Below are positions 1 through 64,000 of a stretch of 64,000 nt of DNA, piece after piece. Origin of the DNA: Pseudisothecium myosuroides (taxonomy: Eukaryota; Streptophyta; Bryopsida; Hypnales; Lembophyllaceae). The notes beneath the pieces were generated by a model. It was not told where the DNA came from. It made no database searches and was given only the letters and a program-made list of their open reading frames with translations. Numbering within the stretch: position 1 is the stretch's first letter; the number at the start of each line of letters is the position of its first letter. The translations under genes were made by a program, and so were the position numbers. Location of the stretch: the NCBI GenBank assembly GCA_951799445.1, contig OX637293.1, positions 13,764,001-13,828,000 on the forward strand, given 5' to 3'.

Positions 1-343
1 TGGATTTAATTGGTAGACTATCAAAATTCAAAGAAGAAAATGCAATAATCTATGTAGATTGCAATTTTTTTGTTAGTGACAAGAAATTTTACCATGTGTA
101 TCAAATGATATTTTCCACTACAATGTCAATACATTAGTGATTTTGCAATCACAAAAAGTGGGATTTCTATCAATTTTTATGATTTTTAGACTTTGCACCA
201 ATTTAACTCACCACATTTTAAAGATTTTACCATGGCCATATATATAATAATAATTTTTTATTATTTATAAAAAGTTATGGCTTCTTTTAAGATTTTACTA
301 TTTATCATCTAGTTACATTTTCTACGTGTCACATCATTTTTAA
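1..343. other. AT-rich non-coding DNA
   Basis: No gene, RNA or clear repeat is visible. The stretch ends in the TTAA target site (340-343) of the first element in the cluster that follows. Confidence 0.5.
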
Positions 344-1201
344 CCCCTAAAGGCCCAAGGCCTTTTTTCTACCAAGAAACACTCAAAACTGCCATTTCTA
401 TAGCAAAGAGTAAAAAAATTTGAAAAATGTTTTTTTTGCACATCTAACTGTAGGATCTTACACCTAACTAGTATAAGAATGTGTGGAAATTTTTCTAGAA
501 TTTTTGACCCCATAGATTGCAAGATATCTGCATTTAAAGTGAAAAAACAAATTTTTTAGCACATTGCAGGACTAGATTTTTTGACTTTAAACATTTTTAA
601 CTTAAAATTTTTGCACTACAAAATTTTGAGCTTTAAATCTTTATAGTGGAGGAATGAGTTGAGAATCTAGGAAAAAAAAATTCAAAAAAACTTAATTATC
701 ATTTAAAAAAAATTATTAAGTAGAAGTAGGTATAAGATAGAAGGAAAATCTAAAACATTCATACATTTTAAATGGATTTAAAATGCACTAATTCCAATGG
801 TGAGATTGTTCTAGCAAGTAAACTAAACCATGAAAAAACAAAATTGGAATTTAAAAAAAAAATTGCATTCAGAAATGAATCCTACAAGTTATTTTTTCAA
901 GAAGATGCTCTAACTGCCCGAAGAACAAGAATGCCGTAACTTTTTCATAACAAATTCAAATGAAATGAATCAAAGATTTCCAGATAGCCAAAAATATAAT
1001 CTATGAGAAAAAAAATATTAAAAAAAAAAATTCAATTTTCTGCAAATTTTTTTTGCTCCCCAGGCTGCCTCCGGTCCCCTGTTTTGAGCTTATTTGGTCA
1101 TAACTATAGTGTTCCTGGGCACCGATTGTGAAAAAATTATATTCTTTCAAAGCTTATCGGTTATTCTAGCTTCAAAAAGAATTTTCTATCTTCAAAAAAA
1201 G
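344..1201 (-). mobile_element. TTAA-type MITE, copy 1 (inverted, truncated)
   Basis: The left end is TTAA followed by CCCCTAAAGGCCCAAGG. Its interior is the reverse complement of copies 3 and 4, including the block that reads GCACCGATTGTGAAAAAA near 1120. It lacks the last roughly 80 bases because copy 2 begins at 1202. There is no coding capacity. TTAA flanks and a CCC-start terminus are typical of piggyBac-like elements; assignment to that superfamily is inference. Confidence 0.7.
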
Positions 1202-1205
1202 TTAA

Positions 1206-1869
1206 CCCCTAAAGGACTGTTGTTCCTTCAGGGGACAAATGCGTTTTTGGGTAGGTACCTACGGGCTAGAAATTTTTTGTGATTTTTCGAAACCTTTTTT
1301 GAAGATAGAAAAACTTGATAAGCTTTATGGAAATATAATTTTTTTTACAATCCGTGCCTGGGAACAAAAGTTATGACCAAATAAGCTCAAACAAGGGACG
1401 AGGGGCAGCTCGGGCAGCAAAAAAAAAATGGACGAAAATTTGAATTTTTTTTTTGGAACTTTTTTTTCTCATAGATTATATTTTTGTCTATCTAGAAGCT
1501 TTGATTCATTTCATTTGGATTTGTTATGAAAAAGTTATGGACATTCTTGTTTTTCAGGTAGTTCGAGCATCTTCTTGAAAAAAATAACTTGTAGAATTCA
1601 TTTTTGAATGCAATTTTTTCAATTTTTCAATTTTTTTTCATGGTCTAATTTACTTGCTAGAATAATCTCACCATTGGGATTAGTGCATTTTAATTCCATC
1701 TAAAATATATGAGTATTTTAGATTTCCTTCTATTTTGTACCTACTTCTACTTAACAATTTTTTTAAGAATGATAATTAAGATTTTTTGAATTTTTATTTT
1801 TTTCCTAGACTCTCAACTCAATTCTCCACTATAAAGATTTAAAGCTCAAAACTCTAAAGTGTAAAAATT
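1206..1869 (+). mobile_element. TTAA-type MITE, copy 2 (3' truncated)
   Basis: It starts after TTAA (1202-1205) with CCCCTAAAGGACTGTTG and follows copy 3 base for base in outline. It is cut at an internal TTAA, where copy 3 begins. It stands head to head with copy 1, so the junction at about 1200 is a large imperfect inverted repeat. Confidence 0.7.
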
Positions 1870-1873
1870 TTAA

Positions 1874-2796
1874 CCCCTACAGGACCATTGTCCCTATGGG
1901 GGACAAATGCGTTTTCGGGCAGGTGCCTACGGGCTGAAATTTTCTCCTGATTTTTTGAAACTTTTTTAGGAGGTAGAAAAGTTGATTAACTTCAAGGGAA
2001 TATAATTTTTTTCACAATCGGTGCCCAGGAAAAAAAGTTATGACCATATAAGCTCAAAACAGGGGACGGGGGCAGCTCGGGCAGCCAAAAAAATGGACAA
2101 AAATTTGAATTTTTTTTTTAATGTTTTTTTTCCTCATAGATTATATTTTTGGCTATCTGGAAAGCTTTGATTCATTTCATTTGGATATGTTATGAGAAAG
2201 TTATGGACATTCTTGTTTTTTGGGCAGTTAAAGCATCTTTTTGAAAAAAATAACTGTAGGATTCATTTCTGAATGCAATTTTTCAAATTTTTCAATTTTT
2301 TTTTTCATGGTTTAGTTTACTTGCTACAACAATCTCACCATTGGAATTAGTGCATTTTCATTCCACCTAAAATATATGAATATTTTAGATTTTCCTTCTA
2401 TCTTATACCTACATCTACTTAACAATTTTCTTAAGAATGATAATTAAGTTTTTTTTGAATTTTTTTTTTCTAGACTCTCAACTCAATTCTCCACTATAAA
2501 AATTAAAACCTTGAAACTCTGTAGTGCAAAAATTTTAAGTTAAAAATGTTTAAAGTCAAAAAATCTAGTCCCGCAATGTGTTGAAAAACTTGTTTTTTTC
2601 ACTTTAAATGCAAATATCTTGCAATCTGTGCGGTCAAAAATTCTAAAAACAATTCCACCCATTTTTATACTAGTTAGGTGTAAGATCCTACGGTTGGATG
2701 TGAAAAAAAAACATTTTTCAATTTTTTTTATTCTTTGCTATAGAAATGGCAGTTTTGAGTGTTTTTTGGCAGAAAAAAGGCCTTGGTCCTTAGGGA
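1874..2796 (+). mobile_element. TTAA-type MITE, copy 3 (full length)
   Basis: The 923-base element is flanked by TTAA at 1870-1873 and 2797-2800. Terminal inverted repeats are CCCCTACAGGACC at the left and GGTCCTTAGGGA at the right, slightly decayed. The interior is AT-rich with no transposase frame. Length agrees with copies 4 (919) and 5 (934). Confidence 0.8.
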
Positions 2797-2979
2797 TTAA
2801 GACTAGATCTGATTGTGCTTTAGATTTTAGTTCTAAGGTTTCAAGATTTGTTGGCAATTTCAATTCCATTTGATCACTTACAAGTTTTAATAATTTTAGC
2901 ACTTAAAATATCACATTTGGTGCCCTAAACTTTTTCAAAATAGGGAATATTACCATATTAGAAATTACTACAAATTTAA

Positions 2980-3898
2980 CCCCTAAAGTCTCGTTGTCTC
3001 CTCCAGGGACAAAATGGATTTCGGGCAGGCTTCTAAGGTCTCAATATTTGTCGTAATTTTTTGAATTTTTTGAGAAGATAGAGAATTACATTAGCTTTCT
3101 GAAAATGTAATTTTTATTTCAATCGGTGCCCGGGAGCAAAAGTTATGGCACAAAACCCCCAAATTTTAGTTTGGTGGGCAGAAAAAATCCCTCACAAATA
3201 CTTTAAATTAAATTTGTTTAAAATTTGTTTCATATAGATTTTATTTTTATCTACGTGGGAAGCTTTGATTCATTCCATTTGGATTTGTTATGCAAAAATT
3301 ATGGACAATCTTATTTTTTGAGCAATTAGAGCATCTTCTTGAAAAAATAACTTGTAGGATTCATTTTTGAACTCAATTTTGACAATTTAAAAAAAAAAAA
3401 GTTTCACAGGTTAAGATTTCTTGCTAGAACAATCTCACCGTTGAGATTATTGAATTTCAACTCTATCTTAGAGCTATTAATGATTTAATTTTTCCTTCAA
3501 TCTTGAACCTACTTCTACTTAATAATTTTTTGATGAATTAAAACTAATTTCTTTTTTTTTGAATTTTTTTTCCTAGATTCTCAACTCAATTCTTCATCAT
3601 GTAAAATTAAGAACTTAAAATCATTAGAGCAAAGATTTTAAGTTAAGAAGGTTCAAAGCCAAAAAATGTAGTTGAGCAAGGTGCAAAAAAACTTGATTCC
3701 TTCACTTTAAATGCAAATATCTTGCACTCTACATGGTCAAAGTTTCTGAAATTTTTTCTACAGAGTCTTATACTGGTCTAGAATAAGATCCTACAGATAC
3801 ATGTGCAAAAAAACACATTAATTTTTTTTTGCTCTTTGCTATAGAAATGGTAGTTTTGAGTGGTTTTTGATGGGAAAATGGCCTTGGGACTTTAGGGG
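2980..3898 (+). mobile_element. TTAA-type MITE, copy 4 (full length)
   Basis: The 919-base element is flanked by TTAA at 2976-2979 and 3899-3902, with termini CCCCTAAAGTCTC and GGGACTTTAGGGG. It is the best-preserved copy in the left cluster. It is non-coding and presumably mobilised in trans. Confidence 0.82.
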
Positions 3899-3902
3899 TT
3901 AA

Positions 3903-4439
3903 GATTAGGGATTCTAGTTTGTACATCTGAAGTCGTGATTAGGTGATCATTTTTTATACTTATCTCTACTAAATCCACCACTTCCCAACACTATTTTGTA
4001 ACCTATTAAATACAATATCCAAAATTGAAATTCAACTCCAAATTACACTCATGAAATACCATTGCAAAGATTTTTTTAGCTTCTTAAGGATATATCATTG
4101 TATCATCTAATTTGGATTAAAATTCCACTAGCAAAGATCTATTAAAAGAATTTGATATGTAGCATTACTTTCTAAAAACCATCACACTTGAAAATTACTT
4201 TGATTAATTAAAAGGTAATCCTAATCCTTCCTTTGTTTCCCCATACTTAGAACATCTACCAAAACACACTTTGACTCTTCATAACTTTAATTTGCATACA
4301 GTATCCAAATGATGCTTCTTTGGTGCGTTGGAAGCCTCTTTTCACTTGCCAATATGAAAACAAAAAAAGATGAAAATTTGATCATTCTAATAATAGTATT
4401 ATAACTAGGTACAATAATAAAAAGTGGCGGTTTTAGGAA
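3903..4439. other. AT-rich intergenic DNA
   Basis: No convincing gene or repeat is visible. Short open frames here lack splice-compatible neighbours and recognisable protein features. Confidence 0.4.
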
Positions 4440-5727
4440 TACCCACCTCAATACAACCGCAACCCACATCAATGAGAAGTTGAGCACGAAGCACAACTGC
4501 AATAGCTTGACCTGGATCAAAGATGGTGACAACCTGGCTACAACCCATGTCCAAGACCCAAGACTGGAGCAAGCTGACCACAAGTCCACAACACATGACT
4601 GTGACATTCAACCTCGATTCAAGACTGTAAAAGCCCGACCACAATCCATGACCATGACATCCAACCTCGATTCAAGACGGTAAAAGTCTAACCAAAACTA
4701 GTTCAAAATGATCTTAAACTATTCTAGTGATGGCCAGGTGGTAGGGACTTCCAATAGAATCCATGAGGTTTCCGGGATTCAACTTCCCATGTTGCAATGC
4801 TAATGTGAGGCTCTTCGTGCTGGCGCACGAGTAGGAGGTTTATCCCTTCACTTGTTCTTGATGGGAATTAGATCCATGGTTTGCCATGACGATGTCAGGT
4901 TTGTCCTAGCTTCGGCCCTTCAAGATAGCGGATTTTTTTTGGGCAATTTTTTGCTCAAATTTTTTTTAAATTTTTTCTAAGGAATCTTTGGCAAAATATT
5001 CTTGTTTTCAATGGATGAAATTGTGTGTTTGCTACCAAATTTTAGGACAATATCGCTCAAATTTGGATGAATGTACATCATTTTGGATGACTAAAAGAAA
5101 TTTCATCCATAGATTGCAAGTTTCATTCATTTCTACGGATGTAAATAGCTTCATCTTTCCAAAGAATATCGCTTTCTGTACTGCTTAAATTACATGAAAA
5201 AAAAAACCCTGCTCCAAGACCGTATGTTTAAAAAAAACACCAAAAAAAAACACGACTACAACGACATCCGACCTCGATTCAAAGACCGTGAAAGCCCGAA
5301 CACAACCCATGACCGCGACATTCCGAGACCGTGAAAGTCGGACCACAACCCAAGACCGAGGAAGCGTTCGTCACGTATGTGAAGGGTCGAGTTCGTTTTG
5401 CAGCGCGGACCTGACGGAGCGTTGCGATGGCCCTTCATCAATGCGCCATCTAGACTTCTTATTATTACACATAACTTATTTCGTTTTTCCAATTTCATCA
5501 TCAACAATCTCATCGTCTTGCATCTTCAAAACCCAGAAAATCTTCTCACTCTGGATCTAAGCGTGCAGCTGCGGACAACAAGGAACAATAGCTTAGGGCG
5601 ACGAAAATTTTTAGAGACGGCGAAAATTCAAGCGTTGTTGCGATCGAACATTTGGAGAACTACTCAGGATTTTTTTTTCATTTTTCATAGTTTGGATTCT
5701 CGAGTCAGGGTTGATCGGAAGCCGGTC
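4440..5727. repeat. Short dispersed repeat in the LUC7 upstream region
   Basis: A phrase built on GACCACAACCCATGACC and CCAACCTCGATTCAAGAC recurs at about 4540-4690 and again at 5260-5375, in the same orientation. The second group sits some 350 bases upstream of the LUC7 start codon and may lie in its promoter or 5' leader. No TATA box or transcription start can be assigned. Confidence 0.5.
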
Positions 5728-8700
5728 ATGGATGCGTTTCGGAAGCAGTTAGATGCCTTGATGGGGGCGAACCGCAATGGCGATGTGTTGGAGGTGAAGC
5801 GGAACTACTGGGACCGCGATGTGTGTCGCCTGTATCTCACGGGGCTCTGTCCTCACGATCTCTTCCAACTTACGGTGCGCTGGGAAGCTTGGATTATTTT
5901 TTAGGGTTTCAGTTGCACCAGTGGTTATTAATGGATTTTATTAATGAGCTCGATTCTTTGTTTCGTGGCTAGGGTGTTGAATATTTCGTTGATCATAAGA
6001 GATTAGCTTTGGTGAGAAGCATTAGAGCTCTCAGTGGTCTTAATTTCGGGGAATAGGCGCAGGAAAGAATTTTTATGTAGTCTTTTGGACTGTTTGTATT
6101 TCCGAAAATATGAGGGGGATTGTGCGGAATAACGTTGCTATCTGCGGTTTGCAGAAAATGGACCTCGGGCCGTGCTCGAAAGTGCACTCTTTGCAACTGC
6201 GAAAAGAGTATCTTTTTTCAGTGTTTCGTTTATTTTGGAGACTTCAATTTTTTTCTGTTATTATCATGTTTTGTGCTTTTTTTTCCCCATGAAGGTTAGA
6301 CCTCAACCGCAATTAGGTATGAGGAAGCAAAGACAAATGGGAAGGACAATTATGATCGGGACTTGGAGGATTGTTTGGAGAAGCACATCATTGAGTGTGA
6401 CCGCAAAATTCAACGCGCTTTGAAACGACTCGAAGATGATGACGCAGGTGCGGCCACTGCAATTGCTGTTTCGGAGGTGACAAAGGTTTGTTCATCATTT
6501 CTGTTACAATCTTACGTGGATTCAATTCCGGATCGAGGAAGCATCTGAATGAAAGTTACTGAGGGTTCCAGACTCCAGAACATTGTTAAGACATTATGAT
6601 TCGTTCTCGGGTCCGGAGAGTTGGAAATGTTGGAAACAGTTGGAAATGTTTTCTATGTTCCGGATTTGAATCTGTTGCCCTCTTTGCTAATTTTGTCACT
6701 GTTGGATACCCAGTCTCCTGAGGCGTCGGAGTACACCCGACAAATTAAAGAGAAGCTTAAATCCGCAGAGTATTTGGGTAAGTTTCGTTTTCTGTATTAA
6801 AAATGACGGAGTCTATTTCAAATAATAGAGTGTTATAGGATAGTGTATTTTTGTATTGTCTTCCAAAATATCTTTCATCTTCCTTCATGATTTGCTATTT
6901 CTATGTGTAGATCTTGATGGGCGAAGTGACGATAAAATTCGAATCATGGAAGTTGTTCAAGAACTTCAAACCAAGCGTGCAGATAAACAGGTTATATTAT
7001 ACCTTCCTGTTTGTTGGTTTGTTTACTTTTACAGATGTTGTTGTCTTCTATTTGACTCTTTAGCAATTCTGAAGGAACATTATTCCGGACAGGAAAGTAC
7101 AAATTGAAGTGTTTCTTACATTGCAAACGCAACTTTGTATGGTGCTAAGCGGGATGTGATAAGCAGTGACAAGATTTTCATAATCAGCATATGTTCGACA
7201 TATGAACATATATGTGGATGCTTCTAAATCTTCATTTGGTGACATCACTATTTACATAAAGATATTTTTTCATAATTTTAATATTGGTCAACATAGTTGA
7301 TTGCAGGCTATGTCTTTACTGGAGGCTTTCAACAAAGACAGAGCTTTGATGCCACAGCCGCTGGCCAATCCACCTCCTCTCGCTCCGCTACCTTCACTTG
7401 TGACCTTGCCACCCGATGCTCGAACACAGGAAATGATAAAGGAGAAACTGAAGAAAGCTGAGGAATTGGGTATGTAATAATTATATGGAATACTCAGTGT
7501 CGCAATCTATACGTGTTGCTTGGCAGGCACTGTATGTGCTGAGATCACGCTTATCAAGCTTATATTTTGTTATGAACAGGGGAGCTCGGGATGGTGGATG
7601 AGGCACAGAAAGCAATGGAGGAAGCTGAGGCTTTGAAAAAGGTACAAGTCTTCGTCTCTTATATTATCGAAGTCAGCATAATCTTGGAAAGCTTAGGGGA
7701 TGCACGGGCTACTCGTTGTCATTTATAGAAACTGTCTAAGCACTTCTGTAATGTTCTAAGTTATGTGGCAATCATGATTACACGTTTTGGTTGTCATGGG
7801 TTGATAGTGCATTTGCAAAATTGAAATAAATTTTCATGATGATGGTATAGTAATGGTAATTATTGGTGATTTGGCAGCTGGGAGCCAGACAAGAGGCGCT
7901 TACCGATCCTGCTAAGCTGCTAGCTCCAGAAGTTCGCATTGTGAGTGTCTTTCCTAACTTCTTATTCCACGCTTTGATGCTCATTTTGGTTTCCTCTATT
8001 TGTTAGAAACTCTCTGATTGTTTTCACTCTTTGTGCCTTTTTTTCTGATTACTTTTCTTCTCACAACAAGAAGTACATCCTGAGAGTGTGCAGACTGATC
8101 AGAAGCTGAGAGTGTGTGATATTTGTGGAGCTTTTTTAAGCATCTATGACAGGTATGTTCTGGAAAGAGATTGCTGGTATTGACTGGTCCTTAAGCATCT
8201 AGAAATCTTAAATGAAGTTCAAAAGTTCAGTGCATTTTGGTTCTACTTCGTCGGGAAAATGAAACTCAGTGGATCAAGGTACTGCCCCTCAGACGAGTTA
8301 ACGTTGAATCAGCGCCTCAAGCTACACATTTTCCTAAGTTAAATACCCATGTTGGTGTTTGGCAGCGAACTTGTCTTGAGTTAATGAAGATGATGATGAC
8401 ATTCCACCTTGTAGACTGTATGTATTATGCATCTCATTTACTTTCTCAAGCTTGCCCCTTTGCACTTACACCCGTTGACAATGTTGTCGGGTTCTACTAC
8501 CAGTGCATAGTTCCCTGCTTTCAATGTATTTGGAGTGATGGTATTTATTATTCTCTTATGTGACATGTGTGGATCCTTCTATCTACTGGCTGTGGACAGC
8601 TAAGATTTAAAAATTGCTCCTCCACGTATTGCTCCTAGAGCAGTGGTTTTCATGATCAGTGCTTTTAATTCTTTCAGTGACCGTCGCCTCGCGGACCATT

Positions 8701-11268
8701 TCGGAGGGAAGCTGCATTTGGGTTATATGCAGATTCGTGAGAAGCTTGTTGACTTGCGGGTAAGTTTCCTTTTTAAAACCCTATGTTGTCGAAGCAAAGT
8801 AATTGCGTGTTATTGTCTCTTCTAGTGCTACAGAGAGGAGAGTACAAGTGCTGTGGCTTGCTAGAAGAGTCCGACGTGTGGGCGGTTCTGCTCTTTTTCA
8901 TCCACAGTCGTATTATGTTTTCTTTTTGTGAATTGAAGTCAACGTGCTCCGCACTTTGTCACTTAATTATGCGGTTTCTATGAACTTTTAGAAATCGTAA
9001 GAGTTTGCGTTAATGGGAGGTGAGGAATCCACTGGACCCCTTACAAACCGCGATTACCGGTGTGGATGAGCTCTTTTGTATTGTCATTTATGTCATCTCT
9101 CTCCACAATTAGCTATGTTCTCTGAGCTTCATGTCAGTGGCAAATATACAATATTTCGGCTTTAAGTTTTACAACCTGAAAAGTGTCTGGATAGTTAAAC
9201 TTGTAGTAATGCTGTTTCTCATCGTTGTAATTTTCTTGCTTTAAGCATCTTACCATGGAGCTTGAGATTTGTGCATCATTGGGTTGGTAGTTATTACCGA
9301 TTGTATTGTGCAAGTCATGTTCTTTACGGCCGGACGTTATATCAAATAGATATAGGAATCGAACTACTGTTTTAAAGTTGTGGCACATAATAACGATCCT
9401 TATTAAGATGAAGTATCGTAACTTTTGCTGTCTGGTCTATGACCTAGCCTTCCATTCTGGATCCGGCAGGATGGGCATCCTATCAGACTAAGCTTGAAAG
9501 TTTGCACGAATTGAGTAACTATGAAGTTCTTAGGATGAGTTTGGCACCTGCAGACTCATGGACAAACTTTCGTTGCACCACTTGGCAGCCTCTTATTCAG
9601 TAGGCAACCTCGGTCAGTCATCTCGTCTGCGGTTACTTGTCATACCAATCAGCATCTGCGTCCATTCATTTTTTGTAAGCTCATTTTACCAGGCACTGTC
9701 TGATGGAGAAATGTGAGCATGGCATCGGGAAGATTTTCTGCAGTAGTGATGGCGTCTTCAATCTGTTGTTGACTATGGCTCGGAACATCTAGATAGAAAT
9801 TTGCTTGGCCATTTACTTGTCAAATTTGCCGTAGGGCTCTAATTTTTATGCTGTGCATTCCCTGTCTAAGAAGGAATGTTTTTGGGTTCCAACAGGCTGA
9901 GCGAGCTGCCAGGAAAGTGGAGCCTGTGGACAATGAAAAGTGAGTTATTTTCCTCCAAGAATGCTTTTCACAAGTGGTGAAGCGGACACAATGATTAGTT
10001 CTTATAATCGTTGCTTGTGTATCCAATATTTTCCACTCTTAACACGTAAGTGGTCAATCTGAAAATGGAAAATCCACTTTGGAATCTAATAGTTAATTTA
10101 TCGACAGAAAATGTAGGAAATGGTTCCTTCTTTCCATTGGTACATTCGTCACCTTCCTTGAAGTTTTTTAATGATTTGCTTCAACTCCTTTTGGTTTGGG
10201 AATAGCCACTTTCTGGTCCTTTAGGCACGTACGGGTTATCGACATAAGTGTGCAACTTGATCGATGTTTGATGAATATGATTGATCAGGCCTCGAGAACC
10301 GAGTAAAGCTCGCTCCATGAGCAGAGACAGGGAAAGAGAACGAGACACTGATCGTGACCGAGAGAAAGAGAAGGAAGTTGAAAGAGAGCGTGAACGTGAT
10401 CGTGAGAGGGACCGCACCCGTGGTCGTGAGAAGGAACGAGGCCGTGACTACCGTGGTGGGGGTGGAAGGGAAAGGGACAGAGAACAGGAACGTGATCGTG
10501 GAAGGTCGGATCGTGATTACGACAGCCGAAGTCGCAGAAGGTCAGTTGCGCACTATGTTGATAGATATCAGTTTATGAAGCTTTGTTTACTTTTGGTTAA
10601 TTTGTTCCTGGATTATTCTGGTTCATTATGTGATTTTATATCTCTTTCATCCTTGATGCAGATCGCGGTCCCGCTCCAGGGAACGTTCAAGGGATAGAGA
10701 TAGGAGCGATCGGTACAGGTAGGTTACTATTTCGGGCCCTCTTGTACCTCGACAACTTGTCTCAAAGAAACCTATAAGGGACTGGGTACTATAGGCATTT
10801 TATTACATATTTTGAAGTGTGATTTTTGGGAGTTGTATTGAGCTATGGAGAGATGCTTGGGTACCAGAGCCAAATCTGTTGAGATTAGATTTTTATTATT
10901 ATGAACGAATTTCTCATGCGATTTCAAAGTGGGAAGTTGTAGACCACTACAAGTGACAGTAGACAATTTCATTTCCAATCAAAGATCAGCCAGTATAGAC
11001 ATTTAGCCAAATCATGCTTATTCCCAAATTAGCCAACCAAATTTATGAATAGATGAGTTCGCTGCTGGTAACAGGGTTTAGTTTAGGAGACAAAATCAGG
11101 TCCCCAACGGTTTTAGTATCCTCTTGAGAGTTCCTTGGTTTGTTTCTGCACCCTACCTCATTTCTTTGAGTTGCATGACTCGAGGATTTGGGTTTTGACA
11201 TCTGTGGAGCTGAATTAAGATAATGTGATGACTGATGCAGACGACACGACAGGTACGATCGTTACTGA
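5728..11268 (+). CDS. LUC7L: LUC7-like U1 snRNP-associated splicing factor
   Basis: Fourteen exons join in phase to 440 aa: 5728-5874, 6155-6207, 6317-6485, 6714-6777, 6911-6990, 7307-7469, 7580-7641, 7878-7940, 8094-8152, 8678-8759, 9896-9939, 10289-10540, 10662-10718, 11241-11268. Visible domains are an N-terminal MDAFRKQLDALMG helix, a CCCH finger (C33, C41, C56, H60), a charged coiled-coil middle, and a C2H2 finger (C275, C278, H294, H300) in the LUC7 signature DRRLADHFGGKLHLGY. The tail is rich in RE, RD and RS repeats. In yeast and metazoans LUC7 proteins bind U1 snRNP and stabilise 5' splice-site choice, acting in the nucleus. Length and order fit plant LUC7 proteins. Every intron is GT-AG. 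The exon 9 start after the AG at 8092-8093 was chosen because it alone keeps phase and gives the conserved TDQKLRVCDICGAF. This is a host housekeeping gene and the best evidence for lineage. Confidence 0.95.
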
Positions 11269-12348
11269 GATTTATAACCAAGCATAAGCGATCAACTTGT
11301 TCTAGAACCTGAGCATGATTCATTTATGTTCTCTTGGATGTCATAGTGAAGTATACTTCCTAGTGGACTTGGAGACTTAAGTTTGCCATGTTCATAGTTT
11401 GGATCTCCAAGGATTTTGTACATTCCAGAACCTATTGTCATCGCCAGACTTGCGCTGGCAGCTTGTGCTTTGTAGTCCCACCTGTTTGAGGGGCAGAGTG
11501 TGTACTAAATGGGGAGTAGCAACTAGGCGTTCAGACTTGCCATGCGGCAGTCCAACAGCTAGACTTCTTAAATCATGTACTACGTGTGACTAATGTGGGC
11601 ATTTTAAATGTAAACCTCTCTGTCTTCATGGTCGTGCACCTCTTTGCAATGAGCATTTTGGTGATCCAAGTTGATCTTTGTATAATTGTGATGTCATGCA
11701 ATTTGTTTAATTTGACGTCGGTGGAGTATCCCGTATATGCCGTCCTTCCAAAATGAGTCACTGTACATGGTGTGATGGCCTGAGTTGGAAGGGTGAACTT
11801 CCGTTATGAACTATGAAGGTTTCAATCCAATTGATTTTCATGCATAGTATCTAGTTCATATTTTTGGTATCCCCAGTATCTACCGTATTTTATACCCTAG
11901 CTGTGTTTTATTTTTTGCCTCTGTTTTTGTTGGAGTACCTGCAGCCATTACTTTCTTAGCAAAAGCATTCAAACCTAGATTCATTCGATTTACACGAGTA
12001 GTATGTTACCCGCCCAACTTCTGTAGCTTGGAAGGAGGTTGTCTTCTGCAGGTGCGTCTGGGTGGAATTTGGCCACGGAATTCTCAAGGCCTATACAACC
12101 GCAAAATATGGGCATCTTGTGCACTGCACACCTGCAAACTGTGCATCCTTTCAAAAGGATGATCATCTATTTGCTCAAGAAGATTTTTTGCAGTTTTTTC
12201 TGATTATACTTTTAACCTTGAAAGATAGACCCATGTCCATGAGATTCAGACCTTACCAATCCCAACATTCAACAACATAGAAGCAGTGATCGAGGACATC
12301 ATGAGGACCAGCATGATCTCCAAAAAGATGCTAGCTGAACAACAGAGA
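11269..12348. other. LUC7 3' region and intergenic DNA
   Basis: This holds the presumed 3' UTR and downstream DNA. No further gene is supported. A short open stretch at about 12270-12400 reads like an exon fragment (IEDIMRTSMISKKMLAEQQ) but lacks a start or a clear partner. Confidence 0.4.
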
Positions 12349-13449
12349 TTAGTGCACAACCTGATGTTCATTTCAATTCAGTGCCATTACCCAAGGGAGA
12401 AAGATAGGAAACTAATTTGAATTTAACCCCTAAAGGTCCAAACACTGTTTTTTGACAACATAGCGATTTTGGGTAGCTCATTATGAGTGGAGTATTTATT
12501 TTTTTTCTTTGAAATTTTCACACAAGATGTGTCCGAGGAGTAGCTTTAAGACCCAACAATTTTCATAACATTTGACTACATGGTTAAAAAGTTATTGTAT
12601 AATATGTAATTTTTGGTGTACGGCGGGCAGTCCGGGCAGCTCAAAAAAATTCTTTAAAAATCATTTTTTTTAAAAATAAAAATTTGAAATTGGTTCTTTA
12701 GATTTATATGTACGTGGAAAGCTTTAAATCATTCCATTTGGATTAATGAGTCAAAAGTTATGAGGATTCTTAGTTTGAGGGTAGTTATGGAATCTCTACT
12801 ATAAAATAAACTTTGAAGTCCTTTATTTCACTCAATTTTCAATATTTTTGAAAAAAAATAAAAACATTGGATGTAGATTATTTATAACAACATTACAACC
12901 GTTGGGATTGGCATTTTTCAATTCCATAAATAAATTCTTAACAATTTAGTGTTTTGAATCACTCTCTACTTCTTTCTACTTACTATTTTTTTCTTATATG
13001 TTGTGCAATTCCAAATGATCTGAAATTTTTTAAGCAAGTAGCCAACTTGCCTAGAAGAATGAATCCAAGAGTAACCACCATTTGGGGCATTTTTTCATAC
13101 AAATGTGACCTTGTGAAGTGCAGCTGCCCGGATTTTCGCAGGGACAAAAAAAGGGTTTTTATCAATTCAAATGCTAATATCTTCTTATCCGCATGGTGGA
13201 AAATTCTGAAATTTTTTCCACATCTTCTCAAACCAATTTTCTATAAGATCTTACGGTTACATGTGTCCAAAAATATTTTTTTTCTAAAGTTTAGTACTTG
13301 TATTAGAAATGGCAGTTTTGGAGCGGTTTTGGTGAAAACATAGTCTCTGACCTTTAGGGGTTAACATTTTTAGTGCACAACCTGATGTTCATTTCAAGTC
13401 AGTACCATTCATACAAGGGAGAAAGATAGGAAACTAATTTAAATTTAAC
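12349..13449 (+). repeat. About 78-base direct repeats flanking the fifth MITE
   Basis: The segment starting TTAGTGCACAACCTGATG occurs at 12349-12425 and again at 13370-13449 with few differences, running up to AGGAAACTAATTT. The two copies bracket the TTAA element almost exactly. They are far longer than a normal target duplication. Confidence 0.75.
12427..13360 (+). mobile_element. TTAA-type MITE, copy 5 (full length)
   Basis: The 934-base element is flanked by TTAA at 12423-12426 and 13361-13364, with terminal inverted repeats CCCCTAAAGGTC and GACCTTTAGGGG that extend imperfectly inward for about 40 bases. It is non-coding and about 9 kb from the other copies, confirming a mobile family. 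Confidence 0.85.
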
Positions 13450-13615
13450 ATTAATCAAAAGACTTCAACGTCCTCTCCCAAATTACCACATGAACATTAA
13501 AATTCTAAGTACTAGGGTTGTAGATAATTGTCGCCTTGCAAGAGGCGTGATCTTCTGGTACGCAGACATACACCGCCCGACCATTCTGGCCTGCAACAAC
13601 AAATAAAAACATGAT

Positions 13616-14065
13616 ATGAGGCTCAGCGAGGGTAGCAAGAGTGGCCCGTACATGGTTGATATTGTCCCGACAATGCTGGGAGGCTTGAAGGGTGTGAATG
13701 CCACCCCTTTGTTTTGTTGGTCCGGTAAACACACCACGGGTCATCACATCGAAGATGGCCAGCCAACCGAGTGGGGGAAAAGTTTAGCTTCAGTTTTTTC
13801 TCAGTGGCCACGCTTTAGTGCAGCGAACACGGTCACAATAGATAGCAAGTTTAGTAGGGTGAGTTGCAACCCTGAAGCTAATGTCATCATCACCGCACCT
13901 TTCTATGTGAAGTGGGTTTGCTCATTGGCAGATGACAAGGAGTACTTGAAACGATACCTGTGGCCGGTGTGGGAGGCCTTCAAACACTGTCCTGACGTCA
14001 ATGCCTTCCAGTCCAACTACTCCAAAATTGTGAATGAATCAATGTCAGAAATGCTACATAGATGA
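13616..14065 (+). CDS. FCP1/HAD-like phosphatase domain fragment
   Basis: An open frame of 149 codons resembles the C-terminal half of FCP1-homology (NIF/HAD) phosphatases: PLFCWSGKHTTGHH, then a tryptophan, then FSAANTVTIDSKFSR followed by CNPEANVII and a closing helix with DVNAFQSNY. In active FCP1 proteins the equivalent position is usually a DD(S/T)PYK-like segment; here it is IDSKF, so an aspartate and the usual lysine context are missing. The N-terminal catalytic DxDxT motif is not visible upstream. The first ATG may not be the true start, since an upstream exon is likely. This may be a degraded or captured exon. The family call rests on memory of the motif pattern. Confidence 0.45.
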   Translation: MRLSEGSKSGPYMVDIVPTMLGGLKGVNATPLFCWSGKHTTGHHIEDGQPTEWGKSLASVFSQWPRFSAANTVTIDSKFSRVSCNPEANVIITAPFYVKWVCSLADDKEYLKRYLWPVWEAFKHCPDVNAFQSNYSKIVNESMSEMLHR

Positions 14066-14304
14066 CGCAATGGATATGCTTATGATTTTCTTGACACTGT
14101 GGAAGGTGAAGGGATTGGCAGACCACGGTTTTGCACACGTCATGGTGTCCCCTCACCTTCACCTTGTACTCTTTATCTGACAGCTTGCGCATGTGTATGC
14201 AGGGGAATGTCCAAAAGCAAGAGACGAGGACAAAGGCTGCCTCCGCAACAGACAAGAAAAGTTTTGGACCATCCACGAAGAAGGTGCGTCTGTAACGCAC
14301 TTTT

Positions 14305-14830
14305 GGGTAATTGCAAGAAACACTTGTCCTATTTCTTGTCCCCTTGCACCTCGACGGGTGGTTTTTGGCTCATAACTTTTGCGTTACTTATTCGTTTGGC
14401 ATGAAATTTGGAAGGAAGGTAGATGCTATAGTTGCCAACCTTCAGTATTTTTTTCAGATTTTTAAAAATTATTTTACTATTTTTAAGCTGCCCCCGATTG
14501 GGTGTCTACCTTGGCCATTTTGGAGGTTTTTTGTCCTATTTTCGACCCAAAAATGCGAATTCGAAGCCACAAATTGGAGGTGTTGGAGTTCTCGTATCAT
14601 TAAAGGGCTTCACGAAGAGTTTTCAAGAGAACGGTAAGGTATCGCTTGTGCACATAGGGCCAAAGTACCCTCCCTTTGTGCAGATGTCAGGACTAGGGGA
14701 TAAATTCCCTAAAGTGATTCTTTGGTGCATTGTGAGCGGAAGTTTATCCTCCAAAATGGCTTTTTTTTGGGTAATTTTTTGGAATTGTATGTGAATTACT
14801 AAAAATGAAAACGTGGACAGGCCTGTTTTT
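14305..14830 (+). mobile_element. Left part of a GGGTGATTG-type inverted-repeat element
   Basis: It starts GGGTAATTGCAAGAAACACT and its first 300 bases align with the complete element at 59492-60223, including the blocks near GGTTTTTGGCTCATAAC. No right terminus is found before the composite begins. A matching inverted terminus lies at 59165-59198. The end coordinate is approximate. Confidence 0.55.
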
Positions 14831-15090
14831 GGCTATTTTTGGCGATCTCTGGCTTCTGCACTCTCGCGAAGCGCTGCGTAGTCCTGCGTAGTTCTGCGTA
14901 GTCCTGAGTACCGCATCGAACTCCTGGGAACACATTAACTGCTTCGTGTGAACGTCCCGTTAAGGTAGTTGAGCTGCCCGGCTGCCATCGGAAACTCCGC
15001 GCCGCCGTTCTCTCTGGACTTCGCGTTGCGTCCAGACAGTTGTTCGTCGCACCTCATGCCGATCGCGCTCCTCGTCGAAGTCCGTTGCCC
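14831..15090. other. GC-rich leader, probable left margin of the composite
   Basis: Composition shifts to GC-rich here. A short motif, GCGTAGTCCTGCGTAG, is repeated at 14875-14910, and similar GTAGTCC/GTAC words recur at the other margin near 59100. They could be subterminal repeats of the older large element, upstream of its transposase start. Confidence 0.35.
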
Positions 15091-18000
15091 ATGCAACGTC
15101 GTGGTCAGCCGCCGTCGCGGCCTGGACCTGCCACGAGGCGAGCGACCGAGATGGCGGAGGCGGAAGAGCGCCGGCGGCGTTGGAGGGAGAAACAACAGCG
15201 CTTCAGGGCCAGGCTTAGGGAGAGGCGTGAGACAGGATTTGAGGACGGAACGCGCGCGGAGGAGGACGACAGCGGCCGTTCTGAGAGTACCTTACGGAGG
15301 AGGGCAGCGGAATTCTCGAGGGACCTTATTTGGCACTTGGAGAGGCTCGGGGACGAAGAGATCAGGGCGGCAGTTCTTGATATTGTCTTCAAAAACGAGA
15401 CTGTACGCATGCTCATGCCAGACTATTACCCTTCTCCGGAGGATGCGCGAGCGCAGCGAGACATTTTGCACAACATTCGTCTCGACTTACAGGCCATGAA
15501 GATTCCGCATTGCAGCGGAATGTTGGCACGGAAGCGGTCGATACTCGAAGCCGTCGTCTCGGACTTGGAGATCGATTCAAGTCGGTTCCCTCGGATTCTG
15601 GGCACTCGGAGGCAAAATGTCGTTTCTGCTGCGCGGAGGCTGTCTGACGCAGCAGCAACGGAGACATCGTCACGTTTCAAAGTGCCTGGTCGAAAGAAAC
15701 GTGACGGTGGCATTCCTGAGGAAGTGCGGGAACTGGTGATCGGGTGGTGGACGAACGAGACTAGGATCTCCCCGGATCGCAAACAAGTTAAAAAAAAAAG
15801 GCTTGGACGACGGCTGTACGACAGGCACGCAGCTCATCTTCTCCTTGAAAGTCAGGCATTACTTTCTGGCCCTACCTGTCCTGAATTTGTTTGTCATGAC
15901 GTTATTTCCTCCTGCGCTGATTTCCTCACTGATTACCATGATGTCACATTCCGTAGTTGTCCATAAATCAGGACGCAGGACATTCACAAACAAACCCATG
16001 CTTCGTTTTCGCGTTCGGGTTTCACATTTAGGACTCAAGTTTTGGCGCAGCAGGTCCACTGCACGCCGGAGGGTCAATGTATTGCCGATCTCTGTCGTTG
16101 CATGTAATGCAATTGTACTCCCAATCTGTCTACCTACTGCGTCTTGCGATTTAGGCCCCTATACGGAAGTTTCTGTCTTATTTCCACGGTGAGGCCCAGC
16201 ACCCTAAACCATTGACGGAGCAAGATGACTCCTGCCGACGCTGCATTGGACCACAATACCGTCCGCAATCCTGGATTGCACTTGGACACTGTCCTGGAAG
16301 CTGGGTCCAAGACCACCTTCGGCCACAACATAGTAGTGGTGTTGTGCTCTGTGACTGTGTGTGGCCCGTTCGTTGCGACGTCTTCCTCGGTGGGTTTGCT
16401 GTACCTCCATGCTGAGGAAAACATCCGTCGGGATGTGACTCCTACTAGTACTGACGCCGCGACCGCCACTGGTGCTTGACGGATTCAGCAGAATTTTGAC
16501 GCGCTTCTTCGGCGTTGCACTCAGCGACTTACTTTGGTATTAGGGTGGCAAAGGACTCACAGGAACAGTCCTGTGCAGCACTTTCTGATGCGCACGTCAT
16601 ACTCCTTGTACCCCGACGCCTGTATAGGACTGATCCGCGTCCCGGATGCTGTCCTCGTGGTCCTCGGCAGCACTCAGCGTACCGTCGTAGGAGTGCGCAC
16701 ATGTGACGGTTAGCGGCGGACGACGTCGACGAGTACTGAAACATGCAGCCATGGGGCGGGTGTAGCATTACGCATGATCCTCAGGTGGTGCGAACTTTCG
16801 GCCACAGCACTCCATGTCCGCTGCCACTGCGTTACCGCTAGTACTTGGAGTCCTTCAAGTGTGCAGTAGTACTCTGCGGGCGTCCTCCATACGACTTCTA
16901 GCACTCCGTATCTGCAGTGCGTGTCCTTCTAGCGACATCCAGGAGTGGTGACCGGCGGGTAGAGGACTCTTCCGCCTCGGTGTTCACCGTCCTACCGCTA
17001 TTACTGCAAGTCCTTCAAGGCCCGTAGTACCCTGCGGGCGTCCTGGATAGCGCTTCCAGTACTTCATTTTTGCAGTGCCGGTCCTTCCAGCGCCGTCCGC
17101 AAGTGCTGACAGCGACTGATGGTATTCCTGTGCAGGTGGACATGTACAAGCGTTTTGTAGAAGCTAATCCGCGCTGCCCTATTATGTTGCGGTCCTTCAT
17201 CAAGTTACGGCCTTTCTTCGTCATCAAGTGCAAGGAACGCAACGTTTGCTGCTGCAGGTACCACATTCAGGTGCTTTTCCTCCTCGAGGCTCTGAATGCT
17301 TTCCGGGACCCAAGAAACGGGGCGCACACTTTATTCCGTTGCATCTGCCATTGCGTAGTTTGTGGTTCCAACATGGAGGGCATCTGCCACGTCGGTGAAA
17401 GCCAATTCTCCGGTGTCACCTCGATGTGGATGTCCATCCTCTGCGACAAAGCGGAGCATTCCGAATTCCACAATCTCAGGTACGATTTCAGACCATTTCT
17501 GCGTTGCTAACACGGCGATCACAATGCTCTGTTGTAGAATTCGGAAACCCAGTCCCCACAATCTGATAGCTGCGGACCATCCGTGCCAGTGACCTGTCTT
17601 CCTCTTTATTGATGTGCACGTCGTGGCTTTGTACGTGTCGTCCTCCTGTGACTGTAGGAGTTGTCGTCTTGCTGCAGCGCCAGTCCCGCAGTTCCGGGTC
17701 AAGCGACCTTGTTGACACCTGACGTGAAGTTCTCTTTCTCTGCGCAGCTGTTTGACAGGAGCTTGCAACGCGTGTGGAGTGCACAAGTTCCCGCTCTGCC
17801 CGGAGGAAAGAATTGAAGGACCCGAAAGGACTATAAAGTGGAAGAAATTCCAGTACGAAACGGACCCCCTGTCGGCTGATGGGAACGCCCGTAAACGCAT
17901 CACCGAGGTCACCTTGACTACTTTGTTTTCAGCTTTCATGGACTTCTTTAAGCCCACGCTGGAGCGGTTTGTCTACCACAACTTCTGTGCACGGTGGCAG

Positions 18001-18375
18001 AGCGAGCAAGCTAAGCTAGCGAAGGAGTCTTTGCCTAGAACTGCCGTCCTGACCCACATCGATTTCGCAGAGAATTACACCTTCCAGGTGCAGAACGAAA
18101 TCCAGTCCATGTATTACCATTCCACGCAGATAACTATTATGGTGCAAGTTGTGTATCGCGTGCAGGAGGATGAAGATGCAAATGACGGCAATCCAGAACT
18201 CGTTCGAGAAACTCATTACTGGATATCCGATGACAGGGCCCACGACACACTTTTTGTGCAGCATTGCTTGCTCCGTCATTGGCAGTGGCTGCAGTCGCAC
18301 GGTTGCTGCCCAGACACCCACATCGTCTTCAGCGACGAATGCTCCGCACAATTCAAAGGTGCACGCTCCCTGGGT
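15091..18375 (+). pseudogene. DDE-type transposase, 5' two-thirds (copy A)
   Basis: Exons 15091-15855, 17136-17479 and 17748 to about 18365 join in phase and align throughout with the intact transposase at 20870-24160: basic N-terminus, the segment LLLESQ at the first exon end, KERNVCCCRYH, the Cys-rich GACNACGVHK region, and the first catalytic motif THIDFAENYTF. It breaks off in the second motif, SDECSAQFKGAR, where a related element begins. Intron 1 has a GC donor (CAG then GCATTA) and is 1.28 kb long. The N-terminal ATG at 15091 gives a length close to the intact copy. The 3' third, with the catalytic glutamate, is absent here but a complementary fragment lies at 44161-45358. It cannot be functional as it stands. 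Confidence 0.85.
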
Positions 18376-18382
18376 GATCGCA

Positions 18383-18595
18383 CGCTACGGTCGCCCCCCT
18401 GGCCCGATATACAAACATTTACGCACAGTACAAACTGTACGATATTTGGTACGCCTCGTATTCCGGCGGGTTTTCCGGTACTCTGACAAAGGACCCGTGA
18501 ACTCGGGCAACGGACCCGTGAACTCAAGCGCTTCAGGTAGTCGCCTGAATGCTTCGATGCTTTTTGAGTTTACAGTTTTTTTGTGAAGGTTTACA
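18383..18595 (+). repeat. Element 5' leader, copy 1
   Basis: About 210 bases from CGCCCCCCTGGCCCGATATA to the start codon match 20662-20869 with few changes. The segment starts where the copy A transposase is interrupted, so it marks the 5' end of the inserted element family. No inverted partner was found. Confidence 0.7.
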
Positions 18596-18906
18596 ATGGC
18601 GAATAGAAGACTTGGAGAGCGACGTGCCGGATTCAAGGGGAAGGGACCTCGTGGGAGGGCGGAGGATTACAATGAGGTGAGGGAGGATTTGAAAGACGGG
18701 GAAGCAGAGAGGCAACGTCGACGTCGTTAGTTGGTGAGGGAGAGAGAAGCAGCAGCTCGTTTGCTTTTCGTGCAGGACGAGGAATTGGAGGTAGGAAGGG
18801 AGATTTCTCCACAAGAGCAATTGTTTTGTTTGTCCAAAATTGTGGATTTCTTCATTTCAAAGATGCAAGGTTGTCCGGAGGCATCTTCTAGGCTGAAGAT
18901 TATAGG
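18596..18906 (+). pseudogene. Transposase N-terminal fragment (copy B')
   Basis: It starts MANRRLGERRAGFK like the intact copy, carries an in-frame TAG at 18728-18730, and aligns up to SSRLKI, after which the sequence switches to the non-coding DNA that precedes a B3 gene. It looks like an internal deletion derivative that keeps the 5' end and the 3' B3 region of the element and has lost the catalytic body. Confidence 0.85.
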
Positions 18907-19636
18907 TCTCATTTGTTTTGTGTATTTTGATTGTTGTCATTTGAATACGTTTTTCAAAGCGAAAGAAAATTTTAGAGTCTAATTCTTGGTTTCAAAGAAG
19001 TCAGTGTCCTACCTGCAAGTGTGAGATTTTAGGCATTTCAAGAAAGCTGTATATGTTAAACCAAATCACTTAACTAGAAAAAAAATGCAGGATCAATAGA
19101 CAATGACATTACAATGGAGCAAACAGTTGAAAAAAAAAAAGCAGCGTTCACCCACTGCTTCTTAATTTGTACAAAACGTACTTGAAAGTACGTGTTTGTA
19201 CTTGTAGTTGTACACACTATCCACCTTCTTTGTACAATGAGTGTTAACAGAGAAGTACTCACTTGCCTTTTTGAATCCTCATGTGCATTTGTTTAGTTTT
19301 TAAACATGACTACTAAACTTAAAACTCACATCGGCACACTTGAAATGCATTATAGTCATCGGCACACTCGAAACCCATAATAGTTATTTGAAGTTTTACA
19401 AAGTTGTACTACGTTCTCCCATGAATGACAATGATTAAAAATTATTGGACCTACTCTACATAGTAGGCATCATCCTCATGAAATTAAAATGACTAGTATT
19501 ATAAACATCAAATTATCTTTGCAAATTCATCGTTTGTAGAGGCTCTCGGCCTGTAGTGGAGCCGCTCTAGGCTGTTTTTACGTCGTCATTGTTCGGTGCC
19601 CACTTCTACTTCTTCACTGTTTCGCTTGAGTCTGCC
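18907..19636. other. AT-rich spacer before the B3 gene
   Basis: Non-coding; it aligns with 24630-25300 (shared block TTGGTTTCAAAGAAGTCAGT at about 18990 and 24718), the spacer before the second B3 copy. It contains many TGTAC words. Confidence 0.6.
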
Positions 19637-20236
19637 ATGGATGCGCAGCCGGATGGAGTCGTGGCGCCTGCCCACGCGTTTGAGAGAACAGCGCCGTGTG
19701 CAGGGGATGCTTTTCATAAGACCTTGAAGAAGGCGTCCCTCCGAATCATGGTAACTGCATCTGCAATTTCATTACTGTTTCGAAGATTGTGTCTCTCAAT
19801 GTAACAGGAATTGCTGGGTTTTAGGTGGGGTTTTTTTGGTTTCAAAGGGGCACATCTCTTATTCTTTTTAATTTGGTCACAGAGGGTGCCCGCATGGTTC
19901 TTCCGGAAGTTTCGAGATGATTTTGAAGGAGAGGCTTACGAAGGAACTGTTAGACTTCGGTACATAGGGAAACTTTACTCTTTGTTTGTCAATGTGAAAA
20001 TATCGTACACCAAGAAGCGACGGATACAAGTCATGCTTACTCAAGGATGGAGATATTACTGTTGTTTCCATCGCATAGTTGTTGGCGACCGGGTCACATT
20101 TAGGCGCTTGGGTGCGGCCGAATTTGAAGTTACTGTTCACAGAAGTTCCATTGGCAGACAAGTTGGATTTCCGGTGGGTGGTGATACAGCCATTGAATCT
20201 GGGGAACCATCGTCTCCCTCTTTGAACCTAGCATAG
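19637..20236 (+). CDS. Small B3-domain DNA-binding protein
   Basis: Exons 19637-19750 and 19883-20236 join in phase to 155 aa. Residues from about 30 to 135 fit the plant B3 fold pattern: a KTLKKASL lead, VPAWFFRKFRDDF, a GTVRLR strand, a QGWRYYCCFHRIVVGDRVTFRR segment (the usual GW...F....L..GD...F), and FEVTVHRS. B3 domains are plant sequence-specific DNA-binding modules, so a nuclear role is expected. It lacks the extra domains of ARF, ABI3/VP1 or RAV proteins and is just the B3 domain with short tails. It lies downstream of a transposase fragment, as the second copy lies downstream of the intact transposase, so it belongs to the element. A perfect GTAAGT donor at 20357, beyond the stop, suggests a further transcript exon. 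Confidence 0.75.
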
Positions 20237-20356
20237 AAGCCACAAAGCATATGTTCACCAATACATAAATGGGGACAATAGATAGTACTTTGGGGGCAAC
20301 TACTGCACAAAATTTTGCTATGCACAGTCTGGAAACTATGCAAAACTATACTTTTT

Positions 20357-20590
20357 GTAAGTACTAGGAGATACTTTTTAGAAAATTTACTACATTTTGT
20401 ACAATTTCTTACTCTCTGTACATAACTTTACTTGTTTATTTATGTCCATTTACTGTGTCTACCATTGCAGCTCTTGAGCTGGTTGCTTATGCGCATTCGA
20501 AGGATTTCCAAAGTAATTTGCATTCGGTTATCATGGAATCATCTACTGTTTTTGATGCTTTATCTCCATTCAATCAGATGGGTTGTTCAA
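20357..20590 (+). other. Intron and exon-like 3' module, copy 1
   Basis: A GTAAGTAC donor at 20357, a 114-base intron-like spacer and an acceptor at 20469-20470 are followed by about 110 bases that stay open and align codon for codon with 24290-24410 (shared AHSKDFQS/VHSKDVQS and ESSTVFDA). It may be a 3' UTR exon or a coding exon reached by alternative splicing. Confidence 0.45.
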
Positions 20591-20661
20591 ATGAGAAAGA
20601 AAACTTTTAAGTCTTTGTTCATCAATGAAATTCAAGTTTGCAACCTGTATATAGTTTTGAA

Positions 20662-20869
20662 ACGCTCGCCCCCTTGGCCCGATATACAAACATTTACGCA
20701 CAGTACAAACTCTATAACATTTGGTACGCTCCGTATTCCGGCGGGTTTTTCGGTACTCTGACAAAGGACCCGTGAACTCGGGCAACGGATCCTTGAACTC
20801 GAGCGCTTCAGGTAGTCGCCTGAATGCTTCAATGCTTTTTGAATTACAGTTTTCTTCTGAAGGTTTACA
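20662..20869 (+). repeat. Element 5' leader, copy 2
   Basis: This is the direct repeat of 18383-18595, lying immediately upstream of the intact transposase start codon. It presumably contains its promoter and 5' leader. The two leaders are 2.28 kb apart. Confidence 0.7.
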
Positions 20870-23800
20870 ATGGCGAATAGAAGACTTGGAGAGCGACGTG
20901 CCGGATTCAAGAGGAAGGGACCTCGTGGAAGGTCGGAGGATCACAATGCAGTGAGGGAGGGTCTAAGAGACGGGGAAGCAGAGAGGCAACGTAAACGTAG
21001 ACAGTTGTTGAGGGAGAGAGAAGAAGCATCGAGGTTACTTGCTATGCAGGATGAATTGGAGGTTGGAAGGGAGATGTCTTCACGACAGCTTGCGGAGGTT
21101 TCGTCCAAAATTGTGGATTTTTTCACAATGAAGATGCAAGGTTGTCCGGAGGCATCTTCTAGGCTAAAAATTATGGAGCGTTTTTTGGAGGACGAACGTA
21201 TTTCTCCATTTCTTCCTGAGTATTATCCTCGTGGGCAGGATGCCAAGGCTCAATTCGAATTCTTAAAAAATTATCAGTTGGAGTTGGACGCTGTGAAGGG
21301 TGTTCAATCGGCAGATATGCTCGCTAGGAAGGCTGTTCTCCTAGATACGGCTATATCTACTCGGGTTACAAACACCAAAGCTTTGTCACGGGTTTTGAAT
21401 GTTCACCCATCCAATTTGAGGGTGGCAATAACCTGTCGAAGTAGTGTACGATTGCAAGCTTCACCTTTTGCACTCGTAAGACGTAGAAAGAGGCCAGGAC
21501 TGCCTGGCAAGATTAAGGACCTCGTTACGAAGTGGTGGACAGAAGAGACCCGTGTAAGTCCCAACAGGAAGGAAATTGTACAGAAATGGATTAGTCCAAA
21601 TACGTACGACAAGCATTGCACTCACTATTTGCTCGAAAGTCAGGTACGAATCGATTTCATTGCAGTGTCGCAGCACCCTGTACAAATGTTGCATTGTCAA
21701 ATATACAATCCTATACATCGTTTCCATCCGACATGTACGCTATGCACCTTGTTGTATCTCCCTCAGTTCTCTGATGGTCTGAATGTGTACCCTGCAATAC
21801 GTTGATTACAATATTACAAGGTACACGCTGTATTAAAAACTATACATTATGTACAAAGAGGTACCGTGGGTCTCATGGTCGAGTATTCAGAAAGTCTTTG
21901 TAGTCGGGTGGTCTGCTTTGTTGGAGGCTTTTACTTGACGTATTATTCTGGGCATTACGGTCCAAGGTATGTTTTGTACGGGCTTTGTACTTTTGATTAC
22001 CTCTTTTGTATTACCTCTTTTGATTTCTCAAGAAAATTTGCATTCTTGTAGGCCGCATTCCACCAGCAATTTAAGGTGGCACACCCAGACGTGGCAATCA
22101 AACAGAGAGCCTTTGAGAAACTGAAGCCTTACTTTGTTAGAGCGTGCAATGAGAGGAACGTTTGCTGTTGTAGATACCACGTGGAGATCGACATGCTCAG
22201 GGAGGGGTTCAATCGGATTCGGGATGGCACAAAGGGAATCCACTTCTTAGAGAATTGCCAGTGCGTGTGTGATGTGTGCCTCTTTCGACTGGAAGAAGAA
22301 GCAAAGTGTAAAGCGCATCTGAAGACATATGCAGGTACAACAGCGCTGTGGCAACAGATCGTTTGCCCTAAGCCTGAGAACGAAGAGTGGCATGCTCTGC
22401 AATGTGTCATGGGTACGTGCGGAGACTGTGGTATTTCAAAGCTTCCGATTTGCCCTCTTGAGTTATCATCGTCTTCAAATGTCACCTGGAAGTGTTTTGA
22501 GAATGAAATCATTGGGGTGACACGGGATGGGAAGCCCCGGAAGAGGATTGTCGAGGTATACAAAGAGACCTCTCCACAAGTGTTCTTTGAATACTTCAAG
22601 TCTAAACTGCCCCAGTTTGTGAAGCACAACTTCATTGCGAGGTGGCAGGACGACCACTGCAAGCGTTCTATGCAGAGTTTGGGCAAAGATGTGATTTTGT
22701 CACATATTGATTTTGCTGAGAACTACACTTTTGAGATTCAAAATCAGATCCAGAGCATGTATTGGTGCTCCACACAGATCAGTATCCTTGTCCACATCAC
22801 GTATTGCTTTAAACCAGACGGAGTTATGGTGAAGGAATCCCATTTCTACATAACTGATGATGAAAAGCACGATTCCCTTTTTGTACAGCATTGCTTGATG
22901 CAACACTGGCAATGGCTAGAGTCTCAAGGTATGCTTCACATTGCCCTAAGTTTTGTATTTACCATATCTCTTTCTCATTCGCGCTCTATGCCTATTTCTT
23001 ATATAAGAGTTAATTGTGGGTGGCATGGAACTCTCCGACTATGATGCGTGTGTACCGTAAAATGTACTTTATGTACCGATTTTGTACAGCACTTGTAAAT
23101 GTTACGGAGTGTATTGACTTTTGTACGTGCGTCGACAGGGATTCGACCGAAGCACCACGTCGTGTGGTCCGACGGCTGTGCGGGGCAGTTCAAGGGTGCT
23201 CGACCATTTTATTTTGTGGCCAGATATCCCGGCCTGACAAATGGTTGCACTATGAACTGGAATTTTTTCGGAACAGGTCACGGGAAGGGAGAGTGGGATG
23301 GAGCTGGTGCTGTTGTCAAGCGTGCTCTAAGGCAGTCCCAGTTACACAACACGTGGAGGAGGATGCAAAACGCCCACGATGCAGTGGCGTTTTTGAATGA
23401 GACCATGGGAGGGACTGTGGATACAAACTTTGAGAAGACCGGCATCAAAGAGGTTCAGAGATACTTCTGGGAAATACCGAAGGACATCACAAGGGAGCGC
23501 AGTTACCATTGCGAGACTGTTCCAGGCTCCCAGGCCTTGCATTCAATTTACTCTTTTGCTGTTGCGGACCCAACGCAACTTTTTGTGCGCAAATTATCGT
23601 GCTTCTGTGTTTATTGCCTTGACGGCAATTTCGTCAACTGCGTTAACAAGTCCCATGTTGAGAACTGGGATTTGGTAAAGTTGAAGCCATACGATCTCCA
23701 ACTAGTTGCTGACCACATGACGGACCACGACGTTGCAGATGACGAGGATTGGGAGGAGGTCGTGGAAGGCAAGGGATTTGGCGATCTCATCCGGCCAGGT

Positions 23801-24160
23801 GACAACTTCGTTGTCCCTGCTGTAGAAGGCAACAACGAGGGAGTGGAGTTCTATATTTTACAGTGCACCAGGGGGAAGTATGAGGTTGATCGCGGGTTCA
23901 AATGTGCTTGGGGTCCGGAGTTTGAAGCTGGCGACTTCATCATACGGGGAACTTACTATCAAAAGTGGAATAATGGGTACGTTCATCTAGGCAACTCCCA
24001 ACCAGCCCATATTGATGCACACCTTGTGGTGTATGGAAAATTTGCTATGATTCCAAAGCCAGGTAGGCGGAAAGGTGGGGAGGTTACTTATGACATAAGT
24101 GACGACAACCTTGCTACTATTAGGGTTGGCTTACATCGGTTTAGGGAGGAAAAAGACTAG
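20870..24160 (+). CDS. DDE/RNase-H-like transposase, intact (copy B)
   Basis: Exons 20870-21643, 22052-22928 and 23139-24160 join in phase to 890 aa without a stop. Order: an Arg-rich N-terminus (1-60); a helical region with WWTEETRVSPN near 221; a Cys cluster (CCC at about 293-295, CQCVCDVC near 328, CGDCG near 380) likely to bind zinc; then the catalytic-type motifs SHIDFAENY (D478), WSDGCAGQFKGA (D562) and GHGKGEWDG (E602), a D-x83-D-x39-E spacing. A C-terminal segment (about 765-857: DLIRPGDNF, CAWGPEF, GDFIIRGTYYQKW) looks beta-rich, perhaps a BAH- or Tudor-like chromatin module. The motif set matches an uncharacterised eukaryotic family known to me mainly from invertebrates and oomycetes; the transposase role is inferred from the acidic triad and from multiple copies here. 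Two other copies in the window are broken. The stop is 13 bases before a GTAAGTAC donor. Confidence 0.85.
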
Positions 24161-24173
24161 TGACTTTACTTTT

Positions 24174-24420
24174 GTAAGTACAACCCGGGATATTTTGTAT
24201 ATAATTCCATACATTTTGTATAATTTTATACACTTTGTACAATTTTGTACTGTGTTATTCTTGTCTGTCAGCTGTGTCTACCGTTGCAGCTGAGATTTTT
24301 ATTCATGTGCATTCAAAGGATGTTCAAAGTATTTTTTACTCGGTTATTACGGAATCATCTGCCGTCTTTGATGCGTTCTCGTCATTCTATCTGACTTCTC
24401 TTGAATCTACTCTGAAGACA
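24174..24420 (+). other. Intron and exon-like 3' module, copy 2
   Basis: The donor GTAAGTAC at 24174 starts just after the transposase stop. The acceptor is at 24288-24289, and the following exon-like stretch (VHSKDVQSIFYSVITESSA) aligns with copy 1. The same module therefore follows both the transposase and the B3 gene. Confidence 0.45.
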
Positions 24421-25305
24421 AGGTCCATGATCCTGCATTGTCAATTACGATGCGGTTTTAGCTCAAGGTATCATATTCACGTTAAGCTTATGTCTCTACT
24501 CATGCCTCATATGCACACCAACATGGTTTCAGAGTGCCGGAGGGAGAACTAACAGTTGACCGCTGGTGGTCTTGAACTTGTTGGACGAAACCGACAGGTT
24601 AATACTATTGCTGTGTGAGCACAAGTTATAGGTCTTTTTTTATTTTATCTATATAGCGATTCTTTTCATTTTAATAGGTTGTTCAAAAGAAAAAGGAAAC
24701 TTTTTAAGTCCAGTTCTTGGTTTCAAAGAAGTCAGTGTACCTCATATTCGTTAACAGTATACTTGTGATTGGATAATCCGAAAAGTTTTAGTAAAGGAAG
24801 AGTAATAGGGATAATTGAAAATGAATTTCTCAGTAGTATACTTCTCTTAGCTTATATACTTTTATAGCAATAGCGTTCAGTCGGTGTTTTTGTACAATCT
24901 GTACTCTTATACACCTATTTGTACACTACCATCCAGCTTCTTTGTACAGTAAGTACTTACTTGTCATTTTGAACTATCATGTGCATTTATTTATCATGCA
25001 CATTTATTTTGTAAGCATTACCTTGAGACTCAAAACTTACATCGGCACACTTAATATGCATCATAGTCATTTGGACTTGTGTGATTACTTACCTTGGCAC
25101 TCTCCAAATGCATGATAGTCGTTAACTGTACATCATTCTCCCATGAACTACAATGATAATAAATTATTGGACCTAAGTCCATGTAGTAGGCATCATCAAC
25201 AAGGAATTGAACACCACTAATACAGCTATAAACTGCCATTTTCAAATTGTAAACACATCTTGTGTACAAACTCCCTATTGTGAATCGAAGCAAAGGCGCC
25301 CGGGG
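24421..25305. other. Spacer before the second B3 copy
   Basis: AT-rich, rich in TGTAC words, with no gene. From about 24630 onwards it is homologous to 18907-19636. Confidence 0.55.
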
Positions 25306-25996
25306 ATGGAGCACTGGGAATTTCTTGGACTTCCGCTCGAAGGAGCAATGGCATCGGCAGCGGTTGATGGAGGAGGGCCTCCAAATGGAGCAGTGTCGGC
25401 GCGAGCATTCGGTGGAGGAGCGTCGGTGGTCCCCGCAGTCGCTGGAGGAGTGCCGCAGCAATCTGGAGCAGTGGCGCGGGCAATCGTTGGAGGAGCAGCG
25501 CCATCCGGGGCAATTCGAGCCGAAGATGTCTTCCACAAAACGCTGAAGAAGGCGTCGCTCCTCCGCATGGTAACTTTAATTTCTTTTCTAATTCAATTAG
25601 AAATGTTGGTTTTGCTTTTAGTTTTAGTTTTTTTATTTAAAAGGGGTGTATGTCTTATTCTATCATATTTGGTCTCAGAGGGTGCCCGTCCAGTTCTTCC
25701 GGAGGTTTAGAGAAGATTTCGATGGAGAGGCTAACCAAGGATTTGTTAGACTTCGGAGCATAGGGTAACTTTACACTTTGCTTGTCAAAGTGAAAATATC
25801 AAGCACCAGGAAGGGACGGCCACAAGTGATGCTTAGTAGAGGATGGAAATTTTATTGTGAATTCCATCAATTAGTGGTAGGTGACCGGGTAACATTCAGG
25901 CGCTTGGAGATGGGTGTTTTTGATGTTACTGTTCAGAGAAATTCTAACATAATTGGGCCATTTCCGGTGTGTGACGATGAGATAGGCAGTGAATAG
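25306..25996 (+). pseudogene. B3-domain gene, second copy, broken
   Basis: Exons 25306-25569 and 25679-25996 match the first B3 gene: KTLKKASLLRM at the exon 1 end, VPVQFFRRFREDF, then SRGWKFYCEFHQLVVGDRVTF and FDVTVQRNS. The N-terminus is longer, with a Gly/Ala-rich expansion (AVDGGGPPNGAVSARAF and following). One nonsense change, TAA at 25766-25768 where copy 1 has AAA, stops the frame in the middle of the B3 domain, and the rest stays open to 25996. The single lesion suggests recent loss, or a sequencing difference. Confidence 0.8.
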
Positions 25997-26110
25997 GATC
26001 AAATTCGATGGAGAAGCCCCGGAGTAAATCAGGACAATAGACAGTACTGTGGTGTAGACCACTGAATTTTGCTGTGCATGGTGTAGAAACTGTGCAGAAC
26101 TTTTCTTTTT

Positions 26111-26280
26111 GTAAGTACTAAGAGATACGTTTTATACAATTTCATACTCTTTGTACACAACTGTACTTGTTATTATTGTCCATTCGTTGAATCTACCATT
26201 TCAGCTCTTAATCTGGCTTCTCATTTGCATTACAAGGGTTTCCAAAGCAACATGTACACGGTTTCAATTCAGCTTATGGT
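26111..26280 (+). other. Intron and exon-like 3' module, copy 3
   Basis: The donor GTAAGTACTAAGAGATAC at 26111 and an acceptor at 26203-26204 match copy 1; the exon-like part is shorter and more decayed. Confidence 0.4.
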
Positions 26281-26534
26281 CCTCTGCAACTCTCCGTCCA
26301 CAGTTCTGTACTTTTTGTACAATTTATACTCTTTCTACAAATGTGTACTCTGTTGTTCTTGTCCATGCGGTGTGGTGACCCGCCGTATCAAACCGAATCA
26401 TCTTGGAAGCCACAGTAACGGTATTTTGGATTGACTTTTACATCGTGAAATCTGGACTGATCATATTCCCTGGAAAGGGCTCCCGAAATAGAGCGGCTTG
26501 TCAGCCCTGTGAAATCGGGGCCATTGGGTTCCGT
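26281..26534. other. Non-coding spacer
   Basis: TGTAC-rich at first, then mixed sequence. No feature could be supported. Confidence 0.4.
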
Positions 26535-26777
26535 GCTAACCTTCGTCGCTGCTTTCGATAGCTCATTTGCTTTGGTGCCTTGAGAGACTTAGGGGTGTTC
26601 GCCTTCTCGTTTCATGCTAACCTTTGTCGCCGCTTTTGATAGCTCATTCGCTTTGGTGCCTTGAGAGACTTAGGGGTGTTTGCCTTCTCGTTTCATGTTG
26701 ACCTTTGTCGCTGCTTACAAAATCTTATTAGCTTTGGTGCCCGAGAGACTTACGGGTGTTCGCCTTCTTGTTTTCAG
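26535..26777 (+). repeat. 81-base tandem repeat, three copies
   Basis: Units start at about 26535, 26616 and 26697 with GCTAACCTTCGTCGCTGC or a close variant, and contain CTTGAGAGACTTAGGGGTGT. The third unit is more diverged. No coding frame runs through it. Confidence 0.75.
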
Positions 26778-28393
26778 TCTTGTACTCGTGTTTGGCTTCT
26801 TATTTTTAATCTTGCACTAGTTGAATTTGCGGTGTGGAGATGGCTAACCGTAATTATAAACTTGTTCAACAATGCATCACGGATTACTTTCCATTTCGTA
26901 CCTCGAGACTAGTTCAACAATGCATCACGGCTTACTTCCCATTTTGTAGTACTAGAGAGTTTGATTCCTTGATTACTTCGACAGAAGGATCGTATGTTTC
27001 AGAAACACCGACGTCCAAGCAAGGAAACATTGCGTACTACCTAGGGCTTTGTAGTACTAGACATATGTCTAGTACTACTGTTGTCAGGAGCAGCGAGGCA
27101 CTGTTTGAGCGAGCAGTGGCGACTGATGCCCCTACAGTCTCGTGTGACTCAGTTAATCAGAGTATGTGAAGGTTTGTATACACAATTCCTATTAGTTTCA
27201 TTCCACTTAAATTTCAACTTACCTACTGTACTCATTATTATCTTGCTATGTTATACCCATTGTAGTCGTTCATTGCATTGAACTTGATTGAGCTTGAGTG
27301 TAGGATGATCATACAGACTTATACTCTTCCAAGAAATTGTAAGGTTGAGGGTGTTGTAAGTGGTAGCAAACTTCACATTTCAGTCGATGCATGGAATGAA
27401 GGTCTATTTCTCTGTAGAAATGAGCGTACTGTCTGGATTTAGGCGCATCTTTTAAGTTTGACAATGGACTCTTTGTATTTCAAGTGCTCACACACTGTAC
27501 ATTGGCAGGAATGGAGGTGCGATTCAGGAAGTACTACCTGTACAATCACTATGTCAGTTCCCTCATCTCCTTGAACTGTACATCGTCAATTTCTGTATCG
27601 GTTCATGTACCAGTTTTATACGTGTGGTACCTGTTGTACTTTGACTACTGCATTTATACCGTAGTGGTGAGTGAAAGGAATGTTCTTAGAGTGTTGCACT
27701 ACCATCCTATGGTTCCAACAGTAAGGAATGTACTAATTGTAACCGAGGTGCAGGATTTAGAATTGTTGGAATACATTCAATTATGAAATTGTAATGTTTG
27801 TAGTGTTTGTATTAGGATTCATAATTACTGGAGTACAATCAATTCTAAAATTGTAGTGTTTGTAGTGTTTGTAGTAGGGCAATTGCATTTGTACCGATAG
27901 TGGTGACTGAAAGGAATGTTCGTAGTTGCTGCACTACCATTCTATGCTTCCAATAGTATGTTCTGTACAAATGGTAATGTCTGTAGTGTTTGTACTTGCA
28001 TAATGTACTTCTGATACTTACATTAGTACTAATCAATCTTCATGGAACACTGAGATAATGAAAATTGTACATGTACGTTTTAATGTATGTTTGGTGTACG
28101 TTTGGTGTACGTATACATCTGCCACAACGCCGCCTTTGCAAAATCACTTAGTTCAACTTCGCGCTCGACACCTCTTCTTGTTCAAGCCTGTTCTGGCGCG
28201 TCGTTCACCTCATACTTGCCTCCGGTGCCCCCGTCCATGTTCTGTCGCCGCATGTCTTGGTTCGTGGTTCGTGGTTCTGGTTCCTTTTTTCCTGCTCCGA
28301 TGCCTTTTTTTCTTCTGTCTTTCCTTCCGAATTGCGAGGCTAACCTTGTTTTGTCTTCTTTTCGTCTACTGTTGGACAGATCACGGTGGGGTT
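26778..28393. other. Non-coding, TGTAC-rich spacer with a 28-base palindrome
   Basis: The spacer holds a perfect palindrome at 27051-27078 (half-site GTAGTACTAGACAT), short direct repeats near 27790-28000 (TTGTAGTGTTTGTAGTGT) and many GTAC words. The last part, to the AG at 28379-28380, could be an intron or leader of the next gene. Confidence 0.5.
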
Positions 28394-28801
28394 ATGATGT
28401 CTCCCCTTCCCAATTGCAAAGCTGAGCTGCGTTGGTACCTTGCGGAGGTGGAGAGGGAGGTGGAGGGGCGTAAGGGAAAGCTTCCCATTTTTTGTTCTGA
28501 TGAGTTGCAGGCGCTTCTATTGAGAGAAGACGGCAAGGAATTGGAGTGGACAGCAGCTGCGATTAACGAGTTCAGGGCTATCAAATTATGTACTGAAGTT
28601 TTGTACGACGATAAAACCGCACCAAGCTATGAGGACAGGGTGGGCGAGCTCGGGGAATCGACGTACTATTTCATCAACGACATGGTGCCAGAACGGTACT
28701 TCCCCGTCACTTGGGATCCTTATACACCTGAACAACAACAATTGGTAGACGCTGTAGTACGGGATGCAAAAGCAAGAGGATCAAAATGCCCCTCACTGTG
28801 A
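28394..28801 (+). CDS. Unknown 135-aa element protein
   Basis: An open frame begins with two consecutive ATGs (28394) after a plausible acceptor (TTGGACAG at 28373-28380) and ends at TGA 28799-28801. The protein is charged and mostly helical in look: LRWYLAEVEREVEGRKGK, then LPIFCSDELQALL, EWTAAAINEFRAIK and a C-terminal PEQQQLVDAVVRDAKARG. No family is recognised. The C-terminal tail recurs at 29235-29328 (QKQKMEAIIRDARAKK) in a tandem duplicate of the 3' region, which supports a coding constraint or at least a shared origin. It lies between the transposase/B3 genes and the convergent SET gene. No counterpart was found in the older element. Confidence 0.55.
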   Translation: MMSPLPNCKAELRWYLAEVEREVEGRKGKLPIFCSDELQALLLREDGKELEWTAAAINEFRAIKLCTEVLYDDKTAPSYEDRVGELGESTYYFINDMVPERYFPVTWDPYTPEQQQLVDAVVRDAKARGSKCPSL

Positions 28802-29705
28802 CTCATAGGGTAGGGTGGTTTTGTTTTTCCAAAGTACAATCTTAAAGCAGTTGTTGCAGATTTAGTTCGTACAATGCATATATGTTTGTAATACATAAGT
28901 AAATTTCCTTCCCTTTACAAAACAGATACTCAGAGTATGTGAATACACGTTGTTCATAGGTCTGTGTTCTGACGATAGTTTGCAAAACATGCATATGCCA
29001 TACGCTATGTACAATTCTATACAAAATGTACAAATTGTACAACAAGGATGTACCCCTGGCTGTTAACTGGCTTCTTGCTGCCCCATTCCAAAGTACGGTC
29101 TTTCAATGTTGATGCCTTTAGCACTAATATTAACGTGTATTTGGCGTACAATTCTAAACAAAATGTCCCAAATCCATCACCGATATGGGGTGCTGTTGTG
29201 ACGAAAACTGCAACACTAAGCATTACCACATTACTATGAATCCTGTATCAGCTACACAGAAACAGAAAATGGAGGCTATAATACGGGATGCCCGGGCTAA
29301 GAAGACGAGAGCGAACAATCGATTGTAGGGTGGTTTTGTTTTGTTTAAGTACATTGTTAAGGAAGTTGTTGCAGAGTTAGTTTGTAGAGTGCATGTATGT
29401 TTGTAATTCATCAGTAAACTTGCTTCGCTTCTAAAAATATTTACTCGGAGTACGTGAATACACGTTGTCCACAGGTCTGTGTTGTCAGGGTACTTTGCAA
29501 CGCATGCATATACCATATACTACGTTACGGTACAATTCTGTACAAAATCTACAAACTCCACAAAGGTGTACAGAACTAAACATGGCGATGCCTTCTGTGA
29601 GCACCCCTTGTTATTAACTGGCTTATTGTTGGTATAGAACGTCTTGTCTTTCAACGTTGATGCCTTCCAAAAGTACCACGAATATTAACATGTGTTGGGC
29701 GGTTA
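28736..29705 (+). repeat. Tandem duplication of about 0.5 kb
   Basis: Unit 1 (about 28736-29235) and unit 2 (about 29236-29705) share TAGGGTGGTTTTGTTT, GTGAATACACGTTGT, AGGTCTGTGTT and TTAACTGGCTT in the same order. The duplication includes the C-terminus of the 135-aa gene and its 3' flank. Confidence 0.75.
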
Positions 29706-29836
29706 CCCAGACATATGAGACTGCTGTGAACATTACATTGCAACAGTAGTTTCAAAAATGTCAGATAGCCACCCAACATTGGTTAATTCATTCAGAAATC
29801 CACCAAAGTAGATACTCCACAATGCAGCCTACGGCA

Positions 29837-32373
29837 TCAGTTTGCAGGCGACGGAAAGCGATTGGTGATGGGATGAATTGAGTGATCGTCAATTACTGTG
29901 TCACGGCAGTGAGTGCTACCACACTTACAATGGAAGGGAATTACAGCATCTACAGCCTTGACTTCTAGCATTTTGAAGCTACAGCCATAATCCCAAGTCA
30001 ATTCTTCCAACGGTGGAATGTCTACTTGTGCAAAGAATGCAACACGGTAGAGTCTTGGGTCCGAGCAGCTCATTTTGACGGGCACATCAATGAGGTTGGC
30101 GTCTTCACATCTTGGAGACAAGCGACTACATATAATGAGATTCGCAGCAACACAAGTACAATCAACCCTCAATTTGTGCAATATGCGTCACAACAACAAA
30201 AGCAGTTTGGAATCACAGAGTACGATTTCTGGCAAATACCTGTGGTTTAGAAATCTACTGACATTTCCACAAAAAGTGCTGTCTATGCACAATGCCACAT
30301 CATCGGTCGCCGCTTGCTCAAATTTCCAATCAACGTCAAGTGCTAGCGTGAAAGCCTCTGATTTCCCCAATCTTGAAAAAGCCCTACGTTGCATGAGCTC
30401 AGCATTTGTAACGATCTCTCCTGCATATTCAAAGAGAAAAGTCCCCTTGCAGATTTTCTTCTTCGCCCGCAGTCCCCAGCCCTTCTCTCCAGCCCAGAAA
30501 ACCTCAATGGGAATGCGCAATCCCTTCTGAACTACTCTGTTGCCATAGGAAGTACCGCAGCTGCAAGAGTCGTTGCATTCTTGAACATAAACCCTATTGG
30601 TATGACCAGGGCAAGCAGAACCCTGCTCCTCACAACATTGTAAATTGCAAAATGACTTCTCTTCCGACAATACCTGTACAAATCAGTACACCGTCGGTAC
30701 CAATTGAAAAAATCAGTACACAATCAATATCAATTGTAAGCTATCTTTGTACAATAATAGTACACAAGATACATTGTATGACTGTAAAGGCAGAGAAAAA
30801 ACATGTATATTGCGACGAAATTAGCAGCGCCCTTTCAATTCAAGAAAAACTTACATGTTGGTTTAGGATGGATCTTCGTAAACAACCTCGTTTGTCGTAC
30901 GCCAAACAAAAAAGGTTTTTCACCCCACAACAGCATGCATGCCCATGACAAGTACGCTCACCACATTGGCAAGAAGCGGAGAAATCGGCTTTCACTTCAG
31001 CCAGATTCAGAGATGCAACTGCAGATAGTGTGGACTGAGGATAGTAAGTAAATTCTTCTAAAGCACGGAATTCCATACTCGGCACACATACCGTGATTGG
31101 AACTCTTTCTAGTCCGTTGGACAAGTCGCGTGCATCATACCAAAATTGTTCCTAGGGACAGAAATACACCCTCAAAAACATTTTAGCTTGTAATAACAGA
31201 TCTAATATTCTAGAGTGAAGGAAATATAAATTAAACATTATAAGGGGTGAGGAGGTGGCCTCGAGGCCCAATTGACTGGTGCTGATTTGCTCACTTTGGG
31301 TCTCTTGGATTTCGACTTCTTGGATTCTGACTTCTTAGCCTGTGGTTTAGGGTTTAAGTCTTCAGATGTGCCTTCAGGTCTCTGCCTCTTCGCCCTACAT
31401 TCCACAAAAAACACATATCTGTAACACTTGTACATTGTGCTTGTATGTTGTAGACATAAAAAGACTAGACAGAATGACAAAGGTCTCAAAGGATAGAATA
31501 CCTGGATTTTTTTTTCGGTGTTGATTTAGCAGCCTCATCTTCGCCTTCTCCTCTGCTGGCTTCTGCATTTACTCCCTCCCCAATATTAGTGTCCTTGCCC
31601 CCCCCAACTCCACCCGTGGTTTTGCCCTCCACCGCCCCTGCAGTGGCCTTTTCCCCCAAGGTCCCAACACCGGCTTCAGCTGCAGCAGTTACCATCAAAT
31701 GAGCTTCATCAGCAGTGGCCTCCACCATCCCAGCGGTGGCCTCCACCATCCCCTCTCCGCTAGGGTGTTCATCCACAGCGGAGGCCTCCACCATCCCCTC
31801 TCTGCTAGGGTGTTCATCCACAACAGTGGCCTCCACCATCCCCTCTCCGCTAGGGTGTTCATCCACAGCGGTGGCCTCCACCATCCCCTCTCTGCTAAGG
31901 TGTTCTTCCACAGCGGTGGCCTCCACCATTCCCTCTCCGCTGGGGTTTTCATCTACAGCGGTGGCCTCCACTATCCCCTCTCCGCTAAGGTGTTCTTCCA
32001 CAGCGGTGGCCTCCACCATCCCCTCTCCGCTAAGGTGTTCTTCCACAGCGGAGGCCTCCACCATCCCCTCTCCGCTAGGGTGTTCTTCCACAACGGCCTC
32101 CACCATCCCCTCATCGCTAGGGTGTTCTTCCATAGCGGTGGCCTCAGCCAGACGCTCGCCGCCGTAAGCCCCTTCCACAGCGGTGGACTCAACCCTTTCC
32201 TCTTTGCCAGGGTGTTCTTCATTCCCGCAGCGTCCACCATCACCATCTTGATCCTTATTTCGAAATTCTATCCGGAAGCTAGACCGGCTTACACAATCCG
32301 AACACAACGAACTGTACAAATTTGTACACAAAATACATTTTCCCGATTTGGTTCTACATTCCAAAACGAGCAC
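29837..32373 (-). CDS. SUV39/SUVR-type H3K9 methyltransferase (SET1)
   Basis: Exons on the minus strand, 3' to 5': 29837-30110, 30240-30673, 30855-31151, 31295-31394 and 31502 to about 32373; all four junctions keep phase. The N-terminal exon encodes an acidic array of 15-residue repeats (VEEHPSGEGMVEATA type), followed by a Lys/Ser-rich exon that looks like a nuclear signal. Then come ARDLSNGLERVPITV (the D-S-G-E-P entry motif of plant SUVH/SUVR proteins), a Cys-rich pre-SET (CQCGERTCHGHACCC, CNDSCSCGTSYGNRVVQKG), and a SET domain: EKGWGLRAKKKICKGTF, FEYAGEIVTNAEL, FLNHRCEDANLI (usually NHSCxPN) and ELTWDYG. The post-SET is FHCKCGSTHC. All steps needed for catalysis appear present, with R for S in the NH(S)C motif. 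Expected role: methylation of histone H3 lysine 9 in chromatin. It is convergent with the transposase and divided from the next gene by 180 bases. The true start is unresolved. Confidence 0.8.
31713..32150 (-). repeat. 45-base coding minisatellite in the SET1 N-terminus
   Basis: Roughly ten units of 45 bases (GGTGGCCTCCACCATCCC plus linker on the + strand) keep the minus-strand frame open, because 45 is a multiple of three. The units vary at a few codons (HPSGEG, HLSGEG, HPSREG). Open frames on the other strand here are by-products of the repeat. Confidence 0.85.
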
Positions 32374-32552
32374 ATTTCAAAAATGCAATTATCCTTGCAT
32401 TCAATAGAATATATACAAACTCTGTACACAAAATACATTTTACCACTATGCCTCTGCATTCCAAACAGAGCACATTCACAAATTTTTACACATGATGCAA
32501 ATTTGACACGTATTTGTTAAAAAATGTAATATCTAGCAAATATGACCTAAAT

Positions 32553-35500
32553 CTATAAAGCTTTATCTGGGGATCTTGACCTACGTCTCTTCCTTGGACC
32601 CTCCCTACATCCAAAAAACACACATCAAATATTCGTAGAAAACAAAACGCACATTGCAATATATCCAGTAAGTTGTGAAAATACAAAGACCCTGCAGGAA
32701 AGGATCGAAAGGGCCAAAATAAGGTAAGGTTCAGGGATTATACCCAGATGTGTGCAGTCCAAATTTCTGAGTTGCCGTTGTGCATTCCTCACAGCCCATA
32801 CAAAAAATATCATGACAACCCGAGACCACCAAACCCTCCCCTCCATCTCCGCCAGGGTCTACAGTGGATGGGAGTGCCTCCGTCCTACATTCCGACACAG
32901 CATATTGTAAACCCGGTAGGCAACGTGCTTTGGTGGTTACACAATCAAAAAACAACAGCAAATGGACTGAAAGAAACGAAATTAATACCCTATTGTTGTT
33001 GCTTCTGTTGCTAATAATGCAGCCTGTGCTCGTTCTTGGAGCTTAGACGCAGGACCACCTACTCCGCTACTACCCCAAAATATGCTGGTTCGTTCCACAG
33101 TAATCCCCTCTTCATCGCCACTTGCCGCAAAATTTTCTCTCCCTCCTTCTCCATCGGACGAACCAAGCGCTGCACAAAAATACCATCTTCAATACCCTAT
33201 AAACCAAGTTTTGTATCTAAATCGGGTACAAACATACAATCATGTTACATGTCATAGTACGAAAGGTACGATTTTGGACACGTTGTACATATAGGGTGTA
33301 CAAATTGTACAATCTGGAATAATACAACGACCTAATAATAGTGCCTAAATACTAACAACATGGAAACCTGTACACACTCTCCTAAATATATTACAATAGG
33401 TACAACGACAAGGACCACAGTAAACATGAAGTACAAATGAAGTACAAATAAGGAACGATGAATCCGAAACTTTACCCAACAGTACAAACCTGAGATACAG
33501 AAATACAGACAATACAATCGGAAGGGCAATAGTAAACATCAGATACAACAAGGTACAACAAGAAGGACGACGGTAATCAAGTACAAATCAAGGAACCCAG
33601 GTCAGTTGCGAGTAACGATGTTTCCAACATCTTACCGAACTGTACAAATCTAAGATACAAAAATACAGACAATACAACCGGAAGGGCAACCGCAAACATC
33701 AGGTACAAATCAGTTATCTCCAATTACCCTTTTGGTAACGATGTCCACGAAACTTAATAGAACTGTACAAAATTGACATAGCATGATACAAACAATACAA
33801 CCAGTATTACAGAAACCACCTTTCTCCCAATCCTCCCAATCCCAAGAAAACCAGACGAATCTAACAAAATTGTACTATATGTACCAATCAATACAAAGTT
33901 GTACCAATAATAATGCAGTTTTTCGATATCACCTTCTTCATCCTCGATGGTTGTTCTACACTGCTGGATGGCTGTGCAAATTTCTGTTGCTGCATCGCTC
34001 CTCGCTGCTAATCCTCCAGTGATGGTGGTGGCACATGCTGCCGTCAATTTCGTCCACTCTTCACTCCCACCTCCAGGGCGACCACAACCGCGAACACCCC
34101 TCCAACCAAAACTCATAATCCACTCAATGGGTTGAACTTGCCCGCAATTCAAAGCAGAGCATTCTGTGCCCTCGGTGAAATTCACTAATGCACACCATGG
34201 GTGATAGAGATGTTTACATGCAGAGACAACCATCTCAAAATGTGGGAATGGGAAACCGCACAAGGCGCAGATGGAATCTCCTCCTCCACTGCCTATTCCT
34301 CCCCCGACGTACACCATCGGTAATGGCCTCAAATGAAATCCGCATGATGCACGACCCAAATAAGCATGCTCCTCCTGCAAAGCACGAACTTGCATTCGCA
34401 TCTTCAGAACTCGGTGGCGCTGGAGCTTCACAGTCTCTTCAGAAGTAGCAACTTCGCCCTCCAACTTGTTCACTTTCTTGAGTTCGCCGCGTACCAAATC
34501 GTTGTACGCATCCACCTTCTCCCTTAGCTTTGAATCCACCACCCCATCCGTGGTCGCTGCCTGCAACTGCTTCTCGTATGCTTTTTGTTTCACCTTCATG
34601 ATCTTCACCACCCCCTTGTGATGATTCAAAGCTTCTGTGCGCCTCTCCTTGGCTGCAGTTGACTCCTGCTCAGTCTCCACCCTAGCCTCCAGCTCCAAGT
34701 TCTGCACAGCCAACAATCGTCCCAAGTACTCCAACCTGGAGTTACATTCCTCCTCCTCCAACACCAATCCACCCATGGAACTCCCTCTGCCCTCGCAAAT
34801 TTCAGATTGCAACTCCCGTTTGTTGACATGAAGTTTTCGCCAAGCCCCCACCGTCCCTGTCTGCTTCACCTTCCCCTTCATCTTCTGCAGCTTGATAACA
34901 TTGCGCGCATGCAACCTACGTTGGGTCTTATTAGTAGCCTCCCCGTAGGCGGCCCAATTAACTGGGATGTTTTCCTGCTCCAAAACGATCCCCCGCGCCA
35001 TCTTATGAGGAAGCAGGTTACGGGGCACTCCTCGCTGATAAAGAGCTCGTAAGAGCTCTTTTATCCTCTTCTGCAACTCCGGTGACTTCACGTCCTTCCA
35101 GCTGTATCCATAACGTCCATGTTTACCCACCGGCTGTCCAAATATCTTGACACACTTCTTGTTATCAAATTTCTTCCCTTTCCACTTTGTCAAGCGATTC
35201 GGCAAGCACCCTTCATCCTTGAAGCCGTACTTCTCCACAAAATCAGCTTTGGTCAGTACGGGTGGTGGATCGGTGAGCCTCTGGAGCTCTTCATCCACAT
35301 CATCGGCATTGAACTCCCTGCCCTCCTCGTCCTTGTCGCTCTCCTCCTCCTCCTCGCCTTCCTCGTCGTCCTCTTCCTCTTCGCTGACAGAGCTCTCCTC
35401 GCTGCCGGACCTCTCCTCGCTGCGGGACCTCTCCTCGCTGCTAGAGCTCTCGTCGCCCTTCTCGACGTCCTGTTCTGCCTGTTGGACTTGGGATTCACCG

Positions 35501-35616
35501 AGTGCCTGTGCCCGCAGCACCGAGGCAGCGCCTCTGCCTCTAACCCGTGTCTTATCTTGCCTTAGCTGCATCAAAGAATGAAAATTTGATGTAACCCCTA
35601 AACCTAAAGCCGACAT
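32553..35616 (-). CDS. Coiled-coil/RING-like element protein (RING1)
   Basis: Minus-strand exons 33933-35616, 32989-33169, 32744-32884 and 32553-32604 join in phase to about 685 aa. Residues 54-100 are an acidic Ser/Glu tract. Residues 124-245 form a domain shared with the two relatives here: YGFKDEGCLPNRLTKW, KIFGQPVGKHGRYGYSW, RALYQRGVPRNLL, MARGIVLEQ and PVNWAAYGEATN. Residues 285-420 are coiled coil. A RING-H2-like finger follows: C450, C453, C467, H469, H472 (CKHLYHPWC), C475, C486, C491, with an unusual C-x4-C last pair. The last exon is basic (RKRRRSRSPDK). The finger suggests ubiquitin ligase or chromatin reader activity, but neither is shown. The ATG at 35616 is the best in-frame start; an acceptor-like AG at 35566-35567 means an upstream exon is possible. 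The C-terminal exons were set by phase alone and are less certain. Confidence 0.72.
33479..33790. repeat. Tandem repeat in RING1 intron 1
   Basis: Units near 33480, 33640 and 33760 (last partial) share CTGTACAAATCTAAGATAC, AATACAGACAATACAA and GGAAGGGCAA, with a period of about 160 then 120. They are TGTAC-rich, like the promoter repeats of RING2. Confidence 0.65.
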
Positions 35617-36730
35617 ATACAGTTTTGAAACAAATGAGATGGACTGCCAGGGGTAGAGGTGGGACTGACCGCACACATTCCTGTACGCACAGTACAACTA
35701 GGAAGTGGGGTTTGCTCCTCGACAACCTGAAACTGAATTCACAAATGATTAAAGCATACAAATTCAAGAGGAGAAAGAGTAAACCAATGCAGGAGACCCA
35801 CCAACTTGATTGAGAACAATTCTACTCAGATCGAGCTCCACAACACGTAGCATTGTCACCTAAAGAAGCAGTAACAACTCCTAAACCCTAAATCCTAAGC
35901 CGACTAAAACAAGTAGAAAACCTCCTAAAACAGTACGTTTAGTATAGAATTTGTACGCAAGCAGTCCGGACAGAACACACATTCCGGTACAATCAATTCT
36001 AAGATTGTACGCACAGTATAACTGGGAAGTAAGGCTTGCTCATCGCCTGTCTTCTACACCCTGAAACGGGATTCACTCCACCGATTTGGCCATAAGGGCT
36101 GTGACAGAAAACAATGTCGTCAACATCTAAACCCTAAGCGCGCAGATTATTGTCTTCTAGAAGAAAAAGAGTAAAGCAATGCAAGAGTTCACCTACTACA
36201 ACAATAAAATCAGAGGTAAGGGGAAAAGGAAACAAGTGAAGGCGCACCGTAATCCGTCGAAACTGAATATGAGACCTTGCAAGACAGCAAACCAAAATTC
36301 TTACGCACAACACATACAATGGCTTTACCAGGAGGGACAACCTTGACGCAGTTCACCTTCTCCCTTCCCAATCCGTTGTAGCTGACGACAATGTTTCGCG
36401 CCCTCCTCAGCCTAGCCTCCTTGCCCTCCTCTCCAAACTGAATTTCTCCTTAAACCGCCAACATGAGATCCACAATTCGCCAACCACCGAAGTCGCTCAA
36501 AGGCTTCGGAATCAAACACATTTCGGAATCAAACACATTTCGACAAATGGAATTGGGGTTTTCACGGAAATCCACCGTAAATCAAAGATTGAGAACAGTA
36601 CTAAAATATAAAACACAACGACGCACTGGAGTCAGCGGGCAAGAAACAACTCCATACCGCTGTCAAATCACAGGTGTCGCCGGAACTTCAACCGGGTACC
36701 ACCAGTCACCGCGGGAGTTGACATGACCGC
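35617..36730 (-). promoter_or_regulatory. RING1 upstream region with telo-box motifs
   Basis: Telo-box words (AAACCCTAA) occur at about 35882-35890 and 36125-36132. A possible 5' exon (36329-36450, ending in a GTAAAG donor) is open and reads KEARLRRARNIVVSYNGLG, but has no in-frame ATG. The CGGAAATCCACCGT segment at about 36566 has a near match at about 43145 upstream of RING2, pointing to a shared promoter element. Confidence 0.35.
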
Positions 36731-37329
36731 TTGCCTTAAGAAACCGGTTATATTCATGAATGCAAGGAATTATTGTAAATAATATGCATTTCAACTTATC
36801 ATCATTTGGTGAAATGATGTATTGGAAGTTTTAAAAATATTGAATTATTGGTTTTCAATTGAATCCACATTTAATAAAATTGTCAATTGTCTCCTTATTC
36901 AAAAAAAAATACTGAATCATATTAATGTAAAAAAAATGAAAGTTTTTACTCTTATAAAACAAATATTCTTTCAACCTAGACAAGAGTAGCTATTTCTTTA
37001 TTTTTCTAAAAGAGATATTCACTCGTAGTAATGAAAAAAAAGGGTGTTATGGGTAATCTACAATCACAAATCAAACTGTAGATTACCCATAAGACCCTTC
37101 TTTTTCAAGTATTGGAAGTTGAAAGTGGTCATCCCGAACCCCCCCCCCTTTTGTTTCCATTTTATATAGATAGGAATTGTCCCCAGTCTTTAAGTTGGGT
37201 GGAGTTTGTTTAAATTTTATTTATATATTGCCCTAAGCCTTCAAGTATACATATATAAAAAATTAACAAGACATTCCCTAAATCCTTGGAAATTAAATGG
37301 AGAAGCAACAAAATATACTGTCTACTATT
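36731..37329. other. AT-rich non-coding DNA
   Basis: No gene is visible. A short inverted pair (GGGTAATCTACA at about 37050 and TGTAGATTACCC at about 37076) could form a small hairpin. Confidence 0.4.
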
Positions 37330-38545
37330 TTTAGAGCCTCCTGATTATTTTATTTATTCGATTATATTACTTATCAATAAAATTTAAGTATTCATAAACT
37401 AATAAAATAGGAATCTACAATATTTGAAATTCACCTAGTGTTGGATGATTTTATTATTTTGAATTCAATCCCTTACTTATCAAAAGAATTTAAAGTATCC
37501 ATGGGCTAACAAAATAGGAATCCACGATATTTGAAATACACCTAGTGTTGGATGATTTTATTATTTTGAATTCGATCCCTTACTTACCAAAAGAATTTAA
37601 AGCATCCACAAAAAACAAAATAGGAATCCACAATATTTGAAATACACCTAGTATTGGATGATTTTATTATTTTGAATTCAATCTTTTACTTACCAAAAGA
37701 ATTTAAAGCATCCACAAAAAACAAAATACGAATCCGTAGTATTTGATATAAACCTAGTGTTGGATGATTTTATTATTTTGAATTCAATCCCTTATTTACT
37801 AAAAGAATTTAAAGTACCCACAAAAAACAAAATACGAATCCACAGTATTTGAAATACATGTAGTGTTGGATGATTTTATTATTTTGAATTCAATCCCTTA
37901 CTTACCAAAAGAATTTAAAGTATCCATGGGCTAACAAAATAGGAATCCACGATATTTGAAATACACCTAGTGTTGGATGATTTTATTATTTTGAATTCGA
38001 TCCCTTACTTACCAAAAGAATTTAAAGCATCCACAAAAAACAAAATAGGAATCCACAATATTTGAAATACACCTAGTATTGGATGATTTTATTATTTTGA
38101 ATTTGATCCCTTAAGTACTTACCAAAAGAATTTAAAGCATCCATGGGCTAACAAAATAGGAATCCACAATATTTGAAATACACCTAGTGTTGGATGATTT
38201 TATTATTTTGAATTCGATCCCTTAAGTACTTACCAAAAGAATTTAAAGCATCTACAAAAAACAAAATAGGAATCCACAATATTTGAAATACACCTAGTGT
38301 TGGATGATTTTGTTATTTTGAATTCAATCCCTTACTTACCAAAAGAATTTAAAGCATCCATGAGCTAACAAAATAGGAATCTACAATATTTGAGATTCAC
38401 CTAGTGTTGGATGATTTTATTATTTTGAATTCAATCCCTTACTTATCAAAAAAAAATTTAAGCATCTATGGGCTAACAAAATAGGAATCCACAACATTTG
38501 AGATACACCTAGTGTTGGATGATTTTATTATTTTGGATTCAATCA
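37330..38545 (+). repeat. Satellite-like array, about 107-base unit, 11 copies
   Basis: The word TTGGATGATTTTATTATTTT recurs at about 37440, 37548, 37655, 37760, 37866, 37974, 38079, 38191, 38300, 38406 and 38515. Units alternate between a CATGGGCTAAC and a CACAAAAAAC variant with no strict order. The array is AT-rich and non-coding, and its end units are the most diverged. Confidence 0.9.
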
Positions 38546-38906
38546 AGGCCCAGAAAAAGTTGAATTATCCATGAACTAACATTGTAATGGGTATTCTTAC
38601 AAAATAAAAACTCAACCATAAGAAGGATGCATATGCATATTCTAATTATATAAAAAAACATTCAAGCATGTAGTAATAAAAAAAATGGGTGTTCTTACAA
38701 AATAATTACTCCACCATAATATGATACATATGGATATTCTTATACTTTTAATTAAAAAATATTAAACCATAATAATGTAAGGGAGGGTGTTCCTTATTCT
38801 TATAAAGGAAAAATTTAACAATTATATGATATAATAACGGCCGTTTCTATTTTTACTGAAGAAAGATCCACCAATATTAAAATATTATGTGTTTTCTTAT
38901 TTTCTA
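38546..38906. other. AT-rich non-coding DNA
   Basis: A repeated phrase around ACTCAACCATAAGAAGGATG and ACTCCACCATAATATGATAC is visible; otherwise nothing is supported. Confidence 0.35.
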
Positions 38907-38973
38907 ATACCCTAAAACCTAAAACCTAAAACCTAAACCCTAAACCCTAAACCCTAAACCCTAAGACCTAAGA
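38907..38973 (+). repeat. Interstitial telomere-type repeat
   Basis: About nine units of CCCTAAA and variants (CCTAAAA, CCTAAGA) lie in a row. This is the C-rich strand of the plant TTTAGGG telomere repeat. Degenerate units at both sides bracket perfect ones in the middle. Confidence 0.9.
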
Positions 38974-39469
38974 CCTTCAGGTGACGATATTAAGAGAAGG
39001 TTGTTGTTTTCCTTATAAAAGAGAACATGGAACTATAAATATACAGGAGCTAGTATTATTGTACACATGTTCTCTGCCTTTGACAGGGATTTTATTTTGG
39101 CCGCGTGTATGCTTGGTGGCCTTGCTCTACAGGCTAATTTATGGAGGGACCTGTCGTCGGAGGCCAATTTTTGGCGGGCTGAGCGAAATTTAACTCGGAA
39201 CAGAAACCCTGCCTTTGAGTGCACATCGGATTCCAATCTTTTCCTTGGATAAATGACAGGATAAGAGTTCCGCCTTTTTTTGAATTGTGGAAAAGGGAAT
39301 GCACCTGAAAAGCACACCCCATAACCTGGACGTAGTTGCAAGTGAATCGTGATTTAGACAGCACGTGGTGGACGTTCATTGGTCCCCTACATACAACATG
39401 TACACATTGTATTCCTTCATACATTCTTGAAGTCAACTGAAGCTCCCAACCCAGAAGGCACATTTGCAA

Positions 39470-39509
<40 letters not shown>

Positions 39510-40083
39510 AAACCCATGGACAATTTCCATTGATAAAAGGAAAACAGTACACAGGGGAAAAAACCCGGGCGGCGGAAATCTTTACATTTATTTGCAAAAA
39601 TATCTGGTTACAAAGATATGGATATATACCAATGCAGCTGCACAATATTTCATTAACTGAAGCCTAAAAACCTAATGCAACTGTGTAACAATATACTCAG
39701 TAACTAATTTTGAATGTCTACCTAACTACAAGCTGATACACTAAGTACAACCCGGAATGCAGTCTGTATGCAAAATTATCGGGCAAAATTATCGGTATGC
39801 ACACCGGAACTTTTTTTATTTTTGGTCTATTTGTTGCTGCTGTGAGACAATTCCAGCCTAGCCAAGACAATCCCTCCAAAAATGCACCAACGTCGTGAGG
39901 GCATGATTGATTCTACTATTCCAAAAAAACACTAGGAATAGAATGCTGGAACTTCAGATTCGGAATACAATGCTGCTATTTCAGAGTGGGAATACAATAA
40001 GGCCTTCACTCGCTCGTTCAAGTGGCCCAGCATACAACATGACGTATTGAGATGTACAATACGTACCAAATGCATCCCTAACT
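38974..40083. other. Non-coding DNA downstream of RING2, with an AT microsatellite
   Basis: An (AT)n run of about 17 units lies at 39471-39505. The block 39310-39382 matches 43309-43380 in direct orientation (shared ACGTGGTGGACG and ATTGGT). No gene is supported; frames across the AT run are low-complexity. Confidence 0.5.
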
Positions 40084-42466
40084 CTAGCCAAGTGGGGTAA
40101 CTCTGTGACTTTTCTTGGTTTTCTTTGGTTTCTTCTTTGCTTCCTGTACCTCTTTTGCTGCTTCCTCCGCAGCGATCTCACTTCTCGTTTTCCGCTTGGA
40201 TATTGCAATGTCATTGTCAAGTGGAGGCAGTGGTGGGGGTTGAGGCACCTTCACCCCCCCCCTAGTGACCCCATCTGAGATGGAAGCTTGCTCTCTTATT
40301 TTTTTTCGACGCTCTAAGTCTGCAGCTTCTTGTCTTAACTTTTCTACTCTTTCAAATTCTGCATCTTCTTCTTTCAACTTTCTAATATGCTCCTGTAGCT
40401 CTGCCTCAACTCCTACCTTGCAAGACATACTAGAAAAAACAGCAAGAGGCTCTGTGATAGCATCAGGCTGAATTTCAACTAGAACCTCTAGGGTGTTCTT
40501 AATAGGATCTACGACTTCATTTATAGACGGTAGGTGGGAACGTTCGACAGACTTTCCCCTACCAGCGGCACTACCGTTGCCCAAACTTTGCAACAAATTA
40601 GTCCCACCAGTCGAGCCGTCGGTCCCGACGGTCCCACTGAGGCTCACCACAGGAAGTGTGCTTTCTGTATAAATCGCAGTTTTAGAGTCGTCCAAATCTC
40701 GAGTCCGTGTGGACACCGTGTATCTTTTCAATTGCTCTTGGTATAGTTTCTCTGGATCTGAACAACAAAAAAAAACAGGTAACTTAGTGAGTTTGTAAAT
40801 CAATAGATGGGGACCGGAAATCAATAGACAACCCTTCGTTGTACAGAGGTTTGTACTTGACATTAGATTTTCATGTACCAATATCTATCTCACGTACTAA
40901 ATATTTACTGTTTGTACTAAATAGTATAAAATTTGTGACTATTTGCATAAGGCTGTATTCAACAGGACAGAATTGCGTACCAATATGTGGATGGGAGTCC
41001 AAAACTGTCGATGTCAAGCTTGCGAGGAGCCTCTCTTGCTCCTCCTCTAACTTCGAAGACTGTACCAGTTGTTGAAGAGTTGCGTGTAATTTGCCGAATC
41101 CGAAACTAGTAAACCAAGAGGGATGCACTGTTGTACCGCAAGATGTATCTGCGCAGTGGCTAGAAACTCCAAACCAGACCCCCGCGCACCATGGATGATA
41201 TAAGTGGCCGCATGTGCACACTATAATGTCCTTGCGGGGAAATCCGCTGAAGCAAAGTGCACAGTCTTTCAAAGAAATGGTGTCAAAGTTGGAAACGATG
41301 TTGGGTTCGAATTGAGAGCACAAAGGTCGTGGTCTCAAATCTGTTCCAACTTCACCTCTCTTCATTTTAACAATTTGAGATGACAAGGCATCAAATTGCC
41401 TCTTCAAACATTTCTCCCGAGCTGCGAGATCTTTGTACCTCAAAGTACATTGGTCCAACTCTAGTACAGCTGCATCGTAATCGTACACAGCATCCTTTAC
41501 CATGTCATTGTACGCTTCCAATTTATCCGTGGCAACCTCCACGTACTCCGCTTCATGTTGTAGCTTCAAAACTTTGCCTTTAGTCCTCCGCAGCACTCCT
41601 TCTTCTTGTGAGGCCTTGGATTGCAATTCCATTCTCTCTTTTCCAACATTGCCATAGTCTTCTAGTACAGCATGCAACTGTAATCCTACCAACTTTGTCA
41701 AGTCGATGAGGTATGTGATGTCTTTTTCACTTTCTGTACCGTCTCGTACAACACTGTCCATCTTGTACTGAGTCTTTCGAAGCTCTGCCGTAGGGTCATT
41801 GAAAAGGTCGTCGATGCCTTCTGCCTTGTATAATTCTTTCTTGTTGGAGCCGGTGATGTCGGCAATGGCCGCCAAACACAACGTAATCTTCTTGAACCAT
41901 TTGCTCCGCTGATTTCTATTGGAAGTTCCTGCAAACTCTGCCCAACTTACAGGTTTTTTTCTGCACTTCTCCATAATGATCCCCCTAGCAAATTGCTTTG
42001 TTATCACCTTGGACCTTGGAAGATCTCGTAAATACACAAGTGGCAAAATTTGAAGAATACGATGAAGAACTTCTTCATCCTTGCATTCCGCATAACCGTA
42101 CCCATATCTTCCATTTCTCCCCTTCGCTGGTCCAAAAACATTGCTCACATCTTTCTCAACAAGATCGTGTGGAATTTTAAGTTTATATGGGTTTTTACCG
42201 TGTTTGGGTAAGCCATACTTGGTCTCAAACTCCTCCGTAGTAACAGCTCGAGGAGGAGGATGCTTCTTCAAAGAAGCCAACTTCTCTAATTCCTTGTCCA
42301 AAGGACTCTGCTCCACCTTCGCGTCTACAGTATCGTCAGCCTCTGGCGAGGTAGCGAGAATATCCTCCATAGTGAATTTGTCGTTGCTAAAAACACTAAT
42401 GCTGCAGTGCTCATCTTCCGCTGAAAAAAGACGGCTCCGAACCACCCACTCGTCGTCGGACGCCAT
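40084..42466 (-). CDS. Coiled-coil/RING-like element protein, intact (RING2)
   Basis: Exons 40981-42466 and 40084-40757 on the minus strand join in phase to 719 aa without a stop. It starts MASDDEWVVRSRL at a clear ATG. The conserved domain (about 78-200) reads YGLPKHGKNPYKLKI, NVFGPAKGRNGRYGYGY, QFARGIIMEKCRKKPVSWAE. A long coiled coil (about 265-385) precedes the RING-H2-like finger CALCFSGFPRKDIIVCTCGH, LYHPWC, then HCADTSCG with the same C-x4-C ending, followed by WFTSFGFGKL. The second exon adds a coiled coil rich in Glu and Lys and a basic tail (KKKPKKTKKSHR) that suits nuclear import. It is the cleanest member of the three-gene family in the window. It stands apart from any SET gene, separated from RING1 by the AT-rich satellite and telomere-type tract, so it probably belongs to an outer or duplicated element. 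Confidence 0.85.
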
Positions 42467-42539
42467 CGTCTTCAACGACTACCAAAAAAAGGTCAAAAAA
42501 AGTCGTTGTAAACAAATATGTCCGCAAACTCGTAAAAAA

Positions 42540-43010
42540 TGTATGTAAAAAGTACAAAATGTACTTAAACAATGTATGTATTGTTCAATGACTGTACTAT
42601 TGAATTCTCTCGTCTCGTTTCAAGGAAAACCATGTACCCTGGTCAGGACAATGTAGACTCTCAAAACTGTACAAAAACCATTGCGTACCTAACGACAAAA
42701 ATGTTGTACTGAAACATTGTACATATTGCACAGTGATTGTACCTAATGAACTCCGTGAAGGAGGCATGTTGTATGTAACAAGTAACAACGTAACGGCTAT
42801 ATTAAAACATTGTGCATATTGTACTTTGATTGTACCCAATGAACTCCGTAAACAATGCCTGCACTCTGTAATCAAGGTGTGATGAATCTAACAACGTACA
42901 CACTGTACTAAAACATTGTACATATTGTATAGTAATTGTAGCACTGAACGCCGTGAAGGAGACATGTTGTAAATCAACCGCGAAAAAAATGTTATCGGCA
43001 AATGAACACC
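42540..43010 (-). promoter_or_regulatory. TGTAC-bearing tandem repeats upstream of RING2
   Basis: Four units of about 95-105 bases start near 42548, 42700, 42795 and 42900. Each contains AAACATTGTACATATTGTAC or a variant, followed in three by TGAACTCCGTGAAGGAG. They lie within 550 bases upstream of the RING2 start codon. They may be binding sites for the element B3 protein; that is inference from position and repetition. Confidence 0.5.
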
Positions 43011-43308
43011 GTAGGTGAGCCTTGCACTGAGCATAAATCTAATATCGCATATCGTAAACAAAGGCAGTCGTTCTAAACAAAACAAGCATTCTAATCTAAA
43101 GTACCGTAAACAAGAAATGCGTATTCAAACAAACAAACCTTTGCGGAAATCGACCGTGTGCTCAGCGTCCCTCCTTGCTCCGCTCCCACGAATCTGCAAA
43201 CTGTGAGGTCGATTTCTTCAACTTCCGTTCACTACAAAACACAACTAGACACAACTAGACACCGCTCCAATTTTTCGAATGTGCACTTGGGAGAGAATGT
43301 CGCTGCAA

Positions 43309-43380
43309 AAGCACAGCGGAAAATTTGGAAGTTGCAGGTGAATCCCAATTTAGGTGATACGTGGTGGACGGCTATTGGTA
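43309..43380 (+). repeat. Direct repeat of 39310-39382
   Basis: About 70 bases (AAGTTGCAGGTGAATCCC to GGTGGACGGCTATTGGT) match a segment 4 kb to the left in the same orientation, with one copy on each side of RING2. There is no LTR-like start/end or primer-binding site. Confidence 0.6.
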
Positions 43381-44160
43381 TATGCTGTACAATGAGTACG
43401 CACAGTACGCTCTATGTACGATGGGCGAAACGTAGAGGCTGTCACGGGGTTCAAGCAAAAAATCTCCGATACAGAAAATTGGAACCAAAACATCATTTAC
43501 ACCAAAATGAAATGTTGGCCCATATAAATGAAAAGATCTTCTCATAGATTCTGAAATTTAAAATGAAAAAAACACATTTTAAAGTCAAAATTTGGGCCTC
43601 GTACCGAAATCACACATTTGTAAGGATATTTTCTTATTCTCTTTTCCAAATCCTAATGAAATGCCAAAACATTGTACCTAAACATTAGAACATTGAATGT
43701 AGCTCTTTGCATTGCAAGAATGAACCCCTAAACTTGACACAATAAGTACAACAATGCTAAAGCTGAATCTGTGACAGTACAAACATTTTATGTTTGTACT
43801 CTTTATATTGAATTAATAGATGAAAGTCACTTTTTGTTAAGCAATTTTCAATGTACCCGAGATGTAAGACTTTGCCTTATTTTTTTTTTCTCAAAAAAAC
43901 GACCATAACTATAGTAAAATTGACCCTAAACTTTCATCCTGTGCAGAAATTCTGCCGTGACTACGATTTTGGACAACCGTAGTGTGCTTTCACCCCCCTG
44001 TATTTTGTTGCTAGGTACATGTCATTCTTCCACTGCCATGCACTCCACGCTTCTGGTCACACTCTTCTGACATCATGTACCACGTATAGAGGAGAGAGGG
44101 AGTGCAAAAGTAGCCTCCTTGCCAACATAAGTCGATGGCATCCTAGTAACGCCTGAATTT
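43381..44160. other. Non-coding DNA, right margin of the TGTAC-rich element
   Basis: No gene is present. TGTAC words fade after about 43870 and composition becomes more GC-rich; the right end of the inserted element should lie between about 43870 and 44235, but no inverted copy of the left leader was found. Confidence 0.4.
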
Positions 44161-45358
44161 GTGACAGTATCTCTCACTGCACAACACGTCGCCCTTCGCC
44201 ACCTGTGCGCTGACAAAGTGCATTGTGGGTTCCGTTTGTCGGCCAGATACCCGTCTCTAATGGGAGGTTGCAAAATGGTATGGAATTTCTTTGGCTCCGG
44301 GCACGGCAAGGGCGAGTGGGATGGTGCCGGCGCAGTTGTGAAGAGGGCGCTCCGGTCTGAGTAGCTGCTCAATCCAAACCGACCACTGCGAGACGCACGC
44401 GAGTGTGTCACGTTCCTCAACGCCACTATGGCTGGGCAGGTTCCGCTCCGCGGTGGACGCATGAGGTGAGGCCCAGCACCACCGCGCTCTGACCGCCTGA
44501 AGCGGTTTAGGCCACCAGTCGTCACCTTCTTGGCGGAGTCCTGGAATCATGAACCATGTCCACAAATTCAGCAGTCTAGGTTTCGGCGTAGATCCTATTT
44601 TGTAATTTCATATACTCTTGCGGTCTTTTTCATGCAGGTCATTCCAGTATTTTCATCTTGTTGGAGTTGAGGAGGTGGACCGCGCTTGTTCACATGCCTG
44701 TCGGAAGATTGCGGGATCCTCCAAATTGCATTCGGTCTTCGCTCCAGACTCCAGAGACCCCACGAAGATTTTAATGCGAACATTGTCTTGCATGTGTGGA
44801 CCGTGTTTGGAGGAAGACTTTGGCCACTGTGAGCAGCAGGCGTACGTCAAAACGTGGAAGGTACACAAAATCGAGCCACTCAACGTCAATTACGCATAGG
44901 AAGTACTCGAAGCCGGCGATCCGGAAGATGAGGAGAACTGGGAGTATGAGCGGGACGAAGATCGCATGGCAGACCTAGTGCGGCCGGGAGATAATTTTGC
45001 TATACCTGCCGAAGCAGACAACGACGAAGGCGTCTCTTATTACGTTTTGCAGTGCCAGAAGGAGAAGCATTGCGTGGAGGAGGACTTCGAGTGCCCTTGG
45101 GGTGGAAAATTCAAGCGAGGAGACTTCATCATTACTGGAACTTACTACCAAAAGTGGGGCAGGGCGACATCACAGAACTACGTGTACTTGAAGGACTCCA
45201 GGCCCGCCCATATTGATGCTGACATAGTCCTAGCTTGTAAATTCCAAATGCTCCCGAGAGCACATAGAGTGAAAGGAGGGGATCCTGTATACTCCCTTCC
45301 ACTTGAGAGTGTTGATGTAATTGCACGTGCATTGGAGGAATACCAGGATTGCCATTGA
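44161..45358 (+). pseudogene. DDE-type transposase, 3' third (copy C)
   Basis: Alignment to the intact transposase begins firmly at ARYPSLMGGCKMVWNFFG (about 44240) and includes the third catalytic motif GHGKGEWDGAGAVVKRAL. It then has an in-frame TAG (about 44362), a remnant CVTFLNATMAG, a gap at 44480-44630, and resumes with FQYFHLVGVEEV, LSCMCGPC and the C-terminal domain (DLVRPGDNFAIPAE, GDFIITGTYYQKWG). A second TAG lies after VNYA near 44897. The end matches the natural end of the intact protein. The stretch before ARYP is weakly similar to the QHCLLRH segment of other copies; this could be a decayed overlap or chance. Composition matches copy A rather than copy B. Confidence 0.85.
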
Positions 45359-45399
45359 CGGCTTTGTTGTTTCTATATTCCCTCACATGCACTGCTGAC

Positions 45400-45585
45400 G
45401 AGGTGCCCGTGACAGTCCTTGCAATACTCTAGTCGCACTCCGATAGGACCGTGGCGTTAGCCCGTAGTCCTCTCAGAGGGCCCGAGCTCCCGAAGTGCCC
45501 GTGACAGTCCTTGCAGTACTGTAGTCGCACTCCGATAGGGCTGTGGCATCAGCCCGTAGTCCTCTCAGAGGGCCCAAGGGACTAA
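45400..45585 (+). repeat. Two-copy tandem repeat, about 96-base unit
   Basis: GTGCCCGTGACAGTCCTTGC starts units at about 45402 and 45497; both end GTAGTCCTCTCAGAGGGCC. It lies between the convergent transposase and SET pseudogenes. Confidence 0.8.
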
Positions 45586-45919
45586 GCAAGCGTGCTTGCG
45601 GGACTGGAAACGAGTCCTACGAGACGGATCCTCCGCAAGATATCATCCTTGAAGCGCCAGACATACATGGAAGGTATAGAGCAGTATAAGCAAACATTGC
45701 AGTTGTATTAATAAAATACGGATAATTACATAGAGTACGAAAAGGCCATTGCAAGCGCATACTGCGAGGTGCAATGACGTGCATACCTACATTTCCCTAG
45801 AATACCTGATGCCTCAGTCCTCAAAGTCCTAATGACCAAGTTCCTACATGACTACTCCGCTGCAATCACCCATGCTTAAGGAAGTGTCTCCTCATTCATG
45901 TTTCCACTCACTACTGTAG
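45586..45919. other. Spacer between convergent pseudogenes
   Basis: No feature is recognised; it presumably holds the 3' flanks of both genes. Confidence 0.4.
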
Positions 45920-48900
45920 TTACACAGACACTGCAGGCAAGGCAATCTTTGCCCTGCACAAAACACTACCACATGCACATTGAAAGGGTTCCATGTCGTT
46001 TCCGCTTTCTAAGACAGCTGTGCAACTTCCGTAGCGAGTGAACTCCACGCCATAATCCCAGGTGAGCTCTTCTCCGGCCGCAATGTCTCTGTTAGCGAAA
46101 AAAGCAACCTGCATTGACGTCGTAGTGAGAAACGTCAAAAACGTAGCGTCAAAATGAAAACTGACGTACAATCACAATTCTAAGATCGGTAGTCAGTGCA
46201 GCGGTAGACTCACGTGGTAAAGCGTTGGCAGACAAGTGCCCATCCACACAGGCATCTCCATGACATTTGCATCCCCGCACCTGCAAAAGAAGGGGAGGTC
46301 AGGTCACAATGCACTAGTCCGGCGTTAAACTGCACATCCACTTCAGAATGCACGTGAGCACGTCTTACCTATGATTCATCCACCGCGTCACGTTCGTGCA
46401 CTCCGCGGCATCTATACATAACAACTCCTTATCGCTTTTGAAGGACTCCGACTGCCAGTGCGCATCCAGGAGAATGCAGAAAGTTGAACCACTTTCCCGT
46501 CGGAACAACTCAGCATTCGTCAAAACCTCTCCTGCATATTCGAACAAAAAGGTGCCTTGTGGGCAGGCTTCGAGCGTTCGGATGCCCCATCCTTTCTCAT
46601 TGCTCACCCAGAACACCTGCATTGGACAACAGCATGAGGACCTCCATGGCAGCGGGAATGTGGACATTGACCGTTGACAGTGACGGGTAATAAAAAAACC
46701 CGCGAAATACCTCGAAAGGCTTCGTCACTCCTTCCTGGACGACTCTATTGCCACAGTCTCAAGCGCACCCGCATGCTTTTGAACACTCCAGTATGTACTT
46801 CCGCTCCACATGACCTGCACAGGCTTCCTTCCAATACCCCTTGCACAGGAATTCTCCACGGCAGTGGACTAAGTGCTCGTATCCTCCGTCCCTGCGCTTC
46901 AAATACTGCACGACCAACACACAAACGGGCATGACACAGCAATATGTGGACTGCGCACATACAGGGAAACATCGCGGAAGAAGGAACGTCTGAAAACGGG
47001 TAGTGCGCCATTCAAAACATTAAGAGAATAGGATGCAAGGCGAGGCGGAGGCAACGTCTATTACCTCTTTCACGTGTTCGAGACGCAGCAACCCCTCGGC
47101 TGTATACGCGCAGCCTCCAGATACGCCACCGCACTAGCAACGAGTGTTCTCCTGGGTGCAAAACCCCCTGCATGTGCACCCAAGGTCTGTGTCCACACAT
47201 GACTTGATTAAATCCCGAGGCAACGAGTGGTGCAACAGTGGATTCCGTATGTACTGGTACGATGACGTGTCCCAGTATGGGGCTTCACCTACGCCACCAT
47301 GTCTAGTGCAACGCACCGGCACGGACTCGTTACCACGGGAGCAGTCGAAGAGGACGCATTCCTGTGACGATAATGGCAGAAAACACAGCAATAGACTTAC
47401 ACTTGTGCTCATTGCAAATGCTCTCTCGGGCCATTCTCCAAGACAATATGCGTAGTTAGTAACAGTATAGTGACACAGACACAAGAATGAAGAAAACAAT
47501 TCTGCAGTACATAAGGAGGGAAGTGCGCACGAAGTGAGCACCATTTTACATAAGCACTAAAGAACGAGAAATACACCCCTGTCCAACGTTGGCGGGGGAA
47601 AATAGCACACTGCGAACGACAAGAAGTTGCACTTCTACCGTGTGTGGGAGGACTACGTCCGCACTCATCATAGACTGAGGGCCCCTGAAGCAAGCGGATA
47701 CTTGAACGATTGCCCTTGCGATTTAGGACGGCCGTGCTCCAAATCTCTTCGGGGGCAATCGTCGTGAGCAGCAGGAACGAAGACTGAGGGACCCTGAAGC
47801 AAGCGGATACTTGAACGACCGCACCTGCGATCAGGGCGGCCGTGCTCCAAATCTCTTTGGGGGCGATCCTCAAGCGCAGCAGCAATGCACTGCACTTGGA
47901 ATAAGGGCTCAGAGATATCATCCCTTCTTCTGTACCTTTGTCTTTCTCGGTGGTACAAAAGCCTCGGTCCTCTCTGCAGACGACTTTGGTGCTTGCTTTG
48001 AGGATCTCAGGTGCCTTGTTCCTGCGCCCGGTGGACAGTCCTGCTTCAACGGGGAACGACCCCTACCGCCCTTACTTGTGACCTGCGAGGTGTCGTTCTT
48101 CTCAGCAAAACCTGGTGCCCTGTCTTCGTCGGCCGCGCTCCTCTTAGCAGCCGCGGTGACAGAAATCGAAGCAGCGTTCTTCTTGTCTGCCACAGCGGAA
48201 AAGGGTAAAAGAGCGCAGTCAGTAACAATACATGCAAACTCCCGAAGCCAAACGGAGGCGAACCAAAGAATTGGCCAATGCTGCGGTGCTGTAGTGGTAC
48301 CTGAGACTGCACTCCTGCTCCTGTACACGACGGGGCTAACGACCTGCCGTGGTGCATCCGGCGAGACGCACCCCGCTCCCTGGGATGCCTTTGCTTCCTC
48401 TTCCTCAAAGAATTCCGTGTAAGGGTCAGTCGCACATGCAACAACCTTAGCAGCCTTGGCAGAAACGGGACACTGACTCTGTGATGGGGTTGCAAGTTTC
48501 GCAGGCAAAGTGCCACACACCTTATAGAGCCCCAAGCATACAATAACGCAACCCCATCAGCAGTGATAATGTCAGTGTCTGCAATTGAAGACTGCTAAAA
48601 ACACTCTTGGCAAGGAATAGACACCCACGTGCGCAGAGTCCTCCACCGGCAATGCGTCCAGGACGGATTGCTCCTCTGCAGTCAACAGCGCCTCCGCCTG
48701 AACAGCGCCTGTGACCGTACCGGACTCCTCTAGTTGGGACTTCTTCTCGTCCGCTAGACTCCGCTGGGTGTCTCGGCCCGCAGTTTTTTGCACTGCCTCC
48801 ACCGCGTGACCGTCGTCCGGTACCCTCGCATTGCTGGGAGTCTTCGACTGAGTGGACATAGGCGTCATGGAATTCCTACGCCCGGGGAATTCTTCCGTCA

Positions 48901-49036
48901 AACTCTGTGACGCCTGCTGCCGAACACTCCGCGTAGCACCGTCGAGCCCGTCGGTGATGCACTTCGACACCGTACTCCCAGACGCGGAAGCTGTGGGCGC
49001 TCCGTGACCCAGCTTATTCAACATTGGCCCATGCAC
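45920..49036 (-). pseudogene. SUV39/SUVR-type H3K9 methyltransferase, broken (SET2)
   Basis: Minus-strand exons 45920-46108, 46214-46280, 46369-46616, 46711-46905 and 47065-47361 correspond to SET1; the pre-SET exon is 297 bases in both genes. Motifs: FDCSRGNESVPV, LGCTCRGFC, CGNRVVQEG, EKGWGIRTLEACPQGTF, FEYAGEVLTNAEL, MNHRCGDANV, GEELTWDYG and post-SET FQCACGSVLC. It has one intron more than SET1 (after CLPTLYH). Upstream, exons 47936-48186 and 48301 to about 48526 are Lys/Ser-rich and acidic, and an open stretch at 48572-49036 may be the N-terminal exon. Two in-frame stops lie in the pre-SET: TAG at 47134-47136 and TGA at 46759-46761, the latter one base from CGA. The catalytic SET part itself is open. 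It is the counterpart of SET1 in the older element. Confidence 0.82.
47671..47875 (+). repeat. Two-copy tandem repeat, about 112-base unit
   Basis: GAAGCAAGCGGATACTTGAA and GCCGTGCTCCAAATCTCTT occur in both units (from about 47671 and 47783). The repeat lies in an intron of SET2. Confidence 0.8.
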
Positions 49037-49479
49037 ACGGAGTCAGAAGAAAGACGAGAAGGAGCGCAGGACAAAGCGGTCAAAGCATGACATGTTTACT
49101 TGAAGCCAATCCACAACTTGAGAGTGCCCTACAGGCACTGACGTGTTCTTTGGGCACGTACCAGCCCTTGCAATTGCAGAGCAGCGCTTCCAGCAAAGAG
49201 GATTGGCAGTGCACATTGACTCAAGACATAAAGCCACTTGTAAAAGGCCGTTCGTGGACTGATGAAATGGTTACTCCGGCACGTCTATGAGTGCTGTCTA
49301 CTATACATGACGTAATTGACCTACATATGCTATCGTGAACACCTACAGCACTCCTTCCATCATGAAGGAGTCGCCAGTAAAAACGGAAGTGAAGGATTGC
49401 AGTAAGAGGACAGGTACACAGCAAGAAGGCACTTTGAAAATCAGCCCTCCATGGCGAGAAAGAGGCGACCGTCACTTAC
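49037..49479. other. Spacer between SET2 and the third RING-like gene
   Basis: It may contain terminal exons of the RING-like pseudogene, which has a GTAAGT donor at its 3' end (49472-49479), but none could be fixed. Confidence 0.35.
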
Positions 49480-49694
49480 TTGGGCCTTCGTCGGTGATTG
49501 GCGCAGGAGGCGTGCAGAGGGAGTCTGTATTCAGTCCTTCCACAACCGCAGGAACATGATCGCGGGTTGCAACGCTACGGTCCTCCTCTACCGTTGCAGA
49601 GAAGCCAAACACTTTCAGCCACATTGGATGAACCCGCCCGCAGCCCGGTGATGCACAGTCGGAGTGGTCCCTGAACCATGCCGCAGCACACCAA

Positions 49695-50027
49695 CACTAT
49701 AACAAAACTTGGTAAAAAAAAACCGTGCAGAGATTCGACTACGGTTTTTTTATCCACGCTTTTGTGCGCGTGCCCGTAGTGGACAAATAGTGTTTTTTGC
49801 AATTTCCCACTGCAATTTTTGGAATTTGGAAGCATGTAATATACCCTTGGAAAGGTCTTAAAAATACCTTTCCAATGGTATATTACATGCTTCCAAATTC
49901 CAAAAATTGCAGTGGGAAACTACAAAAAATACTATTTGTCCACTACGCGCACGCGCACAAAAGCGTGGATAAAAAACCCGTAGTCGAATCTCTGCGCGGT
50001 TTTTTTTTACCAAGTTTTGTTATAGTG
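49695..50027. mobile_element. CACTA-type foldback MITE
   Basis: The 333-base element is almost entirely one inverted repeat. Its ends are CACTATAACAAAACTTGG and the reverse complement, with a 3-base target duplication CAA (49692-49694 and 50028-50030). Terminal CACTA and a 3-base duplication define the CACTA/EnSpm superfamily. The arms are about 155 bases with a short centre, so a transcript could form a long hairpin. Confidence 0.9.
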
Positions 50028-51820
50028 CAAGGATGGTAAAGGTGCTTGCAACTGCAGATCAGGGTATGCCAGAAAGGAAAGCGTTCTAAGCACAGAGCAT
50101 AAAGTGCAGGAGCTGCCATGACTGCAAAGTCGGTCTCCTCATCCATGTTCACATGACTGAGAGGGAGCGGATTCGGGTGCATCAAGCACGCAATGTCACC
50201 GGACTGCAAGGAGGTCTGCTCTAACTGCAGCGCGTCCAGGTAACGGCGGCCGCCCTCCAACCTCAGTGAGACTTCCTGCTGCCTATCCTGGATGACGCGC
50301 CGTTTTGCCTGCTGAGCGTTCAGCTCGGTCAAGCTGTTTCGGAGCATATCGTGCAGGGGTGTTTCACCGAGAACCTGCAGCACCACCTCCTGGCAGCTGT
50401 CACCCCCAGGCAGTTCGTATTTTTCTCCGTACTTGGCGAATTGCTTGATGATGTGCTCCACCATTCCAGATTGGAATTCACAGTCCCTCTTGCAGTCCTC
50501 AGCCTGCTGCTCCACTACCGCCAGGTCCAGTCCCAAACTGCCGACCTTGTCTTCTAGTTGGAAGACTGCAACGTCCATGTCCACATTCCTGCATCACACG
50601 CAACGGCAGTAAGGAGATGACGAGCATGGACACAAGCCTCACCAGAATGCCGGTATTGAAGGTTCCGGGATGGCAACATGTTTTGGTAGCGGCAGATGCA
50701 AAGGCCGACCGGCGGAAAAATTACCTGGCAGCGAGCATGTCGAAATCAAGGGCCGGAGCGAGGGACCGTCCGACACCGGGCTTTGTATCCTCATTCAGCA
50801 TTGGGATGGAGTGCGGCTTCTTGAAGTCCTGCGGCGACAGTGGGTTCCATTGTCGGCTGTCCGTGTCCTTAAGGAACTCCTTCAGATCCTGTTGTATGTC
50901 GATTTCTGTGCCTAACACCGCCTTCAGCCGCTTGAGCCAAGTTCTGGCTCTGATCACGTAATTTGCGTGCTGCAGCTGGTTAGTCTCCGCTGCAAATTCA
51001 GCCCAGTCCACCTGCTCTTTTCTCGCACTTTGGAAAACCCACCCAATAGCCAACTCCTTGGCGACGTGGTTGGGCGCGAATTCTTTTTGGTAGGAGATGC
51101 AGTACAGTCGTTCCACTTCCCTCCGGTCCTCCAAAGACAGTTTGTCACCTAAACTGTACCCGTTCCTACCCCGCTCAGGCCCGAAGACTGCCTCCACTTC
51201 TTCCGGCGGGATGTGTTTGCCGATTTTGAGCTTGTGCGGATTACGTCCGACGTTGTTCAGGCTGAATTTGCTGCAAAAGTCTTCCTTCGTCCTGCACTTC
51301 GGCGACAGTTTGGGGGCGGTCTTCAGGTCTTCAAGGGCCTTCCTGCATTCCGGCTCCGAGAAGACCATCTTCTGTCCCTTCTTGTCCTTCCTCGCTCTCT
51401 GCACAGAATCACAGCAATATTAGAACGCAGATTGAAGCCAGTCACAGAGCGGGGCGACAGCAACGAAGTGGAAGACAAAGTAATTTACCTTTCGCCCTGA
51501 AAGCTTCTCCTCGGAATCGACACTGTCGCCTTCCTCTTCAGTGTGGTATGTGGAGTCGCGGTCGTCATCCTTCCTCGGCTTCTTCCCCTTCAACTGTTGC
51601 ATACGTCCGGCCACTGGGGACTTCGCAGCGGCCTTGGTGCCTTCGGCGGTCCCTCTGCATTTGTCGCCAACGGGCGTCACATTGCGCGCCTGAGTCCCCC
51701 CCTTCCTCTTTCTCGGCTTCGCCGCGGGAGCTTGTCTGGGAACGGAGCCTGTGGCCTCGAAGTCTGAGCCCTCGACGCCGTGCTCGGCTTCCTCCACAGA
51801 AGTCGACCTGCCGGTACTCT

Positions 51821-54800
51821 CACTACAAGAAAATGGGGGTAAATGTGACTGCGAAAAATGACTGTGACGCGACTTCCAGCAGTCATTTTTGCAAAATGTG
51901 ACTGGTTCATGACTGCGACTGCTGTAGTCGTCAGAATGTCATATGTTTTGATCTAAAATCTACGTTTTTTGAAGTAATGAAGAAAACTATTATCACCATC
52001 TTTTTCTTTCTTTTTCTTTCTGGGTAGGAGATGGATGATAAACTCTGAGGTGGAAAGTGCTTCAATAGACCATATGACGTGGACAGCCATGTGTCCAGTC
52101 GTTTGGCAGTCACTTTTGAGTTGCGTTGGACCCATGATAAATCTGACGTGGATGGCCACGTGGCTAATCATTAGCCAATCATTTATTAGTTGCGTCAGAC
52201 CCCTAATAAATCTGACGTGGATTGCGACGTCAAGGTGAGGGTCACAGTCATTTCAAAGTTGCAATGCAGTTGTGCGAGAGTCATTTATAAGTCACCACAA
52301 AGTTACCAAGGCGTTGTATATAGTGATGTTAGAAGTCATTTGTTAGTTGTTTTCCAGTTACTACAATGTATGCAGAAAGGAATGTGGGGCCTTTTGACTG
52401 AGGAGAAGTTGTTTTGAAGTTGTTGTGCAGTACATTTTGAATTGTGCTCTAATCATTTAAATTGACTGAGTCAAGTAGGAGTTGTCATTTAGTTGGTTGT
52501 TAGTAGTGCAGCTATTGTGTGTGATACAGCGATTTCCATACAAGTAGTGAAACATGCAGTGCAATTGGAATACAAGACTTTCAAACATAAATCTTTGACT
52601 TCTAAATGCACTCCTACAACACTTTCACATTGCATGCTAGATAGACACTGGCCACTAACAACTGAGCTTGGATATCATGCAATCCATTCAACTTAAGAAT
52701 AGTGATGTCAAAATGGAATTTTTGCATTTCCAAAAGGAAGAGCAATCCATAGGCTCTCATCACTTACAACAATATTGTATGCAATTCCACTTGCACTATA
52801 GAATGAACTACTTCCTCTTGCCTATCCATTTGCAGGAAGCCAAAGGCTGCATCAAGTCATAAATTTTGTATACCTGAGAGTCCAGAACTTGCGTTGACAT
52901 GGTAGTTTGTTAATGCTCTCCAAAACCAGTTTTTGCTTCACAGATCAAGGATTCACAAGGAAGACTTTGTTGCTGACGTTGATCTGCAATAGGCAACACA
53001 TTAGCTTTTGCAATCTTCTATGAAGTACTTACAAAATTGCAAATTATTAAACTCTCTACTGGTTCTCTACTTTTTCGTGACTAGTGCGTAACTAGTACGT
53101 GACTAGTGCGTAACTAGTACGTGACTAGTGCGTGACTTGTACTTGACTTCACGGCGACTTCTTACCTGGACCAAATGCAAGCTCACTACCTTGTAATTTG
53201 AAAACGACATTCTAAGCTTCAATACATCACTGAGGATTAAAAAAATCCCCAATTCAGCAGCATTTAGGTACCTGATGACACAATTGAAAAACAATACCAC
53301 ATTATAGCAGGAAGAGCATTAGAAGACTTCGTTAGATCTTGATCCAAAGAAGAACTACATGAGTGCAAAAAAGGCCACACTTTTAGCAATAACAAATTCA
53401 AAAAATTACAACTCCAAATGCTAAAGAACTCCCCTTCCAAAGTATAAGTCTCGCTAATAATCTTACACCAAGAAAGAATGACTACAACATAGAGAAAGAG
53501 TGACTACAAGAGCTAGGAGAGGTTTGCAAAGTTTTAGTCATCCGTTCCACAAAGCCATAGAGAATAGTAGCTCCCCTGCAAGGCTACCCCACAATAAAAA
53601 ATGACTACAACTCAAGACATCAAACCCTAAGCAAAAACTAGTTTAGGGTGTCCTCATTGATTCTACAGCAAAACCCTAAGGCGCAAATATAGCATAGGAA
53701 TTGATCGTACCTTCTTCGGAGAAGTCACAGTTGGTCTCCATCTCCTTCAAATCTGACCCCTCCTCTTCCAACCGTTGACACACTTCATTTGACAGCGGAG
53801 TTGTCTTGGGCCTTGCCGGCGCATTATTCTACCAAAGAACTTACAACCCTAGATTTCAATTGTATGCTTCCACAGCAAGATATGGGGCTTGCCACGGGAG
53901 TCCCTAGCTAGACAACTTGATCTTTCTACCAAAAATACTCCACTCTACAGCAAGAGGCAAGAAGGAAAGAAACTATCTAAGTTTGAAATCAAAAAGACAC
54001 TACAAACTGCAAGGGAGGGGTCAAGCAATACGAAACATCCGCAAAAACAAAGGTAGCTCGACACAATGATAGACAAGAGTACAAGAGCAGACCCTTCAAA
54101 TCGGGAGAGACGAAATCTAGGCCTCTAAAAACCTAAGATCGGCGCTGGTAGGTTCTGTGGCCGCCACGTTGCACCGCAGCCGTTGCATTTATTGTGCTAT
54201 AAATGAACTAGTCGATGACGTGTCAAAGAGTGACTGCTTCACAACTTGACCAGTGACTGCTCTGGAACTTAGAAGTGACTACTAACCAACTAATAAATGA
54301 CTTACGTACAACTTTGAGAACGTCTTTGTGTCCAACATGAACAACATTGTATACAAAAGTTGATCACCCTCAATTTGCTACCAAATTCCTTTCATGTAGT
54401 TTTCACAAAGTGCTCAAAGATCTTTGGAGGAACAAGAGTAGCACTTACAAGTCAATGCGGTCCTCTTGGATGGGCTTCAATCTCTCTGTCAATTCCGCAA
54501 CTTGTCTATCTTATACAAGCTCATGTTCACATTTTTTTCCTTTTAAAAGGCTTGAATCCATTCTTTGATTTCTTATAATTAGGTCCATTTTGATTTGTTG
54601 TGTGGCAAATTGCAGGTAGTGAGGTATGTTTATAGGACACAATGAATGACAAAATATTGGCAAATTTGAAGCAAGGAAAGGAAGTTCCTCAAGTTGTAGG
54701 GAAGCCATACGTTATGTCCGTTGCGTTACGAGATACAACACATAAATATGTGCTCATGAACACGGCCATTATGGAAGATTTCTATGTGTGAGAGCTTCTT

Positions 54801-56324
54801 TCACCATTCGCAGGCGATTGAATTTCTTCTCCTCAGAGTTAGCTAGGAAGTATTAGTGCTTCATAGACTTATACGATAGTCTTTTACTTCAAAGCAAAGG
54901 TCTAAGGGACCCAGTTCTTGCATCAGTAGTGAAAGAGTGATGGAAAGTTGTGACAGAGTCGTTCTAAAGTCATTTATGTGTCAAGGAGGAGTGTTCAGTA
55001 GCAAAACACAACTTTCTCTCAACTGCATTCAGTTGGATGGTAGTGTTGGCATTGTCACGACCTCACTGTAAATCCTGCAACAGCTACAAGACCGTAAACT
55101 GTCTATCTATTATGGTCTCACCTATTGCATTCATCCTACAATTGTCTAATCGTATAGCCAAGTGCACCTGCAAAAAATGGCGGGGGGAATATAGGGCAAA
55201 TCCAGCCACTTCAATGCTAACGGACTGGATGTTAAGCTCCATCCGCAATTTTAATCTGGATATGCGATTGAGGACCGGGATTGGTTGTTGCTGAGTGCAA
55301 AACCTTGACAAAAAGCCAAAAGGTACTTCCGGATCACGGCTTTTGAAAACCACTTCCAACTCGTGGACAATGCAACTAGTGTTGGATTGCAAAACAACAA
55401 TAGCAATATGGTATCGATCTTTGAACAGCCTTTGGAGAATGCAGGGGACTTATCCGTAAATTAAATTGGATTACTCAAAGACATATTGTTGCAAGATTAC
55501 GGAGGTCTTAGTATACAATTGGTGCAAAACCATTATTAGTGGTCACCTTGTCTATGCAATCATATTGTAGTGTTGGGGAAGTCCCAACTTAGTCGAAGGA
55601 GTTGCAACGGAGTTGTGTTGTGGGCACAGATTTCCAACACTCCTGAAGTGCACAACATTCGATAGTCTTAGGATGTTCAATTTGTCATTAGAAAGTAAAA
55701 CACTCTGTCTTCAATGTTTTTGCAATCCTTCAATCACTAAATCATCCCCATGAACTGTGTCTACAGCGTAGCCGTAGTCAGTTGTGTCGTATTTCTTTAG
55801 CTTACCTACTTTGGTAGCTTCACAATGTAAGAATGAATATTCTCCACTCGAACATGGCACGAAATTGCTTTGAAGTTGCTTTGCAGTTTTGAAGAACTCA
55901 TGTTCTAGTTGTCTCGAAGTAACCTGCAGTGGCGTACGACGACTGAACGTGACTCTGATATGACTCACTTCTAAACTGTAGACACGTCAACGCGGCGTGA
56001 TCCACGTAGGCACCATCAAATTGGCTCAAAAAACCCTTCAGTGAGTAAGAAGTCAGAGTGCAGTTGTATCACAGTGACGCCAAATTACAAAATGTGACTG
56101 TCACCTTCCAAAAAGAAAAGAAATGAACCGAGAAAGAAATAACGAGCAGGAAGTTTGCTTTTCATCCAGTTTTCATCCTCCAGTTGTGGCCGCGACTACA
56201 GACTGACTCGGACCCGATCGACGGAGGGCAGAGTGTGCAATTAGAGAGGGACAGTCACAATCGCGACTGCAACTCCAGATTCCTGTGACTGCGCAGTCAC
56301 ATTTACCCCCATTTTCTTGTAGTG
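51821..56324. mobile_element. Non-autonomous CACTA element, 4.5 kb
   Basis: The 4504-base element has perfect 33-base terminal inverted repeats beginning CACTACAAGAAAATGGGG and a 3-base target duplication TCT (51818-51820 and 56325-56327). No transposase frame is present; the longest open frames are about 100 codons and lack family features. The ends are packed with AGTCATTT, GTGACTG and AGTTGC words in both orientations, as expected for subterminal transposase-binding repeats. A GTGCGTAACTAGTACGTGAC tandem lies at about 53085-53140. The intact ends and clean duplication suggest a fairly recent insertion. Confidence 0.93.
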
Positions 56325-56652
56325 TCTCTCGTCCTCTCCGGTCCTGTACTTTCCACCCCCCCGCGATCTCTTCCCCCTCCTCGGAGACAGCCTTCGTCGC
56401 TGCCCGTCCTGTTCTCGGAGAGCGAGGCGGAGGTGTCGCTGACTTGTGCACGGATCCAAAAGTCTTGTACCCGGACTTGTTGCTCTTTGCCTGAGCAGTC
56501 TTGGGGAACGTCTCGGGTGTCCTGTCATCCTCTCCGTCAGAGAGGTCAAGCCGATCTACGGCTCGTTGGTTTTCCGTGGGACCTTTGGTCGCCTTCACAT
56601 GAGCAGCGTCGTCGCGGACAAACTTCCGCTTTGCAGATTTGGATGCCTCCAT

Positions 56653-57629
56653 GACCGTGAGCTCCCGGTCTGAAAGAAAGCACGAAACGGCAAAGGACAG
56701 CTTCAGTAAACAACTGGTGGTGTTCAGTCAATCTACAATTCTACAAATGAGTACTTTGAGTACTCAAACCTGCTCCTAGTCCGGAGTACTACAGCACTGT
56801 TTGGGGACTACGTGCGCTCACTGAGTGGTCGTCAAGACTACAAACGCCACTCCGTAGTACTCCCTACAGCGTCAGTAGGACCTTGCCCTGCAGTGCTTGG
56901 GGTATTGGAGGGGTAGCCGGTGCGGCAGCAGTACTGCTGCAGTGTCGACAGTTCCAGACGCGTCTTGAGCATGCGCGGAATTGGAGACTGCAGTACATCT
57001 GCCTATACCGCAGGTACTGCGCGGAGTGATCCACGGATTACTTAGTTCCTGCACTTGTCCTATTCGAACCTGGCGAGCACTACAAGTAGCAGCGAGAAGT
57101 CCTGACGCTTGCAAAGGAGTGAACCCACTGACTGCAGCACTTTCTGATGCGCACAGTGAAGACCCTAAACCGGCGACTATAAGCGATGGACAGTACCGTG
57201 CAGTCCTATGGCACTGTCGCAGTCCACGAAGTATTACCTAAATCTGTGGTAGGCGTCAGGAGGAGGACGCCTAATCGTGCAAGCATGTGGACTATGACGG
57301 CCAGAGGACTCTCTAAACCCCCAAGTACTGGAAAGAGCTCTACATGCAGGAGGAAGGAGAGGACTCAGACAGTCCTATGCTCGCATTTGTAGAGAGCGCT
57401 GTGCTACACTCAGCGCTACAACGCACCGAGCAGTGGTCACAGCATGCGTCCAGTACAGCAGGTAAGCACGCATGGGTGTCACTGAACATTACAAAGTCGA
57501 CTGCCCTGGACGCAGAGCAGCAGCATGTCCTCACATTCGAACGCCTGCAGTGAAGGGAAAGGCACGTGAAGCCAACAGCAAAGCAACATGAGGGCAGAAC
57601 ACGGGAAAAATATCCCTGAAACCGAAGCT
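56653..57629. other. GC-rich non-coding DNA with GTACT/AGTAC words
   Basis: Words such as GAGTACT, CAGTACTG and GTAGTACTCC recur at 56745-57130. Similar words fill intron 1 of transposase copy A (16540-17060). No gene is supported. Confidence 0.4.
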
Positions 57630-58097
57630 TTACAGAAGTGGTTTGAACATTTCAGACAGAGAAAATGTCTTCCGCTGGGACGCGCACCGGTCAACTGTAC
57701 CGAGGACTACCTCTTCGTCTACGCAGTCTACTTCGGATCGAGCTGCTGTCCTGCCGCATTCCTCTAGAATGCCTTTGCTTTCAAGCAGCAATTCGTGAAC
57801 CCTATCTTTGTAACTAACCCGGGGCTTCTCAGAGACTGGCTCAGACGCGGACTCCTGCACCGAGACACCGGCAAATGTGCGGAGCGCCTCTGCCAAAGCT
57901 CTGCGTCCGTGCTCCGAAACGGTTGGGGTGGCAAAACCGTCGTGGAGCCTGGGTCTCCCACGGGCTTCCGTGGATGTGTCGTTTCCTCGGTGGGACTGGC
58001 CACCGGAGTCCCCTTCGTTCTCGGAGTCCGAGGTTCTCGCTCTACGTCTTTTCCTCCTAAAAAACGGAGCAGCTCGGAGTCGTCCCTCATCCGGCAT
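57630..58097 (-). CDS. Unknown basic/acidic protein of the older element
   Basis: An open frame of 155 codons starts at a good ATG (58097) with MPDEGRLRAAPFFRRKRRRA, a basic cluster, then Ser/Glu-rich and polar stretches, and a helical HELLLESKGILEECG. No family is recognised. A GGTACAG donor near 57698 suggests that the last 20 or so codons may be intronic and that the frame may splice to a downstream exon, possibly the RING3 gene that follows on the same strand 1 kb away. It could be its 5' exon or a separate gene. Confidence 0.4.
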   Translation of the reverse strand: MPDEGRLRAAPFFRRKRRRARTSDSENEGDSGGQSHRGNDTSTEARGRPRLHDGFATPTVSEHGRRALAEALRTFAGVSVQESASEPVSEKPRVSYKDRVHELLLESKGILEECGRTAARSEVDCVDEEVVLGTVDRCASQRKTFSLSEMFKPLL

Positions 58098-59164
58098 TGC
58101 TGCAGGAGCTTGCGGTCTATCCTACATACGCAGTAATCTGTGAAATCCAGTGAAGTAATCTGTTCGCATTTGTGAACGGCAAAGAGGAACTCGCAGTCCA
58201 GAAAATGTACCCTAACCCCTACCGGAAGAAACTGCGGACTGACGCCGTGGAGAGGACGCCGGCAATCATGGGACGCTCTATAAATCGGTGTTGTCGCGTC
58301 CTTTCAACCCAAAGCTAAAACCCTAAACCCTAAAGTCGGAAGAGCCTCACAAACAGAATTGCCCATGCGGAGGGAGTGAGCTCGCTCAGTAGCTTTCGAC
58401 ATTTCTCTACCTAAGCCTAAAAGCTTAGAGCGGCGGTCGACCAAAGCTAAACCAAAAGAGTCTCCCGAAGCCGACTACAGCAAGTTCGAAAAAATCTAGG
58501 AGGGGAAGCACAGTGGACAGGAGGACGTGACGGGACTTGGACAAACCTGAAACGCTATGGAAACCACTCCAAGTCCGCCCGCAATCTGTCGCTCGCTGCT
58601 AAAATCGCGGCTTCCTTCCTCGCGGCTTCTCTCCTCGCAACCACGGGGTCCTCCTACGCCTTCGCGAAGTCCCTGGCAGTGCACGCGCGGAAGACTCCTC
58701 TCGCAAGCAGCCCACACTACCGTGCGGCCTTCACCTCTTCCTCGCCACAGCGCCGACGTCGTCCTCCTCCTTTCGACGGCACACATTCCACGCCGACAAC
58801 ACTTCCTTTACAATTCCGGCATCCGCGCACAGAGAATCGGAAGCTGCACTCAGACTGCTGTGGACCCAGAGAATCGACCCAGAGTTGGCAGCGGACGAAG
58901 ACGACAACAAGAAGCCCACGGAAAACCATCCTCCGTTCCCTAAATCTGTTCATCCGAATGGATGAAGTTTCTGATGTGAGGCGTTGAACGACCCAGTTCA
59001 ATGCGGCGACTTCAATGCGCTGCAGCCCTGCCCAGCCAGCTGTCGAGAGCGCAGGCAATCTTAAACTCCAAACCGACGGTCAGGATTCTCCGCGTCCACT
59101 GTCGCACAGTACTCGTAGGACCCGTAGTACTGCCAGTCCTATGGCCTGAAAACGCGTTTTTGAC
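58098..59164. other. GC-rich DNA to the probable right margin of the composite
   Basis: A telo-box doublet (AACCCTAAACCCTAAAG) lies at 58319-58335. An open frame on the + strand (58557-58943) is rich in Ser, Pro and Arg and lacks recognisable features. GTAC and GTAGTACTG words at 59105-59140 resemble those at 14875-14915 in inverted arrangement. Confidence 0.4.
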
Positions 59165-59198
59165 GGAAAAACGTTAAGTGTTTCTTGCAACTGCCCTT
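59165..59198 (-). repeat. Isolated inverted terminus matching 14305
   Basis: The segment ends AAGTGTTTCTTGCAACTGCC C; its reverse complement agrees with the terminus at 14305-14325 at 19 of 21 bases. It has no left partner nearby and faces the one at 14305 across the whole composite. Confidence 0.65.
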
Positions 59199-59491
59199 CT
59201 ACACAATAGCCTTGTCGATTGTCCTGGTAGAAGTCATGTTGTAGTTTCCTCTGAGTCAGTACAGAGTGACATACGAACTTGCCACTTGTACAAGTTGCTC
59301 TGAAGTTACATAGATGTCGTACTTGAGTTGCGCAGAAGTGACGCTCGAGTCGACCGAGGTCTCTAGTACCTCGAAATAGGACACGTTGCTTTCAAGGCCG
59401 AGAAGGTGGCGGTGTAGGCCAAGAGGCCTTAACTAGAGTCTAAAATACCCAAGTTTGGAAATGTATTCTGTGGACCCTTAGTAGGACAAGT
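59199..59491. other. Spacer before the inverted-repeat element
   Basis: No gene is visible; the stretch ends in the target duplication AAGT (59488-59491). Confidence 0.4.
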
Positions 59492-60223
59492 GGGTGATTG
59501 CATGAAACACTTGTACTATTTTCTGTCACATGTCTCGTGCTGATTAGTTTTTTGGCCATAATTCTTGGGTTTTGACTCCAAATGGTTCAAAATTCATAGA
59601 CAAGGTACTGATGACTACTATACACCTTGTCTATTTTTTTGGAATTTAAAAAAAATGTTTTACTATTTAATAATAGCCCCCAATATTATGTCAGAAATGC
59701 CAATTTCGAGGTTTTTAGTACTACTTAGTACCCATAAAAACGAATTTGGAGCTGAAATTTGGTAGAGATGGTCTTCTAGTAGACTTGTAGCTATTGTTTA
59801 CAGGAATTCTAAAAATACTTAATTTTGTGTGGTGTAGAAGTCCACAAATTGAGTCCCTTTCTACTAGCATTTTGAAGCATGTAAAAAATTATTTTGGTGC
59901 GTTTTTTGGTGAATGACCATCTTCATAGGATTGCCACAAATGGCTAATTTTTATTTTTTTTATTTAAGTTTTTTCCTATTTTCTACTAATTAAAACATCA
60001 AAGTATGTATTTTCTTAAGATTTGGCACTTTTCTAGTTCTCCTATTTAGAGAATTTTTTAATGAATTTCCTTTGGTGGTTACCTTCATCTTAAAGGTGCA
60101 TACATTGGCCATATTTTTTAATTTTTTTAAAAATTGATTTTCTAATTTTAAAGTACTCCAGAAAAAATCATGAGTACTATTGCAAAACGCAACAAATAGT
60201 ACAGGTGTTTTGTGCAATCACCC
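59492..60223. mobile_element. MITE with GGGTGATTG termini
   Basis: The 732-base, AT-rich, non-coding element has terminal inverted repeats of about 30 bases (GGGTGATTGCATGAAACACT and its complement form with three mismatches) and a likely AAGT target duplication (60224-60227). A related left half lies at 14305. Superfamily is uncertain. Confidence 0.8.
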
Positions 60224-61386
60224 AAGTATGTTTTGGTCATTACCGATCATGGGCATAAGTGTCTGACACTACTAAAATGTCCTATCCTAATCGACAGGAG
60301 ATCTACATATTCATGTTGATTAGGCAAGATTTGCTCTGTTGGCTCGGCAAATCAACACGTCTCTGAATCAACACATCTCTGCTGAGAATTTTTTTGACTG
60401 GGTTTGGACTACATGCATGCACACGTGGCAAGCACTTTTTGATTTCTATGAGACCTGGACTTCTAGTTTCGACCATTGTGGCTCACTACGTGAATTTTGA
60501 TTCAAATGTCTCAATTACCATTCTCCACGTTCATCCATGCAAGCAATCCCATCCACCATCATCCCATTCATCTACAAGATCATCCAGCCTCATCCATCCT
60601 TCAGTCTTCACTCAAGGCAAAGCTCCTTGTGAGGTGGGCCGCCATGCACGCCAGCCAGGCAGCCACCTTCGCAACAACAACAAAGCTCCAAAACCAAATC
60701 CTAAAGAAGTAACTCTTGTTCACGTTCTCATTTAGCCATAGCCAAAGTGCTTGTTCACGGTCTGTGTGAGCACATGCCACAAAAACATGGTGGGTGCTGG
60801 CGTGGGGTGGCCTAAATTGCTTGGCGACTGGCAAAACTGAGCCCAACGCCGGTAAAACCGAGCCCTGGATTCTTACTCGTGGTGGGGACGATTTAACTTT
60901 TTACGCACAACTTGGTTTCCTCGCAAGCGCCTCTTTCTCTAGATTTCGTTTTCTTTTCTTTTCTTGAAATATGGATGGATTTAGGATTTCATTCTTCCAG
61001 GTTTAGTTCATGGCCATTTGAACATGACTGGCTTATTGTTAACTTATTTCATTTCAGTTTGGTAATGTTAAGCATGCCTGACTCAGTTCATTTTGATACC
61101 ACATGATGGTTGGAAATCAAGTTCATTTAAAAAATAAATTCAACATGATTAAGCTTCGCAACTGAGATTGTATAGCAGGTGATATTGGTCGGGAAAGATT
61201 GCATTCTTAAGGGTCGCAATCATGATTGGGTTCTTGTTGTTGATTTTGCATTGTAAACGCTGGAGGATTTAGTGATTTTGTACTGAATTCGTGGAGGTTG
61301 ATGATTGGTTTCTGGTGAATGATTCCACGGCTAGGTGTTTGTTTCCTTTAGTTTCTAAGGAAGAATGTCATTCACGATTAGCATCC
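60224..61386. other. Intergenic DNA
   Basis: No supported gene. A short AATCAACACGTCTCTG/AATCAACACATCTCTG repeat lies at 60349-60382. Confidence 0.4.
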
Positions 61387-61441
61387 ATACCTTAAGTTTG
61401 TTTGTTTGTTTGTTTTGTTTTGTTTGTTTGTTTGTTTTGTT
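61387..61441 (+). repeat. TTTG microsatellite
   Basis: The run alternates TTTG and TTTTG units over about 55 bases. Confidence 0.85.
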
Positions 61442-61485
61442 TATCACGTTGGGATCTCCCGGACCGTGCGTCCCTTGGGGGCGTG

Positions 61486-61765
61486 CTTGGTACCGTCGGA
61501 AAGCCCTCAGCGAGGAGGGGTGCATGGGCTTGGTTTCATGGCGTTTGGACCCGCCATGGAAAAATTATTGAATTTTGAGTTATTTTTGGATCTTAAAGAT
61601 TACTAAATTATGTATCTTTTGAACAGTGTGTCAATTTGTCACGTTCTTGGTACCGTTGGAAAGCCCTCAACGAGGAGGGGTGCATGGGCTTTATTTTGTG
61701 GCGTTTGGACCTATGGTGGGAAAATTATGGGTTTTTGAGTTCTTTTTGGTTTTTAAAATGACTTT
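61486..61765 (+). repeat. Two-copy tandem repeat, about 160-base unit
   Basis: GGTACCGTCGGAAAGCCCTC and GAGGAGGGGTGCATGGGCTT occur at 61489 and again at 61649, with matching downstream GCGTTTGGACC. The downstream AAAATTATTGAATTTTGAG block is also conserved. Confidence 0.8.
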
Positions 61766-62430
61766 TATTTTTGTTTTGGGTGTGGCAACGATACAGGGCT
61801 ACACTAGTTTGGATGATATTCAGTTGATAGTGATTTTCCGTGAGGAATTTGGGAGTTTTCTCCCTGTAGTTTTCAGAACTGAGAACTCCCAAATGGGCGT
61901 GGCGTGGGTTCTGGTGTAGGTGCGTGGAGGAGGACCGCCAGCCTATAGGAATTTTGGAGTGACCAATCACGCCTTGCCACGTGCCCACGCGGTTGGTGGA
62001 TCACATGTGCTCGGCTGATAGCCAGAGGTTTCGTTCATGGTCTCTTTCAGCCATAGCCAGAGCTTCTTCAGCCACAGCCCGAGTGCTAGCTTAGTAGTAT
62101 GTAGCAAAACTGCATTCCTTTACTTATTGGTTTTGTTTTAGCATCTATTTTAAATTATTTTTTTCTTAATCCTTATTTTCTCATCTTCACGGTATGCTTT
62201 TGCCCTCGGGGGGTGCAGTCCTTGAAAAAAATAAGCATACACGTGCGATAATCAGGTAATTAAAGAGGGGGTATTATTTTTTGTTTGTAGATTATTTTGC
62301 ACTCTATCATTATATAATTTTCTAATCTGGTGTATTATTTAGGGGGCATTCATTAATTTTAATTTCCAATTGCCATGAATTTCTAGTATGCTATTTTACT
62401 TTATCAATTTTTTTTCCACTGTATTTTGCT
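61766..62430. other. AT-rich intergenic DNA
   Basis: A pair AATTTGGGAGTTTTC and GAGAACTCCCAAAT at about 61848-61896 is a small inverted repeat. Nothing else is supported. Confidence 0.35.
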
Positions 62431-62650
62431 CTTAAACTTTAAATTTTTTTGGACTCCATAATTTTTTTGCACTACCTACTTCTAAGTGTTAATGAATACG
62501 TTTTTGTCCTAAACTTTATATTTTTTTGGACTCCATATTTTTTTGGCACTACCTACTTCTGAGTGTTACTGAATACATTTTTGTCTTAAACTTTAAATTT
62601 TTTTGGACTCCATTTTTTTGTGCACTACCTACTTTTGAGGTCACTGAATA
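62431..62650 (+). repeat. Three-copy tandem repeat, about 75-base unit
   Basis: CTTTAAATTTTTTTGGACTC, GCACTACCTACTTCT and GAATACGTTTTTGTC repeat from about 62436, 62513 and 62588, with the last unit partial. Confidence 0.8.
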
Positions 62651-63257
62651 TTTTGGGACACTCCAAATTTTGTTAAACCTACTCACTGCTTGGTGTTAAA
62701 GCACTTCGTGAAGAAATTCTAGTGATATTCCTTAAACATATTGCCTTAGGCTGCATCCACATGTAATAACATCCACATGCATGACTGAAACTCAAAGGAA
62801 GACAAACAAGACATTACCAGTGATTATGAATGCAGAATCAATTGCATATAATGTGCTTATAAACACAATTTGAATCTGAAATGTGCAAACGGAGTTTTGA
62901 GGAAGTTATGGCATCAAAAGAAATGGTAATGTTCTAAGTTCTAACCGGTCCGTGCACAACCATAACTTTCACAAAACTATGGTTACAAAAATTCAAAAAA
63001 TGGAAGTGTTTCTGTATATGCCGTAGAAAAATCGTAACACAATCTCCAGAAAAAAGTCCGTGAGCCCACCAACTGCGCAGCAAACACAAGAACCAAGCAT
63101 TAGCACATGTACAATAAGAACAGCAGCAACATTCAAACAAGATGGTTAAGGAAAGCTTGCTGCAACTTCACTCGGAACGCCAGAAATACAAGATTCAAAT
63201 AAAGAGCAGTACTGCTTCAGCTAAAGGAAAAAACGTGCCTTTGCTACAATACCAGCA
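62651..63257. other. AT-rich DNA, 3' side of the last gene
   Basis: No gene is supported; it includes the likely 3' UTR of the minus-strand gene that ends at 63258. Confidence 0.4.
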
Positions 63258-63770
63258 TCACACTGTTCGTTGTGTTGGCGTGATCCAATGACGCATTAAG
63301 GGCTGAAGCTCTGCTCTTGCAACAACCTTCAGCTCTGTCGCACCCCACCCTTCCTGCAGCTTGCTCAGGAGTGTTTGCAATTCAGGGATTGACAAATCTG
63401 CTAGTGCTGCCGTTTGCAATCGGTCACTTACATCAACCTGCAAGGACCACAAGCGAGAAAGGAAATGAGCCGCACGCTCATACTTGGCAAAAAAGATAGC
63501 CACCTCATTCTTGCGTGAGCGTGAGCCTGCATGAGACAGTCCACGAGGGTGCAACTCCAGAAAATCAGCTGTTGCAACGCGGAGGGCGGAGTACTGCGTG
63601 TTGGCAAAGATAACGTCACTCCATTCCTTGCAGGTGGCGGCGAGGCGTGGTAGTAGAGCCAATTCAAACTCTTCATTTAGAAATGCGCGCACCCAAGCAT
63701 CCTCAAGGAAGGAATCAAGCAGGGGGAGCATGCAGTCACGGAGAATCCCAGCAGCATCCACACTCTCCAT
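63258..63770 (-). CDS. Probable host protein with an F-box-like segment
   Basis: An open frame from ATG 63770 (MESVDAAGILRDCMLPLLDS) to the stop at 63258 gives 170 aa. A stretch reading LLPRLAATCKEWSDVIFANT resembles the second half of an F-box; the rest is helical and charged with no recognised repeats. A GTAAGT site inside (GATGTAAGTGACC near 63425) and an AG at 63788-63789 leave open an intron and an upstream exon, so the true structure may differ. It is outside the composite and has host-like codon use. Function unknown. Confidence 0.5.
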   Translation of the reverse strand: MESVDAAGILRDCMLPLLDSFLEDAWVRAFLNEEFELALLPRLAATCKEWSDVIFANTQYSALRVATADFLELHPRGLSHAGSRSRKNEVAIFFAKYERAAHFLSRLWSLQVDVSDRLQTAALADLSIPELQTLLSKLQEGWGATELKVVARAELQPLMRHWITPTQRTV

Positions 63771-64000
63771 AGAATGGACGTTCACTGTAAACCTGAACTA
63801 ACAACGCACTCATTGAAAACAAGGCATGAGAGCTGGAAAACAAACATGTTCAATTTTCAAACACTGAACCAACTAGAAACGTATAGCACGAGAAATTAAG
63901 CAAAGAAGGAGCTCACTGCGAGACCACAGCAACACTCAAGCAAAACAGTGAAGGTAAATTAACATACCTGCAGGGTCTAGCGTGAAATGAAGGCGCCCAA
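63771..64000. other. Upstream of the last gene, window edge
   Basis: Probably an intron or 5' region of the preceding minus-strand gene; no exon could be fixed. Confidence 0.3.

Follow-up and report, generated by a model that had tools for sequence, protein, structure and literature searches.

Nested plant DNA transposons that carry a SUVR-class SET gene in the moss Pseudisothecium myosuroides

Plant transposons are normally targets of H3K9 methylation, and the elements described here themselves carry a gene for a histone-modifying enzyme of the type that plants direct at transposon chromatin. The window that we analysed is a 64,000 nt stretch of Pseudisothecium myosuroides DNA (GCA_951799445.1, contig OX637293.1, 13,764,001-13,828,000, forward strand). 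A sequence-only reading had described two gene sets in it with the same order and orientation, a rightward transposase followed by leftward SET and RING-like genes, and had taken them for a mobile unit. Both sets are present (Table 1), and the window contains two large cut-and-paste DNA transposons of the same plant family, nested one in the other. That reading was thus largely right, with the corrections given below.

Table 1. Annotated features of the window, in window positions.
Feature	Position	Strand	Remarks
Outer transposon (older, A lineage)	14305..59196	+	44,892 bp with the inner element counted; TIRs
Outer left TIR	14305-14323		GGGTAATTGCAAGAAACAC
Outer transposase, 5' part ("transposase A"), degraded	14908..18371	+	piecewise tblastn matches to tpB, 32-48% identity
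Inner transposon (B lineage)	18372..43995	+	25,624 bp; TIRs, TSD, uninterrupted relative site, second copy
Inner left TIR	18372..18390	+	GGGTGATCGCACGCTACGG; TSD CCCT before it at 18368-18371
Duplicated upstream region and truncated transposase N-terminus	18387..18904	+	copy of about 20662-21174; repeats D7, D10; tblastn 75% over 103 aa
B3-type gene 1	about 19637..20236	+	two exons, bounds by eye; PF02362 32.4 bits, cut-off 30.1
Inner transposase (tpB)	20870..24161	+	exons 20870-21643, 22052-22928, 23139-24161; open frame, 890 aa
B3-type gene 2	about 25316..25996	+	bounds by eye; 63% to B3-type gene 1, match located at C7:13789676-13789978
Small ORF	28394..28801	+	about 135 aa; nothing above cut-off in Pfam
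SET1, SUVR-class SET-domain protein	29837..32376	-	inner element
SET1 exons	30855-31151, 30240-30673, 29837-30110	-	Pre-SET; SET; SET end and post-SET
SET1 presumed N-terminal exons	about 31241-31525 and 31489-32376	-	45-bp peptide repeat
RING1	33757..35697	-	inner element; open 647-codon frame
106-bp tandem repeat array	37367..38554		noncoding; repeat families D2, D3
RING2, second RING-like gene	40087..42478	-	inner element; main frame 40874-42478
Inner right TIR	43977..43995	-	GGGTGAAAGCACACTACGG; TSD CCCT after it at 43996-43999
Outer transposase, 3' part ("transposase C")	43996..45358	+	frame of 5' part resumes past insertion; stops present; intron about 44015-44246
SET2, degraded	45920..47019	-	outer element; exon break at NHR|C as in SET1
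RING3	49475..51938	-	outer element; interrupted by fold-back insert 49695-50027
Outer right TIR	59178-59196	-	GGGCAGTTGCAAGAAACAC

The inner element is apparently intact and has 19-bp TIRs that match each other at 16/19 positions. Its insertion point lies inside the transposase gene of the outer element. When it is excised in sequence together with one CCCT, the reading frame of the outer transposase is whole again (..KGARSLYFVAR..), and a relative on C9 (L034) has the same site uninterrupted, with a single CCCT. What had been named transposases "A" and "C" is a single gene whose 5' and 3' parts the insertion has separated, so the window holds two transposase genes and not three, besides the truncated 5' copy at 18387-18904; the assignment of transposase B to SET1 and RING1, and of A/C to SET2 and RING3, stands. 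The outer set, described earlier as degraded by other transposons, is indeed broken by an insertion, but the insert is its own relative, and stops and a fold-back insert add to the damage. The outer element is flanked by TTTT and TTCT (3/4 positions match); in A-lineage copies on C10 and C1 the TIRs match at 17/19 positions.

Copies elsewhere in the genome bear out the proposed mobile unit, as they have exact common ends, 5'-GGGT...ACCC-3', and 4-bp target duplications (TSDs). The TSDs are perfect in 8 of 10 terminal pairs and have one mismatch in the other two; an eleventh pair, at C11:14.5 Mb, is kept outside the 10 because its right end lies beyond the stretch retrieved. A second copy of the inner-type element is found at C10:1266239-1306424 with TSD TTCG. 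A-type TIR matches number 1827 against 2 for the reversed control, and B-type matches 76 against 3; the latter form 17 facing pairs, 10 of which, including the window's own, enclose a transposase. The family occurs in multiple copies, together with short non-autonomous derivatives, and transposase clusters lie on all 11 large contigs. TIRs, a fixed-length TSD with an uninterrupted site and an RNase H-like DDE/D transposase together identify it as a cut-and-paste DNA transposon.

The transposase of this family matches no Pfam family: tpB gave no match at E<=1, and none of 39 homologues matched a transposase family, although one of them weakly resembles MURB (PF05928, E 0.13, 12.4 of 20.8 bits). 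tpB has acidic residues D478, D562 and D604, and the AF2 model of a homologue has an integrase-like core.

SET1 belongs to the SUVR4 class, and its sequence predicts H3K9 methyltransferase activity. The spliced protein scores 70 bits for Pfam SET and contains Pre-SET, SET and post-SET parts with the catalytic NH and Y characteristic of SUV39/SUVR proteins. The Pre-SET exon alone scores 28.5 bits (cut-off 29.1), Pre-SET is absent from the list for the spliced protein, and the alignment has one Pre-SET cysteine replaced by Y. The best PDB matches are H3K9 methyltransferases, with SETMAR (3bo5) also among the matches, and the closest annotated relative is SUVR4 (39% identity over 92% to Linum SUVR4). 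Among the transposon SET copies retrieved, the catalytic NH is retained in 19/20 and DY in 18/20. Transposon SETs and SUVR4 have a common NHRCxDANL signature and form a clade at SH-aLRT 98. Flowering-plant SUVR4 is nested among the transposon SETs in this tree, which counts against assuming a single SET capture; the family opens a test of the direction of SUVR gene transfer, from host to transposon or the reverse.

The RING-like proteins have a visible C-x2-C..C-x-H-x2-H-x2-C pattern. RING1 consists of an acidic N-terminus, a conserved domain, a coiled coil and the RING-like part, and scores 13.2 bits for Pfam RING (cut-off 27.4). RING2 (PF13639, 24.9 bits, cut-off 27.3) has copies elsewhere in the genome, and its second frame, 40087-40884, is possibly a further exon.

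The mobile-unit reading had been made to depend on linkage elsewhere, and a genome search with the transposase did not refute it: SET and RING-like genes accompany the copies, with the order unchanged and the orientation opposite to that of the transposase. A transposase lies <15 kb from 45 of the at least 63 SET clusters listed (random mean 2.0, genome-wide), and in 43 of those 45 the SET is downstream on the opposite strand. For RING the figure is 37 of at least 83 clusters listed (random mean 3.9), with 33 downstream and on the opposite strand. The order transposase-SET-RING is kept in 34/34 transposase clusters that have both partners. Linkage this far above random placement is not chance. 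Among the matches listed, 14 of the at least 63 SET and 28 of the at least 83 RING clusters lie more than 40 kb from any transposase, and some SET clusters are probably host genes. In other transposase lineages no SET was detected: neither SET nor RING occurs within 40 kb in 85 of at least 152 transposase clusters.

The recurring block is a transposase on the plus strand followed by SUVR-class SET and coiled-coil/RING-like genes on the minus strand, with two B3 genes added in the B lineage. Lineages A, B and D each form a single clade in both trees compared, and SET and transposase distances correlate at r = 0.91 (19 elements; 0/2000 permutations reach it). Because both co-diverge with the transposase, SET and RING-like, first described as cargo, are linked as claimed but seem to belong to the element's core accessory genes and not to be carried casually. 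We regard it as almost certain that the unit is mobile and multi-genic and that SET is one of its core genes. The claim of B3 cargo holds for the two B3-type genes of the inner element, the first of which has copies elsewhere in the genome, but strong B3 matches are confined to the B lineage. No B3 match was found near the A-lineage transposases located elsewhere in the genome. Weak matches in D-lineage elements (C4:34.15 and C11:6.91 Mb; 33% identity, E 6.9e-5 and 7.8e-4) sit between transposase and SET.

Short palindromes mark the noncoding DNA of the elements. The B lineage has 43 TGTACA in 13.5 kb of noncoding DNA (simulation 20.4+-4.2) and 4 in coding DNA, and the A lineage, in which B3 was not detected, has 32 AGTACT in 7.6 kb (7.2+-2.0) and 1 in coding DNA. 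Enrichment of GTAC-core palindromes recurs in other copies, mostly dispersed and with a motif that differs by lineage; in a D element (L027) the leading hexamer is different, TCATGA.

A SET-bearing element inside an older relative suggests that a mobile element may manage its own chromatin. The SET and RING-like proteins would then form a chromatin module that the element encodes and that works in trans on its copies. Its DNA-binding partner, for which the conserved N-terminal domain of the RING-like protein, the B3 protein and the transposase N-terminus are candidates, would recognise GTAC-core palindromes in the noncoding DNA, where the SUVR4-like enzyme would place H3K9 methylation. The effect that we favour is that such a module would counter host silencing, so that the transposase gene stays open to expression; it might, for instance, shift H3K9 into a state from which the H3K9me2/DNA-methylation loop is not fed. 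It is rather likely that the element-borne SET acts on element chromatin, and plausible, though slightly short of probable, that the net effect is anti-silencing rather than self-restraint. More tentatively, each lineage's accessory protein might read its own palindrome and bring the SUVR-type enzyme to its own copies, so that element, motif and enzyme would evolve together into a chromatin code that tells self from other and works against host silencing. Arabidopsis SUVR4 is described in a passage of PMC7218100 as depositing H3K9me2/me3, and such deposition may repress rather than protect an element.

This SUVR4 activity, which the title of a reference cited in that passage places on transposon chromatin, is what favours self-restraint, in which the enzyme would put repressive H3K9 methylation on element copies and limit copy number and host damage. 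We consider this somewhat unlikely, as selection seldom keeps a selfish element self-harming and the lineage-specific motif arrays resemble, by analogy, a known anti-silencing system and not a repressing one. The module might instead mark or read chromatin to steer insertions, e.g. into H3K9-methylated relatives. This would explain the nesting of the inner element in an older relative and the second transposase cluster enclosed in the C10 copy, but it rests on these two cases, and wherever repeats are dense some nesting is to be expected, which makes it improbable.

Recent copies give some room to the idea that SET, RING-like and B3 are captured host genes without benefit to the element, as plant transposons commonly capture genes. 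Among such copies, selection on SET or RING is not clearly visible: RING1 differs between the window and the C10 copy by 19 nonsynonymous and 3 synonymous changes, and the B-lineage SET exons, set against C11:9.8 Mb, have 34 and 3 in all. Against this stand a dN/dS of 0.16-0.40 when the transposase, the SET exon and RING are compared between C2 and C10, the co-divergence and retained catalytic motifs described above, and a block whose order and orientation do not change across three lineages that are only about 46-50% identical; passive carriage is thus improbable. That a host cluster was merely duplicated locally, to which the tandem duplication within the inner element could point, is refuted by the empty site and the TSDs, and the precise TIRs and genome-wide transposase clusters argue against it as well. 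As a whole, nested multi-gene transposons with a putative chromatin module are likely the best explanation. With a SUVR-class enzyme as a recurring transposase companion, and with copies of different age, young and old, in one genome, who controls H3K9 methylation at transposons becomes directly testable.

Among known systems, plant SUVR4 is a host gene, whereas the moss SET is transposon-borne with a repeat-bearing N-terminus, and Pfam found no WIYLD match in its two presumed N-terminal frames, which follow presumed splicing. SETMAR of primates likewise combines SET and transposase. It is one fused host protein, whereas the moss family has two separate genes on opposite strands in a mobile element. 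Lanisha was reportedly proposed by authors working on mosses. Lanisha/CMCT elements resemble the moss family in being cut-and-paste with short TSDs (excerpt of PMC12730594). According to that excerpt, CMCT transposases have C(2)C and H(3-4)H between the second D and the last acid, and termini are CA..TG in most cases; tpB has neither motif between D562 and D604 (if D604 is the third acid), and its family's termini are 5'-GGGT..ACCC-3', not 5'-CA..TG-3', which speaks against membership.

The sequence-only reading knew of no plant DNA transposon that carries a separate H3K9 methyltransferase, a RING-like protein and a B3 protein as cargo. The moss elements are a plant family, but a SET-carrying DNA transposon is not unprecedented, since SET-bearing HarbingerS and MuDR families are reported from the oomycete Phytophthora (Kojima and Jurka, Repbase Reports 2014, as cited in the excerpt of PMC12730594). 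Those belong to a different host kingdom; Harbinger has a canonical TSD of 3 bp, with relatives of other lengths noted, against 4 bp here; and the moss transposase has no Pfam match to Harbinger or MULE transposases, though very distant kinship with Harbinger is possible. The excerpt mentions no RING-like gene, B3 gene or motif arrays, which sets the oomycete families apart by description. It also describes TET/JBP-bearing fungal DNA transposons of several superfamilies, which, like the moss family, carry an epigenetic enzyme and for which escape from silencing is proposed; theirs is a DNA dioxygenase with other transposases, ours a histone methyltransferase. VANC is the anti-silencing protein of the Arabidopsis VANDAL MULEs, and the portion of PMC5735166 cited here mentions no SET domain for it. 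In the moss family, which has a SET gene and no MULE transposase match, the motif is a mostly dispersed GTAC-core palindrome whose binding is putative. As described in that portion, VANDAL/VANC shares with the moss family the organisation of a multi-gene plant DNA transposon, a short motif that is dense in noncoding DNA and differs between lineages, and tandem peptide arrays in an accessory protein.

Both gene sets claimed by the sequence-only reading are present in the window, where they belong to two nested transposons (see table). The outer, older element, of lineage A, has a split transposase gene: its 5' part (A) stops at the equivalent of residue 572 of tpB, the inner 890-aa transposase, and its 3' part (C) picks up just after. 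Excising the intervening lineage B element in silico together with one CCCT brings the gene back in frame (..FKGARSLYFVAR..). An uninterrupted site with a single CCCT occurs in a relative, locus L034 (C9:25.22 Mb), and a near-identical version of that site in L035. Local duplication of a host gene cluster is ruled out by the target site duplications (TSDs) and the uninterrupted site. The A-type terminal inverted repeat (TIR) pattern, at up to 3 mismatches, has 3 matches in the window versus 0.28 expected. An extra left-type terminal repeat with 3 mismatches lies just past the outer element, at window 59492-59510; no partner for it was found within the window.

Coordinates of the transposons and other features (positions without a contig name are those of the window)
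Feature	Position	Size or structure	TSD or flanks	Remarks
Inner element (lineage B)	18372-43995	TIRs GGGTGATCGCACGCTACGG and GGGTGAAAGCACACTACGG	CCCT at both sides	between transposase A and C
Second copy of inner element	C10:1266239-1306424		TTCG	97-99% identity over compared stretches
Outer element (lineage A)	14305-59196	A-type TIRs	TTTT/TTCT
A-lineage element	C10:517832-531875	14.0 kb	ACAT/ACAT
A-lineage element	C1:11933332-11949889	16.6 kb	AGTA/AATA
A-lineage element	C2:15455284-15469335	14.1 kb	AGAA/AGAA
Fourth A-lineage element	C1:43332717-43346909		TATA
Fold-back insert	49695-50027	two 165-nt arms, 95% complementary		inside outer RING3
Noncoding tandem repeat	37367-38554	eleven copies of 106 bp		between RING1 and RING2
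LUC7-type splicing factor exon	5383-5904			PF03194, 48.5 bits; probably host gene

The three exons of the inner transposase form an open frame of 890 codons, and the inner SET gene (SET1) has its Pre-SET, SET and post-SET parts all present. The same element holds two RING-like genes (RING1 and RING2) and two B3-type genes, the one scanned of which passes the Pfam cut-off. In the outer element, the transposase is degraded, the SET gene is degraded with the same exon break as the inner one (between NHR and C), and the RING-like gene (RING3) is split by a fold-back insert. At window 31641-32222, within what is presumed to be the N-terminal part of SET1, a 45-bp in-frame repeat encodes a EHPSGEGMVEATAV-like peptide array. 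Elsewhere in the window, a cluster of direct and inverted repeats lying in a 29% G+C stretch (329-3902) is perhaps another transposon.

The transposase model gave weak Foldseek matches only (NurA best, E 9.5e-04), and its predicted likeness to integrases rests on VIA-align 2. The predicted fold of RING1 is poor (pLDDT 59.2), and its fold search returned no match at E <= 0.001, the list being mostly p85 coiled coils; 5 RING1 homologues were found among 7995 candidates scored. Pattern matches occurred in viral contigs (21) and genome contigs (153), none confirmed as relatives that would indicate a viral or prokaryotic source, and a search for the transposase by way of a degenerate DNA motif had 0 matches.

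End-to-end alignment of the C10, C1 and C2 A-lineage elements listed first in the table (n = 3) gave the TIRs GGGTAATTGCAAGAATGAC / GGGTGGTTGCAAGAATGAC, the C2 right end reading GGGTGCTT.., and three short elements with A-type TIRs have the TSDs TTAA, AATT and AATA. The 4-bp TSD is perfect in 8 of the 10 terminal pairs examined, with one mismatch in the other 2; a copy at C11:14.5 Mb, whose right end lies beyond the fetched stretch, was left out of this count. Genome-wide, the A-type TIR has 1827 matches versus 2 for a reversed control and the B-type TIR 76 versus 3. Seventeen facing B-type pairs lie within 45 kb, and 10 of them, including the window's own, enclose a transposase cluster; a SET was detected in 7 of these 10, and at least one RING-like and at least one B3 match in all 10. 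At least 12 facing A-type pairs stand ~740 bp apart (for example C1:6309860-6310600) and five elements of 600-642 bp bear B-type TIRs; both kinds are short non-autonomous derivatives.

The whole genome (G000; 388 Mb in 222 contigs, the window being C7:13764001-13828000) was queried with the transposase, RING1, RING2, SET1 and B3, and only the best candidates were scored (e.g. 51 of 581). This gave at least 153 transposase, 63 SET and 83 RING clustered places. Among the matches listed, 45 of the 63 SETs have a transposase no more than 15 kb away (43 of these SETs lie downstream of it on the opposite strand, 2 otherwise), versus a mean of 2.0 and a maximum of 8 in 500 random placements on the same contigs; for RING the figures are 37 of 83 (33 and 4), versus a mean of 3.9 and a maximum of 13. 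In all 34 transposase clusters with both partners within 40 kb downstream and opposite, the order is SET then RING, although some of the 34 share one partner set (C2:36.14/36.17 Mb; C11:11.999/12.004 Mb). The proposed linkage of transposase copies elsewhere to SET and RING-like genes thus holds in the genome at large. Again among the matches listed, no transposase was found within 40 kb at 14 of 63 SET and 28 of 83 RING places, and neither partner within 40 kb of 85 of 152 transposase clusters (a count that merges the window's A and B transposases, which the 153 separates). Two unlinked SETs with long open frames, at C7:21.3 and C8:1.4 Mb, would be host genes.

One transposase lineage, seen at C6:19.9 Mb, comes with a RING-like gene and no SET in the 9 kb read; another, at C6:29.6 Mb, comes with neither in 9 kb. 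Four copies (C6:29637873, C10:371333, C105:391437 and C49:401506), in whose lineage no SET or RING was found, have equal or nearly equal scores (197.3-197.4 bits), suggesting recent movement. The B3 genes give ~14 strong matches for each of two kinds, adjoining B-lineage transposases, and two weak ones in D-lineage elements (C4:34.15 and C11:6.91 Mb; 33% identity, E 6.9e-5 and 7.8e-4); the whole-genome B3 search found none near A-lineage transposases. An element of lineage D that carries a transposase, a SET and a RING-like gene starts ~6 kb past the window (C7:13834080-13841811), and the three lineages A, B and D stand together within about 64 kb. At 16.9 Mb, C11 is the smallest large contig and makes up 4% of the sequence; on it lie 43 of 153 transposase clusters, 21 of 63 SET clusters and 43 of 83 RING clusters. 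It could be a sex chromosome or another region of low recombination.

Lineages A, B and D each fall on one side of a branch in quick trees, in which some forks stay open, of 22 SETs (93, 97 and 99) and 29 transposase cores (99, 99 and 100); eight transposases without a detected SET form their own side (94) in the latter. SET and transposase distances correlate across 19 elements (r = 0.91; 0 of 2000 permutations as high, maximum 0.35), and between-lineage identity is 46-50% for both. The SET and RING-like genes are lasting companions of the transposase in a mobile unit.

Noncoding DNA of the A and B elements is rich in short palindromes. The hexamers furthest above expectation are TTGTAC/TGTACA for lineage B and AGTACT for lineage A. 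Against second-order simulation, with hand-set coding intervals, TGTACA occurs 43 times in the noncoding DNA of B (13.5 kb, with masking of tandem arrays) versus 20.4+-4.2 and 4 times in coding B versus 4.3; AGTACT occurs 32 times in noncoding A (7.6 kb) versus 7.2+-2.0 and once in coding A versus 1.9. In 26.2 kb of the window outside, TGTACA is at 6 versus 7.9, and AGTACT is in excess at 17 versus 6.8+-2.6, in a stretch of which 6.7 kb belongs to the outer A element. AGTACT is also the top hexamer in the outer element, L034, L036, the C10 and C1 A elements and D element L026, and second in L038; TCATGA is top in D element L027. In L052 (C6:19896001-19905000), from the RING-bearing lineage without detected SET, a palindrome GGTTCACCCAAGTGAACC is repeated at ~60-bp spacing (5400-7880).

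We propose that the SET and RING-like proteins would act on the element's own chromatin, addressed by the motif arrays. That these genes are carried as passive cargo seems quite unlikely. Catalytic NH is kept in 19 of 20 and DY in 18 of 20 transposon SETs fetched. Between the C2 and C10 A elements, dN/dS is 0.16-0.17 for the transposase, 0.27 for the SET exon (10 changes) and 0.29-0.40 for RING; between B and C2:36 Mb, it is 0.20-0.22 for the transposase, 0.35 for the SET exon, 0.71 for Pre-SET and 0.99 for post-SET. Comparisons of close pairs give no sign that the accessory genes are constrained: the C2 and C1 A elements give 0.65 for SET, 0.85 and 1.41 for RING and 0.35-0.39 for the transposase; RING1 in the window versus C10 gives 1.77 (19 vs 3); and the SET exons versus C11:9.8 Mb have 34 nonsynonymous and 3 synonymous changes.

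A targeting role for the SET/RING-like module is scarcely more probable than passive cargo, and self-restraint, in which the element-borne proteins would hold their own element in check, is unlikely, if less so. We tentatively favour anti-silencing over all three. SUVR4 is reported to deposit H3K9me2/me3, with its product affected by a ubiquitin-binding domain (PMC7218100), a dependence that makes the RING-like neighbour suggestive; no WIYLD domain was seen in the presumed N-terminal frames of SET1. H3K9me3 is called permissive in plants in the title of PMC13017857.

DNA transposons that carry a chromatin enzyme are already known as a kind: according to PMC12730594, HarbingerS and MuDR families in Phytophthora have taken up SET methyltransferase genes. 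No plant DNA transposon carrying a histone methyltransferase is named in the titles and opening lines of abstracts of the papers listed (licensed PMC full text), and new here are the host group, the transposase, the SUVR class, the RING-like and B3 partners and the motif arrays. As to that host group, the B3 genes and the kinship with SUVR suggest a land plant or a close alga, and the relatives that bear names suggest a bryophyte. A parallel is the Arabidopsis VANDAL anti-silencing system, in which noncoding DNA bears lineage-specific motifs bound by VANC proteins (PMC5735166). The motif arrays described here, known from sequence only, resemble those of VANDAL as putative binding sites, and the EHPSGEGMVEATAV-like array of SET1 recalls the peptide arrays of VANC proteins (PMC5735166).
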